Shown piece after piece: positions 1 through 37,363 of a stretch of 37,363 nucleotides of DNA (the first letter of the stretch is position 1; the number at the start of each line of letters is the position of its first letter). Source of the DNA: Acidimicrobiia bacterium (GTDB lineage: Bacteria > Actinomycetota > Acidimicrobiia > Acidimicrobiales > AC-14); contig JAHFUQ010000018.1 of NCBI GenBank assembly GCA_023265045.1, forward strand, positions 9,945 to 47,307, read 5' to 3'. The notes beneath the pieces are model-generated. The model was not told where the DNA came from, ran no database searches, and saw nothing but the letters and a program-made list of their open reading frames with translations. Position numbers and translations under genes: made by a program.

Positions 1-535
1 CCGGGTCGGCGCCGTAGGACGTTCGCAGCTGACCCACCACGGCCGGTACGACACCGCCGATCGTCCCGCCCCGACCCGCATGAGCCACCCCGACGGCGCA
101 GTGGCGGGGATCCCAGAGCACGACGGGTTGGCAATCGGCGACCATGACCGCGAGCGCCACACCCGGGACGTCGGTGACCATCCCGTCCACCCCGCCCAGC
201 CGCGACCGAGAATCCTCCAAGGACGTGTGGCCCGCGCCGGCGAGTTGCTCGTCGATGACCGCCACCGCGTGGCCGTGGACCTGGTCAGCCACCGTCAGGG
301 CGTCGACGCCGAGCCAGCGGCAGACGATCGTACGGTTGCGGGCGACGTCCTCGTCGTCGTCGCCCACGTGGAACGCGAGGTTCAGCGAGGCGAATTCACC
401 TGACGAGACCCCTCCATGCCGGCCCGTAACCACTGCAAGGATCCCGTCACCGAGATGCTCGAAACGCCGGCCCAGCGCGACGGCGAGGCCGAAGTCGGCC
501 AGCTCCCCGCCGACGGTGCGCGCCGTGCCGTCCAC
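1..535 (-). CDS. Laccase-domain (PgeF/YlmD-type) protein, C-terminal part cut by window edge
   Basis: Translating the minus strand gives a laccase-domain protein: RHGGVSSGEFASLNLAFHVG near the N terminus, then DQVHG, DGMVTDVPG, ADCQPVVLWD and VGVAHAGRGGT. The family (PF02578) contains bacterial purine-nucleoside phosphorylase/adenosine deaminase-like enzymes and the PgeF N-acetylmuramate-editing protein. The ADC and HAG motifs hold the Cys and His zinc ligands. The gene runs off the left edge, so about a third of the C terminus is missing. The GTG at 535 places the start about 35 residues before the RHGGVS motif; the frame stays open upstream to about 700, so the start is uncertain. In many actinobacteria this gene sits near ftsZ, which is not visible here. 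Confidence 0.8.
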   Translation of the reverse strand, partial: MDGTARTVGGELADFGLAVALGRRFEHLGDGILAVVTGRHGGVSSGEFASLNLAFHVGDDDEDVARNRTIVCRWLGVDALTVADQVHGHAVAVIDEQLAGAGHTSLEDSRSRLGGVDGMVTDVPGVALAVMVADCQPVVLWDPRHCAVGVAHAGRGGTIGGVVPAVVGQLRTSYGADP

Positions 536-593
536 CCGAGCCCTCGCCGATCGGGCGCCGGCTATCGCCACGGCCAGACGGTCGGCGTGCGGC

Positions 594-1439
594 TCAGCTC
601 GGCCGGCGATCTCTGCCTTCTCGGCGGCTCGCTCTTCCTCGGCGTGGAGGCGCTCCAGGGCCAGCCGGGCGCTGACGATCTTGGCGTCGAGTCTCGAGGT
701 TCAGGACGGCGCCCTCCTGGCGTTCCTCGTCGACCACCAGGGGCTCCGGGACCCAGCCGGCGAGGTTATGCGGCCGCTTGTGGCAGCCCCGCCGGCAGCC
801 GCACCGCCGGGCCTGTTGCCACCGGAGGTAGGTGAGCGCCGCCTCGTGGAGGTCGCCCTGGTAATCGACCGACCGCCGGATGCGTCTTCCCGTAGGCGTC
901 CCGTTTGGGTCCAACACCTGATCGAACTTCTGCAGGCCAAGAATGTCCCGACCGGAGAACGTCTGGTCGAGGCGGCTGCCCGCGGCGGCAACCGTACGGG
1001 CGATGATGGCGGCGGCCAGCGCCATCACGCCCCGCCACTGCTCGGCCAGCGCTGCGGGGTCGGCGTCGGGGTCATCGTGGATTTCGAGGAGGCAGGCATC
1101 GGCGACCGCCACCGTGACCACCAGCGCGTCGAGGCCCGCCTGGTGCCCGAGTGTCGGATCCGCGGTTCGCAGCAGGGACTCCAGGCGGGCGACGGCGGGC
1201 GCGATCCTGACGACCGGCGCGCCGTCCGGCGCGAACAGCGAAATCGCCAGCTCGCTCGCGACGCCCTCGTCGAGGTCGTCGCCGAGCACACTCCGCGCCG
1301 CTTCGGGGAAGCCGTTGCCGCGGAGGTCGATCCACGCCGCGTCCAGGTCCCGCTCGGACGACCGCGCCTTTGCCCGCACGGGTTGCGTTCGCCAATCGTG
1401 GCCGTACCGGGCCGTGAGGAGCGCTGCGCACTGTTCCAT
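594..1439 (-). CDS. Unrecognised protein, C terminus possibly frameshifted
   Basis: About 281 residues from the ATG at 1439; the frame is open further upstream, where an Arg-rich stretch precedes a plausible helix (LTSEQMEQCAALLTARYGHD), so the true start may lie upstream. The middle is Ala/Leu-rich and helical. Near the C terminus is a Cys/His cluster (RRCGCRRGCHKRPHN) that could bind a metal. From about position 710 the reading frame becomes Arg/Pro/Gly-rich and shadow-like, while the frame used by the downstream laccase-domain gene reads as a charged helix (ARLALERLHAEEERAAEKAE). This suggests a frameshift near 700-715. I do not recognise the family. Confidence 0.5.
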   Translation of the reverse strand: MEQCAALLTARYGHDWRTQPVRAKARSSERDLDAAWIDLRGNGFPEAARSVLGDDLDEGVASELAISLFAPDGAPVVRIAPAVARLESLLRTADPTLGHQAGLDALVVTVAVADACLLEIHDDPDADPAALAEQWRGVMALAAAIIARTVAAAGSRLDQTFSGRDILGLQKFDQVLDPNGTPTGRRIRRSVDYQGDLHEAALTYLRWQQARRCGCRRGCHKRPHNLAGWVPEPLVVDEERQEGAVLNLETRRQDRQRPAGPGAPPRRGRASRREGRDRRPS

Positions 1440-1847
1440 CTGCTCGCTGGTGAGCGACCGCGAGCGCGCTGGCGGGCGTGTGGGTCTGGTCGTCAACTCG
1501 CCTTTGAACGCTAGTCGGCGGGGCGCGGCTGCCGGCGTGGCGTGGCGGGCCAGTACGTGGCCTGGGGCTGGCCGCGGAACACGGCCGTCCACCCCCGGCC
1601 GGGCGATGTACGGGTGTGGGCGCCCCACTGGCCGACGTATTGGAGGGCGACGGCGGCGACTCGGTCGCTCAACCGCGTGGCCGAGTCGGGCGGGCCGACG
1701 GCGGGTGGAGGAATCGAAGGACGAAATGAGCCGGAGGCGGGGCGGGCACCGGGGTTCCTTTCACCACGTGAAGGACGTGAACGCGTGTCGAGGGCCCCTG
1801 GCAGCGCGCCGGGGCCCTCGACGATGGTGACTTGGTCCGGAGATTCG
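1440..1847. other. Gene-poor interval
   Basis: I see no convincing gene in these 400 bases. The only clear structure is the inverted repeat at 1787-1822, placed where a terminator for the leftward M23-like gene would lie. Open frames here are Arg/Pro/Gly-rich and look like composition effects. Confidence 0.4.
1787..1822 (-). terminator. Perfect 12-bp inverted repeat, terminator-like
   Basis: GTCGAGGGCCCC (1787-1798) is exactly complementary to GGGGCCCTCGAC (1811-1822) across a 12-nt loop. It lies 26 bp beyond the stop of the leftward M23-like gene. No T-tract follows on either strand, so it is a GC-rich, U-less hairpin; such hairpins are common terminators in actinobacteria. Confidence 0.55.
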
Positions 1848-2515
1848 CTACGGGCAGGCCTGGCGGGGCCCGGAGGCGAACGAACCGCCGAGGTACCCGA
1901 TGAAGTTCGTGGCGCGGACGGCCTGGCCGGGGCGGAAGCCGCGGTTGTAGCAGGCGTAGTTGGTGTCGTTGTACAGCTCGACGTGGAGGTGCACGCCCGT
2001 CCAACAGCTATTGGCGGTCCACTGGCCGACGGTGCCCACCTGGCCGCCCCAGCGGCTGATGGGCTGGCCGCCGCCGACTGTGGCGCTCACGTGGACGAAG
2101 GTGACGGTGCCGCTCCGGGCGCCACCGTTGTAGACACCGACCCGGACGTAGTCGCCGCCGCGGGCCCGGGTCTGGCCGTAGCTCTCGCCGCGGCGGGGCG
2201 CGCAGGCCAGACCCGTCGATTCGACGCGGGCGGTGATGGCATTGTCGAGCCGAGTGTCCTGGGGGGCGGCGAAGAGCCGTACCGCGCCGCCGACGGCCAC
2301 GTTGCCCTCGTCGATGCCGAAGTCGCCCGCGTAGGGGTTGCCCCACCCGTAGGTGTGGTGCACCGTCGGCAGGGAACACGTGTCCGACGGATAGGCGGCG
2401 CCGACCCAGACGGGCGTGCGCGGGATCCCGGCCTCGGCCCGGCCGGGAGCAGCAGCGACGCCGTTGCGACGGCGAGCGCCAGTGCTCGGGTGAGGTGCTT
2501 CTTCCCGAATGACAT
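1848..2515 (-). pseudogene. Secreted M23-like protein, split by one frameshift
   Basis: The N terminus MSFGKKHLTRALALAV.. LLLPAG is a signal peptide starting at 2515, 8 nt after AAGGAGA. The mature part continues in another frame from about 2440 (AEAGIPRTPVWVGAAYPSDT), so a single-base indel lies in the GC-rich stretch at about 2435-2450. The mature domain resembles M23/LytM peptidases: GDFGIDEGN with VGGAVRLFA, FVHVS, then VGTVGQW and VHLHVELYN with the HxH pair. The usual first zinc ligand, His of HxGxD, appears to be Asp (DFGID), so catalysis is doubtful even if the frame is intact. Cys residues suggest disulfides. The indel could be an assembly error. Confidence 0.65.
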
Positions 2516-3017
2516 GAGGAGCGTCTCCTTGACGACCATGCGCTTCCCGGACGTCGCCGGGCTTCGGTCGAGCATCGGAGAAGAGCAGACCGGCGCCATC
2601 CGCGAATGCGCGCGGACGCCTGAAGATTCCACGTACCGTGAGCACTGCTTGCCGGCGCGCTCGCAGCCTGCGCGCTGAAGATGACCAACTGGGGGCATGC
2701 TGGCCTCGGTGACATGGGACTGCGAGACGGCGCTGTGAACGGGCTGTCAACGGACCCATGGGCACCCCCAGCTCCAACCCTCGATCGATCCGTGAGGTCC
2801 CTGTCGGGGCGTCCACCGGCGCAGCTCGCCCTCAAGCACGAGCTCGGTGGCCGGCAATGGACCTGCCTCCGGCCCGCCGAACTGTTGTCCAGCGTCGATT
2901 GAATTCGCACGGGAGCGCTCGGGCCCACGCAAAAGCGCGGAAGCGAACGACCTCGCAGGGTCGCGCTGGCGGTGTAGGCACAGGTCGGACGTGTCCGCGC
3001 GGCCACCACGCGGGACA
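2516..3017. promoter_or_regulatory. 500-bp divergent intergenic region
   Basis: This lies between the leftward M23-like gene and the rightward LuxR regulator, so it should hold both promoters. I could not pick convincing -35/-10 pairs. Short open frames here lack recognisable domains or ribosome binding sites. Confidence 0.35.
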
Positions 3018-4697
3018 ATGGTCGGCGTGGCCGTGGAGCCGACCGCGAATGGCTTTGGCGCCCTGGCCGAGGGCCGCTGGAGCGACGCTCGTGTCGCCTT
3101 CGAGGCCGCGTTGGCGGACGGGGAGACCGCCGAGGCGTGTTTCGGGCTGGCGATGGCGTTGTGGTGGATGGGCGAGAACCACGCCTGCGTGGAGAGGTGC
3201 AGCCGCGCGTTCGCGCTCTTCAGTCAGTTGGGCGACGTGCAGAACGCGGCGCAGTGCGCGGTGTGGCTGGCCATCACCTACAAGGCGAACTTCGCCAACT
3301 TCGCGGCCGCGAACGGCTGGATCGGCCGGGCGGAGCGGCTGCTCGAGCCGTGCGACGTGGGGCCGCTGCACGGATGGGTGTGGATTGCCCGCGGCTACCG
3401 GATGCGGGACTTGGACGCCGCCGCGGAGTTCACCGAGCGGGCCGTCAGGGTGGCGAGGGCGGCCCGCGATAGAGATCTCGAGCTGGTTGCGTTGGCCCAG
3501 CTGGGGCTCATCCGGGTGGGCAAGGGCGAGATCGACGCTGGTTTCGGCTTGATCGATGAGGCGATGGCGGCGGCGCTCGCCGGCGAGGGCTCGAGCCTGG
3601 ACACGGTTGTCTACGCATGCTGCGACATGTTGAACGCGTGCGAGTTGGCCAGTGACATCGAGCGAGCCGCCCAGTGGTGCCGGGTGGCCGACGAGTTCGT
3701 CGCCCGATACGGCTGCCCCTTCTTGTACGCCGAGTGCCGCATCTACTACGGCAGCGTGCTCACGGCCAAGGGGCGGTGGAGCGACGCCGAGCGGGAACTG
3801 GGCGCCGGCTTGCGGATCACCGAGGGCGCGTGCCCGGGTCTGTACCGCAGGGCGCTCACCCGACTTGCCGGGCTCCGGGTGCGTCAAGGCCGTCTGGAGG
3901 AGGCCGAGCAGCTGTTGGCCAACCACGCCCAGGGTGTCGAGGTGGAGGCCGAGGCGACACTGCTGACCGCGGCGGTGTGCTTGGCGCGCGGTGACGCTGC
4001 GGCCGCGGGTCGCATGGTCGAACAGCGGCTTCGTCACCTGGCGGACCACCGGTCGCATTTGGCCGGCGCGCTCGATCTGCTCGTCGAGGCGTGCATCGCG
4101 GCGGGTCAGCTCGACGTCGCGTCCAGCGCGGCTGAGCGGCTGGAGGCCACAGCCGAAGCAGCGCGAAGCCAGCACCTGAACGCCTTGGCCGCTGGCGCCC
4201 GCGGCCGCGTCGCCCTCGCCCGCGGCGACACCGGCGGGGTCGTCCATCTGGAGGCGGCGCTGGAGCTGTGGTGCGGCATGGAGCTCCCGTTGGAGATGGC
4301 CCGTACCCGCTTCGAACTTGCCCGCGCCTTGGTCGGAAACGAGCCGGACACGGCCATCGCGCATGTCCGTCAGGCGTGGGCGGCCTTCGAGGAGCTTGGC
4401 GCGTCCATCGACGCCGATCGAGCCGCCGCGTTTCTCCGCTCGCTCGGTCTGGTCCCTCGCACCCGGCCGAGGGGCGCGGGGGTGCTCAGCGTGCGGGAGC
4501 GGGAGGTCCTGCAGTTGCTGGGCGTCGGTTTGTCGAACCCGGAGATGGCCGACCGGCTGCACATCAGCCGCAAGACCGCGTCCCACCACGTGAGCAACAT
4601 CTTGACCAAGCTGGGTCTGCGGAATCGGGCGGAAGCCGCCGCCCACGCTACCGCCCTGCTGGGCGAGTCGGACAGGCCGATGCGGCCCCGAGCGTGA
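3018..4697 (+). CDS. LuxR-family transcriptional regulator with TPR-like array
   Basis: 559 residues from ATG 3018. Residues about 1-470 form a run of helical, Ala/Leu/Glu-rich repeats of TPR type. The C-terminal about 60 residues are a LuxR/FixJ HTH: LSVREREVLQLLGVGLSNPE, then IAxx-like MADRLHISRKTASHHVSNI and LTKLGLRNRAEA. No N-terminal Walker A is visible, so this is not a full LAL/MalT-type ATPase; it resembles the ATPase-less half of such regulators. The frame is open upstream of 3018, but the N terminus there looks like non-coding composition. Target genes are unknown; the methyltransferase begins 70 bp downstream and could be co-regulated. Confidence 0.85.
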   Translation: MVGVAVEPTANGFGALAEGRWSDARVAFEAALADGETAEACFGLAMALWWMGENHACVERCSRAFALFSQLGDVQNAAQCAVWLAITYKANFANFAAANGWIGRAERLLEPCDVGPLHGWVWIARGYRMRDLDAAAEFTERAVRVARAARDRDLELVALAQLGLIRVGKGEIDAGFGLIDEAMAAALAGEGSSLDTVVYACCDMLNACELASDIERAAQWCRVADEFVARYGCPFLYAECRIYYGSVLTAKGRWSDAERELGAGLRITEGACPGLYRRALTRLAGLRVRQGRLEEAEQLLANHAQGVEVEAEATLLTAAVCLARGDAAAAGRMVEQRLRHLADHRSHLAGALDLLVEACIAAGQLDVASSAAERLEATAEAARSQHLNALAAGARGRVALARGDTGGVVHLEAALELWCGMELPLEMARTRFELARALVGNEPDTAIAHVRQAWAAFEELGASIDADRAAAFLRSLGLVPRTRPRGAGVLSVREREVLQLLGVGLSNPEMADRLHISRKTASHHVSNILTKLGLRNRAEAAAHATALLGESDRPMRPRA

Positions 4698-4767
4698 GCG
4701 CAGAACCAGACCCCAAATAGGGCAGCTGCCCGATGCTTGCGACCCGCAGACCTCCGATGATCGACGC

Positions 4768-5574
4768 ATGACCACCACCGAACCATCCGAGTCCTTCCAG
4801 ATCCCGATTGACGCCGCCGAGGCCTACGAGGCGGCCTTCGTACCCGCATTCTTCGCCCAGTGGGCGCCGATCCTCTGCGACGCGGCCGGCGTCGGCGGCG
4901 GCCAGCGGATCCTCGACGTGGCGTGCGGCACCGGCATCGTCGCCCGCACCGCGGCAGACCGCGTCGGCGCCCCCAACGTGGTCGGCGTCGACATCAACGA
5001 CGCGATGCTCACCGTGGCCCGCCGTGTCCGGCCCGACATCGACTGGCGTCAAGGCGACGCATCCGCACTGCCGTTCGACAGCGGCTCCTTCGACACCGTC
5101 CTGTGCCAGATGGCCCTCATGTTCTTCCCTGACCCCGTCCACGCGCTTCAGGAAATGGCCCGCGTCACCGCCCGAGGCGGCACCGTCGCCCTGCTGGTCC
5201 CCAGCGGTCTCGACACCCAAGCCGCTTATGGGCCGTTTGTCGAGATGGCCGCACAGCACGCCGGGAGCGAGGCGCAATCGCTGCTCAGCGCCTATTTCGC
5301 CTGCGGCGACCTGGGCGTGCTCATGTCATTGTTCGAGCAGGCCGGGCTTCCGGCGCCGACCACGGGAACCCATCTCGGCACCGCCAGGTTCCCTTCGGTC
5401 GATGCGCTTGTGACCACCGAGGTGGACAGCACCCCGCTGGGCGAACGTATAACCGCCGAGGTGTACGACCACATCCGCGCCGGCGCCCGCACCGTTCTCG
5501 CACCCTTCACGACCGCCGACGGCAGCCTCGAAGCCCCCTTTGAAGTCCACGTCGTCGCCGCTCGCCGGCCATGA
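4768..5574 (+). CDS. Class I SAM-dependent methyltransferase
   Basis: 268 residues. Motif I is ILDVACGTGIVART (about residues 49-62), followed by the acidic end of beta 2 (VVGVDINDAML), motif II/III region DASALPFDSGSFDTVLCQMA and the post-motif LVPSGLDTQ. This is the UbiE/Methyltransf_11 type. The substrate cannot be inferred. The stop overlaps the start of a broken PPOX-type gene by ATGA, so the two were probably translationally coupled. Confidence 0.85.
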   Translation: MTTTEPSESFQIPIDAAEAYEAAFVPAFFAQWAPILCDAAGVGGGQRILDVACGTGIVARTAADRVGAPNVVGVDINDAMLTVARRVRPDIDWRQGDASALPFDSGSFDTVLCQMALMFFPDPVHALQEMARVTARGGTVALLVPSGLDTQAAYGPFVEMAAQHAGSEAQSLLSAYFACGDLGVLMSLFEQAGLPAPTTGTHLGTARFPSVDALVTTEVDSTPLGERITAEVYDHIRAGARTVLAPFTTADGSLEAPFEVHVVAARRP

Positions 5575-5854
5575 CCGACTCGACGGTCGCGATCCACCCA
5601 GCCGCTCGTGCGAGCCATGGCCTGGCCGACTACCCCGGCTGATCCTCGAACGGCGCCTGTATGCGGTGCTCGCCACGCAGAACGACGACGGCACCCCCCA
5701 CCTCGCGCCAGTCATGTTCCTATTCGACGGCGAACGCATCATCATCGAGACCGGAGCCGTCACCCGCAAGGCGCGCCGCACGCCCAGCTCGGCCTCGCGC
5801 TCCAAGATCTGCGGGTCGTTTCGCGGCACCTCACCGCCTGGTTATGTGCTGTGA
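5571..5854 (+). pseudogene. Remnant of a PPOX/F420-type flavin-split-barrel gene
   Basis: Starting at ATG 5571 (ATGA overlap with the methyltransferase) the frame reads MTDSTVAIHPAAR and then stops at 5640-5642. A second frame resumes immediately with LILERRLYAVLATQNDDGTP and HLAPVMFLFDGERIIIETG AVTRKAR, the classic N-terminal half of PPOX-class (pyridoxamine-5'-phosphate-oxidase-like, often F420-dependent) proteins. After TRKAR the homology fades and the frame ends at 5854. The protein is thus frameshifted and truncated to about half the usual 130-150 residues. Decay is more likely than sequencing error because two separate disruptions are needed. Confidence 0.65.
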
Positions 5855-5928
5855 GGTTCTCGCACCCGGCGTTATCGCCAATGCCGGCAGGCGAGTGATA
5901 TCATGGGATAGCACAAGGAGGTCACGGC

Positions 5929-6150
5929 ATGGCCGACATCCTCATCCGCGATGTTCCCGACGACGTCGTGGCGGCGATCGACGCCAAGGCACAACGTGTG
6001 GGGCTCTCCCGCACGGAGTATCTCCGGCGGGCGCTGGCTCGCGAGCGCAGTAGTCGCGTCGACGAAGTGACCGTCGACGACCTCGTCCAGTTCGCCCGAA
6101 CGTTCGCCGACCTCGACAATCCGGAGGTGATGGACCGAGCGTGGCGTTGA
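5929..6150 (+). CDS. vapB: VapB-type ribbon-helix-helix antitoxin
   Basis: 73 residues. The N terminus [20 protein letters not shown] is the beta-strand/helix A of a ribbon-helix-helix DNA-binding domain, followed by [15 protein letters not shown]. The acidic C terminus would wrap the toxin. AAGGAGG sits at 5915-5921, 7 bp before the ATG. The gene overlaps the PIN-domain toxin by 10 bp, the normal antitoxin-first order. RHH antitoxins autoregulate their operon by binding upstream repeats; none is obvious in the 75 bp before it. Confidence 0.85.
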
Positions 6151-6554
6151 CCCAGTGGCTGATTGACAAGTCGGCCCTGGTCCGCCTCGCCGAGAGCAGG
6201 GACGCCGCCGAGTGGGCGGCGCGGATAGAGCGCGGCCTCGTACGCATCAGCACCCTGACCCGACTGGAAGTCGGCTTCTCGGCGCGCTCTGCAGAGGAGC
6301 TGCGCTCAGGCGCCCGGAGACCGCCGCTCTCGTCGATGCCCGTCGAGCACCTGACGCCCTCGATCGAAGATCGCGCGATCGCCGTGCAGGTCGCTCTCGC
6401 CGATCGCGGTCAGCATCGCGGCCCGTCCATCCCTGATCTCCTGATTGCGGCGACTGGGGAGCTGGCCCAGCTGACAATCCTTCACCTGGATCAGGACTAC
6501 GAGCTGATCGGCGACCTCACTGGCCAGCTGGTCGAGCGGCTCCGAGTCGGGTAG
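6141..6554 (+). CDS. vapC: VapC-type PIN-domain ribonuclease toxin
   Basis: 137 residues, GTG start at 6141. PIN-domain acidic residues are visible: Asp in WLIDKSAL, Glu in TRLEVGF, Asp in SIPDLLIAA and Asp in [10 protein letters not shown], matching the D-E-D-D active site that coordinates Mg2+. VapC proteins cleave tRNA or rRNA when released from VapB. Both partners are intact, so the module is likely functional. A hairpin and then a tRNA gene follow. Confidence 0.87.
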
Positions 6555-6571
6555 TAGGGATTCGGCGTGCT

Positions 6572-6587
6572 GCCGCCGTCCGGCGGC
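6572..6587 (+). terminator. Short GC hairpin after vapC
   Basis: GCCGCC (6572-6577), a 4-nt loop, then GGCGGC (6582-6587). It lies 18 bp after the vapC stop and before the tRNA gene, the expected place for a terminator. No T-tract follows. Confidence 0.45.
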
Positions 6588-6609
6588 CCATAGACTGGGC
6601 AGCCGCCTG

Positions 6610-6683
6610 GGGGCTATAGCTCAGTCGGTTAGAGCGCATCCCTGATAAGGATGAGGTCGCAAGTTCGATTCTTGCTAGCCCCA
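6610..6683 (+). tRNA. tRNA-Ile (anticodon GAT)
   Basis: The acceptor stem GGGGCTA (6610-6616) pairs with TAGCCCC (6676-6682). A D-arm (GCTCAGTCGGTTAGAGC), an anticodon arm CATCC-CTGATAA-GGATG with anticodon GAT, and a T-arm with GTTCGATTC are all present. CCA is not encoded. The restriction-modification locus begins about 160 bp downstream, and tRNA genes are common insertion points for such islands, but I found no duplicated tRNA 3' end. Confidence 0.95.
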
Positions 6684-6844
6684 CGATGCCAGTCGCCGCC
6701 CCTGACCTGCGGCGTCGCTCCCAGGTCACTCCCCGGCGTGGCTTCCCACGTCCGTCATGACAAGGCCGAGGCGGTGGCGTGACCGTAACTGTCGTGCGGG
6801 AGTCGTAGGGTTCTCGAAACCACTTCCTCCATGTGCTTCAATAG

Positions 6845-6874
6845 AGATCTAAAGATCTAAAGATCTAAAGATCT
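6845..6874 (+). repeat. Four AGATCT sites at 8-bp period
   Basis: AGATCT occurs at 6845-6850, 6853-6858, 6861-6866 and 6869-6874, separated by AA each time. It ends 27 bp before the start of the RAMA-domain gene. AGATCT is the palindromic target of BglII, and a BglII-family endonuclease gene lies 1 kb downstream. The array may be a methylation-sensitive control element of this restriction-modification locus. It is too short and too regular to be a CRISPR. Confidence 0.85.
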
Positions 6875-6901
6875 CACCCCCTGAACGCAGGTGGAGGAGC
6901 G

Positions 6902-7177
6902 ATGGCACGAACAACAGGAACAGTGTCGCTGGCTGATCTTGTGAAGGCCGGGATCCTGATGGAGGGCGAAGAGATCCAGATCCGCCGGCGGTCCGCGCCG
7001 GCAATCAGCGCCACCGTGACTAGCGATGGATCGATCGAGCTTGCCGGCGAGTCCTTCGGCACCCCAACCGGCGCGGCGAAAGAAGCTCTGCAAGTGGGCT
7101 CGATCGACGGTTGGCTCCGTTGGAGGGTTCCTCGGCTCGGAGGAAAGTCGCTGGCGGACTTGCGGAGATCGAGTTGA
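6902..7177 (+). CDS. RAMA-domain (restriction-adenine-methylase-associated) protein
   Basis: 91 residues that read as one RAMA domain: VSLADLVKAGILMEGEEIQI, the dG.I.L.G..f strand (DGSIELAGESFGTPTGAAK), and the aromatic end SIDGWLRWRVP. RAMA domains occur fused or adjacent to adenine methylases in restriction systems and are proposed to bind modified DNA or assist the enzyme. GGAGGAG precedes the ATG. The stop overlaps the TTG start of the methyltransferase, so the two are coupled. Lower GC than flanking genes suggests recent transfer. Confidence 0.75.
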   Translation: MARTTGTVSLADLVKAGILMEGEEIQIRRRSAPAISATVTSDGSIELAGESFGTPTGAAKEALQVGSIDGWLRWRVPRLGGKSLADLRRSS

Positions 7178-7914
7178 ACCGCCCCGAGGCGTCTGCGACA
7201 TCCTGCGGGGTCGACGGCGAGGGCATCCGCGCCACCTTGACTCTGAGGGCTCTCGGAGGCGAACGGTTCGGGACAGTCCTCGCTGATCCGCCGTGGCGCT
7301 TCCAGAATCGCACGGGAAAGGTTGCCCCTGAGCACAAGCGGCTCTCCCGGTACGACACCATGTCGTCGAAGGAGATCGCGGCTCTGCCCGTCGCCGATGT
7401 AATGGCACTGGCTTCGCATTGCTATCTATGGGTGCCAAATGCCCTTGTGGGTGAAGGACTTCAGGTTATAGAGGGCTGGGGATTTACCTACAAGACGATG
7501 CTGGTGTGGCATAAGGTCAGGAAGGATGGGGGCAGCGATGGCAGGGGGGTTGGCTTCTACTTCCGCAACGTTACTGAGCTCATTATCTTCGGCGTGCGGG
7601 GTCATTTGCGAACGCTCTCCCCGGGTCGTCGTCAGGTAAACCTGCTGGCGACGCAGAAGCGAGAGCACAGTCGGAAGCCCGACGAGTTATATCCGATCAT
7701 CGAGGCATGCTCTCCCGGGCCTTTCCTCGAACTTTTCGCGCGCTACCCACACCCGGGGTGGACGTGCTGGGGAGACGAGGCTGATCCGGATGTTACTCCT
7801 AGGGGACGGCAGTATTCAGCCTATGGAGCCGAGGCGAGCCCTTCACGGACGCAAACACTTTGCGGTGATCGCTACGACGAGGACGGGACATCCGCCTGCG
7901 TCGCCTCGGGTTAA
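7174..7914 (+). CDS. MT-A70-family adenine-N6 DNA methyltransferase
   Basis: 246 residues from TTG 7174 (TTGA overlap with the upstream stop, CGGAG upstream); an earlier TTG at 7111 is possible. The catalytic DPPW is in VLADPPWRFQNRTGK, followed by the MT-A70 pattern YDTMSSKEIAALPV, LWVPNALVGEGLQVIEGWGF and a late EHSRKPDELYPIIEA with FLELFAR (SAM-binding strand). The family methylates adenine N6. Given its neighbours it probably protects AGATCT or a related site; M.BglII itself is an N4-cytosine enzyme of another family, so specificity is an inference. The 3' end overlaps the convergent nuclease gene by 72 bp. Confidence 0.88.
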   Translation: MNRPEASATSCGVDGEGIRATLTLRALGGERFGTVLADPPWRFQNRTGKVAPEHKRLSRYDTMSSKEIAALPVADVMALASHCYLWVPNALVGEGLQVIEGWGFTYKTMLVWHKVRKDGGSDGRGVGFYFRNVTELIIFGVRGHLRTLSPGRRQVNLLATQKREHSRKPDELYPIIEACSPGPFLELFARYPHPGWTCWGDEADPDVTPRGRQYSAYGAEASPSRTQTLCGDRYDEDGTSACVASG

Positions 7915-8405
7915 CCGCGGCGTAACCTTGTCCAAATTCGTTGTGGTTGTCGTGTCGAATCGCTTCACGCCGAACCTTGTCGCCAGGGCGCGCATTTCCT
8001 GAGTTCGCGTGATCATGACGGCACCATCAACAACTCCGGCTTCGTAGAGCGCTCGGTACGCGCCTATGTCGCGGTCAAGGTTTCCATCCTTTGCGTTCCA
8101 CTCGACATCTACGGCGATTCGGCCCTTCACATTGTCGACCTTGTAGCCCTCGTTGCGAACCTCGGTCGTCCGTACGATCGGCTGCCGTTCCCCTTTCTCG
8201 CGAAAAGGCATGACGGTGAGCTCGGAAACGATGCGCGTATCGTAAGGAACTCAGCCGGATTAATCGTTGCGAGAATTGCTGCAGCGTTGCGCGTTTCGAT
8301 CAGGACGTAGCGGTCCAGACCGTCGTTGGAACGACCTGTGCGTAGCTCTCGGTCAAGTCCAGAATACGACAGTAGGCCGTGTCGACACCGCGCCAACATC
8401 GGCAT
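7843..8405 (-). pseudogene. BglII/BstYI-family restriction endonuclease, split by a frameshift
   Basis: The C-terminal 122 residues are intact from ATG 8211: VDNVKGRIAVDVEWNAKDGN, LDRDIGAYRALYEAGVVDGA, VMITRTQEM and the family's closing GGCPVLV. In BglII and BstYI the metal-binding residues lie in EVQ; here the aligned strand is DVE. The N-terminal part lies in another frame (DGLDRYVLIETRNAAAILAT ... INPAEF, start ATG 8405 or 8399) and joins IVSELTVMPF after a one-base slip around 8240-8250. Either the nuclease is dead, leaving a solitary methylase, or the base is an assembly error. It is convergent with the methyltransferase. Confidence 0.65.
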
Positions 8406-8559
8406 CGCCAGGAGGCTGTTGTCGTGCGACACCGGCGGCAGGCGACCGGTTCCGATCTGAGCTTGCGATTGATCCCCCCGGATGGCGGCGATGACGAGGA
8501 TTCCTGCTCCCCCCCCCCGGTCGTTCCGCCTTCCGTCAGGCCGTTGGTAGCCTGGGGTC

Positions 8560-8697
8560 ATGAGCACCCTCCGTCGCAGCCTGCTCGCACTCGCCCTGGC
8601 CGGGGTCGTCGCCGCGGCGGTGCGGCTGCGCGGCTCACCTGCGGTCGAGCCGCAGAGCGGCGGCTGGCGCGAGCTCTCCGGCGCCGACTTCAAGTAA
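8560..8697 (+). CDS. Small membrane-anchored protein (45 aa)
   Basis: MSTLRRSLLALALAGVVAAA and a short hydrophilic tail ending SGADFK. The N terminus is a basic cap plus one hydrophobic segment, so it is a signal anchor or signal peptide. The stop is 2 bp before the GTG of the next gene, which supports a real, coupled gene. No family recognised. Confidence 0.5.
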   Translation: MSTLRRSLLALALAGVVAAAVRLRGSPAVEPQSGGWRELSGADFK

Positions 8698-8699
8698 CG

Positions 8700-9707
8700 G
8701 TGCGAGCCCTCGTCGTGGGCGTCGGGGCCACCGGCGCCCGTGCCGCCCGCCAGCTCACGTTCCTCGGCGCCCTTGACGATTTGGTCGTGGTGGACGCCGA
8801 GCCGGGGCGGGCCGAGGCCGTCGCCTACTCGATCGGCGCGCCCGCCCGCGCCGGCGACGCCGCCCAGCCGATGGCGGAGGGCGCGGCCGGCGACGTGGTG
8901 GTGATCGCCACTCCCGACGGCCACGGCGCGCTCGCCGAGGAGGCGCTCGGGCGCGGCCTGCACGTGGTGTCGGTAGCCGACACCGTCGCCGAGGTCCGGG
9001 GCCTGCTTGACCTCGACCCGGGAGACCTCACCCTCGCCGTGGGCGCCGGGTTCGCGCCCGGCCTGTCGTGCGTGCTGGCGGCCCTCGCCAGCCGCTCGTT
9101 CGAGCGAGTGGACGAGGTCCACGTCGCCAAGGTGGGCCTCGGTGGCCCGGCCTGTGCCCGCCACCAGCGCGACGCCCTGGTCGGGGAGGCGTCGGACTGG
9201 CGCGACGGCCACTGGGAGCACCACCGCGGCGGTGCGGGCCGCGAGCTGTGCTGGTTCCCCGACCCGATCCGGGGGCGGGACTGCTACCTCGCCGCCCTTC
9301 CGGACGCAGCCCTCCTGCATGCCGCCTTTCCTGACGCCCGCCGCATCTCCGCCCGCATCGCCGCCACTCGGTTGCAGCGCATCGCCACTCGCCTTCCCGA
9401 ACTCCGCAAGCCCGGCGCAGAAGGCACGCTCGGGGCGATCCGGGTCGAGGTCCGCGGCGCCCAGGGGGTGTCCCTCGACGACCGCGTGCTTGGCGCCGTC
9501 GACCGTCCTGCTGTCGCGTCCGGCGCCGTGGCGGCCATGACCGCCCGCTTCATCCTCGACGGCCGGCTCATTCGCGCCGGCGGCCCGCCAAGTGGGCTCG
9601 CCGGCCTGGTCGAGCCGGGCCCGTTCCTCGCCGCCCTGGCCGACCGGGGCGTGAAGGTGGCGGCCTACGAGGGCAACCTCACCGCGAATGTGGGCGCCGT
9701 CGCGTGA
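8700..9707 (+). CDS. Saccharopine-dehydrogenase-like NAD(P)-binding protein
   Basis: 335 residues, GTG start at 8700. The N-terminal Rossmann motif is VVGVGATGARAAR, with the acidic end of beta 2 in LVVVDAEPGR and the strand VVVIATPDGHGALAEEALGR typical of saccharopine dehydrogenase NADP-binding domains. A later GAGFAPGLSCVLAA matches the loop that precedes the catalytic domain. Substrate is unknown. It forms a pair with the small membrane protein upstream and ends just before the convergent Fpg-like gene. Confidence 0.75.
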   Translation: MRALVVGVGATGARAARQLTFLGALDDLVVVDAEPGRAEAVAYSIGAPARAGDAAQPMAEGAAGDVVVIATPDGHGALAEEALGRGLHVVSVADTVAEVRGLLDLDPGDLTLAVGAGFAPGLSCVLAALASRSFERVDEVHVAKVGLGGPACARHQRDALVGEASDWRDGHWEHHRGGAGRELCWFPDPIRGRDCYLAALPDAALLHAAFPDARRISARIAATRLQRIATRLPELRKPGAEGTLGAIRVEVRGAQGVSLDDRVLGAVDRPAVASGAVAAMTARFILDGRLIRAGGPPSGLAGLVEPGPFLAALADRGVKVAAYEGNLTANVGAVA

Positions 9708-9743
9708 GGCGCGCCGCCGGCAACGTCGGTTAGGCGGCGAGCG

Positions 9744-10583
9744 CTACCGCACGAGGCGCGACAGCCGGCGGTCGGCCAGCACCTTGCCGCCCGTCTGGCA
9801 GGGCGGGCAGTAGGTCACTTCGTAGGCCTCGTAGGACACCCGGCGCAGGTCGGCGCCGCAGCGCGGGCAGGGCGTGCCGTGGCGGCCGTGCACCACCCAA
9901 TGGTCGCCGATCTTGGTCGGCAAGCCGCCCGCTCGCCGGCGCTCGGCCGCCAACCCTTCGTCCAGAACGGCGTGCACGCACTCCACCAGCCGGACCCGCT
10001 CCTCGCCGTCGAGCCCTTTCAACGTCTCGTACGGGGAGATCTGGGCGCGGTGGAGGATGTCGTCCGAGTAGCCGCGCCCGATGCCGGAGACCGTGCGCTG
10101 GTCACGCAGCATGGTGTGGATGCGACGCCCGTCCCCACCCGCGCCGCTCATGATCAGCTCGCGGAACTCGTCCGAGAGCGGTTCGACGCCAAGTCCGGCC
10201 AGCGGGCCCTCGTCGCCCTCGGCCAGCACCCACCACCCCGCCTTGCGCTCCGTCCCGAACTCCTTCAGCAGCACCGCCGGCCGGTCCTCGAAGAGGAATC
10301 GCACCACCGCCGGCTTGGGCCGGGTCGCCTTGGGCGGGTCCTCGACGTCCACCCGGCCGCCTTGGGACAGGTGGAAGGCGATGCGCGGCCCGCCCAGTTC
10401 GAACAGGGCGAACTTGCCCCGCCGGCCGACGCCCTCTACCACGCGGCCCACCAAAGACTCCGCGGCCGGCGAGAACGTCTTGAGCCCGGAGAAGTTCAGC
10501 GGGGTTGCCCCCGCGAACCGTGACCCGGCGACGACGGCGGACAGCCGCTCGGCCATGGCCTGGACCTCGGGCATCTCGGGCAC
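9744..10583 (-). CDS. Formamidopyrimidine/endonuclease VIII-type DNA glycosylase
   Basis: 279 residues. Starting at the GTG at 10583 gives (M)PEMPEVQAMAERL, placing the catalytic Pro2 and Glu3 correctly; the ATG at 10574 would also leave MPE but lose the family MPE.PEV spacing. The H2TH region (SDDILHRAQISPYETLKGL) is present, and the C-terminal zinc finger has C-x2-C (CPRCGADLRRV) and C-x2-C (YCPPCQTGGK). These enzymes excise oxidised bases by beta/delta elimination. The catalytic Lys of the beta-hairpin is plausible at GRRGKFALFEL. Distinction between Fpg and Nei is not certain. Confidence 0.85.
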   Translation of the reverse strand: MPEMPEVQAMAERLSAVVAGSRFAGATPLNFSGLKTFSPAAESLVGRVVEGVGRRGKFALFELGGPRIAFHLSQGGRVDVEDPPKATRPKPAVVRFLFEDRPAVLLKEFGTERKAGWWVLAEGDEGPLAGLGVEPLSDEFRELIMSGAGGDGRRIHTMLRDQRTVSGIGRGYSDDILHRAQISPYETLKGLDGEERVRLVECVHAVLDEGLAAERRRAGGLPTKIGDHWVVHGRHGTPCPRCGADLRRVSYEAYEVTYCPPCQTGGKVLADRRLSRLVR

Positions 10584-10588
10584 CGCCG

Positions 10589-11548
10589 TCAGCGTAAGGC
10601 AGAAGGCGGCGCCAACCCTTCGGCCACCAGCCACTCGGCCGTGCGCCGGACCGTCTCCTCCGCCGGCCGGTACTGCAACCCCAGGTCCCGGCATGCGCGC
10701 GAACCGTCGTAGCGATGGCCGTGCTGCAACGTCCGCAGCGCCTCCCCGCAGACCACGGGCGTTCGCCCGCGCGCCCGTGCGACGGCGGCGGCCACCGCCA
10801 CCCCGCATCGCACCAGCGACGGCGGCGCTATTCGAGGCGGTCGCACCCCCGGCGCCACCCGGGCCATCATCGCCAGCATCTCGTCGCTCCCAAGGGACGC
10901 GGCGTTGAGCACGTACCGCTCGCCCGCGGCGCCCTTGGCCTCGGCCAGCAGGTGGCCCTCGGCGCAGTCGTCGATGTCGACCAGGCTGACGGTCGTGTCG
11001 ATCCAGAACTTCAGCCGCCCCCGCAGGTAGGCGATGAGCACCTTGCCCGTGCCCGAAGCCCGACCTGGCCCCTGCACCGACGACGGGCTCACGCAGACGA
11101 CCTCGACGCCCCGGTCGGCGGCGGCCGCCAGCACAGCCCGCTCGGCGTCGTGCTTGGACCGCTCGTAGGCAGACAGGAACGAGCCGCGGTGCGGGGAGTC
11201 CTCCCGCCCGACGGTGCCCGCGACCTCGCCCAACGCCGCCGCCGACGAGGTGTAGACGAGCCGGCGCAACCCCGTCCGGGCCGCCGCCTCCACCACGTTG
11301 GTCGACCCCTCCACGTTCACCCGCTGCATGGGCGACGGATCCCGCAGGCAGAACTGGTTCACGCCGGCGACGTGGTAGGCGACCTCACAGCCGTCCATCG
11401 CCCGGCACAGCGCGTCCACATCCAAGACGTCGCATTCGGGATGCGACGGCGCCCGCACCGCCCGGCCCTCGGCCGCCAGCCGGGCCACGACGCCCCGGCC
11501 CACCACGCCGCTCCCGCCGGTGACCAAAACGGGCGGGTCTTGCGCCAT
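10589..11548 (-). CDS. NAD-dependent epimerase/dehydratase (extended SDR)
   Basis: 319 residues. The N terminus PVLVTGGSGVVGRGVVARL has TGGxGxxG, then VAYHVAGV, VNVEGSTNVVEAAA, VYTSSAAALG and the active-site YERSK. This is the extended short-chain dehydrogenase fold of dihydroflavonol-4-reductase and 3-beta-HSD-like enzymes. Substrate is unknown. It ends 5 bp upstream of the Fpg-like gene start on the same strand, so they may be co-transcribed. Confidence 0.85.
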   Translation of the reverse strand: MAQDPPVLVTGGSGVVGRGVVARLAAEGRAVRAPSHPECDVLDVDALCRAMDGCEVAYHVAGVNQFCLRDPSPMQRVNVEGSTNVVEAAARTGLRRLVYTSSAAALGEVAGTVGREDSPHRGSFLSAYERSKHDAERAVLAAAADRGVEVVCVSPSSVQGPGRASGTGKVLIAYLRGRLKFWIDTTVSLVDIDDCAEGHLLAEAKGAAGERYVLNAASLGSDEMLAMMARVAPGVRPPRIAPPSLVRCGVAVAAAVARARGRTPVVCGEALRTLQHGHRYDGSRACRDLGLQYRPAEETVRRTAEWLVAEGLAPPSALR

Positions 11549-11560
11549 GAGCCGCGAACG

Positions 11561-11971
11561 CTACCGGTCCAATGTTGCGAACCAGACGCACAACGACGAC
11601 CAGGCGAGCACGAGGGGCGCCAGCGTCGGTGACGGCCCGACCGACTCGGAGAACGAGGCCCACCAACGCGACCGGCTCGACATCGTCGCCCACTTGGTGG
11701 CGTAGCGGAAGTCCAGCGGGCCGGCGTGGTAGTTGGCCAGCGTGTGCTCGTAGATCCCGACGGCGGCCGCCGCGAAGACGGCCAGCGCGAGGACCCGGGC
11801 CAAACCCGTGCGACCCCGGGCGGCCAACCCGATGGCCACCCCCACGACGCCCAGCGCCAACCAGGGGATCAGCTGCACCCAGCTGTTCCAGTGGCGCAGC
11901 ATGGCCAGCTCGACGGCGGTCCCGCCCATCGCCAGGCTGGCCAGCACGAGCATGCCCGTGCGGAGCCTCAC
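11561..11971 (-). CDS. Four-helix membrane protein
   Basis: 136 residues from GTG 11971, whose first base overlaps the lipoprotein stop (TAGTG). Hydrophobic segments: MLVLASLAMGGTAVELAML, WVQLIPWLALGVVGVAIGLA, ARVLALAVFAAAAVGIYEHT and a C-terminal LAPLVLAWSSLCVWFATL. No catalytic motif or known family recognised. It is coupled to the lipoprotein gene. Confidence 0.7.
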   Translation of the reverse strand: MRLRTGMLVLASLAMGGTAVELAMLRHWNSWVQLIPWLALGVVGVAIGLAARGRTGLARVLALAVFAAAAVGIYEHTLANYHAGPLDFRYATKWATMSSRSRWWASFSESVGPSPTLAPLVLAWSSLCVWFATLDR

Positions 11972-12381
11972 TACAGCGACAGGGCGGAGACGATCTGGTC
12001 GACCACCCCAGGGCCGGGGTTGTACTTGACCAGGTTCTGGCGGAGCTTGGCCAACGTCGGGTCGTTGGTGGGGTACGGCCGGTACTCGACGACCTCGCGT
12101 GCCCACTGAGCCGCGCTCGGCACGCCGGCCGCAGCCAGCGCGGCCTGGACCTCGGACTGGCTCGCGGTGTTGGCGTTCGCCTTCTGCACCGCGGTCGTCG
12201 CCGGCGTGGCCGTCGTCGCCGGCGCGACGGTCGTCGCCGGCGCCAGCGAGGTCGGCGTGGTGGCGGCGGGGGCCGTGGTGGTAACACTCTGGGCGGCGCC
12301 GACGACTGGACTCTCGTTGGACTCGCTGCAGGCGGCCAGGGTCAGTCCGAGAACGGCGAGGAGCGAGGCGAGCTTGTACAT
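11971..12381 (-). CDS. Lipoprotein with Thr/Ala/Pro-rich linker
   Basis: 136 residues. MYKLASLLAVLGLTLAAC is a lipoprotein signal with lipobox LAAC. A low-complexity TTAPAATTPTSLAPATTV-type linker follows, then a folded C-terminal region of about 70 residues (SEVQAALAAAGVPSAAQWA ... VDQIVSALSL). The layout suggests a small domain displayed on the outer face of the membrane. Function unknown. It forms a two-gene unit with the membrane protein. Confidence 0.75.
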   Translation of the reverse strand: MYKLASLLAVLGLTLAACSESNESPVVGAAQSVTTTAPAATTPTSLAPATTVAPATTATPATTAVQKANANTASQSEVQAALAAAGVPSAAQWAREVVEYRPYPTNDPTLAKLRQNLVKYNPGPGVVDQIVSALSL

Positions 12382-12429
12382 GGAACCAGTTTCATACCCA
12401 AGTCTGGGAGTTCCCTGGGTGGTCGCTGA

Positions 12430-12972
12430 GTGATCCCGCCAACCTCGGTGGTGCGCCGGGCGGTGCGAGGCGCGATCGCCGGCGCCGTCGGCACGGCGGC
12501 CATGGACCTGGTTTGGTACGCCCGCTACCGGCGCGGCGGCGGCGACCGGAGCGTGCTGGAGTGGGAGTTCTCGAAGGGCCTCACGTGGGACAACGCCCCG
12601 GCGCCGGCCCAGGTGGGCAAGAAGGCGGCCAAGGCTCTGCTCGGCGCCGACCTTCCCGACCAGGCCGCGCCGCGCGTCAACAACGCCGTCCACTGGTCGA
12701 CCGGCGCCATGTGGGGCGCGGCCTACGGGGTCGTGCTCGGCCGCCATGGCCGGCGCCCGCCCGTCCAGACCGGCCTGGTCTTCGGCCCCGCCGTGTGCGC
12801 CACCAGCTACGTCGTGCTGCCCCTGATGAAGCTGTACAAACCGATCTGGCAGTACGACGCCAAGACGCTGTTCGAGGACTTTTCCGCCCACACCGTGTTC
12901 GGGCTCACGACCGCAGCCGTGCTCGCCGGTCGGCGAGGAAGCGCTGCTCGGCGGCGTTGGTGGTGCGGCTGA
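12430..12972 (+). CDS. Hypothetical membrane-associated protein
   Basis: 180 residues from GTG 12430 (other GTGs follow within 25 bp). Glycine/alanine-rich hydrophobic segments ([69 protein letters not shown]) resemble DUF1440-like inner-membrane proteins, but I cannot assign a family firmly. Its last 68 bp overlap the convergent sigma-factor gene, and the final [13 protein letters not shown] may be run-on beyond the real end. Confidence 0.6.
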
Positions 12973-14119
12973 GGGCGGCCTCGTAGGCGGCGGCCGCCTC
13001 GCGGGACCGGCCCAGCCGCTCCAGCAGGTCGGCCCGGGTGGCGTGGAACAAGTGGTACCCGTCCAGCGCGAGGGTGTCGACGAGGGCCAAGGCGGGGCCC
13101 GGCCCGTCCACCTCTGCCACCGCGATGGCCCGGTTCATGGCCACCACCGGGGTCGGGCTGAACATCATCAGCTGGTCGTAGAGAGCGACGATCTGGCGCC
13201 AGTCGGTGTCCGCCGCGTGGATCGCGTCCGAGTGGACGGCGTTGATGGCGGCTTGGATCTGGTACGGGCCGGGCCGGTTGCGGCGCAGGCATCGCCGCAC
13301 GATCGCCTGACCCTCGGCGATCAACGCCCGGTCCCAGCGCGTGCGGTCCTGATCGGGCAGCAGCACGATCGACCCGTCCTCGCCGGTGCGGGCGGCTCGC
13401 CGCGACTCGGTCAGCAACAGCAGTCCCAGCAGCCCGAGCGCCTCGGGCTCGTCGGGCATCAGCTCGGCCAGCACGCGGGCCAACCGGATCGCCTCCGCGC
13501 ACAGGTCAGCGCGCACCAGGTCGTCGCCCGCAGTGGCCACGTACCCCTCGTTGAACACGAGGTAGATGACCGCCAGCACGGGCTTGATCCGGTCGGGCAG
13601 CTCGGCGTCGCGCGGCACCCGGTAGGGGATCTTGGCGTCGCGGATCTTGTTCTTGGCCCGGACGATCCGCTGAGCCATGGTCGTCTCCGACACGAGGAAG
13701 GACCGGGCGATCTCGGGGGTCTGAAGCCCGGCGATGAGCCGGAGGGTAAGGGCCACCTGCGCGGTCGGGGCCAGCGCCGGATGGCAACAGGTGAAGATCA
13801 GGCGAAGGCGGTCGTCGGGCACGGCAGCAACCTCATGCGGTTCAGCGTTGGTGTGGAGGTCGGTGTGGAGGAGGGCCGACTGGGCGTGGCGGTCCTCCCT
13901 CGAGGACTCGCGCCGCACGCGGTCGATGGCTCGGTTCTTGGCGGTGGTGATGATCCAACCGGCGGGGCTGGGTGGCGCCCCGGTCTCGGGCCAGCGCTGC
14001 AGCGCCACGACGAACGCCTCCTGGACCGCCTCTTCAGCGACGTCGATGTCACCGAAGAGGCGGATCAGGGTGGCGACCGCTCGTCCGGACGCTTCGCGGA
14101 AGACCCGCTCGACCTCGAT
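12905..14119 (-). CDS. ECF42-type RNA polymerase sigma factor with C-terminal TPR-like extension
   Basis: Region 2 ([20 protein letters not shown] ... [30 protein letters not shown]) and region 4 ([35 protein letters not shown]) are clear; a long helical C terminus follows (DUF6596/TPR-like), as in the ECF42 group. The upstream neighbour encodes a DGPF protein, the hallmark of that group. The frame is in phase with the DGPF gene and begins right after its TGA, yet no ATG/GTG/TTG occurs until GTG 14008, which is inside region 2. The annotated start is therefore a possible non-canonical ATC at 14119; an indel or TGA readthrough are alternatives. Confidence 0.8.
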
Positions 14120-14122
14120 GGC

Positions 14123-14473
14123 TCAGCCCTCAGCCTCGTCGAACGGACGGACCTCGACGGCGCCCCGGCAGGCCACCGTGGCCTTGCGGGCCCACGCCAG
14201 GGCCTCGTCGAGGTCGGCGGACTGGATGATCCAGAACCCGCCGAGCTGCTCCTTGGACTCGGCGAACGGACCGTCGGTGGTCACGACCTCGCCGCCCTTC
14301 TCGGCCACGACGGTGGCCGTCTCGGCCGGGCGGAGGCCGCCGGCGAACACCCACGCCCCCGCCGCCCTGATCTCGTCGTTGACGACGTCGACGTCCTTGA
14401 ACATCTGCTGCATCTCTTCGTCGGTCGGTTTGAAGCTCTCTTCCATGTAGACGGAAAGCATGTACTTCGGCAT
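14123..14473 (-). CDS. YCII-related DGPF-domain protein
   Basis: 116 residues from ATG 14473, preceded by AAGGAGG. N terminus MPKYMLSVYMEE and the diagnostic TTDGPFAESKEQLGGFWII followed by ADLDEALAWARKA. DGPF proteins accompany ECF42 sigma factors and may act as regulators or partners of that sigma; their chemistry is unknown. A stop-to-sigma gap of only 3 bases indicates translational coupling. Confidence 0.9.
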   Translation of the reverse strand: MPKYMLSVYMEESFKPTDEEMQQMFKDVDVVNDEIRAAGAWVFAGGLRPAETATVVAEKGGEVVTTDGPFAESKEQLGGFWIIQSADLDEALAWARKATVACRGAVEVRPFDEAEG

Positions 14474-14650
14474 GGTCGCCTCCTTGTTCAGTCGGGCCGG
14501 TTGCCCGTCGCTCACCCCCTGTACGAACGGCTTGGGCCCGGATCGACAGGTCTCGCGAGAATTCTTGGCCAGCCGGACGGGCGGGTCCCGCCATCTCCAG
14601 CGTCGGCATCCCCCTGCTGGTCGCCGGCGGGCTCTGCATCTTCGCCGCGC

Positions 14651-15769
14651 CTAGCCGCCGTACAACGTGAGGTGCCGGCGGGCGGACGCCTCCCAGGTGT
14701 AGCGCGCCGCAACCGCGCGGCCGTTCTCCGCGAGCCGCCGCCGGAGGGCGCCGTCCACCATCATCGACCGCATGGCGGCGGCCAGCGCGGCGGGATCGGC
14801 GGGCGGCACGAGCAGGGCGTCGTGGCAGTGCGTGAGGTATTCGCGGAACACGGGGATGTCGGTGGCGATCACCGGCAGACCCGAGCTCATCGCTTCGAGC
14901 ACGGCCAGCCCCCAGCCCTCCTTGAGGGACGGGAAGACGAGGGCGTCCGCGGCGCCGTACCAGGCGGGGAGCTCGTCGTCAGGCACCGTCCCCAGGAGGA
15001 CGACGTCGCGACCCAGTTCCAGTCCCGATGGCGGCAGGCTGGCGAGCGCGGCCTCGCGGTAGGCGCGGTAATCCTGGAACGAGTGACCGCCGACGACGGC
15101 CAACGCTGCGGGTTGGACGGCCGCCAACGCCGCCAGCAAGTGGACGCTGCCCTTGCGCGGCTCGATCCCGCCCACTGCGAGGAAAAGGAACCGGCCGTCG
15201 CCGTTGTCGATCCCCACCCGGCCCCGCAGCGCGCCCCGCCGCTCCGGCGTGGCGCCGCGGAACCGGCGCCCGTCCACCCCGTTGGGAACGACGTCGGCCT
15301 CCACCCCGTACTCGTCCCGCAGCAGGCGTTGCCAGTGGCGGCTGACCACCAGCACCCGGTCGGGTTCGAGGATGGCCTGGCGCTGGCAGTCGACGAGCGC
15401 CGGGGTGGTGAAGTCGTCCACATGGTGGACGGTGCGCAGCACCGGAAGCCGCCCCACCCGCACCGCGGCCCGGGCGGCGATGCAGTCCTGGGTGTGGAAC
15501 AGGTCGAACCGGTCTGCGAGCCCGCTCAGCCCGGCCGCCAAGGCGTCCACCGATCGGAACACCCGCTCCTCGAGTGTCGCCGCCTCGGGCGGCGCGGCGA
15601 CGATCACGCACGGCGCGTCCACGGCCCGGAAAAACCCGGCCGCCGGGTCGCCCAGGGCCACCACGGTGATGTCGGCGCCCAGCGCGCAGAGGGCCTCGGC
15701 CAGCGAGAGGGTGTGCACGACCCCGCCGCGCGGCTTGGTCGAGTAGGTGACGAGGGCGACGCGCGTCAC
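14651..15769 (-). CDS. GT4 glycosyltransferase, MSMEG_0565 (Nit1C-associated) family
   Basis: 372 residues, GTG start overlapping the FdrA stop (GTGA). N terminus VALVTYSTKPRGGVVHTLSL, middle FHTQDCIAARAA and TVHHVDDFTTPALVDCQRQA, and the GT4 nucleotide-sugar site EGWGLAVLEAMSSGLPVIAT. The CQRQA and HHVDDF stretches match my recollection of the MSMEG_0565 family that accompanies the Nit1C nitrilase cluster. It is last in a leftward unit carbamate kinase-FdrA-glycosyltransferase, with both junctions overlapping. Acceptor is unknown; a sugar may decorate the small-molecule product of the cluster. Confidence 0.85.
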   Translation of the reverse strand: MTRVALVTYSTKPRGGVVHTLSLAEALCALGADITVVALGDPAAGFFRAVDAPCVIVAAPPEAATLEERVFRSVDALAAGLSGLADRFDLFHTQDCIAARAAVRVGRLPVLRTVHHVDDFTTPALVDCQRQAILEPDRVLVVSRHWQRLLRDEYGVEADVVPNGVDGRRFRGATPERRGALRGRVGIDNGDGRFLFLAVGGIEPRKGSVHLLAALAAVQPAALAVVGGHSFQDYRAYREAALASLPPSGLELGRDVVLLGTVPDDELPAWYGAADALVFPSLKEGWGLAVLEAMSSGLPVIATDIPVFREYLTHCHDALLVPPADPAALAAAMRSMMVDGALRRRLAENGRAVAARYTWEASARRHLTLYGG

Positions 15770-17247
15770 GCCAGTTCGGGCTTGCGCAGGGCGATTGCCG
15801 CGGCCGCCCGCGACGCCTGCGCCGCGGTCGCGGTCACGACGCACCCGGCCGCGGCCAACCTTGCCCGCTGCCCTGCGTACCCCTGGGGGTCCTGGTCGGT
15901 GCCCAACACGTAGGCGACCACCTGCGGGCCGGCGCCGCCTGCATGCACGTCCGCGCACGCGGGCGCCAGCGCCCCGGCGGGGTCGGGGTGAGAGCCGTGG
16001 CCGAGCACCACGTCGATGAGCACGACCGCGACGTCGGCCTCCCGCCCCGCGGCCAGGATGAACTCGATGCGGGCTTCGGGGTCGATCATGGGATGGGGCC
16101 GGCCTTTGGTGTACTCCTCCTCGCCGAGGTCGAGGCAGACGTGGCTGCCGGCCGGCGCCGGCACGTGCAGGGCCTTGTCGAGCGGCGTGTTCGACCACAC
16201 CGGACCGAGCAGGTCGGACAGGATCACCAGCGACTCGTAGCACAGCGTCCCGCCCGAGAAGAGGCCCCGCACCAGGGTGCGGGCCGGGTCGACGTTCACG
16301 TCCACGGCAAGCGAGAGGTCGGGCGCCGGCAGGCCCAGGACGCCGAGCGTGGCCACCACGCCGTCCTCCAGGGTGCGCACCACGGTGACGCCCTCGGGCA
16401 GCCGCAACTCGCCCTTGAGCCCGACCAGCGACGCCACCATCGGCGTGTCCCCCGCGAGCGCCACCACCTCCTGCGCCACCCGCTCGGAGGGCGGCTTGGA
16501 CACGAGGAGGATCACGTCAGTGGCGGGGTCGTCGCGCATGGCGGCCACCGCCAGTTTGGCCATCCGGCCGCCGACCGCCTCGGTGAGGTCGCGCCCGCCG
16601 AGGCCGATCACGTGCGACACCCCCACGCCCCACCGGTCGAGCAGCGTCATCGCCTCCTGGGCGCCGGTGCCGGCCGCCGCGATCACCCCTACCCGGCCGG
16701 GCTTGACCGCGTTGGCGAACCCCAGCCCCACCCCGCCCAGCATGGCCGTCCCCGCACCCGGCCCCATGACCAACCGGCCCACCTCGGCGGCCCGGTCCTT
16801 CAGCGCCACCTCGTCCTCGACCGACACGTTGTCGCTGAACAGCAGGACGTCCAGGCCCGCGGACAGCGCCTTGTGCGCCTCCAGCGCGGCGTAATCGCCG
16901 GGGACGGAGATCACGGCGACGTTGGCGCCGGACACCTCCTGCAGCGTCCGCACCGACTGCTCGGCAGTTTCCGCCTTCGTGGCCGTGGCGGCGAACAGCC
17001 GCGCCTCGCCCGAGGCCAGCGCGGCGACGACGACGGCCTCGTCCCCGGCGGTCACGGCGATGAACAGGTCGTTGGCTGTCGCCGGCGGGGCATCGAAGCC
17101 GCGCTCGACCAGGGTGTCGACGTTCGCCGGCGTGGCCATGGCCGCCGCCGCCCACTCCACGCCGCTGACGTCGAGCATCGCCCGCGTCCCGGCCATCTGC
17201 AGCACCGAGTCGAGGTATGTCCCCCTGAAGACACGCACGCCGTTCAT
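15766..17247 (-). CDS. FdrA-family protein (AllF-like, oxamate carbamoyltransferase component)
   Basis: 493 residues from ATG 17247, overlapping the carbamate kinase stop (ATGA). N terminus VRVFRGTYLDSVLQMAGTRA, then a succinyl-CoA-synthetase-alpha-like half: GPGAGTAMLGGVGLGFANAV, VGVIAAAGTGAQEAMTLLDR, HVIGLGGRDL, and ILLVSKPPS. FdrA/AllF in E. coli works with DUF1116 (AllG) and DUF2877 (AllH) as oxamate carbamoyltransferase in anaerobic allantoin degradation, with AllK carbamate kinase using the carbamoyl phosphate. All four classes are in this window, but split between this leftward unit and the rightward unit at 27-29 kb. Substrate here may differ; no allantoin genes are visible. Confidence 0.85.
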   Translation of the reverse strand: MNGVRVFRGTYLDSVLQMAGTRAMLDVSGVEWAAAAMATPANVDTLVERGFDAPPATANDLFIAVTAGDEAVVVAALASGEARLFAATATKAETAEQSVRTLQEVSGANVAVISVPGDYAALEAHKALSAGLDVLLFSDNVSVEDEVALKDRAAEVGRLVMGPGAGTAMLGGVGLGFANAVKPGRVGVIAAAGTGAQEAMTLLDRWGVGVSHVIGLGGRDLTEAVGGRMAKLAVAAMRDDPATDVILLVSKPPSERVAQEVVALAGDTPMVASLVGLKGELRLPEGVTVVRTLEDGVVATLGVLGLPAPDLSLAVDVNVDPARTLVRGLFSGGTLCYESLVILSDLLGPVWSNTPLDKALHVPAPAGSHVCLDLGEEEYTKGRPHPMIDPEARIEFILAAGREADVAVVLIDVVLGHGSHPDPAGALAPACADVHAGGAGPQVVAYVLGTDQDPQGYAGQRARLAAAGCVVTATAAQASRAAAAIALRKPELA

Positions 17248-18224
17248 TGCTCCGCCACCAACGGCTTCATGCGCACGATGCGGGTGCCGGTGACGCCCTC
17301 GATGTCGGACACCGTGCCCTGCAGCGAGGCGTACACCAACTGGGGGGTGGTGATGACGGCCTCCTCGCCGCCCCGGCGCAGGAACCGGATGGCGGCCCTG
17401 ACCTTCGGCCCCATGCTGCCCTCGGGGAACTCGCCCTCGTCGAGCCACTGTTGCGCCTCGTCCACGGCCATCTCATGGATGGCCCGCTGGTCGGGCTGGC
17501 CGTAGTGGAGCAGGACGGTCTCGACCCCGGTGACCAGGACCAGCGCCTGCGCCGCCAGCGAGGTCGCCAGGCGCTGCGCCGCGTAGTCCTTGTCGATCAC
17601 CGCGTCGATGCCGCCGTATCCCGACTTGTACCGCACCACCGGCACGCCGCCGCCCCCTGCCGCCACCACCACCTGGCCCTGGTCCAGCAAAGCCCGGATG
17701 GCGTCGGTCTCCAGGATCGCCACCGGGTCGGGCGACGGCACGACGCGCCGCCACCCGCGGTCGGAGTCACGCTTGACGGTCCAGCCCCGCTCCGCGGCCA
17801 TCGACTCCGCCTGCTCCTCGGTCAGGAAGGGCCCGATGAACTTGGTCGGGTCGCCGAAGGCGGGATCGTCGGGGTTGACGGCGACGTGGGTCACCACCGA
17901 CACGACGCCCCGCATCGCCCCCGCGTCGTTCACCCGGCGCAGGGCCAGGCAGATCAGGCTCCCGAGCTGGCCCTCGGTCATCGCACCGAGGGAGAAGAGG
18001 GGCTGGGCGGGGACGAGCTTTGCCCCCTCCTCGTGCTGGATGGCGAGGTTGCCGACCTGCGGCCCGTTGCCGTGGACGAGCACCACCCGCCAACCCGTGC
18101 GCATGAGGGACGAGACGGTCTTCGCCATGATCGTGGCGTTGGCCTCGAGTTCCTCGTAACTTCCGGCCTGGCCTTCGCGGGTCAGCGCGTTGCCGCCCAG
18201 AGCGACGACGGCGGTCTTCGCCAT
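17244..18224 (-). CDS. Carbamate kinase
   Basis: 326 residues from ATG 18224, preceded by AAGGAGG. Amino-acid kinase motifs: VVALGGNALTREGQ, VVLVHGNGPQVGNLAIQ, VVAAGGGGVPVV, GIDAVIDKDYAAQRLA, LVLVTGVETV and MGPKVRAAIRFL. The enzyme interconverts carbamoyl phosphate plus ADP with ATP plus carbamate. It resembles ArcC/AllK. Beside FdrA it would either harvest ATP from carbamoyl phosphate or supply carbamoyl phosphate to the FdrA complex. First gene of the leftward unit; it faces the intergenic motif at 18272. Confidence 0.93.
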   Translation of the reverse strand: MAKTAVVALGGNALTREGQAGSYEELEANATIMAKTVSSLMRTGWRVVLVHGNGPQVGNLAIQHEEGAKLVPAQPLFSLGAMTEGQLGSLICLALRRVNDAGAMRGVVSVVTHVAVNPDDPAFGDPTKFIGPFLTEEQAESMAAERGWTVKRDSDRGWRRVVPSPDPVAILETDAIRALLDQGQVVVAAGGGGVPVVRYKSGYGGIDAVIDKDYAAQRLATSLAAQALVLVTGVETVLLHYGQPDQRAIHEMAVDEAQQWLDEGEFPEGSMGPKVRAAIRFLRRGGEEAVITTPQLVYASLQGTVSDIEGVTGTRIVRMKPLVAEQ

Positions 18225-18271
18225 CCCGGCCTCCTTCACGCCAAAGAACCACGCACGATGCGACACGTATT

Positions 18272-18285
18272 TCTACCATAGTGTA
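18272..18285 (+). promoter_or_regulatory. Shared AT-rich motif, site A
   Basis: TCTACCATAGTGTA in the 73-bp divergent gap between the carbamate kinase gene and the small gene at 18298. It matches site C by the nitrile hydratase operon at 11 of 14 positions and site B at 10 of 14. It may be an operator; TACCAT or CATAGT could also act as a -10, but no fitting -35 is visible. Confidence 0.5.
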
Positions 18286-18297
18286 GACTGCACGGCA

Positions 18298-18639
18298 ATG
18301 AGCGGGCTCAGCCATCCGTTCCGTGATCCGGACGTCCCGCCGGAGACGTTGTTCCGGTGGTTCCAGGCCGAGGAGCGCCTCTACCCTGTGGCGATGGTGA
18401 TGCCGGAACGCTACGAAGCGGTGGTGCGCCTCGTCGGCCGGGTCAGCGAGCAGTTGCGGGCGACCTGTTTGGATCTGGCCACGCTCGTCCAGGTCGACAC
18501 CGACGGCGAAGTCGCGGAGATGGCGAAGCGCCTGGTCATGGCCGACCCGGCGATGGCCACCGACCTCGATCTCGCCCTGGTGGCCGGCGCGGCGTGCTCC
18601 ATCCGGTACCGGGAACTGGCGGCCGCGCGTGGCCATTGA
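18298..18639 (+). CDS. Unrecognised 113-aa protein, first gene of the radical-SAM unit
   Basis: Starts MSGLSHPFRDPDVPPETLFR and continues with predicted helices (RYEAVVRLVGRVSEQLRATC, TDGEVAEMAKRLVMADPAMA). One Cys pair, no membrane segment, no known motif. It overlaps the radical SAM gene by 11 bp, so it is probably translated with it. It does not resemble the small MSMEG_0570 protein that I remember from Nit1C loci. A structural or carrier role is possible but unsupported. Confidence 0.75.
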   Translation: MSGLSHPFRDPDVPPETLFRWFQAEERLYPVAMVMPERYEAVVRLVGRVSEQLRATCLDLATLVQVDTDGEVAEMAKRLVMADPAMATDLDLALVAGAACSIRYRELAAARGH

Positions 18640-19741
18640 CTCGCCGTCGCTCGCGTCGCTCATCACCGAACTGCAGAGCTCGGGCCTCCGGGTCGAGGCG
18701 CCCATGGAGTCCCGCCACGGCGGCGCCGGGCCCAGCGACTCCGGCATGCTCTGGATCGAAGGCGTCGCCGTCACCGTCCCGACCGACGCCGAGTTCGCCC
18801 GCACCTCGCCCTACGTGCTGCGACCCGAGGACGACGGGTTCGGCATCTACCTCGACGGGGTCCGGCTCGCGGCCGCCGCCGGCACGCCCCGACCCAGGTA
18901 CTACGACCTGACGACGGCCGACGGCATCCCCTACTGGAAGATCGCCCTCCTGCACCTGGACTCGCTGGCGTCGACCGTCCTGCAGACGTGCGCCTACTGG
19001 GGCAACTCCGACCAGTGCCAGTTCTGCGGGATCGGGCTGTCCCTCGACGCCCACCGCACGATCGCCAAGAAGCGCCCCGACCAGTTGGCCGAGGTGGCGC
19101 TGGCGGCCAAGGAGCTTGACGGCGCGGTCGACGCCACCCTCACGACCGGCAGCACGGCCGGCGCCGACAAGGGCGCCCTCTACGTGGCCCAGTGCGGGGC
19201 GGCCGTCAAGCAAGCGGCCGGGCTGCCGGTCGAAGTCCAGTTCGAGCCGCCCCACGACCTCGACGTCATCGACCAGGTTCACGGCTTCGGCGTCGATTCA
19301 GTGGGCATCCACGTCGAGTCGTTCGACCCGGTGGTGCTCGCCCGCATCGCGCCGGCCAAGGCCCGCACCGGCATCGACGGCTACTTCGCGGCGTGGGAGC
19401 GGGCGGTCGCGTTGTTCGGCGAGGGCCAGGTGTCGACGTATGTGATCCTCGGCATGGGCGAGGATCCGGCGCTCACCGTGGACGGGTGCCGGCGGGCCAT
19501 CGACATGGGCGTCTACCCCTTCGTCGTCCCGCTGCGCCCGATCGCCGGCAGCCTGCTGGGGCACCTCCGCCCGCCCAGCGCGGCCTACGCCGAAGGCATC
19601 TACCGCCAGGTCGTGCCGTACCTGACCGCTCGGGGCCTCGGGTCGAAGGGCGTCGCGGCCGGTTGCGCGCGCTGCCAAGCGTGCTCGGCCATGGGCGCGA
19701 TGGAGGGGCTGTCGCTGGGGGCGACCCGCACGAAGGCATGA
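18629..19741 (+). CDS. Radical SAM protein, MSMEG_0568 (Nit1C-associated) family
   Basis: 370 residues, GTG start. The cluster-binding motif is CAYWGNSDQCQFC, i.e. Cys121, Cys130 and Cys133 in a C-x8-C-x2-C spacing instead of C-x3-C-x2-C; that spacing is typical of the MSMEG_0568 family. Later come TLTTGSTAGADKGA, QFEPPHDLDVIDQ, GIHVESFDPVVLARIAP and a C-terminal Cys pair in CARCQACSAM that could bind a second cluster or metal. Nit1C radical SAM enzymes have no established reaction; they occur beside nitrilases linked to cyanide assimilation. Here no nitrilase is near. Confidence 0.88.
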   Translation: MAIDSPSLASLITELQSSGLRVEAPMESRHGGAGPSDSGMLWIEGVAVTVPTDAEFARTSPYVLRPEDDGFGIYLDGVRLAAAAGTPRPRYYDLTTADGIPYWKIALLHLDSLASTVLQTCAYWGNSDQCQFCGIGLSLDAHRTIAKKRPDQLAEVALAAKELDGAVDATLTTGSTAGADKGALYVAQCGAAVKQAAGLPVEVQFEPPHDLDVIDQVHGFGVDSVGIHVESFDPVVLARIAPAKARTGIDGYFAAWERAVALFGEGQVSTYVILGMGEDPALTVDGCRRAIDMGVYPFVVPLRPIAGSLLGHLRPPSAAYAEGIYRQVVPYLTARGLGSKGVAAGCARCQACSAMGAMEGLSLGATRTKA

Positions 19742-19748
19742 TCCCGGC

Positions 19749-20204
19749 ATGATCCGGGCGACGTGCCGGATCGCGGTGACGCCGGACGATCTCGCCGCCC
19801 ACCACCGCATCCGCCACCAGGTCTTCGTCGACGAGCAGGCGTTGTTCGCGGGCGCCGATGTGGACGCCCACGACCCCGACGCCGTCCACATCATCGGGTT
19901 GTGGGACGGTGAGGTGGTCGGCGCGGTCCGCGCCTTCGTGCTCGACCAAGCGGCCGGCCTGTGGCAGGGCGACCGCCTGGCGGTGCTGCCCGAGCACCGC
20001 ATCCGCAACGTCGGCAAGCCCCTGGTGAAGTTCGCCGTCGCCACCGCCGCCGAGCGGGGCGGCCGCCTCATGGTCGCCCACATCCAGCTGCCCAACGTGG
20101 CCTTCTTCGAGCGCATCGGCTGGTACACCCACGGCGACGTCGAGACCTACGTCGGCGTCGCCCACCAACCCATGGCGATCGATCTCGTTTCCTCGGATCC
20201 ATGA
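19749..20204 (+). CDS. GNAT-fold acetyltransferase, MSMEG_0567 N-terminal-like
   Basis: 151 residues. RIRHQVFVDEQALF is the typical GNAT entry, then DPDAVHIIGLWDGEVVGAVR, a V(L/A)PEHR-like LAVLPEHRIRNVGKPLVKFA for the acyl-CoA pyrophosphate loop, and NVAFFERIGWY near the end. In mycobacteria this domain is fused to an AIR-synthase-like domain (MSMEG_0567), while in Synechocystis they are separate, as here. It begins 7 bp after the radical SAM stop and overlaps the next gene by ATGA. Confidence 0.85.
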   Translation: MIRATCRIAVTPDDLAAHHRIRHQVFVDEQALFAGADVDAHDPDAVHIIGLWDGEVVGAVRAFVLDQAAGLWQGDRLAVLPEHRIRNVGKPLVKFAVATAAERGGRLMVAHIQLPNVAFFERIGWYTHGDVETYVGVAHQPMAIDLVSSDP

Positions 20205-20782
20205 CACGCCCGTTCCGGGGAGTTGAGGAAGCCTTGGCCGAGGCGGACGGCGCCGTGGCCGCGCTGCGTCCCGGAATCTGGCTCGGGCCGGTCCTGCCCG
20301 AGCTGGGACGACAAGGTCTTTTCGGCGCTCACCCGGTCGTATCCGAGATCAAGTTGCACTATCTCGACCGGTGCGGCCCGGATGCCCGGCCGACAATCGG
20401 CGTGCTTGTCAGCAACCGTTTGAAGCCGACGACCTGGGTGGACCCGAAAGGTCGGGTTGCCGGTCTGGAAAACCCGCTGGCGGCGCACATCGAGAACTTT
20501 GTCGCCCGCTTCACCGGCTACCCCCCGAAGCCCCCGCTCGAACGGGCCCACTTCGCACCGCTGGGCCAGGGGTGGGACGCGCCGGCTGGTTCCACCGCCT
20601 CCCGTCACTCGACGTTCCCGCTGGAAGTGGTCGAGATACCCGTCGCGCCGGATGCGCCGATGGGTGTCGAAGTCTGTGTCGCCACGTGGAACCTGCCCGT
20701 CGGCGAGTACGTCGCCGCGCTGGAGCCGCTTCAGCCGGCGACGGCCCGCGCTATCGACGCTCGGCGTTCGTCAGGCCCGTAA
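20201..20782 (+). CDS. Unrecognised 193-aa protein in the Nit1C-like unit
   Basis: ATG 20201 overlaps the GNAT stop (ATGA). Recognisable stretches are SEIKLHYLDRCGPDARPTIG, VLVSNRLKPTTWVDPKG and FPLEVVEIPVAPDAPMGVEV, giving a mixed alpha/beta soluble protein without signal peptide or membrane segment. No known family comes to mind. Its position behind radical SAM and GNAT genes makes it a candidate new member of this pathway. The last 32 bp overlap the convergent AIR-synthase-like gene. Confidence 0.7.
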   Translation: MTRPFRGVEEALAEADGAVAALRPGIWLGPVLPELGRQGLFGAHPVVSEIKLHYLDRCGPDARPTIGVLVSNRLKPTTWVDPKGRVAGLENPLAAHIENFVARFTGYPPKPPLERAHFAPLGQGWDAPAGSTASRHSTFPLEVVEIPVAPDAPMGVEVCVATWNLPVGEYVAALEPLQPATARAIDARRSSGP

Positions 20783-21710
20783 CCGGCGTCGTCGCCAGGT
20801 CGAGGACGACGGCCTTTTCGGCGCCGGACTGGAGCGCCACCACGCCCGAGTCGTCCAGCGTCCCGATCACCGCCGCCTCGATCCCCCGCTCGTGGAACGC
20901 ACCCGCGCACTCGTCCTCACGCCCGGGCGGGACGCACAGCAGGAACCCGAAGCAGGGGAAGCAGATGAGCCACGTGGCCATGTCCACCCCCGCGGGCGTC
21001 GGCACGGCGTCGAGGTCGATGGTGACGCCCAACCGCCGCGACTCCACGAGCATGGCGGCCGACCCCACGAGGCCGGCCATGCTCACGTCCTTGGCCGCCG
21101 CGCAAAGGCCGCGTTCGGCCACCTCGGCGAGCAGGCGGACGTCGCCCGCGAGCCGGCCCCCCCGCTCGTCGAACGACGGGAAGAAGGGGAAGTCCTCGCG
21201 CATCCGACCCTCGGTGACGCACGCCAGCACCAGGCGTTGGCCGGCCGCGGCGCGGGCGACCGACAGCACCGGCCCGCCCGCCCGCCCCAGCCCGAAGGCC
21301 GAGACCGCCGGGGGGCCGTCGTGCACGGTCAGGTGCCCGCCGACGACGGGCACGCCGTACAGCCCGCTGGCGTAGCGCATCCCTTCCAGGGCGGCACGGG
21401 CGACCACTTCCGAGCCGACGACCGTGTCGACGATGGCCAGCGGGCGCGCCCCCATGGCGGCCAGGTCGTTGACGTTGGTGAGGACCGCGGCCACCCCGGC
21501 GCCGAACGGGTCCCGGGCCACGAAGGCAGGGGCGATGGCCTCGCCGGCGACGACGAGCGACCCGTCGCGGTCCGCCACCACGGCGCCGTCGTCCCCTGGC
21601 CCCCCCACCCAATCGGTCGGCCCGAAGACCTCCGACACCAGCCCGATGGCGGCCTTGGCGCGCAGCCCGGCGTGACCGCGTACGGCTGCCGCGAGGTCCT
21701 CGAGGCTCAC
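20751..21710 (-). CDS. AIR-synthase-like protein, Sll0787 (Nit1C-associated) family
   Basis: 319 residues, GTG 21710 with GGAGG just upstream. The PurM-superfamily ATP-binding motif is GPGDDGAVVADRDGSLV; further signatures are VLTNVNDLAAMGARPLAIVD, GVPVVGGHLTVHDGPP and AAKDVSMAGLVGSAAML. PurM/SelD/HypE relatives use ATP to activate oxygens or make phosphorylated intermediates; the Sll0787 family reaction is not established. It is alone on the minus strand, divergent from the ComA-like gene and facing motif site B. Confidence 0.88.
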   Translation of the reverse strand: MSLEDLAAAVRGHAGLRAKAAIGLVSEVFGPTDWVGGPGDDGAVVADRDGSLVVAGEAIAPAFVARDPFGAGVAAVLTNVNDLAAMGARPLAIVDTVVGSEVVARAALEGMRYASGLYGVPVVGGHLTVHDGPPAVSAFGLGRAGGPVLSVARAAAGQRLVLACVTEGRMREDFPFFPSFDERGGRLAGDVRLLAEVAERGLCAAAKDVSMAGLVGSAAMLVESRRLGVTIDLDAVPTPAGVDMATWLICFPCFGFLLCVPPGREDECAGAFHERGIEAAVIGTLDDSGVVALQSGAEKAVVLDLATTPVTGLTNAERR

Positions 21711-21719
21711 GTCCCTCCT

Positions 21720-21733
21720 TGCACTAAAGTAAA
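21720..21733 (-). promoter_or_regulatory. Shared AT-rich motif, site B
   Basis: On the minus strand TTTACTTTAGTGCA, ending 10 bp before the GTG of the AIR-synthase-like gene and abutting its GGAGG. It agrees with site C at 11 of 14 and with site A at 10 of 14. Overlap with the ribosome-binding region argues for an operator rather than a -10 box. Confidence 0.5.
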
Positions 21734-21739
21734 CGTTTC

Positions 21740-21753
21740 TCTACCATAGGCGG
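21740..21753 (+). promoter_or_regulatory. Shared AT-rich motif, half-conserved site D
   Basis: TCTACCATAGGCGG: its first ten bases are identical to site A. It is 2 bp upstream of the GTG at 21756. If TACCAT is a -10, the ComA-like gene would be nearly leaderless. Confidence 0.4.
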
Positions 21754-21755
21754 AA

Positions 21756-22526
21756 GTGGAGCGGCCGTTCCCCCTCGATCTCCCCGAGCGACCGGCGAAG
21801 CCGCGCCGCATGGGACTGACCCACGTGCTCGACAAAGGTATGCCCGCGGCACACGCCGCCGACGCCCTCTGCTCATGCGCGGCCTACGTCGACGTGTGGA
21901 AGTTCGGGTGGGGCACGGCCTATGTCGACCCCGACCTGGCCGCCAAGGTGGCGCTGGTTGGTGATCACGAGATCCTCAGTTGCCTGGGCGGCACGTTGCT
22001 CGAGGTGGCGTGGGCCCAGCGGCGGGCGGACGACCTGCTGGGCTGGGCCGCCGACGTAGGGTTTGCGTGCATCGAGGTCTCCCGAGGCGCAACCGACATG
22101 TCCCCTGCCGAGAAGCACGCCCTCATCGACCGCGCCGCCCGCCGGTTCACGGTGGTGTCCGAGGTCGGCCGCAAGCACGCCGCCGACCAGGCGCCGGCGC
22201 CGGAGTGGGCGGGCGAGGCCGCCGACGATTTGTCCGCCGGCGCCACGTGGGTCCTGGCCGAGGGGCGCGAGAGCGGCACGGTGGGCATTTACACCAGCAC
22301 GGGCGACGTGCGGGACGATGTCGTCGACGCGGTGGTCGAGGCGGCGGGCCTCGAACACATGGTGTTCGAGGCGCCGGGCAAGGACCAGCAGGCGTGGTTC
22401 GTCCGACGCTTCGGCGCCAACGTGAACCTGGCCAACATCGCCGTCGGCGACGTGCTCGGGTTGGAGACGCTACGCCTCGGCCTGCGGGCCGACACCATCG
22501 ACCTTTCCTGCCCCGTGCGCACATGA
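21756..22526 (+). CDS. Phosphosulfolactate synthase (ComA/XcbB-like)
   Basis: 256 residues, the family's usual size. ComA adds sulfite to phosphoenolpyruvate to make (R)-phosphosulfolactate, the first step of coenzyme M synthesis. Conserved stretches: THVLDKGMP, VWKFGWGTAYV, CIEVSRGATDMSPAEKHALI, VSEVGRKHA, ESGTVGIYTSTG, VFEAPGKDQQAWFVRRFGAN, VNLANI and LETLRLGLRADTI. It heads a rightward unit whose next genes include two fumarase-superfamily lyases and a PLP enzyme, the same enzyme classes as xcbB1-E1 of Xanthobacter. Related Bacillus YitD-type proteins make sulfolactate instead. No ribosome binding site is evident at the GTG; leaderless translation is possible. Confidence 0.92.
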   Translation: MERPFPLDLPERPAKPRRMGLTHVLDKGMPAAHAADALCSCAAYVDVWKFGWGTAYVDPDLAAKVALVGDHEILSCLGGTLLEVAWAQRRADDLLGWAADVGFACIEVSRGATDMSPAEKHALIDRAARRFTVVSEVGRKHAADQAPAPEWAGEAADDLSAGATWVLAEGRESGTVGIYTSTGDVRDDVVDAVVEAAGLEHMVFEAPGKDQQAWFVRRFGANVNLANIAVGDVLGLETLRLGLRADTIDLSCPVRT

Positions 22527-23407
22527 ACACGGTTCCGGGCCAGTACCGCCGGGTGTCGGTGGCGACCGTCGACGTGCCGCTCACCGCCGACGCGCTCACC
22601 GCCCACTTCACGGGCCGCGAGGTCTACCGCCATACCCGCTACGTCGTCGTGCGCGACCGCGCCGGCGACGCCACTGCCGTCGTGGAGGTCGCCAAGCCGG
22701 TGACTGACGCCCTGTTCAGCCCCGTCGCTGAGATGAGGGTGCTCGCCCTCCCGGATGAGTGCGAGTACGTCAAGCGTCCCGACATCGACACCGGCGTGCC
22801 GAGCGCATTGGTCGCCGCGGCCGGCGGCTCACGCTGCGTCGTGGTCGAGGGCCGCTACGACCACGTGAACTTCATCCTCGATCCCGCCCCGATCCGCATA
22901 AGTGTCGCGGACGTCGTTCCGCCCCAGCCCGCCAAGCTCGTCGACCAGGCCGCCCGTGTGCTGTCGGTGGCCGAGGACCTGCCGCCCGTGGAGCTGCAAC
23001 CGGTCATCGTCGACATGGCCGACCTGGCGCGTGAGCGCCCGCCCGCCCCGCACTACCTCCTGCCGTGCCGGGCCTCGGGGTTCCAATTGGACGGCGCCGC
23101 CGTTTCGTTCCTCGACGAGCGCCCGCCGAAGGGGGACTGGACCCTGATCGGATGCGCCCGCTCGCGCGCCATCCACGAGCATTTCTACGGCGGCCCGCCG
23201 GACGACGCGATCGAGACGTGCCCCCGCAAGCTGTTCCCGCCCGACGGCGCCGGGCCGCTGCTGACCAAGTGCTGCCTGCTCGAGAACGCCAACCAGCCCG
23301 ACGGCCTCTCGACCATGGTGGTCCCGTGGGGCGCGTCGCTCGCCCTCGTCAAGCAGGCGCTGGCCGACCTCGCGACCGCTGCGGATCCGGCATGGGCGCC
23401 CGCCTAA
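22523..23407 (+). CDS. Unrecognised Cys-containing protein between ComA-like and lyase genes
   Basis: 294 residues, ATG 22523 overlapping the ComA-like stop (ATGA). Sections: YRRVSVATVDVPLTADALTA, HFTGREVYRHTRYVVVRD, FQLDGAAVSFLDERPPKGDW and CARSRAIHEHFYGGPP. Cysteines near residues 181, 211, 233, 250 and 251 (ETCPRK, TKCCLLENA) could bind metal or take part in thiol chemistry. No signal peptide or known fold motif. It has no counterpart that I know in the Xanthobacter coenzyme M locus. Its position suggests a dedicated step of this pathway. Confidence 0.8.
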   Translation: MNTVPGQYRRVSVATVDVPLTADALTAHFTGREVYRHTRYVVVRDRAGDATAVVEVAKPVTDALFSPVAEMRVLALPDECEYVKRPDIDTGVPSALVAAAGGSRCVVVEGRYDHVNFILDPAPIRISVADVVPPQPAKLVDQAARVLSVAEDLPPVELQPVIVDMADLARERPPAPHYLLPCRASGFQLDGAAVSFLDERPPKGDWTLIGCARSRAIHEHFYGGPPDDAIETCPRKLFPPDGAGPLLTKCCLLENANQPDGLSTMVVPWGASLALVKQALADLATAADPAWAPA

Positions 23408-24738
23408 CCGACTCCCAGCTCTATGCCCACCTGTGGGGCACGGCCGAGTTGCGCGCCGTGTTCGACGAGCGCGCCCGGCTCCAGTCATGGCTCGACATCC
23501 TCGCCGCCCTCGCCCGGGCCCAGGCCAAGCTGGGCGTCATCCCGGCTGAGTCGGCCGACCAGATCACCTCCGCCGCCACTGTCGACACCCTCGACTTGGA
23601 CTACGTGGCCGAGGAGACCAGGCGGACGTCGCACTCGACGCTCGGGCTGATCCGCGGCCTGCAACGCACCTTGCCCTCGCCCGCCCGCGACCACGTCTAC
23701 TACGGGGCGACGGTGCAGGACGTCACCGACACGTGGACGGCGCTCGCGATGGGCGCGGTCGGCGCCGTGGTGTGGCGCGACCTGCGCACCATCGAGGGAC
23801 TGCTGCTCGACCTGGCCGAGGCCCACCGCGCGACCCTGATGGCAGGGCGCACGCACGGCCAGATCGGCGCGCCGATCACGTTCGGCTTCAAGGCGGCGTC
23901 GTGGGCCGACGAGGTGCGCCGCCACGTCGACCGCTTGCGCGAGGGGCGACCGCGCTGGCTGGTCGGCCAGTTGGGTGGCGCGGTGGGCGTGCTCGGGTTC
24001 TTCGGCGCCGACGGTCCGGCGCTGCGAGCCGCGTTCTGCAGCGAGCTCGGCCTCGACGACCCGGGGATCTCATGGCTGAGCTCCCGTGACCGGCTGGCGG
24101 AGTTCGCCACGACACTGGCCTTGGTCACCTGCACGCTGGCCCGCATCGGCGGCGAGGTCTACGAGCTGCAACGGCCCGAGATCGCCGAGCTGCGCGAGCC
24201 CACCACGGCGGACGCGGTCGGCAGCATCACCATGCCCCACAAGCGCAACCCGGAGCGGGCCGAGCACCTCGACACCCTCGCCCGGCTGGTGCGGGCGAAC
24301 GCCGCCGTCCTCCTGGAGGGCGTCGTCTCGTCCCATGAGCGCGACGGCCGGGCGTGGAAGGCCGAGTGGGTGGCGCTGCCCGAGGTGTGCCTGCTCACGG
24401 GCGCGGCGCTGGAGACCGCCATCGCGTTGCTCTCCGGCCTCGGGGTGGACGCCGAGGCGATGGCCGCCAAGGTCGGTGACCAAGCGCGCTCGGAGCAGGT
24501 GCTGGCCGCCCTCAGCGCGCAGCTCGGCCGCCACCGGGCACAGGAGTTGTTGCACGAGGCGCTGAGCCCAGGAGCGGCCTTGCCGCCCGCCATCGACGAG
24601 GTCATCGCCCGCCTGGGCGTCACGTCCCCGTCGCCTCCCGCGCCCGCGCCCCCGATCGAGGGCGCGGTGGCGATGGTCGACGGGGTCGTCGCCCGCGCCC
24701 GCGCCGCCCGCGCCCAGGAGCCAAACGAGTGGACGTGA
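23392..24738 (+). CDS. Aspartase/fumarase-superfamily lyase (adenylosuccinate-lyase-like)
   Basis: 448 residues from ATG 23392, overlapping the previous gene by 16 bp. Signature GSITMPHKRNPERAE at residues 277 on; upstream SRDRLAEFATTLALV and TRRTSHSTLGLIRGL with YYGATVQDVTDTWTA are also typical of PurB/3-carboxymuconate cycloisomerase relatives. In most relatives the signature is GSSxMPxKxNP; here the second Ser is Ile279. In Xanthobacter, XcbC1 of this superfamily removes phosphate from phosphosulfolactate to give sulfoacrylate, so this protein is a candidate for that or the decarboxylation step. True adenylosuccinate lyase is unlikely given context. Confidence 0.88.
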   Translation: MGARLTDSQLYAHLWGTAELRAVFDERARLQSWLDILAALARAQAKLGVIPAESADQITSAATVDTLDLDYVAEETRRTSHSTLGLIRGLQRTLPSPARDHVYYGATVQDVTDTWTALAMGAVGAVVWRDLRTIEGLLLDLAEAHRATLMAGRTHGQIGAPITFGFKAASWADEVRRHVDRLREGRPRWLVGQLGGAVGVLGFFGADGPALRAAFCSELGLDDPGISWLSSRDRLAEFATTLALVTCTLARIGGEVYELQRPEIAELREPTTADAVGSITMPHKRNPERAEHLDTLARLVRANAAVLLEGVVSSHERDGRAWKAEWVALPEVCLLTGAALETAIALLSGLGVDAEAMAAKVGDQARSEQVLAALSAQLGRHRAQELLHEALSPGAALPPAIDEVIARLGVTSPSPPAPAPPIEGAVAMVDGVVARARAARAQEPNEWT

Positions 24739-25610
24739 ACCTGCCCCGCTTCCCGCTGGCTGTCCTGCCCACCCCCCTGGTGCGGGGGCGGCACTGGCCG
24801 GTCTGGTTCAAGCGCGACGACCTGGCCGGCTTCGCGGCGGCCGGTCACAAGGCCCGCCAGTTGGAGTTTCTCGTGGGCGACGCCCTCGCCCAAGGGTGCG
24901 ACGTGGTGGTGACGGGCGGCGGCCCTGGCTCCAACTTCGTCCCCGCCGCCGCGGTCGCCGCCGCGGTCGCCGGCCTCGACTGCGAGGTGCTGATCTACGG
25001 GCCGGCGCGCCGCCACCCCAACGTGGACGCGGCGGTGGCTGCCGGCGCCCACGTCCAGTTCACCGGCGACCCGGACCGCACCCGCCACGACGACGCCATC
25101 GCCGACTTCAGCGCCAAGTTGGCGGCTGGGGGCCGCCACCCGTACGCCATCCCGCGCGGCGGCGCGACCCCTGTCGGCGCGGCCGGCATGGCCGTCGCCG
25201 CGGCCGAACTGGGCGACATCGAGCCGGGCACGATCGTGGTCGCCACCGGCTCGGGCGGGGCCTGCGCCGGCCTCGCCGCCGGCGCCCCCCCAGGCTGGCG
25301 GGTCCTCGGAGCCTCGGTCAGCCGTCCTGTCGACGAGGCGGCCGCCCAGGTCAACCGGCTGGCGGCCGAGTGCGCCACCCTGCTCGCCCTGCCCGCGCCC
25401 CCCGCCGTCGAGCTGGTCGACGTCCGCGGCCCCGGCTTCGGCCTCCCGTCCGAGGAAGGCGAGGAGGCGGCGCGGATCGCGCTGCAGACCGAGGGCCTGC
25501 GGCTCGACCCCGTGTACACGGCCAAGGCGTTCGCCCTCCTCCTCCACCTGGTCGACGAAGGCACACCCGAGCCGATCGTCTTCTGGCACACCTACGGCGG
25601 CCGGCCGTGA
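24729..25610 (+). CDS. PLP-dependent enzyme of D-cysteine desulfhydrase/ACC deaminase family
   Basis: 293 residues, GTG start overlapping the lyase stop. VWFKRDDLAGFAAAGHKARQ places the Schiff-base Lys at residue 41 (family GNKxRKLE; here GHKARQLE). Also GGGPGSNFVPAAAVAA, PRGGATPVGAAGMAVAAAEL and the phosphate loop VVATGSGGACAGLAAG. The family includes D-cysteine desulfhydrase, ACC deaminase and the L-cysteate sulfo-lyase CuyA. Next to a ComA-like and two fumarase-type enzymes it matches XcbE1, the thiolation enzyme of the bacterial coenzyme M route. CuyA-like release of sulfite from cysteate is an alternative. Confidence 0.88.
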   Translation: MDVNLPRFPLAVLPTPLVRGRHWPVWFKRDDLAGFAAAGHKARQLEFLVGDALAQGCDVVVTGGGPGSNFVPAAAVAAAVAGLDCEVLIYGPARRHPNVDAAVAAGAHVQFTGDPDRTRHDDAIADFSAKLAAGGRHPYAIPRGGATPVGAAGMAVAAAELGDIEPGTIVVATGSGGACAGLAAGAPPGWRVLGASVSRPVDEAAAQVNRLAAECATLLALPAPPAVELVDVRGPGFGLPSEEGEEAARIALQTEGLRLDPVYTAKAFALLLHLVDEGTPEPIVFWHTYGGRP

Positions 25611-27073
25611 GGACCTTTGGCCCGGCCACGTCCGGCCCCGCGCCCGAATTGGTCGAGTCCGGCTTCGCCCTCGAAAACGCCGACGCGCCCCTGCTCCACC
25701 GCGGCCTCAACCTGGCCGACATCGCCCACGTCATCGACCTGCGCGGCCAGAAGGTCATCCCTCCCGACGCCGCCCGCGCCTTGCTCGACCTTCTCCTCGA
25801 AGTGGAGCAGACGCCGGCCGAGGAGTTCCCCTACGACCCCTCCTTCGGCGAGGCCTACAACTCGCGGGAGCGGTACTTCGCGTCCCGGATCGGAGACACC
25901 GCCGGCTGGCTGCACGCCGGCCGCCCGCGCCGGGAGGCCACCCGGATCGCCCTGCGCCTCCTGCTGCGCCGCCAGCTGGTCGACCTGGTGGCCGACGCGG
26001 CGCAGCTCGCCGGCCACATGACCGACCAGGCCGCGGCCCACGTCAACAGCCTCATGCCCGACCAGACCTACCTCCAGCAGGCCCAGCCGTCGACCTTCGG
26101 GCACTACATCCTGTCCTTCGCCTACCCGACGCTGCGCGACGGCCGGCGCCTGCTCGACGCCTTCGACTGGGTGAACACCAGCCCCGGCGGCGCCGGGTGC
26201 GTGAACGGCAGCCGGCTGCTGGCCGACCGCGGCCTGATGGCCGAGCTGCTCGGGTTCGACGGGATCATCGAGCACACCCGCGACGCCATGTGGCAGGTCG
26301 ACGGCCTGATCAACCTCATGGGCACCACCGCCAGCATGCTGTCGAACCAGTCCAAGCTGGCCGAGGACTTGGAGATCTGGTCGAGCAGCGAGTTCGACTA
26401 CGTGGACCTCGACGCCGGTTTCACCCGGGCCAGCGTGCTGATGCCGAACAAGCGCAACCCGTACTCGCTGTCGATCGTACGGGGCGCCCACGGCATCCTC
26501 ATCGGCCGGCTGTCGGGGTTCCTGGCCGTGGTCAAGAGCCCGTCGGCCCGCAGCGACAACCTCATCTTCGCCTACGGCGAGGTGCCTCGCTCCCTCGACC
26601 TGGCGTCGCGGGTCACCCGCCTGATGAGCGGCGTGGTGCGGACCCTGCACGTCAACACCGAGCGCATGAGCGCCGCCCTGCAGGCCGGCTTCACTCAGGC
26701 CACCGACCTGGCCGAGCACATCGTGACCCGCTGCGGGGTGGACTACCGCACCGCCTACCTGGTGGTGGGCCAGGCTGTGCGCGCCGCGAGCGCCGCCGGC
26801 CTGCGAGGGATCGACATCACCGCCGCCATGCTCGACGAGGCCGCGCAGCAACCGCTCGGGCTCACCGACGAGGAGTTGGCGGCCGTACTCGATCCGGCGC
26901 AGATCGTCGCCACCCGGTCGGCTCGGGGCGGGGCCGCACCGGCGGCCGTCGCGCCCATGATCGAGGCGTGCCGCACGGCGGCGGGCGAGCTGGCGGCCGA
27001 GGCCGACCGCCGCCGGGCCGCGTATGACAAGGCCGAAGCGTCCCTCCTGTCCCTGGCTGAGGAGAAGGAATGA
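25607..27073 (+). CDS. Aspartase/fumarase-superfamily lyase (argininosuccinate-lyase-like)
   Basis: 488 residues, GTG start with GTGA overlap. Typical argininosuccinate-lyase layout: SFGEAYNSRERYF near the N terminus, MPDQTYLQQAQPSTFGHYIL (family GYTHLQ.AQP), then SSSEFDYVDL and the signature ASVLMPNKRNPYSL at residue 275 on. Family consensus there is GSSLMPQKRNP; here Gly is Ala275 and the usual catalytic Ser is Val277. That argues against argininosuccinate cleavage and for altered chemistry, such as the XcbD1-type decarboxylation step proposed for bacterial coenzyme M synthesis. It overlaps DUF1116 downstream by ATGA, joining this set to the carbamoyltransferase set. Confidence 0.87.
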   Translation: MRTFGPATSGPAPELVESGFALENADAPLLHRGLNLADIAHVIDLRGQKVIPPDAARALLDLLLEVEQTPAEEFPYDPSFGEAYNSRERYFASRIGDTAGWLHAGRPRREATRIALRLLLRRQLVDLVADAAQLAGHMTDQAAAHVNSLMPDQTYLQQAQPSTFGHYILSFAYPTLRDGRRLLDAFDWVNTSPGGAGCVNGSRLLADRGLMAELLGFDGIIEHTRDAMWQVDGLINLMGTTASMLSNQSKLAEDLEIWSSSEFDYVDLDAGFTRASVLMPNKRNPYSLSIVRGAHGILIGRLSGFLAVVKSPSARSDNLIFAYGEVPRSLDLASRVTRLMSGVVRTLHVNTERMSAALQAGFTQATDLAEHIVTRCGVDYRTAYLVVGQAVRAASAAGLRGIDITAAMLDEAAQQPLGLTDEELAAVLDPAQIVATRSARGGAAPAAVAPMIEACRTAAGELAAEADRRRAAYDKAEASLLSLAEEKE

Positions 27074-28470
27074 CCACACCCGTGTTGCCCACCGAGGTGT
27101 CCGTCGTGAACGTCGGCTTGCCATTGTTCGCCGACGCCATCCGTGACCAGGGGCGTCCCGTGACGCAGGTCGACTGGCGCATCCCCGCCGGCGGCGACCT
27201 CCAGCTGGTGGCCGCCCTGGCGCGCCTGTACGGGCCGCGCGCCGCAGCCATCGACGAAGCCAACGCCGAAGTCGCTCGCCGCCTCGACCAGGGCGCACCC
27301 AAGCTCGTGGGGATCGAACCCGCCCTCGGCGCGCTGCCTGGAGTCGACGACCGCACCGTCATCCACTCCGGCCCCGCGATCGACTGGGCCGACATGTGCG
27401 ACCCCCTGCGGCGCTCGGTTCGCGCCGCGGCGATGGCCGAGGGGTGGGCGCGCACGCCTGCGGCGGTCGACGACCTGATCGCTCGCGATCGGGTTCACCT
27501 CGAACCGGCCAACCTTCACGCCGCCGTGGTGCCCATGGCCAGCGCCATCGGCCCGTCGGCGCCCATGTTCGTGGTCGAGGACGGGGCCAGCGGCGTGCGG
27601 GCTTTTTCGTCCATGAACCAGGGCCCGGGCGAGACGGCGTGGTTCGGCCGGGAGACGCCCGCCGCCGTCGAGCGCCTGGTCTTCCTGCGTGACGTCGCCG
27701 CCCCCCTTCTGGCGCAGTGCCTCGAGGCCGCCGGTCCGCTCGACGTCTTCACCCTCGCCGCCCAAGGGTTGGCCATGGGCGACGACCTCCACATGCGCAC
27801 GCAGGCCACCACCAACCTCCTGCTGCGCACCCTCCTGCCCCATCTGATGGCTCTCGACGATCCCCGCCGGGCCGATCTCGGCCGCTTCCTCTCGGCCAAC
27901 CACCTCTTCTTCCTCAACATCGCCATGGCCGGGGCCAAGGCCCTCACCCTCTGGGCCGAGCAGGTGCAGGGGTCGAGCATCGTCACGACCATGGCCCGCA
28001 ACGGCACGACCTACGGGGTGCGCCTGGCGGGTGACGACCGGTGGTTCGTCACTGCCTCGCCGCCCATCGGCCAGGCCCTCTACTACCCCGGTCAGGGCCC
28101 GGAGTCGAGCGCGCCCGACATCGGCGACAGCGCCGTGCTGGAGCTGATGGGGCTCGGTGGGGCGGCCGCCGCCGCGTCGCCGGCCGTCGCCGCGTTCGTG
28201 GGCGGCTCGATGCGCGACGCCGTCGCCGCCACCGAGAGCATGGAGCGCATCTGCGCGGCCCGCAGCACCCGGTTCAAGCTCCCCATCCTCGACTTCCGGG
28301 GCTCGCCCCTCGCCGTCGACGTTCGCAAGGTCGTCGAGCTCGGCATCACGCCCAAGGTGAACACCGGGATCCTCCACGCCTTCGACGGCTCCGGCCAGGT
28401 CGGGGCCGGGGTGGCCGAGGCGCCGATTGCCTGCTTCCGTGCCGCCCTTCTCGATCTCGATTGCCGGTAA
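27070..28470 (+). CDS. DUF1116 protein (AllG/YlbE-like)
   Basis: 466 residues. Typical stretches: VNVGLPLFADAIRDQGRPVT, VDWRIPAGGD, LEPANLHAAVVPMASAIGPS, MNQGPGETAWFGR, FTLAAQGLAMGDDLHMRTQA, and SANHLFFLNIAMAGAKA. E. coli AllG is one component of the oxamate carbamoyltransferase with AllF (FdrA) and AllH (DUF2877). Its partner FdrA is in the leftward unit at 15.8-17.2 kb. The gene is translationally coupled to the argininosuccinate-lyase-like gene, linking the carbamoyl and sulfonate-type genes in one transcript. Confidence 0.9.
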   Translation: MTTPVLPTEVSVVNVGLPLFADAIRDQGRPVTQVDWRIPAGGDLQLVAALARLYGPRAAAIDEANAEVARRLDQGAPKLVGIEPALGALPGVDDRTVIHSGPAIDWADMCDPLRRSVRAAAMAEGWARTPAAVDDLIARDRVHLEPANLHAAVVPMASAIGPSAPMFVVEDGASGVRAFSSMNQGPGETAWFGRETPAAVERLVFLRDVAAPLLAQCLEAAGPLDVFTLAAQGLAMGDDLHMRTQATTNLLLRTLLPHLMALDDPRRADLGRFLSANHLFFLNIAMAGAKALTLWAEQVQGSSIVTTMARNGTTYGVRLAGDDRWFVTASPPIGQALYYPGQGPESSAPDIGDSAVLELMGLGGAAAAASPAVAAFVGGSMRDAVAATESMERICAARSTRFKLPILDFRGSPLAVDVRKVVELGITPKVNTGILHAFDGSGQVGAGVAEAPIACFRAALLDLDCR

Positions 28471-29110
28471 GGGCGTCACCGACGCGCCCGGCCGGGTGGT
28501 CGCGGTCTACGCCAAGGCCGCCTACGTCAGCACCGCGGCCGGGCTGTTCGCCGTCACCACGCCGGACGTCCCGCCCGGCCCCGTCCACGCCGCAACCCAC
28601 GCCGACGTCAGCCGCCTTCGCGCCGGCGACCAGGTCGAGGTCGACCTCGCCGGCGCCCATCGCTGGGTAGGCGCCCTCCCCGCCCAGCTCGACGCCGAGC
28701 TTCTCCTCGCCGTGCTTGCCGCCGCGCCCCCTTCGTCACTCTCGCCCCTGCCCGACGGCGACATCGCCGCCCTCGCCGCCTACCTCGGCGGGCGCGGCCC
28801 GGGCCTCACGCCCGCGGGTGACGACTGCCTGGCGGGCATGTTCCTCGTCGCCTACGTCCGCGGCGACGACGTCACCGGCCTGGCCGAGGCCGTCCCCACC
28901 AACGACATCGCCCTCGCCTTCCTCCACTGGGCCGCCCAGGGCCAGAGCATCGAGCCCGTCCACCGGCTCCTCTGCGCCACCGATCACGGCGCCGGGCGCG
29001 AGGCCCTCGCCGACCTCCTCCGCTTCGGCCACAGCTCGGGCGCCGACCTCGCCCTCGGCCTGCGGACCGCCGTGCAACGGCTGTGCAACGGGGCGCGCCA
29101 CCCTTCGTGA
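28439..29110 (+). CDS. DUF2877 protein (AllH/YlbF-like)
   Basis: 223 residues from GTG 28439 (another in-frame start exists at 28427). The family signature is GGRGPGLTPAGDDCLAGMFL; upstream is a beta-rich N-terminal half (VVAVYAKAAYVSTAAGLFAV). AllH completes the oxamate carbamoyltransferase with AllF and AllG. It overlaps the DUF1116 gene by 32 bp. End of the convincing part of the rightward unit. Confidence 0.88.
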   Translation: MPPFSISIAGKGVTDAPGRVVAVYAKAAYVSTAAGLFAVTTPDVPPGPVHAATHADVSRLRAGDQVEVDLAGAHRWVGALPAQLDAELLLAVLAAAPPSSLSPLPDGDIAALAAYLGGRGPGLTPAGDDCLAGMFLVAYVRGDDVTGLAEAVPTNDIALAFLHWAAQGQSIEPVHRLLCATDHGAGREALADLLRFGHSSGADLALGLRTAVQRLCNGARHPS

Positions 29111-29111
29111 C

Positions 29112-29414
29112 GTGGGCCCGTGCCGCTGCCGCTTCGCCTCCGTCGCTCCCCTCCACCACGACCAGCTTGTGCGGGCCGGCGTCGATCTCGACACCGTCGT
29201 CGACCTCGTGGAGCTGGCCGTCACATGGGACGAGCTGGACTACGGCGACGCCGACCTCATTCCGCCCTACGACTGGCTGGAGTTCTGGAGCGACCACCCG
29301 TGGCCCGACCCCGACGTCGCGCGCCGCCTGTTCAGCGCCGCCGTCGACATCGCGCGGACTACTCGAGCCTCGGATTCGGCACGACCTCGATCCACGGCGC
29401 CGCGACCTCTTTGA
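29112..29414 (+). CDS. Small hypothetical protein
   Basis: About 100 residues from GTG 29112, 1 bp after the DUF2877 stop. The central stretch LDTVVDLVELAVTWDELDYG and the aromatic PPYDWLEFWSDHPWPDPDVA look like real protein. The last 20 codons are Arg/Ser/Pro-rich and overlap the convergent gene by 56 bp, so the true end may be damaged. No family recognised. Confidence 0.45.
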   Translation: MGPCRCRFASVAPLHHDQLVRAGVDLDTVVDLVELAVTWDELDYGDADLIPPYDWLEFWSDHPWPDPDVARRLFSAAVDIARTTRASDSARPRSTAPRPL

Positions 29415-29907
29415 GCCACTGCCCGGCCCGATCGCTCGCGTAGATGCACCCGGTGTCAGGAAGGCCACGCACCAGGTCGGCGCCCTCAGCGCCGCGCCAG
29501 TTGGGGATGACGACCTCCCAAACCGGGCCAATTCCCGCCGTGAGGTCGGGGTCGTGCGGGCGCTCCAAGATGTAGTCCTCCGGCGCACCCGAGTCGGGGT
29601 ACTCGGCAGGCTCATCGTCGTCGGCGTCCCAGCCTTGCCAGTCCAGTTCGACGATCCTCGCCAGCTCGACGGCTCGAAACTCGATGCCCGCAAAGCCGAG
29701 GTCTTCCATCGCCCGGCGGTAAGGCCCCCGCACCAACAAGTCATCGATCCCTGACATGAACACCGGGGGAACGAAGGGCCCGGTTCGCTCCAGCTGGAGC
29801 TCACCGGCGTCGGTGCGGGGCAGGTGCCTCGTCATCCCGAACGCGAGGATCTCGCCGTAGTCCCCCCAGGGCTGCTCGCGCGACTCGACGATCCATGGAT
29901 GGTTCAC
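29359..29907 (-). CDS. Hypothetical acidic protein
   Basis: 182 residues, acidic, beginning MNHPWIVESREQPWGDYGEI. Trp/Tyr-rich stretches (FVPPVFMSGIDDLLVRGPYR, FRAVELARIVELDWQGWD, WEVVIPNWRGAEGADLVRGL, GCIYASDRAGQWLKEVA) resemble Imm-type immunity or SUFU/Imm52-like hypothetical proteins by composition only. No toxin gene is adjacent. I cannot assign a function. Confidence 0.65.
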   Translation of the reverse strand: MNHPWIVESREQPWGDYGEILAFGMTRHLPRTDAGELQLERTGPFVPPVFMSGIDDLLVRGPYRRAMEDLGFAGIEFRAVELARIVELDWQGWDADDDEPAEYPDSGAPEDYILERPHDPDLTAGIGPVWEVVIPNWRGAEGADLVRGLPDTGCIYASDRAGQWLKEVAAPWIEVVPNPRLE

Positions 29908-29980
29908 GGCCTCCCAGGATGCACCGACCTACCACCAGCGTCCAGGTGCGAACTGGCCCAGCACATGAGAGGGTTCGCCC

Positions 29981-30643
29981 ATGACATCGCGCATCTCCGG
30001 TTTTCGCCTCGGCATCTACGTCTTCAAGGACGCTGAGATCGTCGACTTCGCCGCCCCGCACGGCGTCTTCTCCGTGGCCCGGCGGTTCGACCCCGAGCTG
30101 GACGCCTTCCTCATCGCCGACGCAGCTCGTCCCGTCCAGGCCCAGGCGGGGTTCACCGTCCTCCCGAACTACTCGTTTGCCGACGCGCCCGCCATGGACG
30201 CCTTCCTCATCCCCGGCGGCTTCGGCACCCGCCAGGAGATCCACAACCGCCGCCTCCACGACTACGTCCGCTCGCTCCCCGAGGCCACGCTCCTTACGAG
30301 CGTGTGCACCGGCTCGTGGGTCTACGGCGTGATGGGCCTCCTCGACGGGCTGCCCGCCACCAACCGCAAGGAGCCTGACCGGGTCGAGGCCGGTCCCAAC
30401 GGCAAGACGCCCATCGACCGCCTGGCCGACCTGGCCCCGGGTTGTCGGATCAGCCGCGCCCGCGTGGTCGACGCGGGCCGCATCATCACCGCGGGCGGCA
30501 TCACGTCGGGCATGGAGATGGGCTTCCACCTCCTCCGCCGCGCCGGCTGGGACGAAGCCGCCATCGCCGAGGTGGCCCGGGTGATGGAGTACTCGGCCGC
30601 CTACGACCTCTACCGCGACGACGCCGAAATCCTCCAGGGTTGA
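29981..30643 (+). CDS. DJ-1/PfpI-family protein, isonitrile-hydratase-like
   Basis: 220 residues. Class I glutamine-amidotransferase-like fold: FRLGIYVFKDAEIVDFAAPH, AFLIPGGFGTRQEI, the nucleophile elbow SVCTGSWVYGVMGLLDGLPA followed by TNRK, and a late RIITAGGITSGMEMGFHLL. The same order and the ATxxH/TNRK-like segment occur in cyclohexyl-isocyanide hydratase (InhA) and in AraC-type N-terminal domains; here there is no HTH. Its location next to a nitrile hydratase operon makes a role in isonitrile or nitrile metabolism plausible but unproven. Confidence 0.85.
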   Translation: MTSRISGFRLGIYVFKDAEIVDFAAPHGVFSVARRFDPELDAFLIADAARPVQAQAGFTVLPNYSFADAPAMDAFLIPGGFGTRQEIHNRRLHDYVRSLPEATLLTSVCTGSWVYGVMGLLDGLPATNRKEPDRVEAGPNGKTPIDRLADLAPGCRISRARVVDAGRIITAGGITSGMEMGFHLLRRAGWDEAAIAEVARVMEYSAAYDLYRDDAEILQG

Positions 30644-30693
30644 AGCGCAGACCCCGCTGAGCGAGGCATAGCTTGCAAACCTCGGCCGATTCG

Positions 30694-31122
30694 TCAGGGG
30701 ACGACGACGACCTCGGTGTCGTTCAAGGTGCGGATCGTGTTGGAGACGTAGCAGACGGCCTTGGCCCGCTCGACCAACTTCTCCAGTTCCTCGCGCCCGT
30801 GGCTCGACGTCACCTCGACTCGAATGTGGACGAACTTGGGCCCGCCGTAGGTCCCGATTGCCTTCACCGCCAGGTCCGGAAGCTCGATGCCGCGCTTGCG
30901 GGCGACGTGGTGCACGGCCAGAGCAAAGCACGATGCGATCGAACCGAGGAACAGCTCGGTCGGCTGCGCACCGGTGTCCTCGCCGCCGGCCGACGACGGC
31001 TCGTCCACCCGGATCTCGAAGGCCCCCGCCTGGACCCGGCACTTGTACCCGCCCTCCCACCTGGCCTCGACCGTCCGGGTCTTCGGCGCCGCCGCCTCAG
31101 TGGTCGTGGTCGTGCCCCTCAT
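30694..31122 (-). CDS. OsmC/Ohr-family protein
   Basis: 142 residues. The two redox Cys are in GSIASCFALAVHHVARKRGI and AKAVCYVSNTI. OsmC proteins reduce hydroperoxides, and OsmC-like proteins often travel with other pathways. It overlaps the nitrile hydratase accessory gene by 26 bp and is last in the nitrile hydratase operon, where it may protect the oxidation-sensitive Cys-sulfenate/sulfinate metal site or the thiol pool (inference). Confidence 0.88.
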   Translation of the reverse strand: MRGTTTTTEAAAPKTRTVEARWEGGYKCRVQAGAFEIRVDEPSSAGGEDTGAQPTELFLGSIASCFALAVHHVARKRGIELPDLAVKAIGTYGGPKFVHIRVEVTSSHGREELEKLVERAKAVCYVSNTIRTLNDTEVVVVP

Positions 31123-31435
31123 GCCGCCCCTCGAACTCGACGGTGCGGGCGTCGAGTTCGCGCGCCGCGACCACGCCCCGCCCCGCCAGCACCCGTTCCA
31201 GCGCCGTCAGCCAGCAGCGGTAGTAGCTCCAGTCCTCGCCGTCCCACTCGCCGACGGCCACGATCAGCTGCTGGCGGAACTCCTCCCACTCGAACACGCC
31301 CCCGTCGTGCAGCGTCAACGCCAGCCCGAAGGCGCGGCTCTCCCACGGCGCGTTGAAGACCAGCTCCCCGTTGCTCCGGGGCGGCGCGGCGGGCCCGTCG
31401 GCGTCCAGCGCGGCGGCCAGTGCGCCGGGGCTCAC
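31097..31435 (-). CDS. Nitrile hydratase accessory (beta-like activator) protein
   Basis: 112 residues, GTG start overlapping the alpha-subunit stop. [20 protein letters not shown] with [18 protein letters not shown] and [17 protein letters not shown] match the small beta-related activator that inserts cobalt by subunit swapping in Co-type nitrile hydratases. A His-rich tail (GHDHDH) could bind metal. Position beta-alpha-activator is the standard order for Co-type operons. Confidence 0.9.
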
Positions 31436-32034
31436 GCCGGGACCGCCACCTTGGCCACGCCGACCATGGCGTCGCGCGTCACCATCGCGGCTAGTTCCTC
31501 CTCGGACATGGCCTCGGTCCCGGCCGGACGTTCGGGCAGCACCATGTAGCGCACCTCCGAGCTGCTGTCCCACACCTGCACGTCCACGCTCTCATCCAAC
31601 GACAGGCCGAACTCGGCCAGCAGCGTGCGGGGCTCGCGCACGATCCGGGAACGGTAGGCGGGGTCCTTGTACCAGCCCGGCGGCAGCCCCAGTATCGGCC
31701 ACGGGTAGCAGGAGCACAGCGTGCACACCACCACGTGATGCACCTCAGGCGAGTTCTCCAGCACCACGATGTGCTCACCCTGCGGTCCCTTGAAGCCCAG
31801 CTCGGCGATGGCGCCCGTTCCGTCCGCCAGCAACCGGGCCTTGTACTCGGGGTCCACCCACGCCTTGGCCACGACCTTCGCCCCGTTGAGCGGGCCGACG
31901 TCCTGCTCGTACATCTTGATGAAGCGGTCCATGACGCTCGGGTCGATCAGCCCCCGCTCGACCAGGATCGCTTCGAGCGCCTCGGTGCGCAGAGCGATGG
32001 GCAGGCGCTCCGCGGTGGTGTCCGACGTGGTCAC
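31432..32034 (-). CDS. Nitrile hydratase alpha subunit, cobalt type
   Basis: 200 residues. Metal site VCTLCSC with Cys104, Cys107 and Cys109; Thr at the second position indicates the cobalt (low-spin Co3+) class rather than iron (CSLCSC). Further family stretches: [57 protein letters not shown], and [20 protein letters not shown]. The enzyme hydrates nitriles to amides. It overlaps beta by 4 bp and the activator by 4 bp. Confidence 0.97.
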
Positions 32035-32696
32035 TCGGCGGCCTCCAGGTAGGACTCATACAGATCGATGCACAGCGTGAACGGCTCGGCCTCCGGCCCC
32101 CACAGCTCGCGAGCGTCAAAGGCGACGTTGTAGACGTGCTGCGGGTTCTCGCCTTGGAAGTGGGCGTTGGTGTCGGGCAGCAGGTGCGCGGGCTGGATCA
32201 TCTTCACCACGCCCGTGCGGCCCTTCACGTACCGGACCAACCGGGTGTGCCCGTCCACGTGGATGTCGCGGCCCCGCACCCGGTCACCCACGGCGAACGA
32301 CGGCGGGGTGCCCACCGTCCGCAGTGATCCGGCTGCGGTCGGCGCGTAGTCGGGCTTGGCCGGCTCGGTCGGCGGCGGCTCCTCCACTGCCTCGCCCCGC
32401 ATGACCCGGGCCCGGGCGTCGACCGCGCCCGGGGCGATGATCGACGAGTCGGTCAGCAGGTTCTCCGCCCCCTTCAGCCACCGCCCGTAGTACCCGTGGG
32501 CCAGGTAGTCGATCGGGTGCTGGCGGTTCAGGGCATGCCGGAACGCGTCCAGATTGGTGCCCGAGATCCGCATAGAGAGCAACGCCATGGCGAAGGCGCG
32601 CCGCTCCCATTCCTCGTGGAACGGCGGGTCGTCGGGCGGGTCCAGCTCTACACGCCCGAAGCCCTGCAGGCCGCCCATGTCCGCGATGGTGTCCAC
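32031..32696 (-). CDS. Nitrile hydratase beta subunit
   Basis: 221 residues, GTG 32696 after AAAGGAGG. N terminus [20 protein letters not shown] and [15 protein letters not shown] are the family opening; [19 protein letters not shown] follows. C-terminal SH3-like barrel: [53 protein letters not shown]. Beta precedes alpha, as in cobalt-type operons. No amidase gene is present in the window, so the amide product must be used elsewhere or by a cluster enzyme. Confidence 0.97.
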
Positions 32697-32716
32697 CGCG
32701 ACCTCCTTTCGGAACC

Positions 32717-32743
32717 GGCGCCCCCGGTGAGACCGAGGGCGCC
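32717..32743 (-). promoter_or_regulatory. Intercistronic hairpin before nitrile hydratase beta
   Basis: GGCGCCC (32717-32723) pairs with GGGCGCC (32737-32743), and the inner CGGT/ACCG pairs across a GAG loop with one C-A mismatch. It begins 20 bp upstream of the beta start, in the only sizeable gap of the operon. It could be a processing or stability element, or an attenuator separating the upstream genes from the hydratase genes. Confidence 0.5.
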
Positions 32744-32759
32744 CGTCAAGCTGCAGCTG

Positions 32760-33248
32760 TCAGACGGTCCACGTGTTGATCTGGAAAGCGCCCGCCCGCC
32801 ACGCCGTGAGCGCCGAGTCGAGCACGTCGAGCGGGTGGAACGCCTTGACGCCCTCGATGAGGTCGTCCTCGCGGAACCCGTACAGGGCGCCCATGGCGAA
32901 GCGGCACGCGTAGATCGTCGCCCCCTCCTTGATGAGGGTCTTGATCTGGTTGTTGATCGCCATGTGGCCAGGGAACGCCTCCTGGCCGACCGCCGGGAAC
33001 CCACGGGTGCCCGACGCCAGCAGCACGCCCGGGCCGTACAGGACGATGCTCACGTCGAACCCCTTACGGACGAGCCGGGTCGAGGTGAGCAGGTTGACCA
33101 GCGCCACCGACCCCTCGTAGGGAACCGTGTGGATGAAGACGAACGCCTTCTCGCCGGGGTTGGCCTTGATGTCCTCGAATAGCTTCTCGTCGGTGTTGAA
33201 CAGGACCTCGCCGTCGGCGGGGCGCTCTTGGTTGACGGTCTTGGGCAT
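32760..33248 (-). CDS. MSMEG_0572/Sll0783-like (Nit1C, nitrogen-starvation) DsrE-fold protein
   Basis: 162 residues. VLFNTDEKLFEDIKANPGEK, AFVFIHTVPYEGSVALVNLL, VLYGPGVLLASGTRGFP, EAFPGHMAINNQIKTLIKEG and YACRFAMGALYGFREDDLI fit the MSMEG_0572/Sll0783 family as I remember it, a DsrE-like protein that is part of Nit1C clusters. It is the only Nit1C-type gene next to nitrile hydratase instead of nitrilase. The single Cys in YACRFA corresponds to the conserved Cys of the family. TAAATG junction with the upstream small gene. Confidence 0.78.
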   Translation of the reverse strand: MPKTVNQERPADGEVLFNTDEKLFEDIKANPGEKAFVFIHTVPYEGSVALVNLLTSTRLVRKGFDVSIVLYGPGVLLASGTRGFPAVGQEAFPGHMAINNQIKTLIKEGATIYACRFAMGALYGFREDDLIEGVKAFHPLDVLDSALTAWRAGAFQINTWTV

Positions 33249-33572
33249 TTACTCTCCTCGGGTCTCGGGAAGGGCTGGGGGTGCGTGCAAGTAACCGTCG
33301 ACGCTGACGGCAGGGGTTCCTCGCCTGGGGGGCGTCGTCCAGTGCTGGCGATGGCTGCCGGGCATCGCCTGGATCGTAAACCGCCGAAGCTTCCACGGCA
33401 GCCGGCGGTAGGTGGGTGCGAACACTTGGAGCCAGAAGCGGTCCTTGGCCGACCGCGGCCGAGGCGGCGCGGGCCGGCCGTACTTGGCTGCGATCTGCCG
33501 TTGCGCGTCGGCGAGGAGATAGTGCTCCGAGTTGTGGCGGAGCCAGCCCGAGAACGACGAACGCGTCTTCAC
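33249..33572 (-). CDS. Small basic hypothetical protein in the nitrile hydratase operon
   Basis: 107 residues, GTG start overlapping the oxidoreductase stop (GTGA) and ending directly before the next ATG (TAAATG). WLRHNSEHYLLADAQRQIAA opens a basic, Arg/Trp/Pro-rich protein (FWLQVFAPTYRRLPWKLRRF). No membrane segment or known motif. The tight coupling on both sides argues that it is real. Function unknown. Confidence 0.7.
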   Translation of the reverse strand: MKTRSSFSGWLRHNSEHYLLADAQRQIAAKYGRPAPPRPRSAKDRFWLQVFAPTYRRLPWKLRRFTIQAMPGSHRQHWTTPPRRGTPAVSVDGYLHAPPALPETRGE

Positions 33573-34909
33573 TGCTTGAGTGACGCCAGTCCGTTCTGGG
33601 CCGCGACGGCGATGGGCTCGTTCAGCGCGCCGATAGGCGGGGAGTACACGTTCTCCATGAAGGCAAGGTCCTCCAACGTGATGCCCGTCTTCACGGCCAT
33701 GGCCAAGAAGTCGGCCCGCTCCTTGATGCCTTCGCCGCCGACCATCTGGGCGCCGATCAGGCGCAGCGTGCCGGGCTCCGCCAGCAGCTTGACCCGTACC
33801 CGCTTCATCTCCGGGTAGTACCGGGCACGCGAGATGCCGTTGGCCACCCCTAGCACGTAGGGGATGCCGAGCGCGGTCGCCAGCGTCTCACCAAACGACA
33901 CGCCGCCGATCATCCACTTGCCCGCCACCATCCCCCAGGGGACGTAGACGGGTTGGTACGCCCGCTTGCCACCGGCCGCGTTGGTTCCCGCCACCTTGCC
34001 CTGGGCGTACGCATGGCTGCCCGAGAGCCCTTGGATCGGCACGTTGCTCACGCCGTGGGGCAGCTCGTTGCAGTCGCCGGCCGAGAAGACGTCGGCCGCC
34101 GACGTGGCCATGCGCTCGTCCACGATGATGCCGCCTGTCGAGCCGATCTTGAGCCCGGCGGCCGTGGCCAGCCGCGTGTTCGGGACCTTCTTGGTGCAGA
34201 CCACCACCAGGTCGGCAGGGAGCTCGCCGTCGTCGGTGCGGACGGCGCGCACGTGGCCCTCGCCGTCGCCGACCAACTCGCGTGCAGGCGTGTTCCAGTG
34301 CATCTTCACGCCCATCTCCGTCCACGACTCCTCGACCGGCTGGGCGATGTCAGGGTCGGTCGCCTCGGCCAGCGCCCACGGGGCAGCGTCGACCACGTGG
34401 GTCTCGATGCCCCGGTGCGCCAGCGCGGTCACCATCTCCAGCCCGAGGGGCGACGCTTCGAGGACGACGGCCACCTTCACCGAGTCGAGGACCTTGTCCC
34501 ACTCCATGGCCTGGCGGATGTTCTTCACGTAGTAGAGGCCCTGGAGGTCGCCGCCGGGGATGCCGGGGTCGGCATAGTCGAAGCCGGTGCCCAGGACGAG
34601 CCGGTCCCACGGCTGGGCGCCCTGGCCCTCGATGGACACCGTCTTGGCGGCGACGTCCACCGCCGTCACCCTGGTCTCGTAGTGGATGTCGATCCCCGCG
34701 TCTACGTAGGTCTGCTTGGTGGCGAGGAACAGCGACTCGAAGCTCGGGATCTCCTTGCCGTGGACGTAGGGGATGCCGCACGGGCTGTAGGCGGCGTCCT
34801 CGTACTCGGTGTAGACGACCACCTCGGCCGAGCGGTCGGTGGCCTTGGCGGCGCCCGCGGCGCCGATGCCCGCCGCTCCGCCGCCTACGACGACGATCTT
34901 CCTGCCCAA
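33569..34909 (-). CDS. FAD-dependent pyridine-nucleotide-disulfide-type oxidoreductase, CoA-disulfide-reductase-like
   Basis: 446 residues, TTG start after GGGAGG. FAD motif VVVGGGAAGIGAAGAAK; single redox Cys44 in YSPCGIPYVHG as in CoA-disulfide reductase, NADH oxidase and polysulfide reductase; late FAD motif ATSAADVFSAGDC and dimerisation domain with RLIGAQMVGGEGIKERADF. The second Rossmann motif is VAVVLEASPLGLEMV at 146-160, where relatives have GxGxxG, so two glycines are lost and NAD(P)H binding is doubtful. First gene of the nitrile hydratase operon. Possible roles: disulfide or persulfide reduction, or redox tuning of hydratase cysteines. Confidence 0.88.
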   Translation of the reverse strand: MGRKIVVVGGGAAGIGAAGAAKATDRSAEVVVYTEYEDAAYSPCGIPYVHGKEIPSFESLFLATKQTYVDAGIDIHYETRVTAVDVAAKTVSIEGQGAQPWDRLVLGTGFDYADPGIPGGDLQGLYYVKNIRQAMEWDKVLDSVKVAVVLEASPLGLEMVTALAHRGIETHVVDAAPWALAEATDPDIAQPVEESWTEMGVKMHWNTPARELVGDGEGHVRAVRTDDGELPADLVVVCTKKVPNTRLATAAGLKIGSTGGIIVDERMATSAADVFSAGDCNELPHGVSNVPIQGLSGSHAYAQGKVAGTNAAGGKRAYQPVYVPWGMVAGKWMIGGVSFGETLATALGIPYVLGVANGISRARYYPEMKRVRVKLLAEPGTLRLIGAQMVGGEGIKERADFLAMAVKTGITLEDLAFMENVYSPPIGALNEPIAVAAQNGLASLKQ

Positions 34910-34950
34910 CGCGCCTCCCGATCCGGGTATGGACGATCCGAGTCCGTCCG

Positions 34951-34964
34951 TTTACTATACTGTA
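34951..34964 (+). promoter_or_regulatory. Shared AT-rich motif, site C
   Basis: TTTACTATACTGTA in the 86-bp gap between the oxidoreductase (leftward) and XRE-cupin (rightward) genes. It resembles sites A, B and D in the 18-22 kb cluster. TATACT could be a -10 for the regulator gene. An operator for the adjacent XRE-cupin protein is the favoured reading. Confidence 0.55.
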
Positions 34965-34995
34965 CGTCTATCCGACGTTCGTCAAGGGAAGGAAC

Positions 34996-35586
34996 ATGAC
35001 AGCGACCAGCGATCCCTCGGCGGTGGTCGACGTCAGTGAGACCGCGGTCGACCGGATCGTCAACGCCATCGGGCCCCGTCTTCGCGATCTCCGGCTGCAT
35101 CACGGCCTCTCCCTCCAGCAGCTGGCGGAGCGGGCCGGCGTGTCGGCCGCTGCCATCCACAAGATCGAGCGCAACGGGATGGTGCCCACCATCACCACGC
35201 TGCTCAAGCTGGCCGACGCCTTCGGGAAGCCGGTGGCCTACTTCGTGGACGAGCAGTCGAGCCGGTGCGACCCGGTGGTGGTCACGCGCGCCCGCCCGGG
35301 CGCTCAGGTGTCGACGATCTCGGGCAGCGCTCCCGAGTTCTCGCTGGCCGGGACCGTGATGACGGTCAAGCCAGGCGGGTCGGGCGGGCCCTTGGCCCCC
35401 AGCCAGCGTGAGGCCCTGGTGCTGATCCTTGACGGGTCGCTGCGTTTCGAGGTCGACGGGCAGACCTACGACCTCGATACCGGCGACGCGCTGCACCTTC
35501 GCACCAACCGTCCCCACCGTTGGGAGAACATGGGGACGGGCGCGGCCCGCGCTGCCTGGGTCACGCTGCGGCCGTCAGGGGATTAG
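34996..35586 (+). CDS. XRE-family regulator with C-terminal cupin
   Basis: 196 residues from ATG 34996, preceded by AAGGGAAGGA. HTH at about residues 28-85: LRDLRLHHGLSLQQLAERAG, VSAAAIHKIERNGMVPTITT. The C-terminal cupin_2 domain (about 120-190) has ALVLILDGSLRFEVDGQTYD, LDTGDALHLRTNRPHRWEN, where ligand or metal would bind. Such regulators sense a small molecule with the cupin and usually control the adjacent operon and themselves. Candidate regulator of sites A-D. Confidence 0.93.
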   Translation: MTATSDPSAVVDVSETAVDRIVNAIGPRLRDLRLHHGLSLQQLAERAGVSAAAIHKIERNGMVPTITTLLKLADAFGKPVAYFVDEQSSRCDPVVVTRARPGAQVSTISGSAPEFSLAGTVMTVKPGGSGGPLAPSQREALVLILDGSLRFEVDGQTYDLDTGDALHLRTNRPHRWENMGTGAARAAWVTLRPSGD

Positions 35587-36531
35587 CAGCCGGAGCGTGC
35601 TGACGGCGAGCACGCGGTCGCGGTCGCGCAGAACGACGTCGAACAGTTCGTGCTCGCCGTCGCCCGCGATCTCGAAGCGCTGCGACGAGGCGTCGATGAC
35701 GCAGTCGGAGTCGGCGTTGGCCAGGTAACACAGCTGCTGGTCGACGACGACCCGATCGAGGAACGCGCGGTCGCTGCGCCCCAGGCTCCGCCAGCACTGG
35801 AGCAGCGCCCGGTCCACGATCGAGAAGTAGGCGGCGAAGTACAGGAGCCCGACGGCGTTGAGGTCGCGCGTGATGTCGACCGGGTACCGGGCGTGGTGCA
35901 CGCCGCCCGCGGGGAGGTGGCGGTCGCCGTCGGGGTGGTCGGGGCGGAACGTGTGGACGGACTTGGCTCGATGACAGAGCGGCCGGGGGGAGTAGCGGTC
36001 GGGCAGGAGCGGAAGGAGGTGGCGGCGGAAGTCGGCGGGCGCAGAGCGCACCAGCTCGCGGTTGGACGACGACCCGTAGGCCCGGCTGATCCAGCGGTTG
36101 TAGTTCTCGACGTACAGGCTGCCCTCGTCGTCGGACCGGTAGAACTCCTCCGCGGTGAAGCCCGCGGGGCCGTTCCCGGAGCGGCCGATCCTGTGCAGCG
36201 TGAGCACCGACTCGCGGCCGAAGTCGAACAGCTGCGACGAGACGTGCAACCGGTCGCCGAACGTCGGCGTGCGCAGGTGGAACGCCCGGCTGCCCCGGAT
36301 CCGGTAGTAGTAGAACGACAGGTACGTCGGCGCCCCGGCCGGGTTGCGGGCCCGGAGCACGTCGGTGCCGCACACCTCGGTGACGGCGTCCCACGTCCAG
36401 TCCCCGATCTGGCCCACGAGCAGCGAGTTGTGGCCGCTCATCGCCGGCCGCACAATCTCCGTCCGCGTCACCAGCGACGGGTCGTCGGGCACGAGGCCCT
36501 TCAGGAACACATCAGACACGCAGAGGGTCAT
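35575..36531 (-). CDS. Hypothetical protein, possibly LnmK/Pnap_2097-like (double hotdog)
   Basis: 318 residues. MTLCVSDVFLKGLVPDDPSL, EIVRPAMSGHNSLLVGQIGD, YLSFYYYRIRGSRAFHLRTP, VDITRDLNAVGLLYFAAYFS, DRVVVDQQLCYLANADSDC. The ND/FNxxGLLYFAxY-type segment is hotdog-like and recalls the LnmK/Pnap_2097 family of acyltransferase/decarboxylase proteins in secondary metabolism, but I cannot confirm this. If correct it acts on an acyl-carrier or acyl-CoA substrate. Convergent with XRE-cupin (12-bp overlap). Confidence 0.7.
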   Translation of the reverse strand: MTLCVSDVFLKGLVPDDPSLVTRTEIVRPAMSGHNSLLVGQIGDWTWDAVTEVCGTDVLRARNPAGAPTYLSFYYYRIRGSRAFHLRTPTFGDRLHVSSQLFDFGRESVLTLHRIGRSGNGPAGFTAEEFYRSDDEGSLYVENYNRWISRAYGSSSNRELVRSAPADFRRHLLPLLPDRYSPRPLCHRAKSVHTFRPDHPDGDRHLPAGGVHHARYPVDITRDLNAVGLLYFAAYFSIVDRALLQCWRSLGRSDRAFLDRVVVDQQLCYLANADSDCVIDASSQRFEIAGDGEHELFDVVLRDRDRVLAVSTLRLLIP

Positions 36532-36660
36532 CGGGTACTCCTTTGCTGCGACGCTGTTCTACCGCGCTACGCGCCCAGGCGCACGTGCCCCTTGCACCCG
36601 GGCCTACGCCCGTCTTCTATTGAGACGCGGCGGGCGCCAGCCGTGGCTACCAGCAGACGT

Positions 36661-37164
36661 TCAACGATCCGCCAGCAGGTAGTTCACCTCGACTTCGACT
36701 TGGGCCGGGTCCTCGCTCCAGTCGCCGTAGATCTCCCAACGCACACCGGTGAGACGATGACCCTGGGCCGCACACCAGGTGTGGATGGCGCGATGGGTCT
36801 GCTCGAGCCCCTCGTAGGGACCTCGGTTGATCGCCGTCGCAACTATCCCCGCAGGCAGGACGGACTGGACGACGCGCCCCTTCGACTCGAACGCTTCGGC
36901 GACCTGGACGCCGATTTCCACCCGAGGGGTGTCATCGAGGTAGAGCATGACGTTGTGCCCGTGCTTGGCCGCACCACCAGCGCGGATGAACGCCCACACC
37001 TCGTCGAGCAACCGTCGCCACACCGTGGGGTACTCGGCCCACGTCGTCGTTTCGGCGACCACGCCGGTGAGGGCCTCGGGGACGGTTCGCAGGGTGACGT
37101 CGATGCCACAGTCTGACCTCGACCCCGCCCGCCGGGCGACTCGGTGTGCGTTCGGCCGCGTCAT
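36661..37164 (-). CDS. GyrI-like small-molecule-binding (SRPBCC-unrelated, AraC effector-type) protein
   Basis: 167 residues from the ATG at 37164; another start at 37206 is possible. VTLRTVPEALTGVVAETTTW, EVWAFIRAGGAAKHGHNVML, YLDDTPRVEIGVQVAEAF, GIVATAINRGPYEGLEQTHR and VRWEIYGDWSEDPAQVEVEV match the GyrI-like/BmrR effector-binding fold (E of YGDWSEDP). Such free-standing domains bind hydrophobic cations or act as hydrolases. No DNA-binding part is present. Role unknown. Confidence 0.8.
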   Translation of the reverse strand: MTRPNAHRVARRAGSRSDCGIDVTLRTVPEALTGVVAETTTWAEYPTVWRRLLDEVWAFIRAGGAAKHGHNVMLYLDDTPRVEIGVQVAEAFESKGRVVQSVLPAGIVATAINRGPYEGLEQTHRAIHTWCAAQGHRLTGVRWEIYGDWSEDPAQVEVEVNYLLADR

Positions 37165-37363
37165 CGAGCCGCACCGCCGCGAGTAAGTGGCAGGCGCGTG
37201 GCGCATCTCAGCCAGCCGGCCGCGGTTGCGAGCAGCCGCCCGGCTGCGAGGCCGAGACGCCTTCCAACCGCAGGGCTCGGGCCGGTCGTTTCCTCCAGAA
37301 GCGAAAACCCACAGCGCGGCGCGAAGAACAGCCCGATGGGCGGCGTCGGAAGGAGCGGACGAA

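Follow-up and report, generated by a model that had tools for sequence, protein, structure and literature searches.

Three kinds of gene set, known from separate systems, meet in the locus studied here. Coenzyme M (CoM) is a small sulfur cofactor that in bacteria is known mainly from alkene eaters, and its bacterial pathway (XcbA-E) belongs to Xanthobacter autotrophicus Py2, where, in the 24 kb that we read, the genes sit with 2-hydroxypropyl-CoM lyase and monooxygenase genes and no Nit1C or All genes are present. Nit1C (nitBCDEFGH) is reported as the cyanide-assimilation cluster in Pseudomonas (PMC11049912), a seven-gene cluster with a subfamily 1 nitrilase, NitC (PMC1199592). The third set, AllFGHK of E. 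coli, is an oxamate carbamoyltransferase plus carbamate kinase; AllFGH makes carbamoyl phosphate and oxamate from oxalurate, was assayed on oxamate and carbamoyl phosphate, and is encoded with carbamate kinase (PMC11326118).

We analysed a 37,363-nt stretch of DNA (the window, to which all coordinates refer) from an Acidimicrobiia bacterium (GCA_023265045.1, contig JAHFUQ010000018.1). A preliminary description had placed a hybrid of these three sets, with 14 genes in four units, at 14651-29110, and had inferred that sulfonate-type and carbamoyl-type steps are co-translated and probably act on one undescribed pathway. Our analysis confirmed that all the named gene families are present, but showed that the cluster is larger, comprising about twenty soil-bacterium genes and continuing to about 35.6 kb. 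The cluster stays together in many species, supporting the inference that the sets belong to one system and suggesting an undescribed nitrogen-scavenging pathway, although that all of the genes act on one pathway remains an inference. Judging from the listings of literature searches, we found no published description. A widely conserved cluster that ties CoM genes to nitrogen scavenging, without the alkene enzyme, would give CoM or a close relative a different role in bacteria, and it also gives a handle on the unsolved function of the Nit1C genes and on the substrate range of the recently identified AllFGH transferase, in named isolates of Pseudonocardia, Actinomycetospora, Nocardioides, Nonomuraea, Planosporangium and Methylocystis.

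Gene content of the locus

We count 15 reading frames in 14651-29110, rather than 14, in four units. The first unit, on the minus strand, reads from carbamate kinase (17244..18224; ATG at 18224; NF009007 298.4 bits, over the cut-off of 266; TIGR00746 350.2, just under 358.25) into FdrA/AllF, a carbamoyltransferase subunit with a succinyl-CoA-synthetase-type fold (15766..17247; ATG at 17247; NF004760 384.4 bits, below the cut-off of 433; Ligase_CoA; PDB 3dmy, E 2.5e-68), and then into an MSMEG_0565 family GT4 glycosyltransferase, which is Nit1C-associated (14651..15769; TIGR04047 374.6 bits, cut-off 259.85). The second unit, on the plus strand, begins with a small conserved protein, hyp18 (18298..18639), whose ATG was read from the sequence and whose start is uncertain; it has relatives of 35-66% identity in the same place in some other loci and no Pfam family over cut-off. 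It is followed by an MSMEG_0568 family radical SAM protein (NitD; 18629..19741; TIGR04043 383.1 bits, over the cut-off of 303.7), an MSMEG_0567/Sll0786 GNAT acetyltransferase (NitE; 19749..20204; TIGR04045 100.3 bits, over 68.45) and hyp20 (20201..20782), a frame of unknown function without a family, possibly lineage-specific or not a gene. As hyp20 has no convincing relative in the loci searched, not even in the nearest relative, locus L028, it is the least certain gene. The third unit is a single minus-strand gene for an sll0787 family AIR-synthase-like protein of the PurM superfamily (NitF; 20751..21710; TIGR04049 279.5 bits, below the cut-off of 321.3), with PurL, SelD and HypE relatives in the PDB.

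The fourth unit, on the plus strand, holds the five CoM enzyme types followed by two further carbamoyltransferase subunits. To gauge how well the CoM enzymes are preserved in loci that also carry Nit1C and/or carbamoyl genes (hybrid loci), we asked how many near-invariant columns of the non-hybrid rows are retained in hybrids. ComA/phosphosulfolactate synthase (XcbB type; 21756..22526; PF02679 264.1 bits; TIGR03849 233.3, below the cut-off of 280) retains 34 of 39 columns; the XcbA family protein (DUF7714; 22523..23407; NF052538 330 bits, over 150; PF24830) 44 of 60; the XcbD-like lyase, kin of 3-sulfopropionylcysteine synthase (23392..24738; NF052536 574.1 bits, just below 600), 89 of 100; and the XcbC-like enzyme of argininosuccinate-lyase fold (25607..27073; NF052535 433 bits, below 575) 57 of 67. 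By contrast, the XcbE-like PLP enzyme (24729..25610; NF052537 229 bits, below the cut-off of 450 but the best family) retains only 25 of 52. Of these NCBIfam models, only that for XcbA passes its cut-off. The unit ends with AllG/DUF1116 (27070..28470; PF06545 223.5 bits) and AllH/DUF2877 (28427..29110; PF11392 65.2 bits), the latter with an uncertain start.

Many of the junctions overlap. ATGA is found at carbamate kinase>FdrA, GNAT>hyp20, ComA>XcbA and XcbC>AllG, the last of these (27070-27073) being the junction of the argininosuccinate-lyase-like and DUF1116 genes singled out in the preliminary description, and GTGA is found at FdrA>glycosyltransferase and XcbE>XcbC. Longer overlaps are seen at hyp18>radical SAM, XcbA>XcbD and XcbD>XcbE, while radical SAM and GNAT are separated by 7 bases and AllH overlaps AllG if the TTG at 28427 is used.

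The end of the cluster had been drawn too early, as genes at 30694-35586 recur in the same loci elsewhere. Of these, an OsmC/Ohr-like protein (30694..31122, minus strand; PF02566) has a copy of at least 40% identity in 26 of 28 long hybrid loci (at least 17 kb) and in 0 of 18 others. Nitrile hydratase alpha (31432..32034, minus strand; PF02979 295.6 bits) carries the motif VCTLCSC, taken to be of the cobalt type, and lies alongside nitrile hydratase beta (32031..32696, minus strand), which has both the PF02211 and PF21006 domains. Next come the MSMEG_0572/Sll0783 nitrogen starvation protein NitB, which is DsrE-like (32760..33248, minus strand; TIGR04044 206.2 bits, over the cut-off of 109.85), and hyp33 (33249..33572, minus strand), a small protein with a predicted helical structure (pLDDT 74) and 13 invariant columns in 21 rows, present in 23 of 28 long hybrid loci and 0 of 18 others. 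A CoA-disulfide-reductase-like (CoADR-like) flavoenzyme with the single-Cys motif SPCGIPY (33569..34909, minus strand; TIGR03385 240.8 bits, below the cut-off of 578.8; CoADR/NADH oxidase relatives in the PDB) has a copy of at least 50% identity in 23 of 28 long hybrids and 0 of 18 others, and a PuuR-like HTH + cupin regulator (34996..35586, plus strand; HTH_3 and Cupin_2; ATG read from the sequence) is found in 18 of 28 long hybrid loci.

Comparison with the described systems

Homologues of NitB, NitD, NitE, NitF and the accompanying glycosyltransferase are present and kept together as in Nit1C, with CoM, carbamoyl, nitrile hydratase and CoADR genes added. At the same time, two different nitrilase queries gave no hit in the window or in the hybrid loci of the XcbA scan and phylum sample, and the only CN_hydrolase found in the window's own genome (85% complete) is on another contig. 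A single query of what we take to be the MSMEG_0569 type, corresponding to the flavin oxidoreductase NitH, hit only classic loci, the CoADR-like flavoenzyme being of another type. As in Py2, all five CoM enzyme types lie in one operon, but XcbE diverges, and no member of Meth_synt_2 (CoM transferase family) was found in the window's own, 85% complete genome. The FdrA, AllG, AllH and carbamate kinase families of AllFGHK are all present, but no allantoin genes were recognised nearby, and the genes are split between two units and joined to CoM genes. Finally, the nitrile hydratase has the alpha motif and the beta N- and C-terminal domains of the cobalt type, but is linked to NitB and CoADR.

Conservation of the cluster

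Of 80 XcbA loci kept by our scan, 42 carry Nit1C and/or carbamoyl genes and none of these has epoxyalkane:CoM transferase, while 38 carry neither set and 21 of those have it. Of the 28 long hybrid loci, 28 carry carbamoyl-set genes, 27 carry Nit1C genes and 0 carry the alkene-type CoM transferase. XcbC directly precedes AllG in 27 of the 37 loci that hold both genes, and in 6 more about 400 bases separate the two. Other neighbours are also conserved: carbamate kinase>FdrA in 20 of 20 loci, FdrA>glycosyltransferase in 20 of 20, CoADR>hyp33 in 30 of 31, and nitrile hydratase beta next to MSMEG_0572 in 13 of 15 loci that hold both. In 396 phylum genomes XcbA occurs in 10 and the MSMEG_0568 radical SAM protein (over its cut-off) in 22, together in 9 (Fisher p 8e-12), and AllG is in 49 of 396 and in 8 of the 10 (p 1e-6), although related genomes are not independent, so these p values are optimistic.

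The AllG sequences of hybrid loci also group together. In a quick tree, 37 hybrid rows fell on one side of a branch (SH-aLRT 100), with E. coli AllG among the 30 others. After 12 further rows were added (FastTree), the hybrid group, with a support of 0.63, held only rows from hybrid loci, 39 of 39, including the Methylocystis plasmid described below and a further hybrid, genome G390. A wider group had support 1.0 and took in four loci (L217-L220) that have only FdrA, AllG and the glycosyltransferase, as well as variant B, a sister variant (3 loci) that pairs Nit1C with carbamoyl genes but has no CoM genes near and no XcbA in the genome.

Nitrile hydratase is seen in 13 of 28 long hybrid loci, and in 5 of 10 hybrid genomes none was found, while 2 more (G322 and G335) had only copies of another type. 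Copies linked to the cluster are 70-79% (alpha) and 55-74% (beta) identical to the window, whereas copies not linked in the assembly of G322, G335 and a third genome, G364, are 44-61% and 28-39%, apart from a 40-residue piece at 62%. A cluster-type amidohydrolase (59% or more) and nitrile hydratase were not seen in the same locus (11 loci against 15), but the 59% limit was set after seeing the data; with no identity limit, 2 of the 42 loci hold both, and 8 of 28 long loci show neither.

A Methylocystis plasmid carries a version of the cluster that keeps a Nit6803 nitrilase and shows no AllH, nitrile hydratase or cluster-type amidohydrolase in the stretch read; no carbamate-kinase-family gene was found on the plasmid, the only replicon searched. 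No bd oxidase was found in the other loci, but the Methylocystis version sits beside cytochrome bd oxidase genes with a DUF2474 protein, an arrangement that may be that of cyanide-insensitive oxidases.

Proposed pathway and alternatives

That the sets form one conserved cluster is strongly supported, and we regard it as nearly certain that they are a functional unit. Our preferred reading is that CoM-type thiol synthesis serves nitrogen scavenging through carbamoyl transfer, rather than alkene oxidation, to which, with no substrate, product or expression measured, we give a probability of about 0.5. It is likely that CoM or a near relative is made, presumably from phosphoenolpyruvate and sulfite (ComA, XcbC) and then cysteine (XcbD, XcbE, XcbA), but XcbE is poorly conserved and was not detected in the long loci L031, L104 and L040 (the last ends at a contig end), so the final thiol may not be CoM itself. 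Scavenging of nitrogen from a C-N compound is somewhat more likely than not.

Our best detailed mechanism, which we infer and which in this exact form is unlikely, would have cyanide or an organic nitrile group end up on the thiol as CoM-S-CN, for instance by cyanide attack on CoM disulfide; as CoM should have no amino group, this would not be expected to cyclise to a dead-end iminothiazolidine as a cysteine thiocyanate probably does. Nitrile hydratase, or in other genomes perhaps the amidohydrolase-family protein, for which we know of no hydratase activity, would hydrate it to the S-carbamoyl thiol CoM-S-CONH2. FdrA/AllG/AllH would then phosphorolyse this to CoM-SH and carbamoyl phosphate, much as the partial reaction of the related succinyl-CoA synthetase probably turns a thioester plus phosphate into an acyl phosphate plus thiol, and carbamate kinase would yield ATP, NH3 and CO2. 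The CoADR-like enzyme would keep CoM in the right thiol/disulfide state, while the radical SAM, GNAT, AIR-like, glycosyltransferase and NitB proteins would do what they do in ordinary Nit1C clusters. In its fullest form, which is equally unlikely, this would be a third biological use of CoM, in Actinomycetota and some Pseudomonadota, with a new branch of the AllFGH carbamoyltransferase family and the cluster-type amidohydrolase as an unrecognised alternative to nitrile hydratase. The patchy occurrence of nitrile hydratase, the lack of CoM genes in variant B and the gene content of the Methylocystis version all speak against this mechanism.

Variant B and L217-L220, together with the assays of AllFGH on oxamate and carbamoyl phosphate, could instead suggest an amide route without a thiol adduct, in which nitrile hydratase or other steps make an amide (such as oxamate from cyanoformate), AllFGH moves a carbamoyl group between amide and phosphate as in oxalurate metabolism, and CoM acts in another step or as a redox buffer, a thiol redox role that OsmC and a disulfide reductase would fit. 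We consider this less likely than our preferred reading, as AllG so often directly follows XcbC and the AllG rows of the hybrid group (support 0.63) come only from hybrid loci. More doubtful still is a biosynthetic direction, in which carbamate kinase and AllFGH load a carbamoyl group onto the thiol and the AIR-like protein dehydrates it to a thiocyanate, perhaps as HypF/HypE do for hydrogenase, giving a cyano group for a cofactor or natural product that the glycosyltransferase and GNAT decorate. The AIR-like protein is indeed in the PurM superfamily with HypE, and GT4 and GNAT enzymes may also build mycothiol-type thiols (MshA, which was among the profile hits, and probably MshD). However, the match to HypE is weak (24-25 bits) and lower than to several other PurM kin, nitrile hydratase or nitrilase in the cluster would undo the product, and carbamate kinases appear to be mostly catabolic. 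Alkene/epoxide-type CoM metabolism with Nit1C and carbamoyl genes as unrelated neighbours is very unlikely and already largely refuted by the distribution of epoxyalkane:CoM transferase and the lack of its family in the window's own, 85% complete genome, even though seven other-type rows nest among hybrids in the XcbC tree and the Methylocystis plasmid holds an EaCoMT remnant.

Repeated element in the divergent promoters

The element TACYATASTGTA is found as an exact match in the carbamate kinase/hyp18 divergent promoter (18274..18285, plus strand) and in the CoADR/HTH divergent promoter (34953..34964, plus strand). The pattern was drawn up from these two sites, so its rarity is not a fair test. 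The same element, with 2 mismatches, was found after the pattern was drawn up in the AIR/ComA divergent promoter (21720..21731, minus strand).

Gene content of the cluster

The window lies on one contig of a draft genome (4.3 Mb in 323 contigs, 85% complete). NCBIfam and Pfam profiles identified, from left to right, a Nit1C-type glycosyltransferase, FdrA, carbamate kinase, a small protein, the MSMEG_0568 radical SAM protein, the MSMEG_0567 acetyltransferase, an unplaced frame, the sll0787 AIR-synthase-like protein, ComA, XcbA, XcbD, XcbE, XcbC, AllG and AllH, although several of these proteins fall below NCBIfam's narrow cut-offs. Beyond the end assigned to the cluster in the preliminary description lie OsmC, nitrile hydratase alpha and beta, MSMEG_0572, a small unknown protein (hyp33), a CoA-disulfide-reductase-like (CoADR) flavoenzyme and an HTH-cupin regulator. 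The overlapping start and stop codons noted in the preliminary description were confirmed at nearly all junctions inside units, including XcbC-AllG.

Conservation of the cluster

We used XcbA, the rarest marker, to ask whether these genes stay together in other genomes. A scan of one genome for each of 84,980 species found 148 relatives, of which the 80 nearest, ranked by likeness to the window's XcbA, were kept. Nit1C and/or carbamoyl genes were present in 42 of these 80 loci (hereafter hybrids), and in those 42 both epoxyalkane:CoM transferase and nitrilase occurred 0 times; the other 38 have no Nit1C or carbamoyl genes, and 21 of them have the transferase. Because of the ranking, 42 to 38 is not a frequency in nature; 34 of the 80 loci are shorter than 17 kb, and MAG labels such as Bifidobacterium, Bacillota or Acidobacteria may reflect mis-binning. 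When the comparison was restricted to loci of 17 kb or more, there were 28 hybrids (carbamoyl genes in 28, Nit1C in 27, OsmC in 26, CoADR in 23, hyp33 in 23, HTH-cupin in 18, nitrile hydratase in 13, amidohydrolase in 9 and the transferase in 0) and 18 others (all of these in 0, the transferase in 14). Gene order is also kept, with XcbE-XcbC adjacent in 37 of 37 loci, XcbC-AllG in 27 of 37, carbamate kinase-FdrA in 20 of 20, FdrA-glycosyltransferase in 20 of 20, CoADR-hyp33 in 30 of 31 and MSMEG_0572-nitrile hydratase beta in 13 of 15, each out of the loci where both genes were seen and with gaps that rest on BLAST-estimated starts.

A sample of 396 phylum genomes gave XcbA in 10, nine of them with the radical SAM protein over its cut-off and eight with AllG. 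In the window's class, on the other hand, the hybrid is rare: XcbA was found in 13 of 296 genomes, of which only the window's own genome (G000) and one other (G195) are hybrids, and of the other 11, 8 show the transferase in the stretch read. In Pseudonocardia/Actinomycetospora-type loci, two genes that look like LarB and LarC, a naming based on their appearance only, recur beside the hybrid cluster (locus L043, 5365-7237, with relatives in loci L030, L033, L041, L044 and L052).

Variants and phylogeny

Of the 22 genomes with the radical SAM protein over its cut-off, we inspected 20 neighbourhoods, the two left out being the window itself (G000) and one further genome (G525). Five (L140-L144) have nitrilase-family genes and no CoM or carbamoyl genes nearby, and one (L145) is cut by a contig end. 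Three (L146-L148, variant B) join Nit1C to carbamoyl genes, an amidohydrolase and a conserved aminotransferase-like gene next to carbamate kinase, with no CoM genes near and no XcbA in the genome. Eight (L149-L156) are hybrids or pieces of them, and where the CoM genes lie outside the stretch, XcbA is in the same genome. The remaining three (L157-L159) hold only a radical SAM gene. A further locus, L099 from a Deltaproteobacteria MAG, is a partial hybrid with Nit1C genes, carbamate kinase, pieces of FdrA and AllG, CoADR (59%), amidohydrolase (59%) and XcbA near the contig end.

In a quick tree, which left out the lower-scoring AllG that had no locus, the AllG of hybrid loci (37 rows) stand together, next to variant B and apart from 30 other AllG of the phylum and E. 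coli AllG. We then added 11 lower-scoring AllG rows of the phylum sample and the Methylocystis one in a FastTree rooted on E. coli. The hybrid group now held 39 rows, the two newcomers being Methylocystis and a genome of the phylum sample, G390, which proved to be another hybrid (glycosyltransferase, nitrile hydratase, AllH, AllG, carbamate kinase, FdrA, OsmC and XcbC on a 10-kb contig), although no XcbA was found in that genome. Support for the hybrid group in this tree is only 0.63, while the wider group with variant B and four loci that have just FdrA, AllG and the MSMEG_0565-type glycosyltransferase (L217-L220) has 1.0; in these four loci the glycosyltransferase travels with the carbamoyl genes even without the radical SAM gene. 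The link of Nit1C-type genes with carbamoyl transfer may thus be older than the addition of CoM genes, and CoADR and hyp33 seem to have come with CoM. In the XcbC tree the hybrids need two changes of label, because seven other-type rows of the Actinomycetospora/Kineosporia group nest among them. XcbC of loci L053, L054, L055 and L058 sits on a long branch, and four hybrid rows, probably these, have lost several otherwise conserved residues, perhaps a changed function.

A version on a Methylocystis plasmid

The plasmid pSS37A-Re-1 of Methylocystis iwaonis (NZ_AP027143.1) carries CoADR (62%), hyp33 (53%), MSMEG_0572 (65%), AllG (59%), the glycosyltransferase, FdrA (52%), a cupin regulator, AIR-like, GNAT and radical SAM proteins, a Nit6803 nitrilase, OsmC and the CoM set with XcbC at 60%, flanked by cytochrome bd oxidase genes with a DUF2474 protein. 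No AllH, nitrile hydratase or cluster-type amidohydrolase was hit in the 44 kb read, and no carbamate-kinase-family gene is on the plasmid. Two pieces of an epoxyalkane:CoM transferase lie nearby (locus L209, 7665-8005), hinting that an alkene-type CoM locus once stood there. As a control, Xanthobacter Py2 has the CoM set with the transferase and monooxygenase genes and none of the Nit1C or carbamoyl genes in the 24 kb read. An LnmK-family bifunctional acyltransferase/decarboxylase is encoded next to the cluster in the window (35575-36531, minus strand), and its Pnap_2097 relative (27% identity) is inside the Methylocystis version (L209, 21994-22920), but it was not found in the other loci searched.

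Possible function

Nit1C is reported as the cyanide-assimilation cluster of Pseudomonas, where nitrilase NitC releases ammonia (PMC11049912), while in 2005 none of its genes had an experimentally known role (PMC1199592). FdrA is related to succinyl-CoA synthetase, an enzyme whose chemistry would be expected to convert a thioester and phosphate into an acyl phosphate and a thiol. Put together with a dedicated thiol (CoM), a disulfide reductase and a nitrile hydratase, the simplest chain that we can propose is one in which cyanide or nitrile carbon is placed on the thiol, hydrated to an S-carbamoyl thiol and phosphorolysed to carbamoyl phosphate, with recovery of ATP, although none of these steps is shown for this cluster. 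Nitrile hydratase (15 loci) and the cluster-type amidohydrolase (11 loci, 59% identity or more to the query) were not seen in one locus (p about 6e-4, ignoring kinship, locus ends and the fact that the limit was set after seeing the data), which suggests that the two do the same step. At the same time, two loci (L030 and L041) hold a more distant (46-47%) amidohydrolase together with nitrile hydratase, and 8 of 28 long loci show neither; the window's own genome has one Amidohydro_2 match, weak and on another contig.

Several results speak against this reading. Nitrile hydratase is missing from about half of the long hybrid loci, and the copies in two hybrid genomes of the phylum sample (G322 and G335) are of another type; CoM genes are missing in variant B, and nitrilase is kept in Methylocystis. 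The absence of nitrile hydratase from so many loci, together with the Methylocystis nitrilase, also weakens the idea that nitrile hydratase simply replaces nitrilase. Moreover, XcbE is poorly conserved (25 of 52 columns, against 57 of 67 for XcbC and 89 of 100 for XcbD), so the thiol may differ from CoM. Among the alternatives, we rejected alkene-type CoM metabolism as the main role, and a chance neighbourhood is rejected by the conservation of the cluster.

The cluster is real and conserved and, as far as we could search, undescribed: no paper listed in our searches describes this combination in its title or the start of its abstract, judging from listings rather than full texts in a library that lacks most subscription papers. 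Its parts are of known kinds, while their joining is new. It differs from Nit1C in having no nitrilase and no NitH-type flavoprotein and from the alkene CoM pathway in having no transferase, and its AllG is not of the E. coli type, so we regard it as a variant built on the Nit1C backbone.

Promoter elements and predicted structures

Three divergent promoters of the window (18266-18300, 21711-21755 and 34910-34995) share a TACYATASTGTA-like element, possibly a common operator or promoter. It may be only a -10-type promoter element; the pattern was drawn from two of its three window sites, and it was not clearly conserved in most other loci. A promoter/terminator consensus scan found nothing. 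A fold search with the predicted structure of hyp33, a modest model, gave no match at E 0.001. The predicted structure of XcbA (DUF7714; 22523-23407) is of high confidence (pLDDT 93), but its one match under E 0.001 had TM-scores of 0.11-0.13, leaving no usable PDB fold match. Cysteines C182, C211, C233, C250 and C251 of XcbA are invariant in 24 rows, and the family also gives a hit in Methanosarcina acetivorans.
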